This document shows, piece by piece, positions 1 through 47,333 of a stretch of DNA of 47,333 nucleotides (the stretch's first letter is position 1; every line of letters starts with the position of its first letter). The translations under genes and the position numbers were made by a program. Location of the stretch: contig JAILGP010000202.1 of NCBI GenBank assembly GCA_024696635.1, positions 1 to 47,333 on the forward strand. Reading direction: 5' to 3'. The notes beneath the pieces were generated by a model. It was not told the DNA's origin, ran no database searches, and worked only from the letters and a program-made list of their open reading frames with translations. The stretch comes from Eubacterium sp. (lineage in GTDB: Bacteria; Bacillota; Clostridia; Lachnospirales; Lachnospiraceae).

Positions 1-207
1 ACCGGTATCAAGAGAAAGAATTTGTCCAAGCTGACCAACCCTTATATTTTCCTTTTCCCATAAAACCATAAATACAATGTACTGGGTATAGGTCAGTCCC
101 AGGGGCTTAAGATAAGGATTATAACTATTTACAATTTTCCTAGCACAAGCATAAAGAGGAAAGCAAAGCTGATTCTCTAATTTTAATTGATCATATTCCT
201 GAGCCAT
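1..207 (-). CDS. ohrR: MarR-family organic peroxide sensor (OhrR-like), 3' part cut by window edge
   Basis: Reading the minus strand from an ATG at 207 gives 69 in-frame codons that run off the left edge. The N-terminus carries the LENQLCF motif, with Cys15 at the position of the peroxide-sensing cysteine of Bacillus OhrR, followed by a typical OhrR/MgrA first helix and the TYTQY segment. OhrR proteins are dimeric repressors of peroxide-resistance genes that lose DNA binding when this Cys is oxidised. A GGAG sequence precedes the ATG, and a consensus promoter with an inverted repeat lies just upstream, which fits autoregulation. The wing and C-terminal dimerisation helix are outside the window, so 1-Cys or 2-Cys type cannot be decided. 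Confidence 0.82.
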   Translation of the reverse strand, partial: MAQEYDQLKLENQLCFPLYACARKIVNSYNPYLKPLGLTYTQYIVFMVLWEKENIRVGQLGQILSLDTG

Positions 208-240
208 TAGTATCATCTCCCATAATTTATATTTTACCAA

Positions 241-269
241 ATTATATTGTGTCAAATATAATTTGTCAA
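241..269 (-). promoter_or_regulatory. ohrR promoter with overlapping inverted-repeat operator
   Basis: On the minus strand TTGACA (269-264) and TATAAT (246-241) are separated by 17 bp, a perfect vegetative promoter. An inverted repeat of 8-bp arms (ATTATATT/AATATAAT, 6-bp spacer) covers 241-262, i.e. the -10 and most of the spacer. This is the expected arrangement for an autoregulatory OhrR operator. Seen: the boxes and repeat; inferred: the regulator. Confidence 0.7.
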
Positions 270-274
270 CACAC

Positions 275-340
275 AATTTGCCAATGGGGTCTGACCCTTT
301 TGGTAAATTTGCCAATGGGGTCTGACCCTTTTGGTAAATT
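275..340. repeat. Paired palindromic repeats (REPIN-like), copies A and B
   Basis: Two copies of a 35-bp near-palindrome (275-309 and 306-340) share an AATTT at their junction. The core is TGGGGTCTGACCC with CCAA/TTGG and AATTT/AAATT arms. A further half copy (GACCCTTTGGGTAAAT) follows at 341-356. The same element recurs at 5067, 5118, 35173, 39964, 40015 and 42086, always between genes. Confidence 0.85.
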
Positions 341-352
341 GACCCTTTGGGT

Positions 353-474
353 AAATGTCTAAATGGAATAAAAATGTCTAAACAGGACTAGACAGGCCCC
401 TCGAGTTAATATAATATATCGACAGTTAGAAAAGGATAACGTCCCTTTCTAACCCTTTAATTATTAGCGCTAAT
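353..474 (+). promoter_or_regulatory. Upstream region of the AraC-ABC operon: direct repeats, -10, hairpin, palindrome
   Basis: AAATGTCTAAA occurs twice (353-363 and 372-382), 19 bp apart, a spacing usual for AraC-family half-sites. TATAAT at 410-415 has no good -35 at 17 bp, which fits an activator-dependent promoter. The leader then has an 11-bp stem with one mismatch (425-435/443-453), without a U tract, and a perfect 12-bp palindrome ATTAGCGCTAAT (463-474) just before the ribosome-binding site. The regulator that uses these sites is inferred to be the adjacent AraC protein. Confidence 0.45.
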
Positions 475-500
475 TGATTGATAAAGCATCGGAGGTTTAA

Positions 501-1484
501 ATGATAGAGTCAAAGGTTTCTCTAGGTAGTAATGTTAAGGTTTTAGCTCAGGATGAAAGCCATGTAATTATGCAGGTTAAGGATAATTCCGGAATGGGTA
601 CAATGACCATGTTTACTCCTTTTAAGGGGGTCTATATGGGACTTTGTGATATGAATATGTCCAAGGCAAATTCCCAAATGGAACTAAACAAGGATGTTGA
701 GGCCTTTTGTCTGGATTATTGCAAGGAAGGTCGAATAGAAACTGAGATTCGTCCTGGGGCTTATAGCATTCTCCAGGAAGGTCAGATAAGGTTGGATAAT
801 AGAAAGAATCATAAGGGAAATGTCATCTTCCCCCTAAAACATTTTTGGGGAATAAGTATAATGATGGACCCCAATATAGCACAAAATTCAATTAAAGAAT
901 TCTTCCCAAGCTTTGACACTGACATCCATGAACTCAGAAAAAAATTCTGCAGCCAGGACATGCCATATATTATAAAAAATGACGCTGGATTGGAAAATAT
1001 CATGCAGGGAATATATGATGCTCCTCTTGGAATAAAATCCAATTATTACAAAACCAAGATACTGGAACTCCTTTATTACCTTGACGCCTTGGATAGGACT
1101 TCTGAAAACACTAATGCAAATATTATGTACAAGGATAGGGTTGAAAAAATAAAAATGATATATAAGCAGATAACCGAAAACCTGAGTACACATTTTACTT
1201 TGGAAGAACTATCACAGGAATATGATATATCCACAACAAGTATGAAAAATGGTTTCAAGGAAATATATGGTGACTCTATTTATTCCTTCCTGAAGCGATA
1301 CAAAATCAACACCGCAGCAAGAATGCTTCTTCAGGAGGACCTAAGTGTTGGCCAGATTGCCAGGGCTGTAGGTTATGAAAGCCAAGGCAAATTCTCCATA
1401 GCATTTAAAAAAATTATGGGAATAAGCCCTTTGGAATATCGTAAAAATGCACCTCTGGCTCAGGATCATGTAATAGAATTATAA
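501..1484 (+). CDS. AraC-family transcriptional regulator
   Basis: The 327-residue protein has a C-terminal AraC double helix-turn-helix at about residues 225-320: LEELSQEYDIS is the first recognition unit, IARAVGYESQGKFSIAFKK the second, ending with the family signature GISPLEYRK. The N-terminal 200 residues are a ligand or partner domain of the PchR/YbtA-like class often found beside siderophore-transport ABC pairs. GGAGG lies 5 bp before the ATG. It is followed after 13 bp by two ABC half-transporters on the same strand, so it probably activates this operon in response to the transported compound. The effector cannot be read from the sequence; a metallophore is the best guess. Confidence 0.88.
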   Translation: MIESKVSLGSNVKVLAQDESHVIMQVKDNSGMGTMTMFTPFKGVYMGLCDMNMSKANSQMELNKDVEAFCLDYCKEGRIETEIRPGAYSILQEGQIRLDNRKNHKGNVIFPLKHFWGISIMMDPNIAQNSIKEFFPSFDTDIHELRKKFCSQDMPYIIKNDAGLENIMQGIYDAPLGIKSNYYKTKILELLYYLDALDRTSENTNANIMYKDRVEKIKMIYKQITENLSTHFTLEELSQEYDISTTSMKNGFKEIYGDSIYSFLKRYKINTAARMLLQEDLSVGQIARAVGYESQGKFSIAFKKIMGISPLEYRKNAPLAQDHVIEL

Positions 1485-1497
1485 AGGATGAAAAAAA

Positions 1498-3321
1498 ATG
1501 AGTAATAATACTAAAAAGAAAAAAGATGGATGGTTAAAAACTCTCCTGTCCTACGCTAAGGGAAGCGGAGTCTGGCTGTCCACCTCTGTAATATTATCCA
1601 TCATAAGTCTTACCGCAGGCATAATTCCCTACTACTGCGTATATCGAATACTGGACTCTTACATATTAAATGTACTAGATGGAAACACAGTTCTTAAATG
1701 GGCCGCCATAGGCAGTCTTATGTATCTGATAAAAATACTTTTCTTCGGTCTTTCAACAGGAATTTCCCACTACGTGGCATTTAACGTACTGGAAGGAATG
1801 AGGCTTAAGGTGGCAAATGTATTCTTAAAAGCACCTTTAGGTCAGGTATATGCCCACTCAATCGGCGAAATCAAAGGAACTATTGTAGATAAAATCGAAG
1901 ATATGGAGCCACCTCTTGCACATATGGTTCCAGAGGGAGCGGGACACCTGATTCTTCCTGTAATAAGCTTTATAGCAATGTGTATGATTGATGTAAGAGT
2001 TGCCCTAGGTGGACTTCTTGCCCTCCCAATCGGAATTGTATTCATGATGATAACATTTGCCTTAAGTGGAAAAAATCTTGAAAAATACCAGCATGCAAAT
2101 GCACATATGAATAGCATAATCGTTGAATATATAGAGGGAATCGAGATTATCAAGGCCTTTGGTAAATCTGGTGTAAGCTATGAAAAATATGCAAATGCCA
2201 TAACAGACTACCGAAATTTCATAATCGACTGGATGAAGGGAACATGGGTATCAATGAAGCTTGCATTTGCATTTATGCCTGCCACTCTTCTGGGAACTGT
2301 TCCCGTTTCAATTATTCTCATTCAAAAGGGTGACATGACTGTATCCCAGATGGCCCTTGCTGTTATGCTTGCCATGTCTATGGTTGTAAGTATGGCTAAA
2401 ATCGAAATATTTTCTAATAGCATTAAGGAACTTGAATTTACAATTAATCAGATTCAGACCTTCTTTAACATTCCAACACTGCCTGAACCTGAGGTTGAGA
2501 AAAAGCCTGCCAACTACAATGTAGTATTAAAGGATGTTCATTTTGCTTATGACGAGAAGGAGGGAGATGTTCTGCACGGAACTAATCTTACCTTACCTGA
2601 AGGCAGCTTCACAGCTCTTGTAGGTCCAAGTGGAGGAGGTAAATCCACCGTTGCCAAACTAATAGCCAGATTCTGGGACGTTACAAATGGTAGCATAGAG
2701 ATAGGTGGAGTTAATATCAAGGATATAAAGATCACAAGCCTTGCAAATTATGTCAGCTTCGTAACCCAGGACAATTTCCTCTTCCAATGTTCACTTTTGG
2801 AAAATATAAGACTGGGTAATCCTAAAGCCAGTGATGCAGAGGTTATAGCAGCTGCAAAGGCAGCCTGCTGTGACGAATTTATCATGAAGCTTCCTGATGG
2901 CTATAATACCACTGCAGGAGAAGCCGGCAAGAAACTTTCAGGTGGAGAAAGGCAAAGAATTGCCATAGCAAGAATGATGCTTAAAAACGCACCAATTGTA
3001 ATCCTTGACGAGGCGACTGCATTTACCGATCCAGAAAATGAGGATAAATTGCAGCAGTCAATCGCAGCCCTTACCAAAGGAAAGACCTTGCTTGTTATTG
3101 CCCACAGACTTTCCACTATAAAAAATGCTGATAAAATCGTAGTTCTTAATAATGGCCAGATTGAAGCAGAGGGAAATCAGAGCTATCTTATGGAGACCTG
3201 CCCTCTTTATAAGAGAATGTGGGAAGCACATATAGGTGCCAGAAACTGGTCAGCTGCTGGTTCAAATAAAACTTCCATGCCAGAAGAAACTATTTCTTTA
3301 AAGGAGGCGGCAAATGTTTAG
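1498..3321 (+). CDS. ABC half-transporter (fused membrane and ATPase domains), first of a pair
   Basis: The 607-residue protein has an N-terminal six-helix membrane domain (about residues 20-310) and a C-terminal nucleotide-binding domain (about 345-580). Walker A is GPSGGGKST, the signature is LSGGERQR, Walker B is IVILDEAT with its catalytic Glu, and the H-loop is IAHRLST; the ATPase site looks complete. It overlaps the next half-transporter by 8 bp, so the two are translationally coupled and presumably form a heterodimer. The AraC-plus-two-ABC layout resembles YbtA/YbtPQ-type siderophore uptake systems, which have an exporter fold but import. A peptide or drug exporter remains possible; nothing in the sequence fixes direction or substrate. 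Confidence 0.85.
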   Translation: MSNNTKKKKDGWLKTLLSYAKGSGVWLSTSVILSIISLTAGIIPYYCVYRILDSYILNVLDGNTVLKWAAIGSLMYLIKILFFGLSTGISHYVAFNVLEGMRLKVANVFLKAPLGQVYAHSIGEIKGTIVDKIEDMEPPLAHMVPEGAGHLILPVISFIAMCMIDVRVALGGLLALPIGIVFMMITFALSGKNLEKYQHANAHMNSIIVEYIEGIEIIKAFGKSGVSYEKYANAITDYRNFIIDWMKGTWVSMKLAFAFMPATLLGTVPVSIILIQKGDMTVSQMALAVMLAMSMVVSMAKIEIFSNSIKELEFTINQIQTFFNIPTLPEPEVEKKPANYNVVLKDVHFAYDEKEGDVLHGTNLTLPEGSFTALVGPSGGGKSTVAKLIARFWDVTNGSIEIGGVNIKDIKITSLANYVSFVTQDNFLFQCSLLENIRLGNPKASDAEVIAAAKAACCDEFIMKLPDGYNTTAGEAGKKLSGGERQRIAIARMMLKNAPIVILDEATAFTDPENEDKLQQSIAALTKGKTLLVIAHRLSTIKNADKIVVLNNGQIEAEGNQSYLMETCPLYKRMWEAHIGARNWSAAGSNKTSMPEETISLKEAANV

Positions 3322-5068
3322 TACAGTAAAAAGAATCATTAATTGGTGCGGAGACTTCAAGGCCAAACTCTTTATAGGATTTGTATTCTCCTTCTTATCA
3401 TCATGGGTTGTTGCTGCCCCTGTATTCTACTCAGGTTTCCTTATTGGAGATATAGTTGAAAAGATCAGGAATGGACAAAATGATTTTGGTAACTTATGGA
3501 TTAAAAGCTTAGGCATGATATTTCTCATGGTAATGGGTAGATTTCTTATGGACTATCTTAAAGCAAGATTCCATGAGACCATAGGCTATGAACTAATAGC
3601 CCGAGATAGACTTGAAATCGGCCAGGCCCTGAAAAGAGTATCCCTGGGTTATTTCCAGACAAATGACACAGGAGCAATTCTAAATGCAATTACAACCGGC
3701 CTTCACGCTCTCGAAAACATGGGAATAAGAATGGTTGATACCTTTGTTGGAGGTTATCTTAACTTCATCTGTATATTCCTCTTCCTTATATTTATAAGCC
3801 CTAAATGTGCATTTATTGCCCTGCTGGGAGTACTGGTTTCATTTGTTTTCCTATGCGTAATATCAATGTACAGCAGCCGTAATACAAAGGTTTTAAATCA
3901 GGAAAATGAAAATCTTACAAGAGCAACTATCGAATACACAAGAGGACTTCCAATTGTAAAATCCTTCGGAATGGAAGGAAGCTCAATGAATGCATTTTCA
4001 TCCGCCTGTGCCAGCGCTAAAAAAATTGCACTGAAAATCGAATGGGGATTCATACCATACAACTGTCTACATCTTCTGGCCCTTAAGATTGCCAGCATAT
4101 GTATGGTCATATCCGTTGCATTTTCCGGTCTTTCCGGAGAACTGGAACTCCCTATAGTACTGGTGGTATCCTTCCTTTCAATGTCGATATTTGCATCTGT
4201 CGAATCAATATCTGATAGTGCCCATGTACTTGCAGTCATCAACAATGCTTTCGACAAGCTTGACGCATTATCCAGGGATAACCTCCTGGATGAAAATAGC
4301 AAGGATATAAAACTGGATTCCTACGATATAGAATTTCAAAATGTAAATTTCTCCTATGAGGAAGAAAAGGGAAGAATGGTTCTAAATGACGTATCCTTCA
4401 AAATACCTGAGGGTAGCACAACAGCTATAGTCGGTCCATCAGGAAGCGGTAAAACAACCATATGTAACCTTGTTGCCAGATTCTATGATGCTAACAAGGG
4501 AAATATAATGGTTGGGGGGCACAATGTTAAAGACATGACCTGTGATAGTCTTCTATCAAATATCTCCATGGTATTTCAAAATGTCTACCTTTTTAATGAC
4601 ACAATAAGGGCAAACATCTGCTTCGGAAGGGATAATGTATCGGAAAAGGATATGATAGATGCAGCTAAAAAAGCCAGATGTCATGATTTCATAATGAAAC
4701 TGCCTCATGGATATGATACCGTAATCGGTGAAGGCGGAGACACCCTGTCAGGTGGTCAGAAGCAGCGTATATCTATAGCAAGAGCAATTCTGAAAAATGC
4801 TCCAATAATAATCCTTGATGAATCAACTGCAAGTATTGACCCGGAAAACGAGCACCTTATACAAGGAGCCCTTACAGAACTCTCCAAGGGTAAAACGGTT
4901 ATAATAATAGCCCATAGACTTGCAACCATAGAATCCGTTGACCAGATCCTGGTTGTAAACAACGGAAAAATTGCAGAAAGAGGAAGTCACAGAGAACTCC
5001 TCCAAAAAGACGGAAAATACAGCGAATTTGTAAAAATCCGAAGAAAAGCCGAGAACTGGCAGATCTAA
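3314..5068 (+). CDS. ABC half-transporter, second of a pair
   Basis: The 584-residue protein has the same architecture as its upstream partner: a six-helix membrane domain (about 15-300) then an ATPase domain. Walker A is GPSGSGKTT, the signature LSGGQKQR, Walker B IIILDEST and the H-loop IAHRLAT, all intact. With the partner also intact, the predicted heterodimer would have two consensus ATPase sites, unlike the exporter pair at 35217-38790. Its start overlaps the previous gene by 8 bp and AAGGAGG precedes the ATG. The gene ends one base before a palindromic repeat pair that separates it from the convergent NUDIX gene. Confidence 0.85.
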   Translation: MFSTVKRIINWCGDFKAKLFIGFVFSFLSSWVVAAPVFYSGFLIGDIVEKIRNGQNDFGNLWIKSLGMIFLMVMGRFLMDYLKARFHETIGYELIARDRLEIGQALKRVSLGYFQTNDTGAILNAITTGLHALENMGIRMVDTFVGGYLNFICIFLFLIFISPKCAFIALLGVLVSFVFLCVISMYSSRNTKVLNQENENLTRATIEYTRGLPIVKSFGMEGSSMNAFSSACASAKKIALKIEWGFIPYNCLHLLALKIASICMVISVAFSGLSGELELPIVLVVSFLSMSIFASVESISDSAHVLAVINNAFDKLDALSRDNLLDENSKDIKLDSYDIEFQNVNFSYEEEKGRMVLNDVSFKIPEGSTTAIVGPSGSGKTTICNLVARFYDANKGNIMVGGHNVKDMTCDSLLSNISMVFQNVYLFNDTIRANICFGRDNVSEKDMIDAAKKARCHDFIMKLPHGYDTVIGEGGDTLSGGQKQRISIARAILKNAPIIILDESTASIDPENEHLIQGALTELSKGKTVIIIAHRLATIESVDQILVVNNGKIAERGSHRELLQKDGKYSEFVKIRRKAENWQI

Positions 5069-5152
5069 TTTGCCAATGGGGTCTGACCCCTTTGGTAAAT
5101 TATATTTGACACAACCTTTTTTGCCAATGGGGTCAGACCCTTTTGGTAAATT
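5067..5152. repeat. Paired palindromic repeats (REPIN-like), copies C and D
   Basis: Copy C (5067-5101) and copy D (5118-5152) are 35-bp near-palindromes; copy C pairs 16 of 17 positions around a central T, counting one G-U. The spacer continues the arm as ATATTTGACACAA. The pair fills the space between two convergent genes. As RNA either copy would form a strong hairpin but has no U tract, so a terminator role is possible but not shown. Confidence 0.85.
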
Positions 5153-5163
5153 CTTTGGGGAAA

Positions 5164-5649
5164 TCAGATGATTTCATGGAAAATCAGCTGGCCGGCTTCT
5201 GAATATATGAGCTTGAGGGAGAAGTAATCCTCCCTCTCCTCAAGAAGCCTGAAGAATATCTTATCGCCTTCCCATAAAGGCAGATCATAAACCGCCGACT
5301 TATCAATCCATTCTAACTGACCTTCATCGCATTCAATAAGCTGGCCCTCAAATTCACTGGCCGTATATAGATGCATATATTCCACAACCCTGTCCTCTGG
5401 CCTATCTTCTTTGCCATAGATAAATGTTACTATCCCCCTTGGTTTATAAGAAAGAAGCTTAAGACCTGTTTCTTCCATTACTTCTCTTTTAAGGCAGTCA
5501 TCAGGGCTTTCACCATACTCAAAATGACCGCCTACTCCAATATATTTATCCTTATTAATATCCTTTTCCTTCTTAATTCTATGAAGCATAAGATATTTTC
5601 CATCTTTTTCTATATAACATAAGGTTGTAAGTTCTGGTAATCTAGACAT
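5164..5649 (-). CDS. NUDIX hydrolase, MutT/8-oxo-dGTPase-like
   Basis: A complete Nudix box is present at residues 41-63: G41, E47, R55-E56, E59-E60 and G62 with the standard Gx5Ex7REUxEExGU spacing. The GGHFEYGES segment is typical of small (about 160-residue) nucleotide-sanitising Nudix enzymes that convert (d)NTPs or analogues to the monophosphate plus pyrophosphate. I chose the ATG at 5649, preceded by AGGA at a 7-9 bp distance, over a TTG two codons upstream. It lies 72 bp downstream of the secreted hydrolase gene on the same strand, with no visible functional link. The exact substrate is not predictable. Confidence 0.85.
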   Translation of the reverse strand: MSRLPELTTLCYIEKDGKYLMLHRIKKEKDINKDKYIGVGGHFEYGESPDDCLKREVMEETGLKLLSYKPRGIVTFIYGKEDRPEDRVVEYMHLYTASEFEGQLIECDEGQLEWIDKSAVYDLPLWEGDKIFFRLLEEREDYFSLKLIYSEAGQLIFHEII

Positions 5650-5721
5650 TTTCAATTCCTATCCTATCAATTTAATTATCCACCCACCTGACATTTATCC
5701 ATAGCAGACTTATCTACCCAC

Positions 5722-8175
5722 CTATTCTTTCTCCACACAGGCCTTGGCCCAGGCAAGATAAACCTCAGGATGATGTGACTCAGCCATTCCTATAATATAA
5801 GAATATAAGGTGGCTCCATTATTTATATTAGACTCTGTACTAAATTCTTCACCCTGGGTGTAAAATGCAAAATATGAGATAACCCTTCTAATCCTGGTCA
5901 GATTGGGATTGTAATCCCCATATGTAAGCTTGTAAAGATAATCTGAAGTTATCTCATAATACTCCTGTCCATAAATTTCCCTGGTGGACTCTATAGGACC
6001 TGCCAAAAGATCATTAAGAAGCTTTCTTAGATAATGATTTCCGATTGTAGCAATGGACTTAGATTCAAATGTAATTTTACCCTGATCATCCTTATCCTTA
6101 GCAAAAAGATAAATCATATCTAGTGCACTATCCTTAAATAGCCTTGACCCATCCATTGACCCCTCCTGGTCAAGGCCTACAAAATCCTCCATAACAATAT
6201 TTTCATTTTCCTCCAGGAATAGCTTGATGACGCTGAACATAACACCTCTTGCGTCCTTCAAATCCTTACCTTGCCTGGCCGCAGAGCTTCCCTTTTCAGG
6301 TCCATATATAAAGGCCTTCATAAATCCAAGTATCTTATCCTCATCTGTAAATTTATCAGGATTCTTCATATAAGAACCAAATAGTCCATAAAACATAAAT
6401 GCACTATCCTCAGGCAAAGAAGATTTTATCATAGCCAAAAAAGCCCTGGTCATGGGAGCATCCGGATTATCAACAAATAACTGGAAAATATCTCTCAATA
6501 AATCCGACATTGTATACTGGTCCAAACCTATTTCTTTACCTGTAAAATGCGATATAAGGCCACCCATAGCCATTATAAGCCCCTCTTCTTCATTTTGAGC
6601 CTTGTCCTCAGCTACAAGTCTTTCCACAGCATAAGAAAGATATATAAAGGTTGCAGGCTTTATATAATCCACCTGATTTTCCCCTTCTTCAAAGCTTTTA
6701 GCTATCACATAATCAAGCATCCTTATCATTGCCAAAAAAGATGTAATCGTTTTTTCATAGCCCTGTCTTACATAAACCTCATTAGAAGGACTTAATTTTA
6801 CAAATCCCTCAAACCTTTGATCAGCAAAAGCTATTATATCCTGTTCCTTATCACCATAAATAGAATTTTTAAATTTCAAATCAACCATATCCCAGGTCTT
6901 AGGAGAATAATCACTAAAGTCATTCTTTAATATTGAATTATAAGCAATTTCATCAAATGTTTTTAACTGGGCCAGCATGTCATCTAGCGAAACCTGTCCC
7001 TCCATATCCGCCGACATAGGAAGTCCGTAAGGTTGAAAACCCCAGTCCTCTGGTGGTATATGTGTCAGGCAGTCATAGTAAGAATCAATATATATAACAC
7101 CGCTATATTCCTCAGCCTTAGGATCAACACTTCCCTGGGCATAACTTATATAATCCTCTCCCGGAGTATCGGCACTATAGATACCACCTCTTGCACCCTC
7201 AACACTAAGAACCTCAGATTTAGGTGTGCCCTTCTTTATTACTCCCTGGGGAGTACCTGTTGTGTAACAATAAACATCCTCTGGTCTTATAGTTACCTTA
7301 TCCCCAAAATATTCTATTCCACCACCAGCAAAAAATCCTCCCAGCAAATTAGATATTCCAGCACCACGGCTATTTCCAACCGCCCAAACCTTAAGCTTTC
7401 CCCTGATTTTATGTTGCTCTATATAAAGCTTGGTGAACCTGAGAATCTCATCCCTGGCAGTCTTAAAACCCTCATGAATATTCCCCTTGCCAAATATAAG
7501 ATTACTGGCCCACTCACGTTTATAACCAACTCCTCTTGGAATTATGGCAATTAAAGTATAGTCCTGCCCATATACCCTTATATTCCTATGCCCAAGAGCC
7601 ACCGCCACAGATTCCGGAAGCTTTTCCATGGAATAATAATTATTTGTCTCCACATCTTCAAAGCCCATATCAGAAAGCATGGCCACAATTTTATCTGCAT
7701 TATGGCTATAATCAGCAGAATAACCGTCATCATTATTTTGATAATAACTCATTGCCGCCGCACCAGCCTGACAGGAAAGAAGACTCAAATGTATATTCTG
7801 GTCAAATGAAGATTTTTTAAAATATTCATCACTATAGACAAATGTATCTTCAATTATAGTATTAACCTTGGATGTAGATGAAAACTCATAAGTTCCCTTT
7901 ACTAAGCCATCTGCCTCATTCCCACTTTTTACATCAAATATCCAATCTGACTCATTTTCTGACTCTGTATTTGTTTTAGCTTCAGCATCAGATTCCCCAT
8001 ACAATTCAATTTCTAATTCTCTATTTGTTTTAGCTTCAACATCAGATTCCCCATAAACATCCATATATGGATAATCCAAATTCTCGGCATAAATATCCTC
8101 TGGAAATCCACCAAATATCAATGCAGCAGAAAGAATAAAAGCGAGTATTAAATTTAATTTTCTACTTTTTTTCAT
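5722..8175 (-). CDS. Secreted lipase-like alpha/beta-hydrolase-fold protein
   Basis: The 817-residue protein starts with a signal peptide (KKSRK charged end, hydrophobic stretch to about residue 25, likely cleavage near YAEN). Residues about 35-75 are a low-complexity acidic segment with a duplicated ESDxEAKTN unit. The middle contains VWAVGNSRGAG, a GxSxG-type nucleophile elbow at about residue 270, within a region resembling Firmicute class-3-lipase/Mbeg1-like proteins. The remaining roughly 500 residues are not recognised. It is probably an exported esterase or lipase, or a surface protein with that fold; substrate unknown. It has its own -10 and sits after the terminator of the upstream operon, so it is likely transcribed separately. 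Confidence 0.7.
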   Translation of the reverse strand: MKKSRKLNLILAFILSAALIFGGFPEDIYAENLDYPYMDVYGESDVEAKTNRELEIELYGESDAEAKTNTESENESDWIFDVKSGNEADGLVKGTYEFSSTSKVNTIIEDTFVYSDEYFKKSSFDQNIHLSLLSCQAGAAAMSYYQNNDDGYSADYSHNADKIVAMLSDMGFEDVETNNYYSMEKLPESVAVALGHRNIRVYGQDYTLIAIIPRGVGYKREWASNLIFGKGNIHEGFKTARDEILRFTKLYIEQHKIRGKLKVWAVGNSRGAGISNLLGGFFAGGGIEYFGDKVTIRPEDVYCYTTGTPQGVIKKGTPKSEVLSVEGARGGIYSADTPGEDYISYAQGSVDPKAEEYSGVIYIDSYYDCLTHIPPEDWGFQPYGLPMSADMEGQVSLDDMLAQLKTFDEIAYNSILKNDFSDYSPKTWDMVDLKFKNSIYGDKEQDIIAFADQRFEGFVKLSPSNEVYVRQGYEKTITSFLAMIRMLDYVIAKSFEEGENQVDYIKPATFIYLSYAVERLVAEDKAQNEEEGLIMAMGGLISHFTGKEIGLDQYTMSDLLRDIFQLFVDNPDAPMTRAFLAMIKSSLPEDSAFMFYGLFGSYMKNPDKFTDEDKILGFMKAFIYGPEKGSSAARQGKDLKDARGVMFSVIKLFLEENENIVMEDFVGLDQEGSMDGSRLFKDSALDMIYLFAKDKDDQGKITFESKSIATIGNHYLRKLLNDLLAGPIESTREIYGQEYYEITSDYLYKLTYGDYNPNLTRIRRVISYFAFYTQGEEFSTESNINNGATLYSYIIGMAESHHPEVYLAWAKACVEKE

Positions 8176-8241
8176 TTACACTACCATCCCCAAAACAATA
8201 TCTAAAAAAAATAAAACCACTATCCCCGATAACTGATTTTA

Positions 8242-8247
8242 ATTATA
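8242..8247 (-). promoter_or_regulatory. Likely -10 box for the secreted hydrolase gene
   Basis: TATAAT on the minus strand lies 66 bp upstream of the hydrolase ATG and just downstream of the preceding operon's terminator. No convincing -35 is found at 16-18 bp, so this is only a candidate. Otherwise 8176-8425 holds just that terminator and AT-rich DNA. Confidence 0.35.
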
Positions 8248-8273
8248 CCATCTACTCTATAAGTTATGCCACC

Positions 8274-8314
8274 AAAAAAACCCATGCAGTCCAGTCATTG
8301 ACCAACCACATGGG
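8274..8314 (-). terminator. Rho-independent terminator of the pyrG-car-ANTAR operon
   Basis: The minus-strand RNA has a CCCAUG/CAUGGG outer stem with an inner GUCA/UGAC stem, followed directly by seven U residues (8280-8274). It lies 112 bp after the ANTAR gene's stop and marks the end of the nitrogen island on this side. Confidence 0.8.
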
Positions 8315-8425
8315 GCTTATAATATTCGATTGGATTTATGTAAACCAAATGGTATATTACAATCTATTATATCTTTATAAAATCTATGATAATATTTTTA
8401 GTCATTTAAATTATGTAAACTAGAT

Positions 8426-9010
8426 TTAGTTATGATCCTCAATAATCTCTACCGCCACAGTCTTCTTCTTAAGACCTCTGTCCATGGCTTCTTTTATAAT
8501 ATATTTCTCTGCCTCTTCTTCATTCATACCTGATTGAATAAGAAGAAGCTTTGCCCTGTTAATAAGCTTAAGCTCAGTAAGCTTTTCTTCAGCCTTCTTA
8601 GCTCTCTTCTCAGCGTCCTTAAGCTTCTTCTGATTTGCCACAAGCATTCTGACTGCCTGATTCACAGCCGAAGCTTTAAGAGGCTTAGCCAGAACTATTA
8701 CGCCATAATCTATCAGCATTTCAGTAACATTTCCACTTATTTCAGCCGGAGTTATCATAAGAATTCCAGCATTTATCTTATCTTGAAGGCCCAATACAAA
8801 ATCAGTCCCCATCTCATCCATAAGAGGAGCATTGATTATAATAATATCATAATTCCTTTCAAGCACCTCTCTTTTAGCACCGGAAGCACTTTTACGTGTC
8901 TCAATCACATTAAAGAGGCCGGAAGGAAGAGCCTTTTTGGTAAGGATATTAAATTGTTCTGATGATGAAACCATCAGCAGGGAATATTGCATCCTAGAAT
9001 TTCCAGCCAT
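8426..9010 (-). CDS. ANTAR-domain antiterminator with a pseudo-receiver domain
   Basis: A 194-residue protein in two parts. Residues 8-125 have the fold pattern of a response-regulator receiver, but Asn60 occupies the phospho-acceptor Asp position (IIIINAPL), the N-terminal acidic pair is replaced by SSS (15-17), and only Thr87 and Lys109 of the switch residues remain. After a charged helix (127-148), residues about 136-190 form an ANTAR domain (NRAKLLLI, EEAEKYIIKEA, KKKTVAVEII), which binds RNA hexaloop hairpins and prevents termination. I chose the ATG at 9010 over an in-frame GTG four codons upstream. It is the last gene of pyrG-carA-carB-GS-like-ANTAR, whose leader carries one of five matching hexaloop/terminator elements, so it probably regulates itself and the whole island. 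Clostridial NitR/GlnR-type ANTAR proteins beside glnA are the closest described analogue. Confidence 0.9.
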   Translation of the reverse strand: MAGNSRMQYSLLMVSSSEQFNILTKKALPSGLFNVIETRKSASGAKREVLERNYDIIIINAPLMDEMGTDFVLGLQDKINAGILMITPAEISGNVTEMLIDYGVIVLAKPLKASAVNQAVRMLVANQKKLKDAEKRAKKAEEKLTELKLINRAKLLLIQSGMNEEEAEKYIIKEAMDRGLKKKTVAVEIIEDHN

Positions 9011-9094
9011 CTTACATCTCACTTCTTAAAACAGGACAATTCAAATCATTAAACAAAATAATTCAAATCATTAAACAAAACATACTAATCAAAT

Positions 9095-10267
9095 TTACAG
9101 AGAATACTTATCAATAATCTCCTGAGGGATTATGCTCTTTATAAATTCACTTTTCTGAGCCTTCTTAATTGCAGTTTTCTTATTCTCAGGAAGGAGGATT
9201 CCCTCATCGTCCATCTCCTTTGGAAGACTGAGACGATTCTCTATTCCATAAAGACCTGCATGAATAAGAAGAGCATATACAATATAAGGATTGCTGAGGG
9301 CATCAGGGGATCTAAGCTCCACCCTGGTTGATCCCTGATATTCGGAAATGTACATGAGCTCCGTATCGCCGGCACTGGACCACTTAACACGGTCAGGTGC
9401 TGTACTACGTCCAAATCTTGTATAAGACTCATCTGTTGGATTAAGGAAAAGAGTTATATCACAGATTTTATCTATAATACCTGCCGCCGCAAACTTTGCC
9501 ACATCCGCTCCCTCTGAATCCTTGGCGAAAAGATTGATATGATAACCATTTCCCGGCTTATCAGAAATAGGAACAGGAGAAAAATCTGCATAAAGACCAT
9601 TTCTATCTGCAATAGTACTTACAACCATTTTAAATGTAGTCATCTGGTCAGCAGCCTTAAGAGGCTTTCCATAATGGAAATCAATCTCATTCTGTCCAGG
9701 ACCTCTCTCATGGTGAGATCTCTCAGGAGTAAGTCCCATTTCCTCTATGGTAAGACAGATTTCACGACGTATATTTTCACCCCTGTCTAAAGGAGCTATA
9801 TCCATATAACCCGCCTCATCATAAGGAATCTTGGTAGGACGTCCCTCATCATCACATTTAAAAAGATAGAACTCCATCTCTGAACCAAAACGAAATTCGA
9901 TTCCAGCTTCCTCAGCCTTCTTTACTGCCTGCTTAAGAATATATCTGGTATCAGACTCAAATGGCTCACCATCAGCAGTGCAAACATCACAATACATCCT
10001 GATAACTCTTCCTGTATCAGGTCTCCATGGGAGAATTGATGTTGTTGCCGGATCCGGTCTAAGATATAGATTCTTATCACCAGAACATTCAAAACCAAGG
10101 ATAGCTCTGGCATTGATGGGGATTCCATATTTAAATGCCTTATGTATCTCACTTGGCATTACAGAAATATTTTTCTGAACTCCAAATGCATCGCGAAAAG
10201 CAAGCCTTATAAACTTGGCATCCTCTTCCTCTATATATTCCATTATTTCATCTTCTGTATAAAACAT
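9095..10267 (-). CDS. Divergent, short type I glutamine synthetase-like protein
   Basis: The 390-residue protein aligns along the GS-I fold but is about 50 residues shorter than ordinary enzymes (roughly 444). Metal-site residues are kept: the two Glu of SEMEFYLF, the Glu of SHHE, the Glu of GQNEID, the His of GNGYH and the Glu of RVELRSPD. Several substrate-site elements are not. The FDGSS loop that shapes the ammonium pocket reads NARAI, the NGSGMH motif has Pro in place of its Asn, and the NRS...RIP segment with phosphate-binding Arg residues reads AGDTELMYIS. It may be a low-activity GS, a gamma-glutamyl ligase for another amine, or a regulatory paralogue. It starts 16 bp after carB and precedes the ANTAR gene, suggesting a link to nitrogen sensing. 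The major GS of this locus is the type III enzyme. Confidence 0.8.
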   Translation of the reverse strand: MFYTEDEIMEYIEEEDAKFIRLAFRDAFGVQKNISVMPSEIHKAFKYGIPINARAILGFECSGDKNLYLRPDPATTSILPWRPDTGRVIRMYCDVCTADGEPFESDTRYILKQAVKKAEEAGIEFRFGSEMEFYLFKCDDEGRPTKIPYDEAGYMDIAPLDRGENIRREICLTIEEMGLTPERSHHERGPGQNEIDFHYGKPLKAADQMTTFKMVVSTIADRNGLYADFSPVPISDKPGNGYHINLFAKDSEGADVAKFAAAGIIDKICDITLFLNPTDESYTRFGRSTAPDRVKWSSAGDTELMYISEYQGSTRVELRSPDALSNPYIVYALLIHAGLYGIENRLSLPKEMDDEGILLPENKKTAIKKAQKSEFIKSIIPQEIIDKYSL

Positions 10268-10283
10268 ATTCTCTCCTTAATAC

Positions 10284-13200
10284 CTAGATAGTAGAAATTC
10301 TAGGGGTTATTGTCTCAAGTACATCCAACAATATTCTGACTGTATCAAGTGATGTAAATATAGTTACTCCGTTCATTATAGCACAGCGCCTTATCTCAGC
10401 ACCATCCTGATAATGAATTCCAGATAAAATGGCTCTTGTATTTATGATGTAGCTTACATAGCCTGCCTCTATAGAGCGAAGAACTTCATCACTTCCGTCG
10501 CTGAGCTTTCCTCTGATTCTTGTTCTGATTCCATGCTCCTTAAGAAATTCACCTGTACCAACTGTGGCTTCTATATTAAATCCAAGCTCATAAAATCTTC
10601 TTACAAGTGGAAGGGCCTCTTCTTTATCCTCATCTGCAAGGGTTACCATAACAGTACCATATTCCCTCATCTTTACACCACTTGCCTGAAGGGATTTGTA
10701 AAATGCAGTCTTAAGGCTTCTGTCATAACCAATAGCTTCACCCGTAGATTTCATTTCCGGTGACAGATATGGATCCATGCCATTAAGCTTTGCAAAGGAA
10801 AATGCAGGTGTCTTGACATACCATTTCTTCTCCTGACCATTCTTAAGTCCACCCTCAGCAGCTACTCCAAGGTAGCCCTGTTCCTTAAGGCTGTGACCAA
10901 GAATAACCTTAGTGGCAATATCAACCAGACTGTATCCTGTTGACTTTGAAAGGAATGGTACACTTCTGGAGGCACGTGGATTAACCTCGATTATATAAAC
11001 ATTATCATCCTTATCAACTATGAACTGTATATTGAAAAGACCAACTATTCCGATTCCAACTCCCAATTTCTCGGTATAATCAGCAATAGTTTCCTTAACC
11101 TTTTCAGAAATTGAGTAAGGAGGATAAACACTGGTACTGTCTCCTGAGTGAACACCAGTTCTCTCAACCAGTTCCATGATACCAGGAAGGAATACATCCT
11201 TTCCATCACAGATGGCATCTACCTCAACCTCTTTACCAACTATATATTTATCTACAAGAACAGGTCTGTCCTCATCCACCTCAACTGCTGTTTTAAGGTA
11301 ATGACGGAGCATTTCCTCATTAGCAACAATCTCCATGGCTCTTCCACCAAGAACAAAGCTTGGGCGGACAAGAACCGGATAACCAATTTGCTGGGCAGCC
11401 TTTACACCACTTTCAATATCTGTAACAGCCATACCCTTAGGATGAGGGATATTAAGGCTTTCGATTACATTTTCAAATGCATCTCTGTCCTCTGCCCTGA
11501 ATATGGCCTCGCAGGAGGTTCCAATAAGATTAACTCCCTGTTTCATAAGAGGCTCAGCCAGGTTTACTGCAGTCTGGCCACCAAGAGATGTGATAACGCC
11601 CTCCGGCTTCTCAAGGTCAACTATATTCATTATATCTTCTACTGTAAGAGGCTCAAAATAAAGCTTATCTGCAGTAGTATAATCAGTAGAAACTGTTTCA
11701 GGGTTATTATTTATAACGATTGCCTCGTAACCCATTTCATGAATAGTCTTTACGGCATGAACTGTGGAATAATCGAACTCCACACCCTGACCTATTCTGA
11801 TAGGACCTGAACCCAGAACTATTATCTTCTTCTTGTCTGATACTATGGACTCATTTTCATCCTCATAGGTCGAATAAAAATATGGAACATAGCTTTCAAA
11901 CTCACTGGCACAGGTATCGATCATCTTATAAACCGGCCTTATACCATAGCTTCTGCGAAGCTTTGCAATTTCATCCTCTGTAACATGAAGAAGCTCTGCA
12001 ATATAGGAATCTGAGAAGCCCATCTTCTTTGCTTCATAAAGAGTATCCCTGTCAAGATTTTGTTTTGCCTCTATCTTCTTCTCATATTCAACAATATTTC
12101 TGATCTTATCCAGGAAGAACATATCAATCTTAGTCCTGTTAAAGATAAGCTGAAGATCCACTCCCAGCCATATAAGCTGAGAAAGGGCATAGATACGGTC
12201 ATCCGTTCCATCCTCAACATATTTAAGAAGCTTTTCGATTGCTTCCTTTCTATTCTCAGGCTCTGGCTTATCAGAAAGGTTCTTTACATCAAACTTCTCA
12301 AGATGTATATGATTCTTTCCATCCTCAAGTGACCTTATGGCCTTAAGAAGACTTTCCTCCAGGGTACGTCCCACACTCATGGTTTCTCCAGTTGCCTTCA
12401 TCTGGGTAGATAATACATTTGAAGCAATAGTAAATTTATCAAATGGGAATCTAGGCATCTTGGTTACAACATAATCAAGTGTAGGCTCGAAGCAGGCAGG
12501 TGTGTTAGCCAGCTGAATCTCATCAAGTCTCATGCCCACTGCAATCTTGGCTGAAACCCTGGCAATAGGATAACCACTGGCCTTGGATGCAAGAGCAGAG
12601 GAACGGGAAACACGAGGATTAACTTCTATTACGTAGTATTTGAAAGACTCAGGATCAAGAGCAAACTGACAGTTACAGCCACCCTCTACACCAAGAGCTC
12701 TTATTATCTTAAGAGCAGAGTCACGAAGCATATGATATTCCTTATTTGTAAGAGTCTGGCTTGGAGCCACAACTATGGAATCTCCTGTATGTATACCAAC
12801 CGGGTCCAGGTTCTCCATGTTACAAACAACAAGGGCAGTATCATTGGCATCCCTCATTACTTCATATTCTATTTCCTTATAGCCCTTTATACTTTTCTCA
12901 ACCAGAACCTGATGTACTGGCGAAAGAGCTAAGGCATTCTTCATCATTTCTGCCATCTCCTCAGGGTCGTTGGCGAATCCACCACCGGTTCCTCCAAGGG
13001 TAAATGCAGGTCTTAATATAACAGGATAACCTATATCCTCTGCTGCCTTAAGACCTTCTTCCACAGAATAGGTAATCTCAGATGGAACTACTGGTTCACC
13101 CAGCTTCTCACAAAGCTCCTTAAAGGCTTCTCTATCCTCAGCACATCTGATACTGGAAGCCTTGGTACCTAAAAGCTCAATCTCGCATTCATCCAGAACA

Positions 13201-13517
13201 CCCTTATCACTAAGCTGCATGGCAAGATTAAGACCTGTCTGTCCACCGATTCCCGGAACAATAGCATCCGGTCTTTCATAGCGGCAGATTCTGGCCATGT
13301 ATTCCAGAGTCAGAGGCTCCATATAAACCTTGTCTGCAATCATTGTATCTGTCATTATAGTAGCAGGATTAGAATTAGCCAGAACAACCTCGTAGCCCTC
13401 TTCCTTAAGGGCAAGGCAGGCCTGGGTTCCTGCATAATCAAATTCGGCTGCCTGTCCGATAACAATAGGACCTGAACCGATAACCAATATCTTCTTTATA
13501 TCACTTCTCTTTGGCAT
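10284..13517 (-). CDS. carB: Carbamoyl-phosphate synthase large subunit
   Basis: At 1077 residues it has the normal CarB length, with two homologous ATP-grasp halves: the first begins [23 protein letters not shown] and the second [22 protein letters not shown] (about residue 558). Each carries the expected VEVNPR or IEVNPR metal-binding signature. The C-terminal MGS-like allosteric domain (about 940-1077) is present. It makes carbamoyl phosphate from bicarbonate, two ATP and ammonia channelled from the CarA subunit, feeding pyrimidines and arginine. It starts 23 bp after carA and ends 16 bp before the GS-like gene, consistent with one transcript. Confidence 0.97.
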
Positions 13518-13540
13518 GATATAATTCCTCCAAAATATGC

Positions 13541-14638
13541 TTAAATATTTTCAGTCCTGAACTTCTTCATCTCTTCTATAAATCTATCAAACAGATATGT
13601 ACTGTCCTGAGGTCCCGGTGCACTTTCAGGATGATATTGCACGGAAAATGTACCATCCTCCTCACAGCTTAAACCTTCAACTGTATTATCCAGAAGATTT
13701 ATATGAGAAATCTTAAGAGGTGTTCCCTTGATTGATTCCTCATCTACTGCATAGCTGTGATTCTGACTTGTTATCTCAATTCTTCCGGAGGCTAAATCCT
13801 TTACAGGATGATTTCCTCCCCTGTGACCAAACTTAAGCTTATAGGTCTTAGCTCCATAGGAAAGTGCTATAAGCTGATGACCAAGACAGATTCCAAACAT
13901 TGGATAAAGACCTCTAAGTGCCTTTAATGTATCTATAACCTGTGGAACATCCTCAGGATCTCCAGGTCCGTTTGAGATAAATATACCATCCGGCTTCATT
14001 TTCTGTATCTCCTCAGCAGGAGTATCATAAGGAACAACCGTTACATTACAGCCATGACTATTAAGCTCACGTACTATATTCATCTTCATTCCGCAATCTA
14101 TTGCAACCACATTGAACTTAGGATTTGAAGTACGTGCATACCATCTTTTTTTAGAGCTGCATCTCTTAACTGCATCTCTTCTAAGCTCTGTAGCCTTAAG
14201 CAGATTTATTCCTTCTGATGTAGGAGTTGAATAATCTGTAAGCAGAACCTTTCTGGAACCCATATCTCTTATGGATCTTACCAGCTTCCTTGTGTCTACT
14301 CCATATATTCCAGGTACATTTGACTCCTCTAAAAGCTCAGAAAGTGTTCTTGTAAAACGGAAATTAGAGGGAGACTCATTTACCTCCCTCACTATAAGAG
14401 CACCAAGATTTATCATCTTGCTTTCGAAATCTTCATCTGTAATTCCATAATTTCCAATAAGTGGATAAGACATAACTATGGCCTGATCTGTATAAGAGGG
14501 ATCAGAAATAATCTCCTGGTAGCCAGCCATGGAGGTGTTAAATACTATCTCACATATTGCATCATGATCTGCACCGAATCCAAAGCCAGGATATTCGGTA
14601 CCATCTTCAAATATTAGTTTCTTGGTATATTTCAGCAT
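13541..14638 (-). CDS. carA: Carbamoyl-phosphate synthase small (glutaminase) subunit
   Basis: A 365-residue CarA. The N-terminal CPSase small-chain domain ([15 protein letters not shown]) is followed by a class I glutamine amidotransferase domain with the nucleophile in GICLGHQ, the HRGGNHPV segment, and the His-Glu pair in QYHPES. It hydrolyses glutamine and passes ammonia to CarB. It lies 117 bp downstream of pyrG with no terminator between them. No PyrR or uracil-type attenuator is seen in front, so control is probably through the element upstream of pyrG. Confidence 0.97.
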
Positions 14639-14755
14639 ATTTTCTTCCTCGTTATATGAATTTATACTGCCTATATTTATACTACTTTTTTTCTCATGAA
14701 TAAATCTTATAATTATTGTTTTTATTATAAAATATTATGATTAATATTAATTTTT

Positions 14756-16438
<1,683 letters not shown>

Positions 16439-16483
16439 TTAAAATTTAATTATTACATCCACATTATGTAAACATACAAAAAG

Positions 16484-16515
16484 AGGCACTTCGAGTATAT
16501 ATACCCGAAGCGCCT
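16484..16515 (-). terminator. Leader attenuator (terminator) upstream of pyrG
   Basis: The minus-strand RNA forms a stem from AGGCGCUUCGGGU and its complement ACUCGAAGUGCCU, with G-U pairs, around a short AU loop, then CUUUUUG. It lies 84 bp before the pyrG ATG and after the promoter, so it must be bypassed for expression. The 5' arm overlaps the hexaloop hairpin at 16507-16522. Confidence 0.85.
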
Positions 16516-16522
16516 TTGCTTC
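16507..16522 (-). promoter_or_regulatory. ANTAR-type hexaloop hairpin in the pyrG leader
   Basis: RNA GAAGC-AAAGGC-GCUUC: a 5-bp stem closing a hexaloop with A1 and G4. Its 3' arm is shared with the terminator, so the two cannot coexist. The stem differs from the gltB and gltD copies (GAAGC/GCUUC against AAAGC/GCUUU) but remains paired. Confidence 0.7.
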
Positions 16523-16562
16523 ATATCTCTATATTGTTTTTTTTATTTTATAAACTCTTATT

Positions 16563-16590
16563 AGTATATAACTTTATAAAAAAAAGTCAA
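16563..16590 (-). promoter_or_regulatory. Promoter of the pyrG operon
   Basis: TTGACT (16590-16585) and TATACT (16568-16563) are 16 bp apart. The same boxes, spacing and flanking AAAGTTATATACTAA occur before gltB. It begins only 22 bp after the gltB stop codon. Confidence 0.8.
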
Positions 16591-16612
16591 TAGATAATAT
16601 GACAATATTTTA

Positions 16613-19600
16613 TTAGCCGACTAATTCTGTAAAGGCTTCGATCTGAGCCTGCTCGTGATTCATTCCCTGCTCCTCATACTGGGTAGTAAGATGAAGGATT
16701 TCCTTATAATCACTAGGTATGATTTTCTTGAATGCTTCAACATAATTATCAAAATCATCCAGAATCTTCTGTCCCTTGATGGAACCTGTATATTTCACAT
16801 GCTTTTCTATAAGCTTCTTAAGCTCTTCCTTATCGCTCTTATATTCCACCTTTTCCATAAGTACCAGCTGCTTATTGAGATTCTTGTAAAGTGTATTTTC
16901 TTCATCAAGTACATAAGCCACACCGCCGCTCATTCCTGCAGCAAAGTTCTTTCCGGTAGGTCCAAGGATTACAGCAAGGCCACCAGTCATGTATTCACAA
17001 CCATGCTCACCAACTCCTTCAACAACTGCCGTTGCACCAGAATTTCTTACACAGAATCTTTCGCCAGCCACACCTGCTATGTAAGCCTGGCCTGAAGTTG
17101 CACCGTATAAAGCAACATTTCCTATTATAATGTTCTCTTCAGCATTATAAGCCGCATTTTCAGGAGCATGTACTATAAGCTTTCCACCTGACATACCCTT
17201 ACCAAAATAGTCGTTGCTGTCTCCAGTAAGGTCAATAGTAAGTCCTGAAGGGATAAATGCACCAAAGCTCTGTCCTCCCGAACCCTTAGCATTGATAGTG
17301 ATTGAATCCTCTTCAAGTCCATCTGGATATGCTCTCGTGATTTCAGCTCCAAGGAGTGTTCCAAAGGTTCTGTCTATATTTGTAATATTTATATCAATAG
17401 ACTGTTTATCAATATTTTTATCAGGTGACTTCTTTCCTTCTAGTCCAAGAAGCTGTCTTATGCCCTTGTTCTTAAGAAGTATCTGCTCATCCTTTGTATC
17501 CTCAAGCTTGAAATTATAGGCAAGCTCCTTATGGAAAGTCTGCTTATTTCTATCAACTGATGACATATCAAGAAGGACTTTTTCAAGTGAAAGTCTCTGC
17601 TCTGACTTAGAAAGGTCTTCCTTTACCTTAAGTAGATCAGTTCTTCCCACCAGCTCATCTATACTTCTTACGCCAAGCTTTGCCATATATTCCCTAAGCT
17701 GTCTTGCGACAAAATACATGAAATTCTCAACATATTCAGGCTTGCCCTGGAATCTCTTACGAAGCTCCGGATTCTGTGTAGCAACACCCATTGGACAGGT
17801 ATCATGCTGACATACCCTCATCATTACACAGCCCATGGTTACAAGTGGAGCTGTTGCAAATCCATATTCCTCTGCACCAAGTATAGCAGCTATTACTACA
17901 TCACGTCCGCTCATGAGTTTTCCATCAGTTTCGATTATAACCTGATTTCTAAGACCATTTGCCACAAGGGTCTGATGTGTTTCAGCAAGTCCAAGCTCCC
18001 ATGGAAGTCCTGCATTATGAATTGAGCTAAGTGGAGCCGCTCCAGTTCCTCCATCATAACCTGACACAAGTATAACCTGTGCTCCTGCCTTTGCAACACC
18101 GGCTGCTACAGTACCTACACCAGATTCAGAAACCAGCTTAACTGAGATTCTTGCCTGCTTGTTGGCACATTTAAGATCATATATAAGCTGAGCTAAATCT
18201 TCGATTGAATATATATCATGATGTGGTGGTGGAGATATAAGACTTACTCCAGGTGTTGAATGTCTTGTCTTGGCAATCCATGGATAAACCTTTTTTCCAG
18301 GAAGATGTCCACCTTCACCAGGCTTAGCACCCTGAGCCATCTTTATCTGAAGCTCTCTTGCACTTACAAGATACTTACTTGTTACACCAAATCGTCCGCT
18401 GGCTACCTGCTTTATTGCTGAGCTTCTATCATTCTTAGTTCCGGCTGATGCGATTCTCTCATCACTTTCACCACCCTCACCACTATTAGACTTACCATGA
18501 ATATGATTCATAGCTATAGCCAGTGTCTGGTGAGCTTCCTCTGATATAGAACCGTAGGACATGGCACCTGTCTTGAATCTCATCATGATTGATTCTTCAC
18601 TTTCAACCTCATCGAGGCTGACTCCCTTATCAGGATACTTAAAATCAATCATACTTCTAAGATAACCAGTCTGCTCTGCATCTACCATCTTAGTATATTC
18701 TATAAACTTTTCATAATTGCCTTCCCTTGTTGAAAGCTGAAGCATATGAATTGTTTTAGGATTATATCTATGATTCTCACCCTGACTTCTAAGCTTATGT
18801 CTTCCAAGTGCTGAAAGCTCAAGATTAACAGGAAGTCCTAACGGGTCAAATGCCTTGCTGTGCTGTGCATCAACGGCCTCAGCTATATCCTCAAGAGTGA
18901 TTCCCTCTATACGGCTTACAGTTCCCTCAAAATAATCATCTATAACTTCACTTGATATACCAATTGCTTCAAATATCTTGCTGCCCTGGTAGGACTGGAT
19001 TGTGGATATACCCATCTTAGAAGCAATCTTTACTATACCACTTAGAATAGCCTCATCATAATCCTCAACCGCTGCATAGTAGTCCTTGTCAAGAAGTCCA
19101 TCTTCTATAAGCTCTCCTATTGTAGCATGTGCAAGATAAGGATTTACTGCAGATGCACCATAGCCAAGAAGAGTAGCAAAATGATGTACCTCACGAGGCT
19201 CACCAGACTCAAGTATAAGAGACATGGCAGTATTCTTTTTTGTATCTACAAGGTGCTTATGAACAGCAGCTACAGCCAGTAACGAAGGAAGTGCCACATG
19301 GTTTTCATCTACTCCCCTGTCTGTAAGAATAAGTATATTAGCACCCTGACGATAAGCACGGTCAACCTCAACAAAGAGATGACTTATAACATGCTTCATA
19401 GGTGTACTCTTATAAAAAAGTGTTGAAACCTTAGCAACCTTAAAGCCCTTCTTATCGAGTCTTTCTATCTTAAGTATATCCAGATCAGTAAGGATAGGAT
19501 TATGAATCTTAAGTACTTGACAGTTCTCATAGCTTTCCTTAAGAAGATTTCCATTTTTACCAACATATACGCTTCTTGAAGTAACTATCTTTTCTCTTTC

Positions 19601-21322
19601 AGCATCAATAGGAGGATTGGTTACCTGAGCAAACATCTGCTTGAAATAATAAAAGAGTGGCTGGTATTTTCCTGAAAGTGCAGCTATAGGAGTATCAATA
19701 CCCATAGACCCGATCTGTTCAGTTGCATTTAAAGCCATATTAAGAATTCCCTCATGATAATTTTCATAGGTATATCCAAATGCCTTCTGCAGCTTCTTTC
19801 TTTCTTCTCCTGATATTTCCTTAACCTTCTCGTTAGGAATCTTAATATTCCTTAGCTCTGTAAGTGACATATCCAGCCACTCACCATAAGGATTTCTATG
19901 AGCATATTTTTCCTTGATCTCATGGTCGCTGTATATTCTTCCTTCTCTTGTATCAATCATGAGAAGCTTACCAGGATAAAGCCTGTCCTTCTTTACTATA
20001 TGACTCTCATCCAGTTCAAGAACTCCAACCTCTGAAGAAAGAATAAGTCTTCCATCATCCATAACAATATATCTTGATGGACGAAGACCATTTCTATCCA
20101 GGATAGCTCCCATTACATCACCATCTGAAAAGAGGATTGATGCAGGGCCGTCCCATGGCTCCATCATTGTTGCATAATACTGATAGAAGTCTCTTTCCTC
20201 CTGGGAAAGTGTATCATTATGAGCCCATGGTTCAGGAATAAGTACACTTGCTGCAAGTGGAAGCTCCATTCCACTCATCATAAGAAATTCAAGTGTATTA
20301 TCCAGCATGGCTGAATCAGAACCGCTTGATGATATAACAGGAAGAACCTTTGTCATATCCTCATCAGATAACATTTCTGAATGCATAGTCTCTTCACGAG
20401 CCAGCATCTTATCTGCATTTCCCTTAATGGTATTGATCTCACCATTATGAACCATAAGACGGTTTGGATGAGCACGGTTCCAGCTAGGATTAGTATTTGT
20501 AGAGAATCTTGAATGAACCATTGCTATAGCAGCCTCATAATCCTGATCCATAAGGTCAAGGAAAAATGTTCTAAGCTGTCCTACAAGGAACATTCCCTTA
20601 TATACTATGGTTCTGCAGGAAAGTGAAGGGATATATGTGCTTACACTACACTGCTCGAACTCTCTTCTTATAATATAAAGCATACGGTCAAAAGCAAGAT
20701 CAGTATTTAATGAAGGCTGATTAGAAAATGCCTTTGAATGTCCTGAATTTTCAGATCCCTTGTGCATAGCCTTCTCTGGTATTGTAGCAAGGAGCTCCTT
20801 CTCAGATGGTCTTTCAATAAAAACCTGCTGTATAACCGGCATACATTCTCTCGCCTTACTTCCAAGAACCTCAGGATTAGTATCTACATTTCTCCAGCCT
20901 AATATCTTAAGACCATTTTTCTTTACTATGGTCTCAAACATATTTTTTGCCTGTCTTCTTTCAATATCTCCCTGTGGGAAGAAGAACATTCCGACACCAT
21001 ATGGTCTTTCTATAAGATTCTCAGAAGAATCTGAAGACTCACTATTATTATCAGCAGCCTTTGGAAGAATCACTCCTTCAGCAGCCATAACCTTTCTGAA
21101 AAATTTGTGAGGAATCTGAGTGAGAATACCAACACCATCACCGGTCTTTCCTTCGGCATCCTTACCAGCTCTATGTTCCAGTCTCTCAACTATTGAAAGA
21201 GCATCAGCAACCAGACTATGGCTCTTCTTTCCATCTATTTGAATAATAGCTCCGATACCACAGTTATCATGTTCAAAAGACATATCATATAGTCCTTTTT
21301 CCTGCAGTTCCTTCAAATTCAT
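16613..21322 (-). CDS. gltB: Glutamate synthase (GOGAT) large subunit
   Basis: A 1569-residue GltB. Residues 1-20 form a propeptide before Cys21 (DN-CGIGAI), the N-terminal glutaminase nucleophile. The central and FMN-binding domains follow, with YDGGTGAAP and the iron-sulfur cluster cysteines in CVMMRVCQHDTCPMG, then the C-terminal GXGXG beta-helix. It transfers the amide of glutamine to 2-oxoglutarate with the GltD subunit. Two Ser/Asn-rich insertions (about residues 88-105 and 175-205) add to the usual length of about 1500. Its partner gltD is not adjacent: purF, trpE and trpG lie between. Each subunit gene has its own matching promoter and attenuator. Confidence 0.97.
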   Translation of the reverse strand: MNLKELQEKGLYDMSFEHDNCGIGAIIQIDGKKSHSLVADALSIVERLEHRAGKDAEGKTGDGVGILTQIPHKFFRKVMAAEGVILPKAADNNSESSDSSENLIERPYGVGMFFFPQGDIERRQAKNMFETIVKKNGLKILGWRNVDTNPEVLGSKARECMPVIQQVFIERPSEKELLATIPEKAMHKGSENSGHSKAFSNQPSLNTDLAFDRMLYIIRREFEQCSVSTYIPSLSCRTIVYKGMFLVGQLRTFFLDLMDQDYEAAIAMVHSRFSTNTNPSWNRAHPNRLMVHNGEINTIKGNADKMLAREETMHSEMLSDEDMTKVLPVISSSGSDSAMLDNTLEFLMMSGMELPLAASVLIPEPWAHNDTLSQEERDFYQYYATMMEPWDGPASILFSDGDVMGAILDRNGLRPSRYIVMDDGRLILSSEVGVLELDESHIVKKDRLYPGKLLMIDTREGRIYSDHEIKEKYAHRNPYGEWLDMSLTELRNIKIPNEKVKEISGEERKKLQKAFGYTYENYHEGILNMALNATEQIGSMGIDTPIAALSGKYQPLFYYFKQMFAQVTNPPIDAEREKIVTSRSVYVGKNGNLLKESYENCQVLKIHNPILTDLDILKIERLDKKGFKVAKVSTLFYKSTPMKHVISHLFVEVDRAYRQGANILILTDRGVDENHVALPSLLAVAAVHKHLVDTKKNTAMSLILESGEPREVHHFATLLGYGASAVNPYLAHATIGELIEDGLLDKDYYAAVEDYDEAILSGIVKIASKMGISTIQSYQGSKIFEAIGISSEVIDDYFEGTVSRIEGITLEDIAEAVDAQHSKAFDPLGLPVNLELSALGRHKLRSQGENHRYNPKTIHMLQLSTREGNYEKFIEYTKMVDAEQTGYLRSMIDFKYPDKGVSLDEVESEESIMMRFKTGAMSYGSISEEAHQTLAIAMNHIHGKSNSGEGGESDERIASAGTKNDRSSAIKQVASGRFGVTSKYLVSARELQIKMAQGAKPGEGGHLPGKKVYPWIAKTRHSTPGVSLISPPPHHDIYSIEDLAQLIYDLKCANKQARISVKLVSESGVGTVAAGVAKAGAQVILVSGYDGGTGAAPLSSIHNAGLPWELGLAETHQTLVANGLRNQVIIETDGKLMSGRDVVIAAILGAEEYGFATAPLVTMGCVMMRVCQHDTCPMGVATQNPELRKRFQGKPEYVENFMYFVARQLREYMAKLGVRSIDELVGRTDLLKVKEDLSKSEQRLSLEKVLLDMSSVDRNKQTFHKELAYNFKLEDTKDEQILLKNKGIRQLLGLEGKKSPDKNIDKQSIDINITNIDRTFGTLLGAEITRAYPDGLEEDSITINAKGSGGQSFGAFIPSGLTIDLTGDSNDYFGKGMSGGKLIVHAPENAAYNAEENIIIGNVALYGATSGQAYIAGVAGERFCVRNSGATAVVEGVGEHGCEYMTGGLAVILGPTGKNFAAGMSGGVAYVLDEENTLYKNLNKQLVLMEKVEYKSDKEELKKLIEKHVKYTGSIKGQKILDDFDNYVEAFKKIIPSDYKEILHLTTQYEEQGMNHEQAQIEAFTELVG

Positions 21323-21370
21323 CTTATTTTCTCCTCTCCATGATTTTACTTATGTGGGAAAAAAACAAAA

Positions 21371-21400
21371 AGGCACTTCGAGTTATTACTCAAAGCGCCT
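21371..21400 (-). terminator. Leader attenuator (terminator) upstream of gltB
   Basis: A fully paired 13-bp stem (AGGCGCUUUGAGU with ACUCGAAGUGCCU, including G-U pairs) closes an AAUA tetraloop and is followed by UUUUUGUUUUU. It lies 48 bp before the gltB ATG and downstream of the promoter. The 5' arm overlaps the hexaloop hairpin. Confidence 0.88.
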
Positions 21401-21407
21401 TTGCTTT
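21392..21407 (-). promoter_or_regulatory. ANTAR-type hexaloop hairpin in the gltB leader
   Basis: RNA AAAGC-AAAGGC-GCUUU, a 5-bp stem with a hexaloop carrying A1 and G4. The GCUUU arm belongs also to the terminator stem. Just upstream, UAAA/UUUA could close an ACGGA loop as a weak first hairpin; this is uncertain. Confidence 0.7.
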
Positions 21408-21437
21408 TAAATCCGTTTTATTTTTTAAATTATTATT

Positions 21438-21465
21438 AGTATATAACTTTATTTTTAAAAGTCAA
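21438..21465 (-). promoter_or_regulatory. gltB promoter
   Basis: TTGACT (21465-21460), 16 bp, TATACT (21443-21438). The initiation point should lie about 35 nt before the terminator stem. Confidence 0.8.
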
Positions 21466-21519
21466 GTGTAAATTTGCTTAATTTTATTAAATATCTAATT
21501 ATTTTTTTTATATTATAAA

Positions 21520-22107
21520 TTAAGCCTTATTTATATGGACAAAGTTCTCAAGAATACCATTTCCCTCTGGAGTAAGTATTGATTCAGGATGGAACTGAAG
21601 TCCATAAAGATTATAATCTCTATGCTTTACAGCCATTACCTCATTATCATCATCTGATAGAGCTATAACAACAAGTTCATCAGGAAGAGTTTCCTCCTTT
21701 GCAGCAAGAGAATGATATCTTGCCACCTTAAGCTTGCCATCCTCCAGTCCAAGTCCCTTAAATATAGGAATATCTTCTTTAATAGTACATACAGACTGCT
21801 TACCATGCATAAGTCTCTTTGCATATGTTACCGTAGCTCCAAAGATTTCACATATTGCCTGGTGTCCCAGACATACTCCAAGAATTGGAATCTTGCCTGC
21901 AAAATACTTAGCAACCTCTTCACATATTCCAGCTTCACTTGGCTTTCCAGGACCTGGTGAAAGAATTATATGGGAAGGTCCCATTTCTTCTATTTCCTGA
22001 ATTGTCATTTCATCATTACGGATAACCTTGATATCCGGTTCTATACTTCCTATCAGCTGATAAAGGTTATAAGAAAAAGAGTCATAATTATCAATCAAAA
22101 GAATCAT
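21520..22107 (-). CDS. trpG: Anthranilate synthase component II (glutamine amidotransferase)
   Basis: A 195-residue class I amidotransferase: LIDNYDSFSYNLYQ start, GPGKP, nucleophile in GVCLGHQ, and the His-Glu pair in QFHPESILTPEG. It supplies ammonia to the chorismate enzyme encoded by the overlapping upstream gene (17-bp overlap). Such subunits are often shared between anthranilate and aminodeoxychorismate synthases, so it may also serve folate synthesis as PabA. No other trp gene is nearby, and no terminator is seen between this gene and the gltB promoter. Confidence 0.92.
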   Translation of the reverse strand: MILLIDNYDSFSYNLYQLIGSIEPDIKVIRNDEMTIQEIEEMGPSHIILSPGPGKPSEAGICEEVAKYFAGKIPILGVCLGHQAICEIFGATVTYAKRLMHGKQSVCTIKEDIPIFKGLGLEDGKLKVARYHSLAAKEETLPDELVVIALSDDDNEVMAVKHRDYNLYGLQFHPESILTPEGNGILENFVHINKA

Positions 22108-23560
22108 AGCTTTCCCCCTCCTTAAGTGCCTTTATAACTGCCATAGCCTTATTAATGGTTTCCTGATATTCCTTTTCAGGAACAGAATCTGCAACGATTC
22201 CAGCACCGCTCCTTACGAATACATTTCCATTCTTCTTATATGCTATTCTTATGGCAATACAGGTATCCATATTTCCAGTAAAATCTATATATCCTATTGC
22301 TCCGCCGTATATACCACGCTTGCAGTTTTCAAGCTGATCTATAAGCTGACAGGCCCTTATCTTAGGGGCACCTGAAAGTGTACCTGCAGGAAGGACAGCC
22401 TCTATAGCATCAAGGGCATCCTTGTCGTCTCTGATTATACCCTTTACTGTTGAACCTATATGCATTACATGAGAAAAACGAAGTATATCCAAATAGCTTT
22501 CTACTTCAACAGTACCAAACTTACTTACACGTCCCAGGTCATTACGTCCAAGGTCCACCAGCATATTATGCTCAGCCAGTTCCTTCTGGTCCTGTAGAAG
22601 TTCTTCCTCTAGAGCCTTATCCTCCTCATAGTCAGCGCCTCTTGGTCTTGTACCTGCAAGAGGGAAGGTACGGAGAACTCCATTTTCAAGTTTAACCAGT
22701 GTCTCAGGTGAAGCACCAGCCACCTCCACATCTGTTCCCGAAAAATAGAACATATATGGAGAAGGATTGATAGTTCTTAGATTTCTATAAGTATCCAGGA
22801 GGCTGCCTTCAAATGGAGCTGAAAGCCTGTTTGAAAGAACTATCTGGAATATATCACCTTCATAAATATGTCTCTTGGCATCCTCAACCATCTGAGAATA
22901 CTCTTCCTCGGAGAAAAGTGGACTTATCTGCCCCAGAAGCCTTCCACCCTCATCCTTTGATTTATCACCAGTCTTTAAGAGCTTTATAAGTCTCTTCAGC
23001 TCTTCAGATGCACGCTTATATTCTGACTCTATATCAGAAAGCTTTATATTAACAATAAGGATAATCTTCTGTTTTACATTATCAAATGCAATGACCTTAT
23101 CAAAAAGCATAAGGTCCACATCCTTAAATTCATTTTCATCCCTGACATCAGACTTAAGAACAGGCTCGCTGTATTTAATAAAGTCATAGGAAAAATATCC
23201 CACAAGTCCTCCGGTAAAGGATGGAAGATAATTAAAACGAGGGCTCTTATATTCTGATAAAATCTGTCTAAGATAGGCTGCCGGATTATCTGTTTCAATG
23301 GTTTTATCCTTATCCTTTAGAATTCCGTCTATACAGCTTATCTCCTTTTTAGGTTCGAAGCCTAGAAATGTATATCTGCCCCAGGTTTCATTTTCAGCAG
23401 CTGACTCAAGCATATAGGTATGAGTATCAGCCTTTTTAAGAATACGAAGAGCTTCAATAGGAGTTGTAAAATCAGAAAGAATCTCGCAGCTTACAGGAGC
23501 TACTGTATACTCTTCCCTATTTAAAGCTCTCAGCTCTTCTAAGGTTGGTTTGATGTTCAT
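22091..23560 (-). CDS. trpE: Anthranilate synthase component I
   Basis: The start is set at the ATG at 23560 (MNIKPTLEELRAL), preceded by AGAGGAAAT, giving 489 residues. The open frame continues 50 codons upstream, but these codons come from a 12-bp tandem repeat (ISIV repeats) and are surely not protein. MLESA in the N-terminal domain fits the TrpE regulatory site, and the chorismate-binding core has NPSPYMFY, AGTRPRG, ELAEHNMLVDLGRND, AGTLSGAPK and RSGAGIVADS. It makes anthranilate with TrpG. PabB is the alternative, but length and N-terminus favour TrpE. It is the third gene of gltD-purF-trpE-trpG; no trp leader peptide, TRAP site or T-box is visible in front. Confidence 0.92.
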   Translation of the reverse strand: MNIKPTLEELRALNREEYTVAPVSCEILSDFTTPIEALRILKKADTHTYMLESAAENETWGRYTFLGFEPKKEISCIDGILKDKDKTIETDNPAAYLRQILSEYKSPRFNYLPSFTGGLVGYFSYDFIKYSEPVLKSDVRDENEFKDVDLMLFDKVIAFDNVKQKIILIVNIKLSDIESEYKRASEELKRLIKLLKTGDKSKDEGGRLLGQISPLFSEEEYSQMVEDAKRHIYEGDIFQIVLSNRLSAPFEGSLLDTYRNLRTINPSPYMFYFSGTDVEVAGASPETLVKLENGVLRTFPLAGTRPRGADYEEDKALEEELLQDQKELAEHNMLVDLGRNDLGRVSKFGTVEVESYLDILRFSHVMHIGSTVKGIIRDDKDALDAIEAVLPAGTLSGAPKIRACQLIDQLENCKRGIYGGAIGYIDFTGNMDTCIAIRIAYKKNGNVFVRSGAGIVADSVPEKEYQETINKAMAVIKALKEGESYDSFD

Positions 23561-23628
23561 GTTACAACATTTCCTCTTTCCATAAAAACTTATGCCTTGA
23601 TCAGGAAATATATAAATTCTTATCAGTA

Positions 23629-23707
23629 TTCTTATAACTATACTTATTACTATACTTATTACTATACTTATTACTATACTTATTACTATACTTATTACTA
23701 TACTTAT
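23629..23707. repeat. 12-bp tandem repeat between purF and trpE
   Basis: The unit TACTTATTACTA occurs five times exactly (23641-23700), with a partial copy after (23701-23707) and a diverged copy before (23629-23640). It lies in the 235-bp gap before trpE. The rest of that gap is AT-rich and shows no terminator or clear promoter. Confidence 0.9.
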
Positions 23708-23795
23708 CAATTATGTTAGCAATCAGCATTTTCCATAATCAAGACATTCCTTATTATAACTTAAGGACTATAAATAAGAAACCTGTTTTTATTTT

Positions 23796-25202
23796 TTATT
23801 TTACAGGATATTCATTGTTGAAACATGCGGTGCAAAGAGGAAGATCACCAACCATGGTTTTAAAATCCTCTATAGCCAGGTACTGAAGGGAATCTGCTCC
23901 TACGCTTTTACATACCTCCTCACTGGAATGCTGAGAAGCTATAAGCTGCTTTGCAGTAGGTACATCTGTTCCATAATAGCAGGGATATAAAAATGGAGGT
24001 GAACTTATCCTTACATGAACAGCCTTTGCTCCGGCCGCCTTCAGCATCTCAATAAGCTGCTTCATGGTAGTTCCACGTACAATAGAATCATCTATTATAA
24101 TGATACTTTTATCCTTTACAACACTTTTAAGAACGCTAAGCTTCATATGTACTGCAGTCTGACGTTCCTTGTCGGTAGGCTTTATAAAGCTTCTTCCTAT
24201 ATAACTGTTTTTATGAAATGCATGGGCAAAGGGAATTCCTGACTCCAAGGCATAGCCTTCCGCCGCAGCTATACCTGACTCAGGTACACCCACGACTATA
24301 TCAGCCTTAACATCTGACTTTCTTGCCAGAGCTCTTCCTGCATTTACCCTTGCCTCATGAATCTCAATTCCGTCCATAACAGAATCATTTCTGGCAAAAT
24401 AAATATATTCAAATATACAGTGGGCCCTTTTCTTCTGGCATAAGGTCCTATCAGAGCTTACTCCATCTCTGGTAACAGATATAACCTCACCTGGTTCTAT
24501 ATCCCTTACCACCTGACCTCCTACAGCATCAATTGCAGCACTTTCTGAGGCCAGTATATAGGTATCTTCCTCTCCAGTACTGCCCTTCTTCTTCCCAAGA
24601 ATAAGAGGCTTAATACCAAAAGGATCCCTTACTCCAACCATTTTCCTCGGGCTCATAATGACCACAGCATAACCGCCCTTAAGCTTTGATGCGGACTTCT
24701 TTATTGCTTCTTCAATAGTCTGACTATTTACTCTTTCACCTATTATCTCATAGGCAAGAACCTCCGTATCAGAGGTTGTATAATGGGCAAGTCCCTTAAA
24801 CATCTGCTCATACTTTAGATCCAGGGCATTTACTATATTTCCATTATGTACCAGGGCCAGTATTCCCTTTATATAATTCATGGCTATAGGCTGGGCATTC
24901 TCAACCCTGCTCCCTCCAGTTGTGGAATAGCGCACATGACCTACTCCTATGTTGCCCTTCATATTCTGCAGGGCTTCCTCATGAAAAACCTCACTTACAA
25001 GGCCCATATCCTTTTTTATGGAAAGATTACCCATGGGGCCAAATGTATCTGAAACCGCTATTCCTGCCGCTTCCTGTCCCCTATGTTGAAGAGCTGTCAG
25101 TCCATAATAAATATCCTGAGCTACAGCTTCTCCTGATAAAGAATATATTCCGAAAACTCCACATTCCTCATGTATCTTGTCATCTGCCATGACGCTATTC
25201 AT
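23796..25202 (-). CDS. purF: Amidophosphoribosyltransferase (glutamine PRPP amidotransferase)
   Basis: A 468-residue PurF of the Bacillus type. A short propeptide precedes Cys14 (HEECGVFGI), the N-terminal glutaminase nucleophile. The PRTase domain has the PRPP loop IIIIDDSIVRGTTM. Iron-sulfur-type cysteines appear in RAHCIFEY, FLYPCYYG and the C-terminal PLCTACF. It catalyses the first committed step of purine synthesis. AGGAGG lies 9 bp before the ATG. It is placed between gltD and trpE, away from any other pur gene, which suggests grouping by glutamine use rather than by pathway. Confidence 0.96.
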   Translation of the reverse strand: MNSVMADDKIHEECGVFGIYSLSGEAVAQDIYYGLTALQHRGQEAAGIAVSDTFGPMGNLSIKKDMGLVSEVFHEEALQNMKGNIGVGHVRYSTTGGSRVENAQPIAMNYIKGILALVHNGNIVNALDLKYEQMFKGLAHYTTSDTEVLAYEIIGERVNSQTIEEAIKKSASKLKGGYAVVIMSPRKMVGVRDPFGIKPLILGKKKGSTGEEDTYILASESAAIDAVGGQVVRDIEPGEVISVTRDGVSSDRTLCQKKRAHCIFEYIYFARNDSVMDGIEIHEARVNAGRALARKSDVKADIVVGVPESGIAAAEGYALESGIPFAHAFHKNSYIGRSFIKPTDKERQTAVHMKLSVLKSVVKDKSIIIIDDSIVRGTTMKQLIEMLKAAGAKAVHVRISSPPFLYPCYYGTDVPTAKQLIASQHSSEEVCKSVGADSLQYLAIEDFKTMVGDLPLCTACFNNEYPVK

Positions 25203-25281
25203 TAGTTTTTTCCTCCTGAATTATAGGGCTTGATTTTGGGCTTAAAAACATCTAAAAGCCAAGATAAAAGTAATAAGAAAA

Positions 25282-26877
25282 CTATCCTTCATACATAAGA
25301 TAGTGGTCTACCTCCATGGCAGCCTTTCTACCTTCTGCAATCGCCCATACCACAAGTGACTGTCCTCTATGCATATCACCGGCTACGAAAACTCCTGGCT
25401 TTGATGTAGCAAAATGTCCCATATCAGTCTTAACATTGGTCCTGCCATCCACAGCTACTCCAAAGCCCTCTGTTACATAGCTTTCACTTCCTAAAAAGCC
25501 TGCTGCAATAAGAACCAGCTGTGCAGGGATTTCTCTTTGGCTTCCCTCAACCTGAACCATATTCATACGACCTGTTTTTTCATCCTTCTCAGCCTTAAGA
25601 TCTACTATTACAACTGACTTAAGAATACTTTCCTTATCCTTTTTCTCACTTATAAATTCCTTTACTGTTGTCTGATATACTCTAGGATCATTTCCAAATT
25701 TATAAATAGCCTCTTCCTGACCATAATCAGTCTTAAGAGTACGAGGCCACTCAGGCCATGGGTTAGTGCTAAGTCTTTCAGCTGGAGGACAAGGCATCAT
25801 CTCAAGCTGGGTAACTGATTTAGCACCAAGTCTTATACAAGAACCAAGGCAGTCATTTCCAGTATCACCACCACCTATTACCACAACATCCTTTCCCTTA
25901 ACCATGTCAGTAATATCGGATGATACAAGGCTTACAGGCTTTTCATCTGCAATATTTTTATCTATATCATTTTTTGATCCTACATTTTTCTTATCATAAT
26001 TATCCAGAAGACTCTTTGTTACTCTTCCAAGAAAATCTACTGCAAAGTAAATCCCCTTAGCCTCTCTTCCAGGAGCCTTTATATCTCTAGGATTGGAAGC
26101 TCCACATGCAAGTACTACAGCATCATACTCTGCCTCTAATTCTGCCGCACTTATATACTTGGTCTTTTCTGTAACATTTGTATTATATTTTTTACTTCCG
26201 CATACATTTACATTTGTCACAAAGCTTATACCGGCTTCTTCCATCATATGAACACGTCTATCAATAATGGCCTTGTCCAGCTTCATATTAGGGATACCAT
26301 ATCTGAGAAGTCCGCCTATTCTGTCATTTCTCTCATATACAGTCACGCTATGTCCACGTCTGTTAAGGAACTGTGCCACAGCAAGACCTGAAGGACCACT
26401 TCCAACAACCGCAACCTTTTTACCAGTTCTGGTTTTAGGAGCCTTTTCTGAAACAAGCCCCTTTGCAAATGCATTTTCAACGATCAGCTTTTCATTCTCC
26501 TTAGTGGCAACAGGCTGGTCATGAAGCCCGCAGGTACAGGCATTTTCACATAGAGCAGGACATACTCTTGATGTGAATTCAGGAAAACTATGTGTCATAC
26601 TTAGTCTCTTATAAGCCAGCTCAAGATTTCCCTTGTATACCAGATCATTAAATTCTGGAACCAGATTGTTAAGGGGACAACCTGATGCCATTCCAGCTAT
26701 CATGGCTCCTGCCTGACAAAATGGCAAACCGCAGTCCATACATCTTGCAGCCTGAAGCTTCTGCTCTTCTACAGTCAGCTGTGAGTGGAATTCATTAAAA
26801 TTAAAAATTCTCATTTCCTCACTGATAACAGGTCCTGTAACTCTTTCATACTCTAAGAAGCCTGTAGTCTTTCCCAT
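25282..26877 (-). CDS. gltD: Glutamate synthase small subunit
   Basis: A 531-residue GltD, slightly longer than the usual 480-500. The N-terminal 4Fe-4S cysteines are CMDCGLPFC, ASGCPL and CPALCENACTCG. An FAD Rossmann motif (VVGSGPSGLAVAQFLNRRG) and an NADPH motif (VVIGGGDTGNDCLG) follow. It passes electrons from NAD(P)H to the FMN of GltB. It is first in gltD-purF-trpE-trpG and has its own promoter and attenuator. Extra length sits between the two nucleotide-binding motifs (a Lys/Asp-rich insertion near residues 290-325). Confidence 0.94.
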   Translation of the reverse strand: MGKTTGFLEYERVTGPVISEEMRIFNFNEFHSQLTVEEQKLQAARCMDCGLPFCQAGAMIAGMASGCPLNNLVPEFNDLVYKGNLELAYKRLSMTHSFPEFTSRVCPALCENACTCGLHDQPVATKENEKLIVENAFAKGLVSEKAPKTRTGKKVAVVGSGPSGLAVAQFLNRRGHSVTVYERNDRIGGLLRYGIPNMKLDKAIIDRRVHMMEEAGISFVTNVNVCGSKKYNTNVTEKTKYISAAELEAEYDAVVLACGASNPRDIKAPGREAKGIYFAVDFLGRVTKSLLDNYDKKNVGSKNDIDKNIADEKPVSLVSSDITDMVKGKDVVVIGGGDTGNDCLGSCIRLGAKSVTQLEMMPCPPAERLSTNPWPEWPRTLKTDYGQEEAIYKFGNDPRVYQTTVKEFISEKKDKESILKSVVIVDLKAEKDEKTGRMNMVQVEGSQREIPAQLVLIAAGFLGSESYVTEGFGVAVDGRTNVKTDMGHFATSKPGVFVAGDMHRGQSLVVWAIAEGRKAAMEVDHYLMYEG

Positions 26878-26909
26878 AGTCTTGTACCTCGCATTTCCTT
26901 ATATTTGGA

Positions 26910-26925
26910 GCGGAATATTATCCGC
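26910..26925 (-). other. Small hairpin after the gltD attenuator
   Basis: RNA GCGGA-UAAUAU-UCCGC forms a 5-bp stem directly after the attenuator's U tract and before the gltD ribosome-binding site. The six-base loop lacks the A1/G4 pattern. Function unknown; it has no equivalent in the gltB leader. Confidence 0.4.
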
Positions 26926-26937
26926 AAAAAAACAAAA

Positions 26938-26967
26938 AGGCACTTCGAGTATATACTCAAAGCGCCT
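26938..26967 (-). terminator. Leader attenuator (terminator) upstream of gltD
   Basis: AGGCGCUUUGAGU pairs with ACUCGAAGUGCCU around an AUAU loop and is followed by UUUUUGUUUUUUU. Apart from the loop it is the same as the gltB attenuator. It lies 60 bp before the gltD ATG. Confidence 0.88.
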
Positions 26968-26974
26968 TTGCTTT
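26959..26974 (-). promoter_or_regulatory. ANTAR-type hexaloop hairpin in the gltD leader
   Basis: RNA AAAGC-AAAGGC-GCUUU, identical to the gltB copy, with A1 and G4 in the hexaloop; its 3' arm is shared with the terminator. Upstream, AAAAUU/AAUUUU could form another stem, but with an 11-base loop. Confidence 0.7.
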
Positions 26975-27010
26975 AAAATTCATATATTGTTAATTTTGAA
27001 AACTGATTTT

Positions 27011-27038
27011 AGTATAATACTTAATTTTCAAAAGTCAA
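27011..27038 (-). promoter_or_regulatory. Promoter of gltD-purF-trpE-trpG
   Basis: TTGACT (27038-27033), 16 bp, TATACT (27016-27011), the same boxes and spacing as before gltB and pyrG. Confidence 0.8.
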
Positions 27039-27072
27039 GAAGAAAAATTATTTATTTAATTAGATACATAAC

Positions 27073-27115
27073 AAAAAGCGAAGAGCCATACCATGAAATT
27101 CATGATATGACTCTT
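27073..27115 (-). terminator. Terminator after amtB
   Basis: A long stem of about 16 bp (AAGAGUCAUAUCAUGA with its partner ending GGCUCUU) is followed by CGCUUUUUG. It lies 40 bp past the amtB stop and separates amtB from the gltD promoter. Confidence 0.85.
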
Positions 27116-27154
27116 CTTGGCTATGTCTCAAAGGGTATCTAAACAGCTATTTAA

Positions 27155-28951
27155 CTATTCAACATCCTGAAGAGCATCAAAGTTTTCTTCTCCTGTTCTG
27201 ATCTTAACTACACGGCTAACTGGATATACAAAGATCTTACCATCTCCGATTTTTCCAGTATAAAGTGTTTTCTTAGCTGTCTCTATAACACTATCTACAG
27301 GAATTTTACTTACTACTACTTCCAGCTTAATTTTAGGCAGAAGTGTAACGTCCATCTCAACTCCACGGTACATCTCACCGGCACCCTTCTGGATACCACA
27401 ACCACTTACCTGAGTAACTGTAATACCAGTTACACCAAGGTTATTAAGTGCCTTCTTAATCTTATCGTAACGTGAAAGCTTTGTAATAATAACGACTTTA
27501 TTAATACCAGTATCTGTTATAATTCCTGAATTTGCCATATCTGCAGCAGCATTTACAACTGGTACAGAAGCTGCCTTCTGGGCATCAGAGGCCTTATCAT
27601 AATCTGAATTACCTACGCTTGTATTTTCAAATTCAGATCTTCCAAGACTGGTATTTTCATTTGCACTCATGGCTGCATTACTCATATCCATAATAGCAAA
27701 GCCTGAATATGCTGATGCAAGACCATGCTCTGTAGAATCAAGACCTTCAAGTTCTTCTTCTTCAGATACTCTAAGTCCAAAGATTGCTTTAATAATACTA
27801 AATACTACTATCATTGTTATTACTGTCCAGCCTGCTACTGCCGCAAATCCAAGTAACTGAAGTCCTAACTGATGGAAACCACCGCCGTAGAAAAGACCTA
27901 CTACAGAATCATTTCCAGGTGCAGATGTTGTTGCAAAAAGTCCTGTTGCAATTGTTCCCCAGATACCATTCATCATATGAACTGCTACTGCACCAACAGG
28001 GTCATCTATATGAAGCTTGAAATCAAGAAGCCATACACCAAATACTACTAAAAGTCCAGATACAGCACCGATTATGATTGCGCCAAATGCATCTGTTACA
28101 TCACATGGAGCTGTAATTGCTACAAGACCTGCCAGCGAAGCATTAAGACACATAGAAACATCAGTCTTACCATATTTAACCCATGTAAATATCATACATA
28201 CAACAGTTGCAACTGAAGGAGCGATTGTTGTTGTTACAAATACAGATGCAAGCTGATCTACTGATGTACAAGCTGCACCATTAAAACCATACCATCCAAG
28301 CCAGAGAATAAATACACCAAGGGCACCGATTACTATATTATGTCCTGGAAATGCATTTACCTTAGTTACTTTACCATTTTCATCCTTTTCGAATTTACCA
28401 ATACGAGGGCCAACCATCTTAGCACCAACGATTGCAGCTATACCACCAACCATGTGAATTGCACATGAGCCTGCAAAATCATGGAAGCCAAGCTGTGCAA
28501 GCCAGCCACCGCCCCAGATCCAGTGTGCTTCTACTGGATATATAAGAGCCGAAATAACTCCTGAATATACACAGTAGCTGAGGAATTTTGTTCTCTCTGC
28601 CATAGCACCTGATACTATAGTAGCTGTTGTAGCACAGAATACCAGGTTAAAAATAAAGTTAGACCAGTCAAAGTTTTCATAACTTGTAAATATATCAAAT
28701 CCAGGTTTTCCAATAAATCCCATCAGATCCTCTCCTAAGAGAAGGCTGAAACCTATAAGTATAAATACACAGCAGCCTATACAGAAATCCATAAGGTTCT
28801 TCATAAGTATATTACCAGCATTTTTGGCTCTGGCAAAACCAGCCTCAACCATTGCAAATCCTGCCTGCATCCAGAATACAAGAGCTGCACCAATCAGGAA
28901 CCATACTCCAAATAGTTCTCCGTCTAAAGCTTGCATAATCTCATCTGTCAT
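27155..28951 (-). CDS. amtB: Ammonium channel AmtB fused to a C-terminal PII (GlnB/GlnK) domain
   Basis: 598 residues. Residues 1-395 are an 11-helix Amt channel: GFAMVEAGFARAKN motif, twin pore histidines His166 (CAIHMVGG) and His325 (AVHMMNG). A linker (396-480) with a duplicated ENTSLGRSE/ENTSVGNSD unit leads to a complete PII domain (483-598) with T-loop QKGAGEMYRGVE, B-loop TGKIGDGKI and C-loop KIRTGEE. PII normally binds 2-oxoglutarate and ATP/ADP and plugs the Amt pore; here the plug is tethered. The Tyr of the T-loop that is uridylylated in proteobacteria (GAEY) is Met here, so uridylylation control is unlikely. It lies downstream of the type III GS, with a hexaloop/terminator element and a second structured RNA in front. 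Confidence 0.95.
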   Translation of the reverse strand: MTDEIMQALDGELFGVWFLIGAALVFWMQAGFAMVEAGFARAKNAGNILMKNLMDFCIGCCVFILIGFSLLLGEDLMGFIGKPGFDIFTSYENFDWSNFIFNLVFCATTATIVSGAMAERTKFLSYCVYSGVISALIYPVEAHWIWGGGWLAQLGFHDFAGSCAIHMVGGIAAIVGAKMVGPRIGKFEKDENGKVTKVNAFPGHNIVIGALGVFILWLGWYGFNGAACTSVDQLASVFVTTTIAPSVATVVCMIFTWVKYGKTDVSMCLNASLAGLVAITAPCDVTDAFGAIIIGAVSGLLVVFGVWLLDFKLHIDDPVGAVAVHMMNGIWGTIATGLFATTSAPGNDSVVGLFYGGGFHQLGLQLLGFAAVAGWTVITMIVVFSIIKAIFGLRVSEEEELEGLDSTEHGLASAYSGFAIMDMSNAAMSANENTSLGRSEFENTSVGNSDYDKASDAQKAASVPVVNAAADMANSGIITDTGINKVVIITKLSRYDKIKKALNNLGVTGITVTQVSGCGIQKGAGEMYRGVEMDVTLLPKIKLEVVVSKIPVDSVIETAKKTLYTGKIGDGKIFVYPVSRVVKIRTGEENFDALQDVE

Positions 28952-28991
28952 GATAATTTCCTCCTAAGTTAAGACTTATATTTTGACTTAA

Positions 28992-29066
28992 GAAGGGTCC
29001 CCGGGATGATAAAATGGCACTAGAGAACCGCTATACTTGGGCTTATAGCGAGTGGGGACATCCTTC
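28992..29066 (-). ncRNA. Structured leader RNA upstream of amtB, class not recognised
   Basis: The minus-strand RNA folds by eye into a closed multi-helix unit. GAAGG/CCUUC and GUCCCC/GGGGAC form the basal stem, CACU/AGUG comes next, and CGCUAUA/UAUAGCG is the apical stem with an AGCCCAAG loop; an unpaired strand of about 20 nt runs on the 3' side. It lies between the amtB attenuator and the ribosome-binding site. It does not match the glnA or downstream-peptide glutamine RNAs as I know them. A ligand or protein target is possible but unshown. Confidence 0.5.
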
Positions 29067-29081
29067 TTTCATCAATATAAA

Positions 29082-29120
29082 AGAGCGCCCCAGGAATGAT
29101 TTCCAAACCCAAGACGCCCT
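29082..29120 (-). terminator. Leader attenuator (terminator) upstream of amtB
   Basis: AGGGCGUCUUGGG pairs with CCUGGGGCGCUCU (13 bp with several G-U), loop of 13 nt, then only four U residues. It is weaker than the other four. It sits in the gap between the type III GS gene and amtB, where no good TTGACA-type promoter is seen, so it may meter readthrough from the GS gene. Confidence 0.65.
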
Positions 29121-29125
29121 TGTCT
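29112..29125 (-). promoter_or_regulatory. ANTAR-type hexaloop hairpin in the amtB leader
   Basis: RNA AGAC-AAGGGC-GUCU: a 4-bp stem and a hexaloop differing from the others only at position 3, which leaves A1 and G4 in place. The GUCU arm is part of the terminator. Confidence 0.6.
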
Positions 29126-29171
29126 ACATTAATAATTTATTTAATTTATTCTAAAATATATAATATCTTTA

Positions 29172-31280
29172 TTATTTAACACTGAAGAGAAGCTGACCAT
29201 AGCTAGGGAATGGCCAATCCTTCTGTGAAGTAAGCATTTCTGCTTCATCAACATATTTACGAAGCTCATTCATAGATGGAAGCATCTTATCTCTTACATA
29301 AGCTGAAGATTCAAAGATATCATCCAGTCCCTTAAAGGTAGCAAGTACATTCTCAAGCTCTGATACTGCTTCAAGAATACTATCTGTTAGCTCAGAAAGT
29401 CTCTCCATAGTTGATACTTCATAGTTACATTTAACCTTAGAGCTAACCTGCTTCATAAGAGATGTAGTCTCTGCAAGTCTGTAGAGGTATCTCTCCATTG
29501 CAGGAAGATAGTTCTTACGTACCATATCAACCATGGTATTTCCTTCGATGTTTACAGTCTTTACATAATTCTCAAGCATGATTTCACATCTTGACTGAAG
29601 CTCAGTTTCTGTAAATACCTTATGCTCAGTAAGCATCTTAACATTCTTCTCATCAAGAAGATGTGGCATAGCATCTGCAGTTGTCTTAAGATTTGAAAGA
29701 CCTCTTACTTCAGTTGCTTCCTTTACCCAATCATCTGTATAACCATTTCCATCAAAGAGAATTCTCTGGTGATCTGTAATAACTCTCTTAATAAGAGCAT
29801 GAAGATCATTTTCAAAATCAGTAGACTTCTCAAGTTCATCAGCATACTGCTTAAGACTTTCGGCAACAGCTGCATTTAACATCATATTACAGCATGCAAT
29901 ACTATTAGCTGAACCAAGAGATCTGAACTCGAACTTGTTACCTGTAAATGCAAATGGTGATGTTCTATTTCTGTCTGTTGTATCACGGCTGAAGTTTGGA
30001 AGTGAATGAACACCAAGCTTCATAACAACATCCTTAGTTCCCTCATAAGGAACATCATCTCTTATAGCATTGAGAATTGCTGTAAGCTCATCTCCAAGGA
30101 ATACAGAAATGATTGCTGGAGGTGCTTCATTTGCTCCAAGTCTGTGATCATTTCCTGCTGTAGCAACAGAAAGACGAAGAAGATCCTGATAATCATCAAC
30201 AGCCTGAATTACTGCTGCAAGGAAAAGAAGGAACTGGGCATTTTCATAAGGTGTCTTACCTGGTGACAGAAGATTTACACCAGTATCTGTTCCAAGTGAC
30301 CAGTTGTTGTGCTTACCTGATCCGTTAACACCTGCAAATGGCTTCTCATGAAGTAAACATACCATACCATGACGGGATGCAACCTTCTTCATAATCTCCA
30401 TAGTAAGCTGATTTGCATCTGTAGCAACATTTGTTGTTGAATAAATAGGTGCAAGCTCATGCTGTGCTGGAGCAACCTCATTATGCTCTGTCTTGGCAAG
30501 TATTCCCAGCTTCCAAAGCTCATTATTAAGGTCTTCCATAAATTCATTTACTCGAGGCTTGATAACTCCGAAGTAATGATCATCCATTTCCTGTCCTCTT
30601 GGAGGCATTGCTCCAAAAAGAGTTCTTCCTGTATAAATAAGGTCTGGACGCTTATTGAATACTTCCTGATCTACTAAGAAATATTCCTGCTCAGGTCCAA
30701 CACTTGTTCTTACATACTTGACATCTTCATTTCCGAAGAGTTTAAGAATACGCTTCGCCTGACAGTTGATTGCCTGCATGGATCTAAGAAGTGGTGTTTT
30801 CTTATCCAGTGCCTCACCTGAGTAGGAGCAAAATGCTGTAGGAATACAAAGTGTGTGATCCTTGATAAATGCATATGATGTAGGATCCCATGCTGTATAT
30901 CCTCTTGCTTCAAATGTTGCTCTAAGTCCTCCTGATGGGAAGGATGATGCATCAGGCTCGCCCTTAATAAGTTCCTTACCCGAAAACTCCATCAGTACTC
31001 CACCATCTGGTGAAGGAGATATGAAGCTGTCATGCTTCTCTGCTGTAACACCGGTAAGTGGCTGGAACCAATGAGTAAAATGTGTAGCTCCATTTTCAAG
31101 AGCCCAATTTTTCATTTCCTCTGCTACTGCATCGGCTACTCTATCATCAAGTCTTACGTTCTCATCTATTGTTTTCTTAAGAGATGCATAAATGTCATCT
31201 GAGAGTCTTGCTCTCATGACCTTATCATTAAACACAAGTGAACCAAAAAGCTCTGGTACATTTACATTTGTTTTTTCCAT
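29172..31280 (-). CDS. glnA: Glutamine synthetase, type III
   Basis: The 702-residue protein is of GSIII (GlnN) type: [65 protein letters not shown] and [14 protein letters not shown]. The reaction is glutamate plus ammonia plus ATP to glutamine; GSIII enzymes are dodecamers common in anaerobes. I placed the start at 31280 (MEKTNVN), 7 bp after AAAGGAGA, rather than at a start 11 codons upstream. It is the first gene of the island, with the best promoter of the set and a 300-nt leader holding the hexaloop/terminator. With the ammonium channel behind it, it forms the uptake and assimilation end of the island. Confidence 0.96.
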
Positions 31281-31442
31281 TAGTTTAATCTCCTTTCCAA
31301 TTCTTAAGACCACCAGTCAATCAGATTTAAGGAAGTTAACCCCTGCATCACATTTCATCACCCGGGTAAAGGATATAGACATAGCACCTTTTTTTAAATG
31401 TTTTTAAGGTTATTTTTCTCTTAACTGACTTCCTCAGTCTTT

Positions 31443-31497
31443 GGCTCAGCGCCTTTGACTCACCCCTTAAATTGGAGAGGCGCCCTTTGTCATAGCC
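31443..31497 (-). other. Second GC-rich hairpin in the glnA leader
   Basis: Between the attenuator and the gene, the RNA can form a long imperfect hairpin: GGCU/AGCC outside, GCGCCU/AGGCGC and CUCC/GGGG inside. It contains two more AAAGG(G/C)CGC cores like those of the hexaloops, but neither closes a clean 5-bp stem and no U tract follows. It looks like a diverged duplicate of the attenuator or an extra regulator site. The leader further downstream (31281-31440) shows only minor hairpins. Confidence 0.45.
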
Positions 31498-31524
31498 ATA
31501 AAAAATGTTTTAAAAAAACAAAAA

Positions 31525-31557
31525 AGGCGCCTCAGAGATTCATTCTCTAAGACGCCT
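31525..31557 (-). terminator. Leader attenuator (terminator) upstream of type III glnA
   Basis: AGGCGUCUUAGAG pairs with CUCUGAGGCGCCU along 13 bp around an AAUGAAU loop, then UUUUUUGUUUUUUU. It lies about 245 nt before the ATG and only about 25 nt after the promoter. Confidence 0.88.
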
Positions 31558-31564
31558 TTGTCTT
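31549..31564 (-). promoter_or_regulatory. ANTAR-type hexaloop hairpin in the glnA leader
   Basis: RNA AAGAC-AAAGGC-GUCUU: a 5-bp stem with different base pairs from the gltB copy but the same hexaloop. The GUCUU arm is shared with the terminator. The transcript has room for only a few nucleotides upstream, so a separate first hairpin seems impossible here. Confidence 0.7.
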
Positions 31565-31576
31565 CTATGGTTCCCC

Positions 31577-31604
31577 ATTATACACTACTGATTTTATTTG
31601 TCAA
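31577..31604 (-). promoter_or_regulatory. Promoter of type III glnA
   Basis: TTGACA (31604-31599) and TATAAT (31582-31577), both perfect consensus, 16 bp apart. Upstream, 31606-31835 is AT-rich with an AACAATAAGAAA direct repeat and a small TGCTT/AAGCA hairpin; I see no gene or clear terminator there. Confidence 0.85.
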
Positions 31605-31835
31605 TAAAATTTTAAATTTTTTTTGAATTTTTTGGAAAATGAATTTTAAAGTGATTTATGGTCACATAGTATACTTTTACTACTAATATTATTTTCTTAT
31701 TGTTTTTCTTATTGTTTGTAGATTAGTCTATTTATTGTATTCTGCTTATTATAAGAAGCATATTGTAACAGGGAATGTTTTTTAGTTTTAATATTTTATA
31801 GAGCGTGTTAAAAACTAATAATTTATTAAAAAAAT

Positions 31836-32834
31836 TTAGTCAAAAAGCGAAAGTTGTTTGTAATCAGAATCAGAGTCTCCTGCTCCCGAATCCCCTCCTC
31901 CAGATTTATCAGGGATTGGAGTCATTATAAGTTCCTTAAGGCTACCACTATCTTCTTTATATGGTATACCCCCTAGCTTTATAATCTCCTGATTTCCTTT
32001 TATAGACAGATCATCTCTTACATATACACGTGTCAGATTCTTCTTTATGGCTTCCTTTGCTCCGGACCAGGTTCCTCCTGAATTATAATCTGATTCAACT
32101 ACAAATGTACCATATGAGGCTGCATATATATATTTATTGCGATTCATGGCTCTCCAGGCTATAAAACCAGTCCGAGGATTCATATCACTCAGCATAAGTA
32201 GTCGTCCATCCATAATTGCCCTTATAGCATCTGGACTCTTCATTTTTTTATACATAGAATCAGCTATATATTCAACTGCTATTCCCTTATTATTCATAGC
32301 TTCATATTCCGATATGGTATCCACACCCCTGGCTCCACCAGAATATATAACCAATTTTTCCGCGGCTGCTTTTCTAGCCATATTTTTGGTGAATTCCAAT
32401 CCTGAATCGCTTATATTTCTAGAACCAACTATTCCTATTCCAACCTTATTAGCATGACTTGCATCTCCGACATAATAAAAAACAGGTGGAGTTTTATCCT
32501 GCAGTTTTTTAAGCAAAAGCTTAGGATAATTATTATCCATTATGGTCATTATATTAATCCCATCATGAGAAAGCTCTTCCAGTCCTACGGAAAGCTTCAT
32601 GCTCCTATCTGCTAGTTTTTTTACTCTTTCTATAAATTCCTCATCATATCCAAAGGAAGCAAGAATACTGGCCATATCCTCTTTAAGAATAAGGTCCGGT
32701 TCTAAACTATTTTCTATCAATTTATTATAAAAATTCCCCCATTCAGACTGGGTAAGGGCAGTTACTCCACCCTTAACCAAGCCAATATCTGAACAGAGCA
32801 GCAATATACTTATTTCATTATCCGAAAGCTGCAT
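31836..32834 (-). CDS. DprA-like SLOG-domain protein with C-terminal clamp-binding motif
   Basis: A 332-residue protein. Residues about 80-290 resemble the DprA/Smf Rossmann-like domain: VGIGIVGSRNISDSG, YSGGARGVDTISE, and the AASYGTFVVESDYNSGGTW segment. An N-terminal helical region (1-75) precedes it. After a Gly/Ser/Asp-rich linker the protein ends in QLSLFD, a near-ideal beta sliding-clamp pentapeptide (QLSLF). DprA loads RecA on single strands in transformation; SLOG proteins also bind nucleotides in stress or conflict systems. It follows a RecQ-PRTase gene on the same strand after 138 bp of tandem repeats, with no com genes nearby, so a joint role in DNA repair or defence is more likely than natural competence. 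It is a divergent family member, so no symbol is given. Confidence 0.8.
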   Translation of the reverse strand: MQLSDNEISILLLCSDIGLVKGGVTALTQSEWGNFYNKLIENSLEPDLILKEDMASILASFGYDEEFIERVKKLADRSMKLSVGLEELSHDGINIMTIMDNNYPKLLLKKLQDKTPPVFYYVGDASHANKVGIGIVGSRNISDSGLEFTKNMARKAAAEKLVIYSGGARGVDTISEYEAMNNKGIAVEYIADSMYKKMKSPDAIRAIMDGRLLMLSDMNPRTGFIAWRAMNRNKYIYAASYGTFVVESDYNSGGTWSGAKEAIKKNLTRVYVRDDLSIKGNQEIIKLGGIPYKEDSGSLKELIMTPIPDKSGGGDSGAGDSDSDYKQLSLFD

Positions 32835-32868
32835 ATTATCATCCTCTTGATTAATACTTATAATCAGT

Positions 32869-32980
32869 ACTGTTTTAGTAATACTGTTTTGGCAATATTA
32901 TTTTAATTATACTATTTTAATTACGCTGTTTTAGTTATACTGTTTTAATTATACTGTTTTAATTATACTGTTTTAGTCAG
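32869..32980. repeat. 14-bp tandem repeat between recQ-like and dprA-like genes
   Basis: Eight units of 14 bp (consensus ACTGTTTTAATTAT) in exact register from 32869 to 32980, with a few substitutions in the middle copies. The last unit overlaps the stop codon of the helicase gene. There is no terminator in the gap. Confidence 0.88.
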
Positions 32981-35099
32981 TCGTATTTGATGTATCAGCC
33001 AGTGCAAAAGGATATACCTTCCCACTGCCACCATTTATAAGTTTATATCCACAAACGGTAAATGTCCACTTGGAATCTACCATATCATCGATTAAAAGTA
33101 CATTTCCTTTTATAATTTCTCTTGTAACTTCATCTTCAAATTCTTCATTATTAAGGCCAAAGGATTCATAGGCATTTTTCATTTGAAATACACTATTATT
33201 AAATTCCTTCTGCTGCCTTGTAGGCTGAGTCTTAACTATTGCCTCCTTAAAAGGAAGTCCAAGCTTATCAGCAAGCCTCTGGGCAAAGGACTTCACAAGC
33301 GTAGGATGATTAAGAGATGCAACACATGTAACCCAGGTAATATTATTATCCCTGACAAAATCTCTAAGTATACTTTCTGACGCATCCACTAAATTGTCAG
33401 AAAAATGCTCATCCCTATATTTTCCATCTCTAACTTCTTTTCCGTAACCATATGAACCATACCTGCTGAGACATATTCCAATTTCTGTACGCTTGTCTTT
33501 TGGAATATTGGAATTAGAAGCTCCAACCATGGTAAGAATTTCTTCTACATTTGGCCATTTTTTACGTGGTTCAATATCAATCACATTATTCTTAAAAATT
33601 GCTTCCGCCACCCTGATATCCGCATCTGAAGGAGTCTCAAAGTCCAATACATCCTTTTTACGGCAATTACTGCATTTGCCACAGTCACAGGCTTTCTTAT
33701 CATCAAGAGCATTGGCCAGATATTTCATGTAACAGCCTTTTGTTACAGAATAATCCTTTAGCTGGTCAAGCTCTATATACTTTCTTTCAGTTACCTGACT
33801 TATCCTCTCCTTATCCACTGACCAGGCCTTAGTAGTTTTATAATACGAAGTATCTTCTTTATAAATATCACCTTCCACCTCAAGAAAATCAAGGGCATCC
33901 TTAATTGCTCCTGACTTTGCATTGATACGGGCCTCATATTCTGATCTTTTGGTGCCTCTTGCCTGATTATTTATGGTGAGACTTATTATATCTTCCATTA
34001 ATTGATCCTTAGGAAATGCATTTTTAATAAAAAACTCCTGAACCTCAGAGTCAGCCTCTCCATATAGCATAATTGCGTAAGCCTCAGGAATATCCCTTCC
34101 AGCTCTTCCTATCTGCTGATAGTAAGCGATAATATTTGACGGTCTCTCAAAATGTATTACATATTTAAGATTCGGCATATCAAATCCCATTCCAAGTGCA
34201 ATGGTGGCAACAAGAACATTTATTTTATCTGGAGCATGGTCATTTTCTTTAAATCTTCTGATAACTTCCTGCCTTTCATCCGCATCCATTTTACCTACAT
34301 ATATTTCTGAACATTTGCCTATTTTTTTAAGGTAATCATTAACCACTCTGCAATTATCCACTGTGGAACAATATATAATCCCCGGTCCATCAAACTTATC
34401 TATATTCCTGCCAATCCAAGCAAGTCTTTCCGGAATGCTTTCTATATTAATGGTTTGTATTGAAAGAGATTCTCTCATAAGACTTCCTCTTATAACCTCA
34501 ATTCCAGGAAGCTGGGCACGAATATCCTCAACAACTCTGTCATTAGCTGTTGCAGTAGTTGCAAGAACTGGAACTGTGGATGGAAGTCTATTAATTATCT
34601 CCACTATCCTTCTATAATCTGGTCTGAAATCATGTCCCCAGTCTGATATACAATGGGCTTCATCCACAACAAAAAGCCCCACATTATCTGTAATGCTGAG
34701 TAAAACGTCTCTGAATTCTTTATTTGCAAGTCTCTCTGGAGATATAAGAAGTGCGTCTAAGCCCTGACCATTTCTGAGCTTATCATAAATATCCTCATGT
34801 TCTTCTATGTTCTGAGAATTGATAGTAGATATTTCAAGTCCCATTTCCCTTGCATGTTCTATCTGATCCTTCATAAGTGAAAGTAAAGGACTGACAATAA
34901 GTGTGATTCCCTTACCCTGGCTTCTGAGTATCTTGGTGGACAGGAAATAAACAATACTCTTACCCCAACCGGTTTTTTCAACCACCAGAGTCCTCTTTCC
35001 TTCAACCACAGACCTTATAGCTATTTCCTGGTCTTCTCTAAACTCAGCATCCTCCTTATGTAACATTTCCCTAAGTAACTTTACGTAATCGTAATCCAT
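32973..35099 (-). CDS. RecQ-family helicase fused to a C-terminal phosphoribosyltransferase-like domain
   Basis: 708 residues from the ATG at 35099, which has AGAGG 7 bp upstream. Superfamily 2 motifs run in order: EKTGWGKS (Walker A), VDEAHCISDWGHDFRPDY (DEAH), ATTATAND, GIIYCSTV, and the ALGMGFDMPN...QQIGRAGRD block. A zinc-binding cluster follows (CYMKYL...CDCGKCSNC). The last 150 residues are not HRDC but a ComF-like PRTase fold with VLLIDDMVDSKWT, a recognisable PRPP-loop variant. This helicase-PRTase fusion with a neighbouring DprA-like gene is a recurrent pairing as I recall, perhaps in repair or defence. The PRTase may bind a nucleotide rather than catalyse, as its loop lacks the usual TG(A/T)T. 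Confidence 0.85.
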   Translation of the reverse strand: MDYDYVKLLREMLHKEDAEFREDQEIAIRSVVEGKRTLVVEKTGWGKSIVYFLSTKILRSQGKGITLIVSPLLSLMKDQIEHAREMGLEISTINSQNIEEHEDIYDKLRNGQGLDALLISPERLANKEFRDVLLSITDNVGLFVVDEAHCISDWGHDFRPDYRRIVEIINRLPSTVPVLATTATANDRVVEDIRAQLPGIEVIRGSLMRESLSIQTINIESIPERLAWIGRNIDKFDGPGIIYCSTVDNCRVVNDYLKKIGKCSEIYVGKMDADERQEVIRRFKENDHAPDKINVLVATIALGMGFDMPNLKYVIHFERPSNIIAYYQQIGRAGRDIPEAYAIMLYGEADSEVQEFFIKNAFPKDQLMEDIISLTINNQARGTKRSEYEARINAKSGAIKDALDFLEVEGDIYKEDTSYYKTTKAWSVDKERISQVTERKYIELDQLKDYSVTKGCYMKYLANALDDKKACDCGKCSNCRKKDVLDFETPSDADIRVAEAIFKNNVIDIEPRKKWPNVEEILTMVGASNSNIPKDKRTEIGICLSRYGSYGYGKEVRDGKYRDEHFSDNLVDASESILRDFVRDNNITWVTCVASLNHPTLVKSFAQRLADKLGLPFKEAIVKTQPTRQQKEFNNSVFQMKNAYESFGLNNEEFEDEVTREIIKGNVLLIDDMVDSKWTFTVCGYKLINGGSGKVYPFALADTSNTTD

Positions 35100-35172
35100 A
35101 ATTTTACCTCTCATTTTTTTATCTAGATAAAATATAGCACGATTTTTCAGACATGCAATAAACTATCGAGTT

Positions 35173-35207
35173 AATTTACCAATGGGGTCTGACCCCTTTG
35201 GCAAATT
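35173..35207. repeat. Palindromic repeat, single copy E
   Basis: A 35-bp near-palindrome with the TGGGGTCTGACCCC core and AATTTACC/GGCAAATT arms, 10 bp from the end of the ABC gene and upstream of the recQ-like gene. Confidence 0.85.
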
Positions 35208-35216
35208 CTTGGGAAG

Positions 35217-36986
35217 TTATGTGGTTTGGGCGGTGTAAAGTTTGTAGTAGGCGCCCTGGGCTTTCATGAGCTGGTCATGGGTACCGCTTTCTACTATTCC
35301 GCCGTCATCTATATACATGATGCGGTCGCATTTACGTATGGTGGACAGACGATGGGCTATTATAAATGAGGTTCTACCCTTAAGCATGGCATCCAGTCCC
35401 TGCTGAAGCGCCCTTTCTGTCTGAACGTCAATGCTGGAGGTTGCTTCATCCAGGATAAGTATGGCCGGATCTGAAAGCAGGGTTCTTGCAAATGATATGA
35501 GCTGCTTCTGTCCTTCGCTAAGGGATGAACCTCTTTCCTTAACCTCAGTCTTGTAGCCCTCCGACATCTTGCTTATGAAAGCATCGGCACACACGGTTTT
35601 GCTGGCCTTTTCTATCTCCTGACCTGTGGCATCCAGCTTTCCATATCTTATATTATCCTCCACACTTCCAGAGAAAATCACGCTGTCCTGCATCATGATT
35701 CCCATCTGGGATCTAAGTGAACTAAGGGTCACATCTGATACATTTTTTCCATCTATCAGAACCTGTCCATCATTAACATCATAAAACCTGGAAATGAGAT
35801 TTACTATGGTACTTTTACCTGCACCGGTAGGTCCAACCAATGCCACACTTTCACCAGGATTAACTGTAAAGCTTACATCCTTAAGTATCTGTTTTTTATC
35901 ATCATAGGAGAAATTTACATTTTTAAATTCCACCCTGCCCTTCATAGGAGGCATGTCAACTGCATCTTCCTTATCCTTTATATCCACCGGCTCATCAATG
36001 GTTTCGAAAATTCTTTCCAGATAAGCTATGTTATTAATGAAGTTATTAAATATATTTCCAAGGTTCATAATAGGCTGCCAGAAAAATGAAGCATAAGAGG
36101 ATACCGCAACAATGGTACCTACTGATTTAGCTCCCTGTCCAAAGAGAACAAGACCGAAAAGAAAGATTGCTGCTCTTACTAATACGGATATGGAATCTAT
36201 TCCTGGCCATACCAGGTTTGAATAACGGACTGCTGTAAACCAGGTTCTCCTGCAATCCTCAGAAAGCTCTCCAAAGGTTTCCAGATTCTCATCCTCCCTT
36301 GCGAAAATCTGAGTAATACGGGCTCCCACTATATTTTCCTGAAGATATGCATTTAGATTTGAATTCTTATTTGAAACCGCCTGCCAGGCCTTACGCTGCT
36401 TATTCTTGATCCAGAGCATGAAAACCGCCAGCACTGGGACACCAATCATGACCACCATAGCCAGCTGAACATCCACCATGAACATAAATATAATTATGAA
36501 TAATAGATTGAAGCACTCAAGAACTATATTTATAAGTCCATTTGAAAGCATATCCGAAACTGAATTTACATAGTTTACAACCCTGATAAGAATCTTTCCG
36601 TGAGGTCTGTCATCGTAATACTGGAAGGGAAGCCTTTGCAAATGCCCGAATATGTCCTTCCTTATATCATAGATAATATTTTGGCTGACATTTACCATAA
36701 TCCTGCTTCTGATGGTGGTAAATATAACGCTCATCAGATAAACACTTCCCAATATAATAACCAGTGTAAAAAGCAGCTTCTTATCCTTGGCTGGTATAGC
36801 GTCATCCAGAGCCTTTTGAATGATCATAGGCGCAATATAACCAAAGGCACCACCTATACCGCTAAGGACAAATGCTACTATCATAGATTTTATATATTTC
36901 TTTATATAGACTGAGGCCCTAAGCAGGTGCTTTATGTTAAAGGGCTCATCAAGCCGCTCGTCCTGCTTATATGTATTTCTTGCCAT
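35217..36986 (-). CDS. Heterodimeric ABC exporter subunit (consensus ATPase site)
   Basis: A 589-residue half-exporter: six membrane helices (about 25-310) and an ATPase domain with Walker A GPTGAGKST, signature LSEGQKQL (Glu for the first Gly), Walker B AILILDEATS with the catalytic Glu, and IAHRLST. The tail is short. It follows its partner after 25 bp, with GGAG 7 bp before the ATG. Such pairs (BmrCD, LmrCD, YheIH type) export drugs, peptides or lipids. The altered signature here pairs structurally with the other subunit's site, so the asymmetry is typical for heterodimers. Substrate unknown. Confidence 0.88.
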   Translation of the reverse strand: MARNTYKQDERLDEPFNIKHLLRASVYIKKYIKSMIVAFVLSGIGGAFGYIAPMIIQKALDDAIPAKDKKLLFTLVIILGSVYLMSVIFTTIRSRIMVNVSQNIIYDIRKDIFGHLQRLPFQYYDDRPHGKILIRVVNYVNSVSDMLSNGLINIVLECFNLLFIIIFMFMVDVQLAMVVMIGVPVLAVFMLWIKNKQRKAWQAVSNKNSNLNAYLQENIVGARITQIFAREDENLETFGELSEDCRRTWFTAVRYSNLVWPGIDSISVLVRAAIFLFGLVLFGQGAKSVGTIVAVSSYASFFWQPIMNLGNIFNNFINNIAYLERIFETIDEPVDIKDKEDAVDMPPMKGRVEFKNVNFSYDDKKQILKDVSFTVNPGESVALVGPTGAGKSTIVNLISRFYDVNDGQVLIDGKNVSDVTLSSLRSQMGIMMQDSVIFSGSVEDNIRYGKLDATGQEIEKASKTVCADAFISKMSEGYKTEVKERGSSLSEGQKQLISFARTLLSDPAILILDEATSSIDVQTERALQQGLDAMLKGRTSFIIAHRLSTIRKCDRIMYIDDGGIVESGTHDQLMKAQGAYYKLYTAQTT

Positions 36987-37011
36987 TTCTTTTCTCCATC
37001 TCTTTTACTAT

Positions 37012-38790
37012 TTAGTCATCGCCCTGCTGAAGCTTAACCAGGTCACTATAATAGCCACCAGCCTTGATAAGTTCTTCATGACTACCCTGCTCAACTATGC
37101 TTCCATCCTTAAGAATAAGAATTCTGTCGGCATTTTTAGTAGTTGATATACGCTGGGCAATGATAAGCTTTGTGGCCTTAAAATCAAGATGCATAAGAGC
37201 ATCCTGTATTTTCTTCTCCGTCTCCATATCCACCGCTGAAGTCGTATCATCAAGAATCAGAATTGAAGGTTTTACAGCAAGGGCTCTGGCTAGAGATATT
37301 CTCTGTTTCTGACCACCAGAAAGACCAACTCCCCTTTCACCAACTATGGTGTCATAGCCCTCCGGCATTCTGGCTATAAATTCATCCGCCGCCGAATATC
37401 TTGCGAAACGGACCACCTCTTCCTTCTTGATATGGTTATCGCCATAAGCAATATTTCCCTCTATGGAATCGGAATAAAGAAGAACATCCTGAGTGGCAAG
37501 TCCAATATTCTTTCTTAGGCTGCTGAGCCTGTAATTTTCTACCGGAACATCGTCCACCAGAACCTGGCCCTCTGTGGCCTCATAGAATCTAGGAATCAGA
37601 TGGATAAGAGAAGTCTTTCCACATCCAGTCTCTCCCATAAGAGCCACCGTTTCTCCCGGATTTATCTTAAATGATATATTTTTTAAAACCGGAAGCTTTC
37701 CATCCTTATACATAAATGATACATTTTTAAATTCAATGCTTCCCTCAAGTCTATCTTTGGGCTCGTAAGGATTCTCAGGATCCTTGATCTCTGCCTCTGA
37801 ATAATAAATTTCCATAACCTTATTGGAAGCTGCCGCAAATCTCTGAAACTCATTCATAATATTTCCCATGAGTCGCATAGGATTGGCCAGTGCCCATATG
37901 AGTCCTGAAAATGTAACGTATTCCCCCATGCTAAGGCTTCCATTTATAAGAAACAGTCCTCCCACCAGCAGCATCACGAATGGCATAAGGTTTGCAAAGC
38001 TTTCAATATAAGGATAGAACTTTATCCACACAAGTCCTGTCTTTTTATTTGTATCCCGATAAGCTACATTTGCCTTATCGAACTTTTCTATCTCATAATC
38101 TTCCCTGGCAAAGGCCTTCACAACCCTGTTTCCTGCAATATTTTCCTGGGCGATTGTATTCATATCAGCCAGTCTTTCTCTAAGAGCCGCATGCATTGGG
38201 GCCACCTTCCTTTTGAAGAGGAATATAACCAGAAATACAAAGGGAGCCACTGCTAAAAGTGAAAATGCCATCTTCCAGTTAAGATATATAAAATATATGG
38301 CTGTTGCTCCGAAAAGGGAAAATGATTCTATAACCATTCTCACAACCCAGGCAATCATATGTCTTACTGCATCAAGGTCGCCGGTCACTCTTGTCATAAG
38401 GTCACCGGTTCTATATGTACTATAAAAATTCATATCCTGTCTCTGAATCTTGTCATAGAGATAATTTCTTATTCTATAAAGAGCCTTCTGGGATACATGT
38501 TCAAATATCATACAGTCCCCATAGACAATAATAGTGCGGATCAAAGTAAACCCCACCATCATAAGAAGCATTTTATAAAAGAGGTCTCTGTCCTGGGCCA
38601 GTCTTTCCGCCGCCCCTTCTCCAGTGATAAATGTATCTACAATCTGTCCGGAAAAATAGGGAACAGTCAGCTGCATTATGTTATAGACAACTGTGCCAAA
38701 CATTCCCACTATATAGATTCCTCTCGAACCCTGCATATTCTCCCAAAGCCATCCCAGACGGCCTCTTGGAAATTTTTTAGTATTATCCAT
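37012..38790 (-). CDS. Heterodimeric ABC exporter subunit (degenerate Walker B)
   Basis: 592 residues from the ATG at 38790 (MDNTKKFPRG), chosen over an in-frame ATG nine codons upstream because AAGGA lies 7 bp before it. Membrane domain about 30-330; ATPase domain with Walker A GETGCGKTS, signature LSGGQKQR, Walker B SILILDDTTS (Asp in place of the catalytic Glu) and IAQRIST (Gln in place of the H-loop His). One ATP site of the pair is therefore predicted to be non-hydrolytic, as in TM287/288 or BmrCD. It is divergent from an AraC regulator gene across a 288-bp AT-rich gap. Confidence 0.88.
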   Translation of the reverse strand: MDNTKKFPRGRLGWLWENMQGSRGIYIVGMFGTVVYNIMQLTVPYFSGQIVDTFITGEGAAERLAQDRDLFYKMLLMMVGFTLIRTIIVYGDCMIFEHVSQKALYRIRNYLYDKIQRQDMNFYSTYRTGDLMTRVTGDLDAVRHMIAWVVRMVIESFSLFGATAIYFIYLNWKMAFSLLAVAPFVFLVIFLFKRKVAPMHAALRERLADMNTIAQENIAGNRVVKAFAREDYEIEKFDKANVAYRDTNKKTGLVWIKFYPYIESFANLMPFVMLLVGGLFLINGSLSMGEYVTFSGLIWALANPMRLMGNIMNEFQRFAAASNKVMEIYYSEAEIKDPENPYEPKDRLEGSIEFKNVSFMYKDGKLPVLKNISFKINPGETVALMGETGCGKTSLIHLIPRFYEATEGQVLVDDVPVENYRLSSLRKNIGLATQDVLLYSDSIEGNIAYGDNHIKKEEVVRFARYSAADEFIARMPEGYDTIVGERGVGLSGGQKQRISLARALAVKPSILILDDTTSAVDMETEKKIQDALMHLDFKATKLIIAQRISTTKNADRILILKDGSIVEQGSHEELIKAGGYYSDLVKLQQGDD

Positions 38791-39078
38791 TAGCAATTCC
38801 TTTATATTTATATTCATATTTATATTTGTATTTATTTTTATATATTGCTTATATATTACATTTAAAGCCTACCAGATAAGATAGCAGTTTCTATATATAA
38901 ATGTTATAATTTATCTATAAAAAAATTGAACGTTTCTATCATTTCCTTATTTTTATGCAAATAGCAAAACTTTAATAAAGCAAATAAATACTACATTTAT
39001 GCCATTTGTAATAGTTTTCACACTATTTGTATTTTAATATACTAATAATTTTCAGGATTTTCCTAGGAGAAAAAATTT
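38791..39078. promoter_or_regulatory. Divergent control region between ABC exporter pair and AraC gene
   Basis: A 288-bp very AT-rich interval. Near the exporter start there is TATATTTA-type low-complexity sequence. On the plus strand TTCACA and TATACT, 15 bp apart, with AGGAG before the ATG at 39079, are candidate signals for the AraC gene. No clear exporter promoter or operator repeat could be assigned. Confidence 0.35.
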
Positions 39079-39954
39079 ATGTCAGATTTATTTGAGTACA
39101 GCGACCGTATGACATCCCCTGTAGAAGCATTTTACTGCAACAAAAATACCATGAGTCTGCCAGTAGAAAACCACTGGCATTATTTTGTTGAACTACTTTA
39201 TATGATTGAGGGAAATGTTTTTATTACCTGCAACGAGAATACATACCACCTTACTCCAGGCATGATGATTATGATTCCGCCTCAGGCAATTCATTCCGTC
39301 TATAGCGAAGATGGTCAGGATTTCAATTATTCCTGCATAAAATTCAATACAAACCGCATACAGATGATAGAAGGCTATCTGCCTAATCTGAATATTCAGT
39401 TTCACGAGATCCTGCAAATGCAAAATCCCCCGCTGATTTTCACGGAGGATTCATTTCCAGACATAGGTCTTCAAAGCACCCTTGATAATCTAATCAATGA
39501 GGTCAGGCAGAAAAACTATGGCTACAACACTTATATTTATTCAATTTTATCCAGCCTTATGCTGAGAATACTAAGAATCTGGTACGACATGGGTATACCT
39601 ATGAATACCGAACCACTTACTGATACTGACACCTATGCTATTCAGGATGTGATACTCTACATTGATAAGCACTCCAATGAGAACATCAATATTCCACAGC
39701 TGGCCAGTATGTGTAACATGAGCTATTCCTACTTTGCCAAGGTATTTCACCGCCAATTCGGTCAAAGCTGTAAGCAATACATAGAATTTATCCGCCTCAG
39801 CAAGGCAGAAAATCTCATACTCTTTACAGACTATGACCTTACTACCATTGCCGAAGAAACCGGCTTTGCCGACTGCAGCCACCTCATAAGATGCTTCAAA
39901 AAACGCTTCAGCCTTACACCGAAACAATACAGACTCCAGCACCGAACCATATAA
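39079..39954 (+). CDS. AraC-family regulator with cupin-like sensor domain
   Basis: A 291-residue regulator. The N-terminal half is cupin-like (HWHYFVELLYMIEG, then PGMMIMIPPQAIHSV), the usual ligand domain of sugar- or signal-responsive AraC proteins. The C-terminal double helix-turn-helix (about 190-288) has IPQLASMCNMSYSYFAKVF and TIAEETGFADCSHLIRCFK, ending SLTPKQYR. It is transcribed away from the ABC exporter pair and may control it. The ligand cannot be inferred. Confidence 0.88.
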   Translation: MSDLFEYSDRMTSPVEAFYCNKNTMSLPVENHWHYFVELLYMIEGNVFITCNENTYHLTPGMMIMIPPQAIHSVYSEDGQDFNYSCIKFNTNRIQMIEGYLPNLNIQFHEILQMQNPPLIFTEDSFPDIGLQSTLDNLINEVRQKNYGYNTYIYSILSSLMLRILRIWYDMGIPMNTEPLTDTDTYAIQDVILYIDKHSNENINIPQLASMCNMSYSYFAKVFHRQFGQSCKQYIEFIRLSKAENLILFTDYDLTTIAEETGFADCSHLIRCFKKRFSLTPKQYRLQHRTI

Positions 39955-39963
39955 TTTGCCAAA

Positions 39964-40050
39964 GATTTACCAAAGGGGTCTGACCCTTTTGGTAAATTCA
40001 ATTGCACACAATCTAATTTACCATTGGGGTCTGACCCTTTTGGTAAATTT
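39964..40050. repeat. Paired palindromic repeats (REPIN-like), copies F and G
   Basis: Copy F (39964-39998) and copy G (40015-40050) are separated by a 16-bp spacer containing TGCACACAA, similar to the spacer of the pair at 5067. They fill the gap between the convergent AraC and histidine kinase genes; copy G overlaps the kinase stop codon (40049-40051). Confidence 0.85.
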
Positions 40051-41404
40051 ATGTATTACAGACCAGGGTTACTGTCATGGTTCTATTATTTAGTTCGGCA
40101 TATATGTGGCCACCCATTTTATTCATAAGTTTGCGGCAGATATATAGTCCCAGGCCGCTTCCACTTCTATTGCCAACGTTGGAGCCACGGTAGAAGCTTT
40201 CAAATATGTGGTCCAGTTCATTTTCCGCCAGGCTGGATCCGCTATTGGAAATGTTAATTAATAGGTTTCCTTCTTCTTTTCCAAAGTCCAGCCATATCTT
40301 ATCTCCATCTCCGTATTTGATGGCATTTTCGATTACATTCTGGACAACTTCTATAAATCTGTCTTTATCTCCCTTTATGAGTAAATCCTTATAATCTTCC
40401 ACCCTGAAATCTATACCTATGTTGTCCAGCTTATCAATATAATACTTCTTTATATAATCAACTAATTCCGATAAATAAAAGTCTTCATTTTTTACATCAA
40501 AGTTAATAAAATCATCACTGGAGCTAGTGATTATTTTGGATACATAATTTTCAATTTCCCAAACATTATCATCTATCTTCTGGGCTATCTCCGTCTGCTT
40601 ATCACTATCCTTATAAAGCTTCTTTTTCATGGCCGCTGCATAAAGCTTTATAGCCGCCAGGGGAGTTTTAATATCATGAGAAAGCGACAGTATGAATACA
40701 TTCTTTTCCTTCTGTAACTCAAGATTTTTTTCTTTTTCCTGTTCTAACTTCTCCCTAAGCATATCCAGCCCCCAGAGAAAATGGCCAAAGTATTTATTCT
40801 TATCCTCCTTTAGAGGAATAGTCAGATTTCCCTTTGCCAGTTCATAGGGATAATCGGCTATCATTTGAAACCTTCTGATTATAACTATATAAATGTAAAT
40901 CATTATGATAAATATACAAACCATAACAATTCCTATTATGAGGTTAAAAGATTTTATAAATCCGGCCATTTCACTCGACAAATCTACTTCATATTCTATC
41001 CTGTATAGCCTGCCATTTATATATTTAACTACATAATGATTGGATGAATCCAAGAATTCATTATAATCACTTTCATATGTCTTATCCTGAACTACTTGGT
41101 CCGGCTTTGTATCTACATCTTCCTGACTATTTTGGTCCGGCTTATCATCCTCATCATATTGATAGACACCAAGTATGGTTTGATATTTTGAAATATCCAC
41201 CTTGTAATCCTTTATATCGGCATGGCCTTTTATATCATTTTCCACCCTGCTTACTTCGATTTTATATAAATCTACACTATTATCTTTCTTCTTAAGCAAG
41301 ACAAATTCTACTACCAATATTATTAGTAGTAGAATCAGTATTATAGAAAAGCAAAGCTTTAAATATGTATTTTTAATATTACTGGTATTCTCTATATCAT
41401 TCAT
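40049..41404 (-). CDS. Two-component sensor histidine kinase
   Basis: 451 residues. Two membrane helices (about 15-37 and 148-175) flank an extracytoplasmic segment of about 110 residues that includes an acidic duplicated DKPDQ/TKPDQ stretch. A HAMP-like linker leads to the H-box SLSHDIKTPLAAIK, the N-box VIENAIKYGDG and the G-box SGSGLGLYICRKL. It overlaps the response-regulator gene by 8 bp and so is translationally coupled. The sensor domain is larger than in BceS-type intramembrane kinases, so direct ligand sensing outside the membrane is possible. The neighbouring MacB/FtsX-type transporter suggests an antimicrobial or envelope-stress module. Confidence 0.92.
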   Translation of the reverse strand: MNDIENTSNIKNTYLKLCFSIILILLLIILVVEFVLLKKKDNSVDLYKIEVSRVENDIKGHADIKDYKVDISKYQTILGVYQYDEDDKPDQNSQEDVDTKPDQVVQDKTYESDYNEFLDSSNHYVVKYINGRLYRIEYEVDLSSEMAGFIKSFNLIIGIVMVCIFIIMIYIYIVIIRRFQMIADYPYELAKGNLTIPLKEDKNKYFGHFLWGLDMLREKLEQEKEKNLELQKEKNVFILSLSHDIKTPLAAIKLYAAAMKKKLYKDSDKQTEIAQKIDDNVWEIENYVSKIITSSSDDFINFDVKNEDFYLSELVDYIKKYYIDKLDNIGIDFRVEDYKDLLIKGDKDRFIEVVQNVIENAIKYGDGDKIWLDFGKEEGNLLINISNSGSSLAENELDHIFESFYRGSNVGNRSGSGLGLYICRKLMNKMGGHIYAELNNRTMTVTLVCNT

Positions 41405-42059
41405 ACCTATATCCTTTTCCCCAGACAGTTATAATCTTCTTTGGATTCTTGGGATCCTTCTCAATCTTTTCCCTAAGCCACTGTATATGTACTGTCAGAG
41501 TATGCATCATAGAATCACTGTCCGAGCCCCAGATTGTATCAAAGAGGAAAGCCTTCTGAAGAGTCTGTCCCTTATTTTCCATAAGAATCTTAAGGAGTTC
41601 AAACTCCTTGCTTGTGGCTTCTATTTCCCTGCCATCTATAATTATTTTCTCTCGGACAATATCCAGAGTTATATCCTCATCCGTAAGGGAATCTGTGGCC
41701 AGACGCCTTTTAAAGATTCCCTTGATTTTAGCTATAAGAATATCTATATCATAGGGCTTTTCTATATAATCATCTGCCCCTGAAACAATGGCCTGAAGCT
41801 TGTCATCCTTAGCTACTTTGGCACTTACCATAAGAACCGGTGTGTTGGACTTCTCCCTGACCTTATTCAGGATATACATTCCATCTAATCCTGGAAGCAT
41901 AATATCTAGGATTAGCAGTCTTGCCCCATACATTTCATATCTGGCTAGTGCCTTCTCTCCATTATCCACGGCAGAGACCACATAGCCCTCTTCCCTAAGA
42001 AAATCCACCAGCACCTGGCTCAGTTCTTTATTATCTTCCACAATCAGAATATCTAACAT
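41397..42059 (-). CDS. OmpR/PhoB-type response regulator
   Basis: 220 residues. The receiver has the acidic pair Glu8-Asp9, phospho-acceptor Asp52 (LLILDIMLPG), a Ser in the VMVSAK switch position and Lys in IEKPYD. The C-terminal winged helix (about 125-218) has SKEFELLKILMENKGQ and the final GKGYRYE. GGGGGAG lies close before the ATG. It is cotranscribed with the overlapping kinase. Likely targets are this operon and the adjacent ABC genes; no operator repeat was confidently found. Confidence 0.94.
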   Translation of the reverse strand: MLDILIVEDNKELSQVLVDFLREEGYVVSAVDNGEKALARYEMYGARLLILDIMLPGLDGMYILNKVREKSNTPVLMVSAKVAKDDKLQAIVSGADDYIEKPYDIDILIAKIKGIFKRRLATDSLTDEDITLDIVREKIIIDGREIEATSKEFELLKILMENKGQTLQKAFLFDTIWGSDSDSMMHTLTVHIQWLREKIEKDPKNPKKIITVWGKGYRYE

Positions 42060-42085
42060 ATCTCTCCCCCATACTATAATCCCCG

Positions 42086-42117
42086 AATTTCCAACGGGTC
42101 AAACCCTCTGTTAAATT
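42086..42117. repeat. Degenerate palindromic repeat, copy H
   Basis: AATTTCCAACGGGTCAAACC with a matching CTCTGTTAAATT half; it retains the arms and the GGGTC core but has several mismatches and is shortened. It lies directly before the ABC ATPase stop codon. Confidence 0.6.
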
Positions 42118-42884
42118 TACCATCCCATATCCATAAGCCAGTTATTAAGGTCACGTTCTCTTGCCTTAAGCTCTGTATTTTTTTCATATGCACCAAGTTC
42201 ATACTGGCCCTGGATGTTTCCGTCTACTATATAAAGTACCCTGGTACACTTAGCTGCAACCTTTACATCATGGGTTACCAGCATTATAGTTGTGCCATCT
42301 TTATTAAGCTTAACAAGCTCGCACATAACTTCATCAGAAGAAGTTCTGTTAAGGGCGCCCGTTGGCTCATCTGCAAATATAACCTTAGGCTTATTGATCA
42401 TGCTTCTGCAGATGCATGCCCTCTGTAGCTGCCCACCGGATACCTCATTGATATCATTTTCTGCAGTATCCTCAATTCCCAGCTTATGCATAAGATTTCT
42501 TCCACGCTTTTCGATTTCTTTCCTGCTTTCCTTATTCTTCTTAGATTTTACAGCAGGAAGAATAATATTATCAAGTATTGATAGATTTTTCATCATATAC
42601 ATCTGCTGGAAGATGAAGCCCATCTCATCAAGTCTTACCTCAGCCATTTCATTTTCACTGAGCCCTGACAGATTTTTATCGTTAAATGTTACTTCCCCCG
42701 CAGTCATCTTATCCATACCAGAAACTGTATAAAGAAGGGTGGATTTTCCTGAACCGGAAGGTCCCATGATACCAACCATTTCTCCTTCATCTATTGTAAA
42801 GCTTACATTTCTAAGAACATTATTCTGCTTTTTATTTACTACATATGTCTTACATAAATCATTTACTTCTATAACTGTACTCAT
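42117..42884 (-). CDS. ABC transporter ATPase, MacB/LolD/BceA-like
   Basis: A 255-residue stand-alone ATPase: Walker A GPSGSGKST, Q-loop FIFQQMYMM, signature VSGGQLQRACICRSM, Walker B VIFADEPTGALN, and the H-loop MLVTHD. GALN after Walker B and the overall length are typical of the MacB/LolD/BceA group, which partners with FtsX-type permeases. The permease is upstream in the same orientation (137-bp gap) and the two-component genes are downstream, so the four probably form one regulatory and transport module. Confidence 0.93.
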   Translation of the reverse strand: MSTVIEVNDLCKTYVVNKKQNNVLRNVSFTIDEGEMVGIMGPSGSGKSTLLYTVSGMDKMTAGEVTFNDKNLSGLSENEMAEVRLDEMGFIFQQMYMMKNLSILDNIILPAVKSKKNKESRKEIEKRGRNLMHKLGIEDTAENDINEVSGGQLQRACICRSMINKPKVIFADEPTGALNRTSSDEVMCELVKLNKDGTTIMLVTHDVKVAAKCTRVLYIVDGNIQGQYELGAYEKNTELKARERDLNNWLMDMGW

Positions 42885-43021
42885 TTTTATATTCCTTTCT
42901 CATCCTTATCATCTGAAATGATCAATCTGTAATATCATCTAAAACATCTGACTACATCAATATATCCAAATAAAACCTTCATCTATATACATCTATATAT
43001 TTCCTCATAAACCTTCATCTT

Positions 43022-45394
43022 TTACTCTATATTTCCCATGGAATCCGAATGTATGGTCCTGGTGTAAAGGGATGTAAGCCATGCGGCTATAACAACTACC
43101 ACACCCATGATCACAGGATATAATAGAAACACTTCTACAGGTCTTATATCATATGTAATACCTGACACAGCACCCATTACTGCAAATATTCTGTCGCAGA
43201 TTATTTTGGTAAATGGATAATTTAGAATCGCAGACAGAACTCCCGATATAACCATTACTACCACAAACCTGAGGGTATGCTGAGCTGAGACAGACCTGGT
43301 CTTAAAACCGATTGCTTTCATCAGAGCAATCTCTGTGGTCTCTTTACTGATAAACGACCTTTCCATAAGAACTGTTATAAGAAGTGCTATAACTATAGAT
43401 ATAATAAGTACCATATTTTTAACCATTTTGAGTGTAGCTGAAGAACTGGTTGATTTATCGACAAAGCCTGCCGGATCATATATCTTATCTGTATCAAAGA
43501 TATCCTTCATCTTTTCTATTCGTTCATTAATAACTTTATCATCTGGATTATCCTTAAAATCAATCTGGAATTCAAATGCAGATGATGCATCATTTGTTTT
43601 AACAGGAACATCTTCATGGAGTCTGCCACATTTTCCAAGCTGATTCATTGTTACAAAGCTGGCAGTTATTATATATTCCTTCACCTCTCCATTAATCTCT
43701 ATATTAACCTTATCACCTATCCCGGCTCCCAGCTCATCAAGCATCTGAGGAGTAAATGCTACCTCATTTTCATACATAGGAGCAACTCCCTCACTATAGG
43801 TATAATCAGATGCCTTTGTGTCTTTACATTGCTGCATCTGGATCTGGATTTTTGTATCCTTATATTCCACAGGGAGTTGATACATAAGCTCTACATGGAT
43901 ATCAGCTGGCATATTATTATCTTCCAGTTCCTTTTCCATATCGCTTATTATGTCATCAAGAACATTTTCATCTTTGCTACCCATATTATCCATGATTTTT
44001 TCTGTTGAATTATAGTAAGCATCACTACGAGTGGTTCCGAAAAAGAATAATAATTTATCACTCATAAGAGTATTTGCTGCATTTGCAAGCATTGTAATAA
44101 GCAGAAGGCAGATGGTAAATGTTACTATCATGCTTAGGTACTGCTTAGGCTTACTAAGTACATCATTCATTCCAAGAAAGAGATTACTTCCAAGGCGGCT
44201 TTTAGTCAGCTTCATAAATGACTTCTTATGATATCTTTCCCCTGTTTCCCCATTTCTTACTGCATCAATAGGCGAAAGCTTCTTGATACTTTTAGTACAG
44301 CTGTAGCAGAACATGAGAATTATAAGTACGACTGCCACAGTACTGATTACTCCTATAAAGACCTGACTGTCATTGCCTATGACCATTCTGTCTGTGATAC
44401 TGCTGATGAGCATTTCTCCAAATGGAATACCTGCAGCGTATCCTATCAGGGCTCCCACCACAGATATGCATAGATACTTAACCATGTACAGGTTGCGAAT
44501 GGCGCTGTTCTTAAGACCCACTGCTTTCATGACTCCGATTTCTCTAAAGTCCTCATTCAGAGTAAACTTTATGGTAAAGGAAAGCATGGTAAAGGCTATA
44601 AGTATGAGACATATACTTACCACCATCAGAAGCCCCGCCGTAAGCATATCCAGCATAAATGTCATTTTAAGTACAGATACATCATTTGCAAAAGTGGCAT
44701 TTGTAACTCCTGACACATCATCCTTTAGCGCCTTCATATCATCTGTATTAATGTAATATATAGCACCTGTGGAGGAACTTTTTACACCTTCATCCCCCAG
44801 ATAATCCTCTACTTCTTCATCGTTCATAAGCATTCTGGGATTTCCCATAAATGGTGAACCAAGCAGGGCATCCTTAATAAAACCGTCTATTATAAATTCT
44901 TTCTTTACATCCCCAAGCTCCAGTGTAACCTTATCACCTATAGTGACTTTACCGGGATCTGCCAGTATTCCACCTACATAAATATGTCCCTTTGGAATAT
45001 CCCTAATTACCTCATTCTTACTGTTAAAATAATTGATCTTGGCACCTTTAACAGAAGTTAAAAACCCGGGATTTTCATATTCAACATAGGTTTTTCCGTC
45101 TTTCTTTAGGTTCTTTGCATTGTAATATATTATTTCTTCTTTCCTGCATTCTGTAATAGAATCCGCTTTTTCAAGTATTTCATCTGCCGGATTTTCACTG
45201 CCCGAGTTAAGGGTGACTATAACATAGTCAGACATATTCGCCTTTTCTAAGTAATAATCGATTCCTCCATAGACTGAGACCATATTATTCGCACTACTGG
45301 AGGCAAACATGGTTGAAAGAATAACAAATATAAGCAGAATTATATTCATTGTTTTCTTTCTTCTTAGATCTTTTTTCAGTATCCTAAAAAACAT
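43022..45394 (-). CDS. FtsX/MacB-type ABC permease
   Basis: 790 residues. An N-terminal helix (about 15-35) is followed by an extracytoplasmic domain, a first FtsX helix group (about 245-370), a second helix (about 415-440), a second extracytoplasmic domain (about 445-655) and a final FtsX helix group (660-785). This duplicated layout fits large Firmicute MacB-like permeases better than BceB, which has ten helices and one large loop. Such systems move or sense peptides or lipoproteins, driven by the ATPase encoded next. GAGGAAG precedes the ATG. Confidence 0.9.
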   Translation of the reverse strand: MFFRILKKDLRRKKTMNIILLIFVILSTMFASSSANNMVSVYGGIDYYLEKANMSDYVIVTLNSGSENPADEILEKADSITECRKEEIIYYNAKNLKKDGKTYVEYENPGFLTSVKGAKINYFNSKNEVIRDIPKGHIYVGGILADPGKVTIGDKVTLELGDVKKEFIIDGFIKDALLGSPFMGNPRMLMNDEEVEDYLGDEGVKSSSTGAIYYINTDDMKALKDDVSGVTNATFANDVSVLKMTFMLDMLTAGLLMVVSICLILIAFTMLSFTIKFTLNEDFREIGVMKAVGLKNSAIRNLYMVKYLCISVVGALIGYAAGIPFGEMLISSITDRMVIGNDSQVFIGVISTVAVVLIILMFCYSCTKSIKKLSPIDAVRNGETGERYHKKSFMKLTKSRLGSNLFLGMNDVLSKPKQYLSMIVTFTICLLLITMLANAANTLMSDKLLFFFGTTRSDAYYNSTEKIMDNMGSKDENVLDDIISDMEKELEDNNMPADIHVELMYQLPVEYKDTKIQIQMQQCKDTKASDYTYSEGVAPMYENEVAFTPQMLDELGAGIGDKVNIEINGEVKEYIITASFVTMNQLGKCGRLHEDVPVKTNDASSAFEFQIDFKDNPDDKVINERIEKMKDIFDTDKIYDPAGFVDKSTSSSATLKMVKNMVLIISIVIALLITVLMERSFISKETTEIALMKAIGFKTRSVSAQHTLRFVVVMVISGVLSAILNYPFTKIICDRIFAVMGAVSGITYDIRPVEVFLLYPVIMGVVVVIAAWLTSLYTRTIHSDSMGNIE

Positions 45395-45571
45395 TTTCTT
45401 CCTCGCTTTCTGACCACATTATATATCACAGATCATTAGTCTTTTAGATTAAATATATTAAAATTAAATAAAATGATCTGCAAATGAACAACCAGTCATT
45501 TATCTTATGGTCAGACTATATCATTCAAATTATCAAATAATCATAAAATCCCATTTTTAAGAAATAAAAAA

Positions 45572-45627
45572 ACATAACCTACAGATTAAGACTATCATAG
45601 TTTCAAATCTTAATCAGCAAATTATGT
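45572..45627. terminator. Bidirectional-looking terminator after the flavodoxin gene
   Basis: ACATAA/TTATGT and an inner GATTAAGA/TCTTAATC stem form a strong hairpin; on the minus strand it is followed by seven T then ATTT, on the plus strand by a shorter T run. It lies about 30 bp after the flavodoxin stop. The rest of 45395-45656 is AT-rich with no other feature seen. Confidence 0.8.
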
Positions 45628-45656
45628 TTTTATTATATATATATTCAAATGTAATT

Positions 45657-46238
45657 TTAACGGATAAAATTAGTAAATATCCTCTCTTCTGATTCAGGCT
45701 GATTAACTCCAGATTTCTTACCTGCTTCTATACTTTCTAATACCCAGGCCATATTTTTACCCAGCTTCTGCATAATCTGAATTCCTTCCTGGTCCTTTGC
45801 CACATCCTCAGGCTTACTGCCATGAACCATATTCCAATATCTGGAAGCAACGAGTGGCATTTCAGCATATAAGAAGTATTTATTTAATACATCTAATGTA
45901 GCTGTAGTTCCTGCTCTTCTGGCAGAAGCTATGGTTGCTGCAGGTTTAAATCTAAGCTCTGCTTCTGCTGCTCCAAAAAGTCTGTCCAGGAACATCATTA
46001 TCTCACCACTTGGACTAGCATAATAAACTGGAGAACCAATAACTATTCCATCTATCTGTCCCAGTTTCTCCTTAACTTCCCTTACAGCATCATTTACCTG
46101 ACCCTTTAAAACCATGGAACCTGCGTTATATATCTCAGTATCAATATTTCTTGCATTTAACTCCTTTGCAATTTCAGATAAAGCTGTATAGGTACAACCA
46201 TCATCCCTTCTGCTTCCATTTATAAGTAAAACTTTCAT
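45657..46238 (-). CDS. Flavodoxin-fold NAD(P)H-dependent FMN reductase family protein
   Basis: 193 residues from the ATG at 46238, which has AAGGAGGT upstream; an in-frame start 11 codons further up is rejected. The N-terminus KVLLINGSRRDDGCTYTAL is the FMN-phosphate loop of flavodoxin-like reductases, and IVIGSPVYYASPSGEIMMFLDR is the isoalloxazine-binding region. Members reduce quinones, azo or nitro compounds, or serve iron-sulfur flavoproteins; no extra cysteine cluster is seen, so the simple reductase is favoured. It follows the TIM-barrel gene by 126 bp. Confidence 0.88.
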   Translation of the reverse strand: MKVLLINGSRRDDGCTYTALSEIAKELNARNIDTEIYNAGSMVLKGQVNDAVREVKEKLGQIDGIVIGSPVYYASPSGEIMMFLDRLFGAAEAELRFKPAATIASARRAGTTATLDVLNKYFLYAEMPLVASRYWNMVHGSKPEDVAKDQEGIQIMQKLGKNMAWVLESIEAGKKSGVNQPESEERIFTNFIR

Positions 46239-46323
46239 TAATGTCTGACCTCCTTCAAAATTTCTTACCACCTATAATTTAGATATGAATAATAGCATAT
46301 TCACAGGTATTAAGCATAATCTA

Positions 46324-46395
46324 TCCTTTAACAAACATTCCACTTTCCACAAATATTTATTATATCATCCTTTGACAAATATTCCACTTTCACAA
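46324..46395. repeat. Short direct duplication spanning the 3' end of the isomerase gene
   Basis: About 28 bp (TCCTTT(A/G)ACAAA(C/T)ATTCCA core) occurs twice with a 44-bp period: once as the last codons of the isomerase gene (46368-46395) and once just after its stop (46324-46352). Confidence 0.75.
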
Positions 46396-47207
46396 GCCTT
46401 TTTTCTTACATAGCTCGCAGCCTTTTTATAAGTCTCGTAATCAGGCAAATGTTCCACAAAAAGAGGAGTATCGGCCCCCAGCTTTTCAACCATCTCCAGA
46501 ATTCTTGGATAATCAAGGCTTCCCTCACCAGGCATTGCTTCATGAATAATTGCAGTATAAGCCTGTTCCATAATTGAATCCTTGCCATGAATACTTTTTA
46601 TATATGGACCCAAAAGGTCAAAGCAATGTTTAATAAACCTGGTACTACAGCAATATCTCTCAGGACAATTAATCATATTAACAAAATCCAGATGAACAGC
46701 AAACTGACTTCTGTCCACATCCTTAATAAGCTTCAGATATTGCTCTGGCGAATCCGGTAAAACCCAAGGCATAGGTTCAATTGAGTAAAATGTATTCTTA
46801 GGCTTTACTGCATCAATTATTTCTCTTACGCTGTCCACCGCCAGGGCATAAAAGTCTTCACTATAATTTTCCTCTGCAAAACCATCCCAAGCCTTAGTAC
46901 TATGACTGCCAATTATATTTACACAGCAATTAGCCTCCATCTCATCAGCAAGAGCCAGCTGAGCTTTGGCATAATCCATAGCATCTTTTCTTATACTATC
47001 GTCCATAGCAAGACAGTTACGCCAGACACCAACTTCACCGATTAGTAAATCAGCATCCCTTGCCGCCTTCTTATATTCCTGTCTGGTCCTGGTATCACTA
47101 GTAGAATCTATCGGACATATTACAGCACTATATCTAAGATCCTTCGCAAGCTCAACCCATTCCTCCGGATTATTATATGGTTTTTCTATAGAACCACCTA
47201 TTCTCAT
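46365..47207 (-). CDS. Xylose-isomerase-like TIM-barrel protein (sugar-phosphate isomerase/epimerase)
   Basis: 280 residues. The pattern of a metal-dependent AP-endonuclease-2/xylose-isomerase-like barrel is seen: a metal-site Glu in YSIEPMPW, Asp in VHLDFVN, His in SIHGKDS and Glu in FVEHLPD. Members interconvert ketoses, inosose or related sugars; the substrate cannot be told. AAGGAG lies 7 bp before the ATG. A possible TATAAT (47244-47239, minus strand) is the only promoter-like signal in 47208-47333, which otherwise holds nothing recognisable. Confidence 0.85.
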   Translation of the reverse strand: MRIGGSIEKPYNNPEEWVELAKDLRYSAVICPIDSTSDTRTRQEYKKAARDADLLIGEVGVWRNCLAMDDSIRKDAMDYAKAQLALADEMEANCCVNIIGSHSTKAWDGFAEENYSEDFYALAVDSVREIIDAVKPKNTFYSIEPMPWVLPDSPEQYLKLIKDVDRSQFAVHLDFVNMINCPERYCCSTRFIKHCFDLLGPYIKSIHGKDSIMEQAYTAIIHEAMPGEGSLDYPRILEMVEKLGADTPLFVEHLPDYETYKKAASYVRKKACESGIFVKG

Positions 47208-47333
47208 TCTTTTTCTCCTTCCCCTTATAGCAAAAGAAATTATAAAGAAATATCATATTTATATAAAATATAAAATCCAAAACCATAAATTAATAATTTT
47301 ATATGAATACCTATTCCCGGTTACTTAAAAATC

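Follow-up and report, generated by a model that had tools for sequence, protein, structure and literature searches.

Genes and leaders of the glutamine cluster

The window, by which we mean the whole 47,333-nucleotide stretch analysed, carries on its minus strand a cluster of genes for ammonium uptake, glutamine and glutamate synthesis and glutamine-spending enzymes, together with the gene of an ANTAR protein and a glutamine synthetase (GS) type I homologue, here called glnA-like (Table 1). Two gene starts were read from the sequence. The type III GS gene (glnA3) begins with ATG at 31280 (GTG at 31313 in the list of open reading frames), and trpE most likely with ATG at 23560 (TTG at 23710 in the list), which leaves a gap of 235 nt between purF and trpE.

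Table 1. Genes, leaders and promoter-like elements of the cluster. Loop starts are minus-strand positions.
Feature	Positions	Strand	Loop start	Description
ANTAR protein, 198 aa	8426..9022	-		receiver-like domain, coiled coil, ANTAR domain
glnA-like, 390 aa	9095..10267	-		pseudo-GS (predicted), GS-I homologue by Pfam/NCBIfam and PDB alignment; directly upstream of ANTAR gene
carB	10284..13517	-		carbamoyl-phosphate synthase large chain
carA	13541..14638	-		carbamoyl-phosphate synthase small chain (glutaminase)
pyrG	14756..16399	-		CTP synthase
pyrG leader	16484..16523	-	16517	TGAAGC-AAAGGC-GCTTCG, overlaps terminator 16515-16484
pyrG promoter-like	16563..16590	-		TTGACT-16-TATACT
gltB	16613..21322	-		glutamate synthase large subunit
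gltB leader	21369..21407	-	21402	AAAGC-AAAGGC-GCTTT, overlaps terminator 21402-21369
gltB promoter-like	21438..21465	-		TTGACT-16-TATACT
trpG-type	21520..22107	-		glutamine amidotransferase; downstream in gltD group
trpE	22091..23560	-		anthranilate synthase I; own leader absent
purF	23796..25202	-		second gene behind gltD leader
gltD	25282..26877	-		glutamate synthase small subunit
gltD leader	26936..26977	-	26969	TTTAAAGC-AAAGGC-GCTTTGAG, overlaps terminator 26969-26936
gltD promoter-like	27011..27038	-		TTGACT-16-TATACT
amtB	27155..28951	-		ammonium transporter with fused C-terminal P-II domain
amtB leader	29067..29133	-	29121	AGAC-AAGGGC-GTCT, overlaps terminator
glnA3	29172..31280	-		type III glutamine synthetase (Pfam GSIII_N)
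glnA3 leader	31523..31564	-	31559	AAGAC-AAAGGC-GTCTT, overlaps terminator 31559-31523
glnA3 promoter-like	31577..31604	-		TTGACA-16-TATAAT, 12/12

A hairpin with an AA(A/G)GGC hexaloop precedes glnA3, amtB, gltD, gltB and pyrG, and its 3′ arm is in each case the start of a terminator; the loop reads AAGGGC in the amtB leader and AAAGGC in the other four. All five hairpins lie where the preliminary description had placed them. The full leaders reach -22.1 to -26.5 kcal/mol, compared with -2.3 to -5.8 kcal/mol for the hexaloop hairpin alone, and the terminator folds stand at z = -4.5 to -6.7 against shuffled sequences. Sigma-70-type promoters are found immediately 5′ of four of the leaders (glnA3, gltD, gltB and pyrG). 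As the scan as a whole gave about as many promoter-like (62 vs 55.6) and terminator-like (13 vs 10.6) calls as shuffles, these promoter calls are backed instead by their placement across species. The promoter scan saw no promoter belonging to the amtB leader, which lies 38 nt past the glnA3 stop codon.

No Rfam family reached its cut-off on the window or in a lax search of 28940-31620. The possibility of another regulatory RNA downstream of the terminators was rejected: the amtB 5′ region is strongly folded (28985-29078, z = -3.6), the counterpart stretch of glnA3 is not (z = -0.9), and the 5′ regions are unlike between species, save for second hexaloops at amtB.

Leaders across the genus

Covariance-model searches returned 156 matches, of which 145 remained once 11 mirror-image or partial rows had been removed; 140 of these hold the hexaloop (137 in the genus, 3 in the order) and five do not (L073, L151, L152, L153 and L155). 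Four of the 137 genus leaders are weaker matches outside the main match list of model R1, which was built on 12 seeds including the five leaders of the window. Leaders occur in 34 of 37 genus genomes, and 122 of the 137 precede glutamine or ammonium genes, namely glnA3, amtB, gltB/D, pyrG, carA, purF, glmS or the glnA-like gene. The rarer gene labels derive from scans of a few proteins (PPDK_N from one of five, glmS from one of two, CP_ATPgrasp from two of three), the remainder having been assigned by N-terminal sequence match. At one CP_ATPgrasp leader (L133), a 157-aa open reading frame comes first.

The preliminary description had extended the regulon to CTP, carbamoyl-phosphate, purine and anthranilate synthesis. 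The first three branches are independently confirmed, as carA and purF carry leaders of their own in other species. The tryptophan branch, the least secure of the four, is unsupported, with no trpE leader among the 137 of the genus and the wide purF-trpE gap in the window.

In the alignment (A3, 135 rows, one of them the mirror-image, plus-strand row L094), the hexaloop stem is paired in 98.5% of cells and four of its five pairs show two-sided changes. None of 500 shuffles equalled the stem in cells paired or in covariation, and 12 of 500 did so in the number of two-sided pairs. The terminator stem is paired in 97.3%, with two-sided changes in 8 of 13 pairs, and the shared middle strand covaries with its hexaloop-stem partner and its terminator partner alike. 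Within the loop, A1 is invariant (134/134 letters), as is G4 (135/135 rows), and the closing C-G pair is essentially so. The conservation of the loop A's is not specific to ANTAR recognition, because the same A's make up the A-tract of the terminator.

The ANTAR protein and the adjacent GS homologue

The 198-aa protein scores 41.5 bits with PF03861 (cut-off 27.3). Its structure model (pLDDT 92.7) matches RNA-bound EutV at TMq 0.75, so that a domain above the Pfam cut-off, a coiled coil and a helical ANTAR fold, the marks of an ANTAR protein, are all present. Residues E160 and M172 of EutV are reported as required for RNA binding (PMC8934654), and their equivalents, counted from a conserved Met with EutV itself outside the alignment, are kept in all aligned homologues. 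Where EutV has Y164, which stacks on G4, most homologues carry His and the window's protein carries Glu; the residue matching N173 of EutV is D or N. In the receiver, Asn64 occupies the phospho-acceptor site and Ser-Ser-Ser replaces the acidic pair; the acceptor is Asn, Ser, Cys or His in every aligned homologue except one (L253). As the receiver lacks a phospho-acceptor, contact with another protein probably controls ANTAR activity. The pyrG leader stands ahead of pyrG, carAB, glnA-like and, last, the ANTAR gene, and autoregulation is therefore plausible.

The glnA-like gene adjoins the ANTAR gene in all 31 loci fetched, and in 103 of 111 order genomes among the matches listed for both genes (8 not). 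The predicted protein has a GS fold (TMq 0.91-0.95 among the matches listed). Its residues were read in the best-scoring order loci (30 of 192 matching genomes, that of the window included) and in two distant loci. The equivalents of D53, E304, R316 and R321 (B. subtilis numbering; roles as described in PMC6478659) differ in all 30 genus sequences and in all 4 nearest ones, while the metal and glutamate residues E134, E189, E196, H245, R298 and R335 are kept in all 30; E333 is kept in 29, and the metal ligand E132 in 21 but lost in 9. Judged by these residues, the protein looks inactive in this genus, a pseudoenzyme that has lost the residues of ATP and ammonium chemistry. The loss is lineage-specific, because most catalytic residues remain in the other GS sequences compared. 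Our literature searches for a GS pseudoenzyme associated with ANTAR yielded nothing on point.

A proposed model for glutamine-dependent attenuation

We consider it likely that the five leaders are single-hexaloop attenuators opened by the ANTAR protein, with the adjacent pseudo-GS as candidate glutamine sensor. The proposal builds on leader anatomy, covariation, distribution, residue losses and adjacency; from these we infer binding, antitermination, sensing and the direction of the response. By default, the intrinsic terminator would fold and transcription would halt shortly past its start. Free ANTAR protein would grip the AA(N)GGC hexaloop and keep its hairpin shut, thereby withdrawing the 5′ arm of the terminator, and read-through would then continue into glnA3, amtB, gltD-purF, gltB and pyrG-carAB-glnA-like-ANTAR. 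The presence of the ANTAR gene in the pyrG unit would make this a positive loop. One hexaloop near the promoter would be enough, unlike in dual-hexaloop antiterminators. The best candidate partner is the glnA-like protein, which keeps most metal and glutamate residues and may read glutamine so as to hold or release ANTAR. Low glutamine would thus lead to a joint rise of ammonium uptake, GS, GOGAT and the glutamine-spending enzymes.

A fuller version of this scenario is tentative, and we regard it as possible but somewhat less than even. Here, a dead GS would have been kept only as the glutamine sensor acting through ANTAR on single-hexaloop attenuators at the transcript start, having descended stepwise from an active GS beside ANTAR. 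It would retune the whole glutamine economy (uptake, GS, GOGAT, pyrG, carA, purF and glmS, with asnB in other genera).

The same ANTAR protein and leaders might operate with glnA-like as an altered enzyme, such as a gamma-glutamyl ligase, and with a signal from elsewhere, for instance the P-II domain of the transporter encoded in the same cluster. The metal and glutamate sites kept in 30/30 sequences fit such a role, and GS relatives with changed E304 or D53 can be other ligases, as described in PMC6478659. According to the same source, the binding and polarising of ATP in GS depend on R316 and R321, which the ligase described there retains; here neither is present in any of the 34 genus and nearest sequences. 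Together with the loss of E132 in 9 of 30 sequences and the fixed adjacency to ANTAR across the order, this makes an altered enzyme unlikely.

One hexaloop or two

ANTAR-target RNAs are described as two hexaloop hairpins with A1 and G4 joined by a short linker, which is the rule in Firmicutes (PMC3369931, PMC8164766), and both hexaloops are required for antitermination in the models as given in PMC3369931 and PMC8934654. The latter also describes a single hexaloop as the minimal binding site of an ANTAR dimer and poses the role of single hexaloops in nature as a question. The leaders of the window hold one hexaloop, unlike the published dual motif: the A1/G4 hexaloop and the terminator overlap are present, and a search for a second hairpin at a short linker gave nothing beyond chance.

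Given the published rule, the system could be of the standard dual-hexaloop type, with a weak or non-canonical first hairpin (P1) upstream, a kinase or other partner driving the receiver, and glnA-like a mere neighbour. A small P1 would fit into the 13-47 nt that separate the -10 box from the stem in gltB, gltD and pyrG leaders, and in the window's pyrG leader a 3-bp A..G.. hairpin can be drawn by eye. Across the 140 leaders (137 genus, 3 order), however, upstream A..G.. hairpins show no excess over mononucleotide shuffles (20 seen vs ~19 expected with 3-bp stems, 3 vs ~7.5 with 4-bp stems), and 63 further order leaders gave 6 against 6.5. The distance from -10 box to stem is only 10-12 nt in 20 of 22 glnA3 leaders and 10-13 nt, or nearly, in 17 of 31 amtB leaders. 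In the window, the glnA3 promoter-like element ends 12 nt ahead of the stem and, provided that this promoter is used, leaves no space for a second hairpin. A second hexaloop does occur downstream in 12 of 31 amtB leaders; in the five cases with both hexaloops placed by the model, 61-87 nt separate the two, more than the linker of 2-25 nt given in PMC8164766. With the receiver Asp also absent, a hidden dual motif is quite improbable, even though a further leader elsewhere in the genome (see below) has two hexaloops.

Co-occurrence of leaders and ANTAR protein

The genome has a single ANTAR gene, which lies within the regulated cluster. In the order sample, an ANTAR protein is present in all 63 leader-bearing genomes, and the 46 genomes lacking ANTAR are all without leaders (Fisher p = 3e-7); in the class sample 35 of 38 leader-bearing genomes have one (p = 5e-8), both p-values being too small as the sampled genomes are kin. 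At order level, 65 leader rows were taken from about 100 listed. A contig scan for the ANTAR protein gave two distant loci only. The preliminary description had ANTAR control all five units, and leaders in genomes that lack the ANTAR gene would speak against it. The order-level counts, the single ANTAR gene and the recurrence of these leaders at the same genes throughout the genus support the claim in part. Exceptions are three class genomes with a leader match and no ANTAR match (G317, G321 and G520, of which G317 and G520 have a clear glnA3 leader) and two genus genomes, 72-73% complete, with leaders and no ANTAR detected (G021 and G022). Conversely, a strictly filtered search at E ≤ 1e-3 detected leaders in none of 136 of the 199 ANTAR-bearing order genomes; ANTAR thus serves other leaders too, or the model misses many.

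In another reading, the attenuators respond to some other factor (an RNA that senses a small molecule, a different RNA-binding protein or coupled translation) and ANTAR only accompanies them. This would accommodate these five exceptions and the extra structure in the amtB 5′ region, but is very improbable given that the A1/G4 hexaloop is the published ANTAR signature (PMC3369931), that ANTAR is present in 63/63 order and 35/38 class genomes with leaders, that the sole ANTAR gene lies inside the regulated cluster, and that the glnA3 promoter-terminator interval is too small for an aptamer, with Rfam cut-offs unreached.

Relation to known systems

That ANTAR proteins control ammonium transport, GS and GOGAT has been published before, as reported in PMC3369931 and PMC6316151, and the leaders described here look like a pared-down version of a known bacterial control system with a broader reach. 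The single-hexaloop design, the predicted GS pseudoenzyme, the receiver without its Asp and the sixth leader of the genome go beyond the preliminary description. EutV of the Enterococcus faecalis eut genes, as presented in PMC3369931 and PMC8934654, likewise combines receiver, coiled coil and ANTAR domain and acts on an A1/G4 hexaloop over an intrinsic terminator. It differs in having two hexaloops instead of one, a phospho-Asp in its receiver, other targets than glutamine genes, and a Tyr stacking on G4 where His or Glu stands here. NitR of Clostridium saccharobutylicum is described as an ANTAR protein that induces GS and GOGAT by antitermination on nitrogen limitation (PMC6316151, citing Stutz 2007). 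In contrast to NitR, the leaders here also precede pyrG, carA, purF and glmS (asnA/asnB in other genera), the GS so led is of type III, and the linked GS-I of this genus shows losses of catalytic residues.

In NasS-NasT (PMC3795266) and AmiC-AmiR, as these are portrayed, a separate ligand-binding protein holds the ANTAR protein until a signal frees it. NasS and AmiC resemble small-molecule-binding proteins of transport systems, whereas the candidate sensor here is a GS homologue. A GS that senses glutamine for a nitrogen regulator encoded alongside is known from feedback-inhibited GS, which chaperones GlnR according to PMC9249791. There, GlnR is a DNA-binding repressor and its GS a full enzyme, whereas here an RNA-binding regulator is predicted beside an apparently inactive GS.

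Searches of the open-access literature returned no description of such a regulon in these anaerobes, which is weak evidence as the results were often unrelated. The proposed regulon connects the supply of glutamine in these anaerobes with the synthesis of nucleotides, amino sugars and asparagine, and its leaders provide a large natural set that bears on the single-hexaloop question as posed in PMC8934654. If the GS pseudoenzyme is indeed the sensor, an enzyme family would have been converted into a regulator of its own former pathway.

Further leader matches in the same genome

A loose pattern of loop plus T-run gave 351 overlapping matches genome-wide and was unusable, and the covariance model was used in its place. 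R1 scored the window's five leaders at 50-73 bits and, under strict filters, nothing else in the genome reached E ≤ 0.01. A second model, R2, run with laxer filters and E ≤ 1, also reported matches on contigs C135 (E = 0.002) and C147 (E = 0.07), which were rejected as the hexaloop stem is absent in both; R2 thus yields false positives, the C135 match having no such stem even at E = 0.002. A further R2 result is a tandem of hexaloop-terminators (G000:C79:17506-17618, E = 0.22 and 0.025) that leads a CP_ATPgrasp gene, with its two hexaloops 56 nt apart. The leader set of this genome comprises five strong leaders, all in the window, and at least one weaker, real-looking tandem elsewhere.

Each leader holds two competing folds

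The minus strand of the window carries glnA3, the amtB/P-II fusion, gltD, purF, trpE, trpG, gltB, pyrG, carA, carB, a short glnA-like gene and the ANTAR gene. As the preliminary description proposed, hairpins with an AA(A/G)GGC hexaloop and stems of 4-8 pairs lie upstream of glnA3, amtB, gltD, gltB and pyrG. In all five, the loop and 3' arm are also the beginning of a strong terminator. The full leaders fold at -22.1 to -26.5 kcal/mol, versus -2.3 to -5.8 kcal/mol for the hexaloop hairpin. Left alone, the terminator outcompetes the hexaloop hairpin, so read-through requires some factor that favours the hexaloop.

In a leader alignment of 135 rows (A3; one row is a mirror image), 98.5% of the hexaloop-stem cells are paired, and 4 of 5 positions show double changes. 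The middle strand pairs with the terminator 3' arm too (97.3% of cells; double changes at 8 of 13 positions). Because A3 was fitted to the terminator and not to the hexaloop, the count for the hexaloop carries less bias. Two mutually exclusive covarying stems would be the expected pattern of an antiterminator/terminator pair.

Leaders recur before glutamine-related genes

A covariance model seeded with the five window leaders and seven relatives, searched against genomes with strict filters, gave five hits in the 3.15-Mb own genome at E<=0.01, all inside the window; these are seeds, and match by construction. A second model (135 rows), applied to this genome only with laxer filters, ranks the five top and adds weaker matches. 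Among these are two tandem hexaloop-terminators on contig C79 (E 0.22 and 0.025), upstream of a CP_ATPgrasp gene, a leader target in relatives too. This brings the genome's total to five strong leaders plus at least one other. Matches on contigs C135 (E=0.002) and C147 (E=0.07) have no hexaloop stem and resemble plain terminators.

The first model matched in 35 of 37 genus genomes, and 137 leaders in 34 genomes were left after the hexaloop was checked. The two genomes with no match are G012, which also has no ANTAR match, and G032, with a weak one only. Glutamine or ammonium genes stand behind 122 of the 137. With family names taken from one or two scanned examples each, the first genes, by genomes with at least one leader, are gltB (27), amtB (25), glnA3 (21), pyrG (16), carA (10), purF (9), gltD and a PPDK_N-domain protein (5 each), CP_ATPgrasp (3), glmS, a RelA/SpoT-domain protein and the glnA-like gene (2 each), dapL and PucR (1 each), and unassigned genes (3). 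Beyond the genus, targets include glnA3, gltB, amtB, P-II and others, as well as the asparagine synthesis genes asnB and asnA, led by like hexaloop-terminators (L193, L196, L217; L205, L207, L213).

The breadth first claimed therefore holds for pyrG, carA and purF, which have leaders of their own in the genus. Tryptophan is its weak part: none of the 137 genus leaders was seen before trpE, which in the window follows purF across a 235-nt gap partly filled by a 12-bp tandem repeat. The RelA/SpoT-domain targets, found in two genus genomes, may connect glutamine with (p)ppGpp-type signals. PPDK_N-domain proteins (~860 aa) and circularly permuted ATP-grasp proteins are recurrent targets within and outside the genus.

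A single hexaloop near the promoter

Published ANTAR RNAs are described as dual hairpins (PMC3369931; PMC8164766). Within 45 nt upstream of 140 leaders (137 from the genus), an A..G.. hairpin shows no enrichment over mononucleotide shuffles; 63 further order leaders likewise show no excess (the loop is present in 63 of 65 fetched). A promoter-like pair precedes all 22 glnA3 leaders, and in 20 of them 10-12 nt separate the end of the -10 box from the stem. For amtB, such a pair precedes 21 of 31 leaders, 17 of these at 11-13 nt; of the 52 promoters found in the order, 41 are no more than 15 nt from the stem. The argument rests on this tight spacing, not on the frequency of promoter pairs relative to shuffles. 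The hexaloop would therefore seem to stand at the very start of the transcript. In the gltB, gltD and pyrG leaders the upstream space is larger and the evidence less decisive.

A further hexaloop lies downstream in 12 of 31 amtB leaders (0.2 expected), including L066, L080, L084, L119 and L160, and at least five amtB loci have a complete second hexaloop-terminator, placed by the model 61-87 nt downstream. The C79 unit is built the same way. From their layout, these tandems appear to be attenuators in series, not a dual motif.

Since the leaders miss one tested, defining feature of dual-hairpin RNAs, we describe them as working like ANTAR RNAs. According to PMC8934654, the minimal binding motif is one hexaloop, yet both are contacted in antitermination. 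Under that 2022 minimal definition the candidate leaders would be members if binding were shown, and single-hexaloop leaders offer a natural test of the view that both are contacted.

ANTAR as the probable factor

The own genome encodes one ANTAR domain. Leaders (E<=1e-3) occur in 63 of the 245 genomes sampled from the order, and an ANTAR domain in 199; every leader-bearing genome also has ANTAR. In the class sample (293 genomes, some common to the order draw), the figures are 38 (E<=1e-4) and 156, with an overlap of 35. Fisher's p is 3e-7 and 5e-8, respectively, values that ignore kinship. The converse fails: 136 of the 199 ANTAR-bearing order genomes have no leader at E<=1e-3. Leaders in genomes lacking ANTAR, named at the outset as evidence against this control, are thus absent from the order sample and occur in three class genomes without an ANTAR match, G317 and G520 (clear glnA3 leaders) and G321 (a hexaloop-terminator upstream of an unassigned gene), and in genus genomes G021 and G022 (72-73% complete). 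These may be assembly gaps.

The predicted ANTAR protein model (pLDDT 92.7) resembles RNA-bound EutV (TMq 0.75). Counted from the conserved Met, the aligned homologues keep the E160 and M172 positions, needed by EutV for RNA, whereas the position of Tyr164, which in EutV stacks on G4, is mostly His, and Glu in the window's protein (PMC8934654).

ANTAR control of GS/GOGAT under nitrogen limitation is already known (PMC6316151, citing Stutz 2007), and ANTAR nitrogen regulons are known to include ammonium transporters, P-II, and glutamate and glutamine synthases (PMC3369931). Our searches of open-access literature turned up no description of a single hexaloop this close to the promoter, of leaders before glutamine-dependent amidotransferases throughout a genus, or of a degenerate GS fixed beside ANTAR.

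A degenerate glutamine synthetase as putative partner

The receiver phospho-acceptor Asp is absent in all aligned ANTAR homologues but one, which makes input from a partner protein likely, as in NasS-NasT (PMC3795266). We infer that this partner would be the glnA-like protein, reading glutamine; on the GS side, GlnR likewise takes its input from a partner protein (PMC9249791).

The glnA-like gene is immediately upstream of ANTAR in all 31 fetched loci (29 from the genus, two distant) and adjacent to it in 103 of 111 order genomes, among matches listed in both searches. Its product is a GS-I homologue of ~390 residues with a predicted GS fold. Relative to Paenibacillus GS (7tdp), the D53, E304, R316 and R321 positions are altered in 30/30 genus sequences and the four nearest others, while E134, E189, E196, H245, N247, R298 and R335 are kept in 30/30 and E132 in 21/30. 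E304 serves proton abstraction, and R316 and R321 ATP (PMC6478659). In 27 other GS sequences (25 of the top-scoring loci in the order plus two distant loci, hence an uneven sample), D53 and R321 are retained, R316 is present in 23 and E304 is Lys/Arg in 20. It looks as if this gene, while keeping its place next to ANTAR, lost its enzyme function stepwise.

The own genome also has two type III GS-like genes. A GS-domain gene on contig C39 had no leader match in the own-genome model search.

Locations of features in the window, the own genome (G000) and fetched leader loci (L)
Feature	Location	Strand	Description
817-aa protein	window 5722-8175		54-bp repeat near N-terminal end; no Pfam match
12-bp repeat CTTATTACTATA	window 23619-23707, between purF and trpE		7.4 copies, 94% matches; possible length-variable element upstream of trpE
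amtB-P-II fusion	window 27155-28951	minus	ammonium transporter with C-terminal P-II domain
amtB 5' region behind terminator	window 28985-29078	minus	strong branched fold, z=-3.6; no Rfam match above cut-off
14-bp repeat	window 32868-32975		7.7 copies; just upstream of dprA-like gene 31836-32834
GS-domain gene	G000:C39:14255-14746		703-codon frame, GSIII-sized
PPDK_N / circularly permuted ATP-grasp loci	L088, L118, L131, L139, L149, L226; L097, L100, L133, L211, L236, L300		
RelA/SpoT-domain proteins	L096:593-1621; L070:570-1688		behind ANTAR-type leaders
Tandem hexaloop-terminators (L308)	C79:17506-17618		own genome, outside the window
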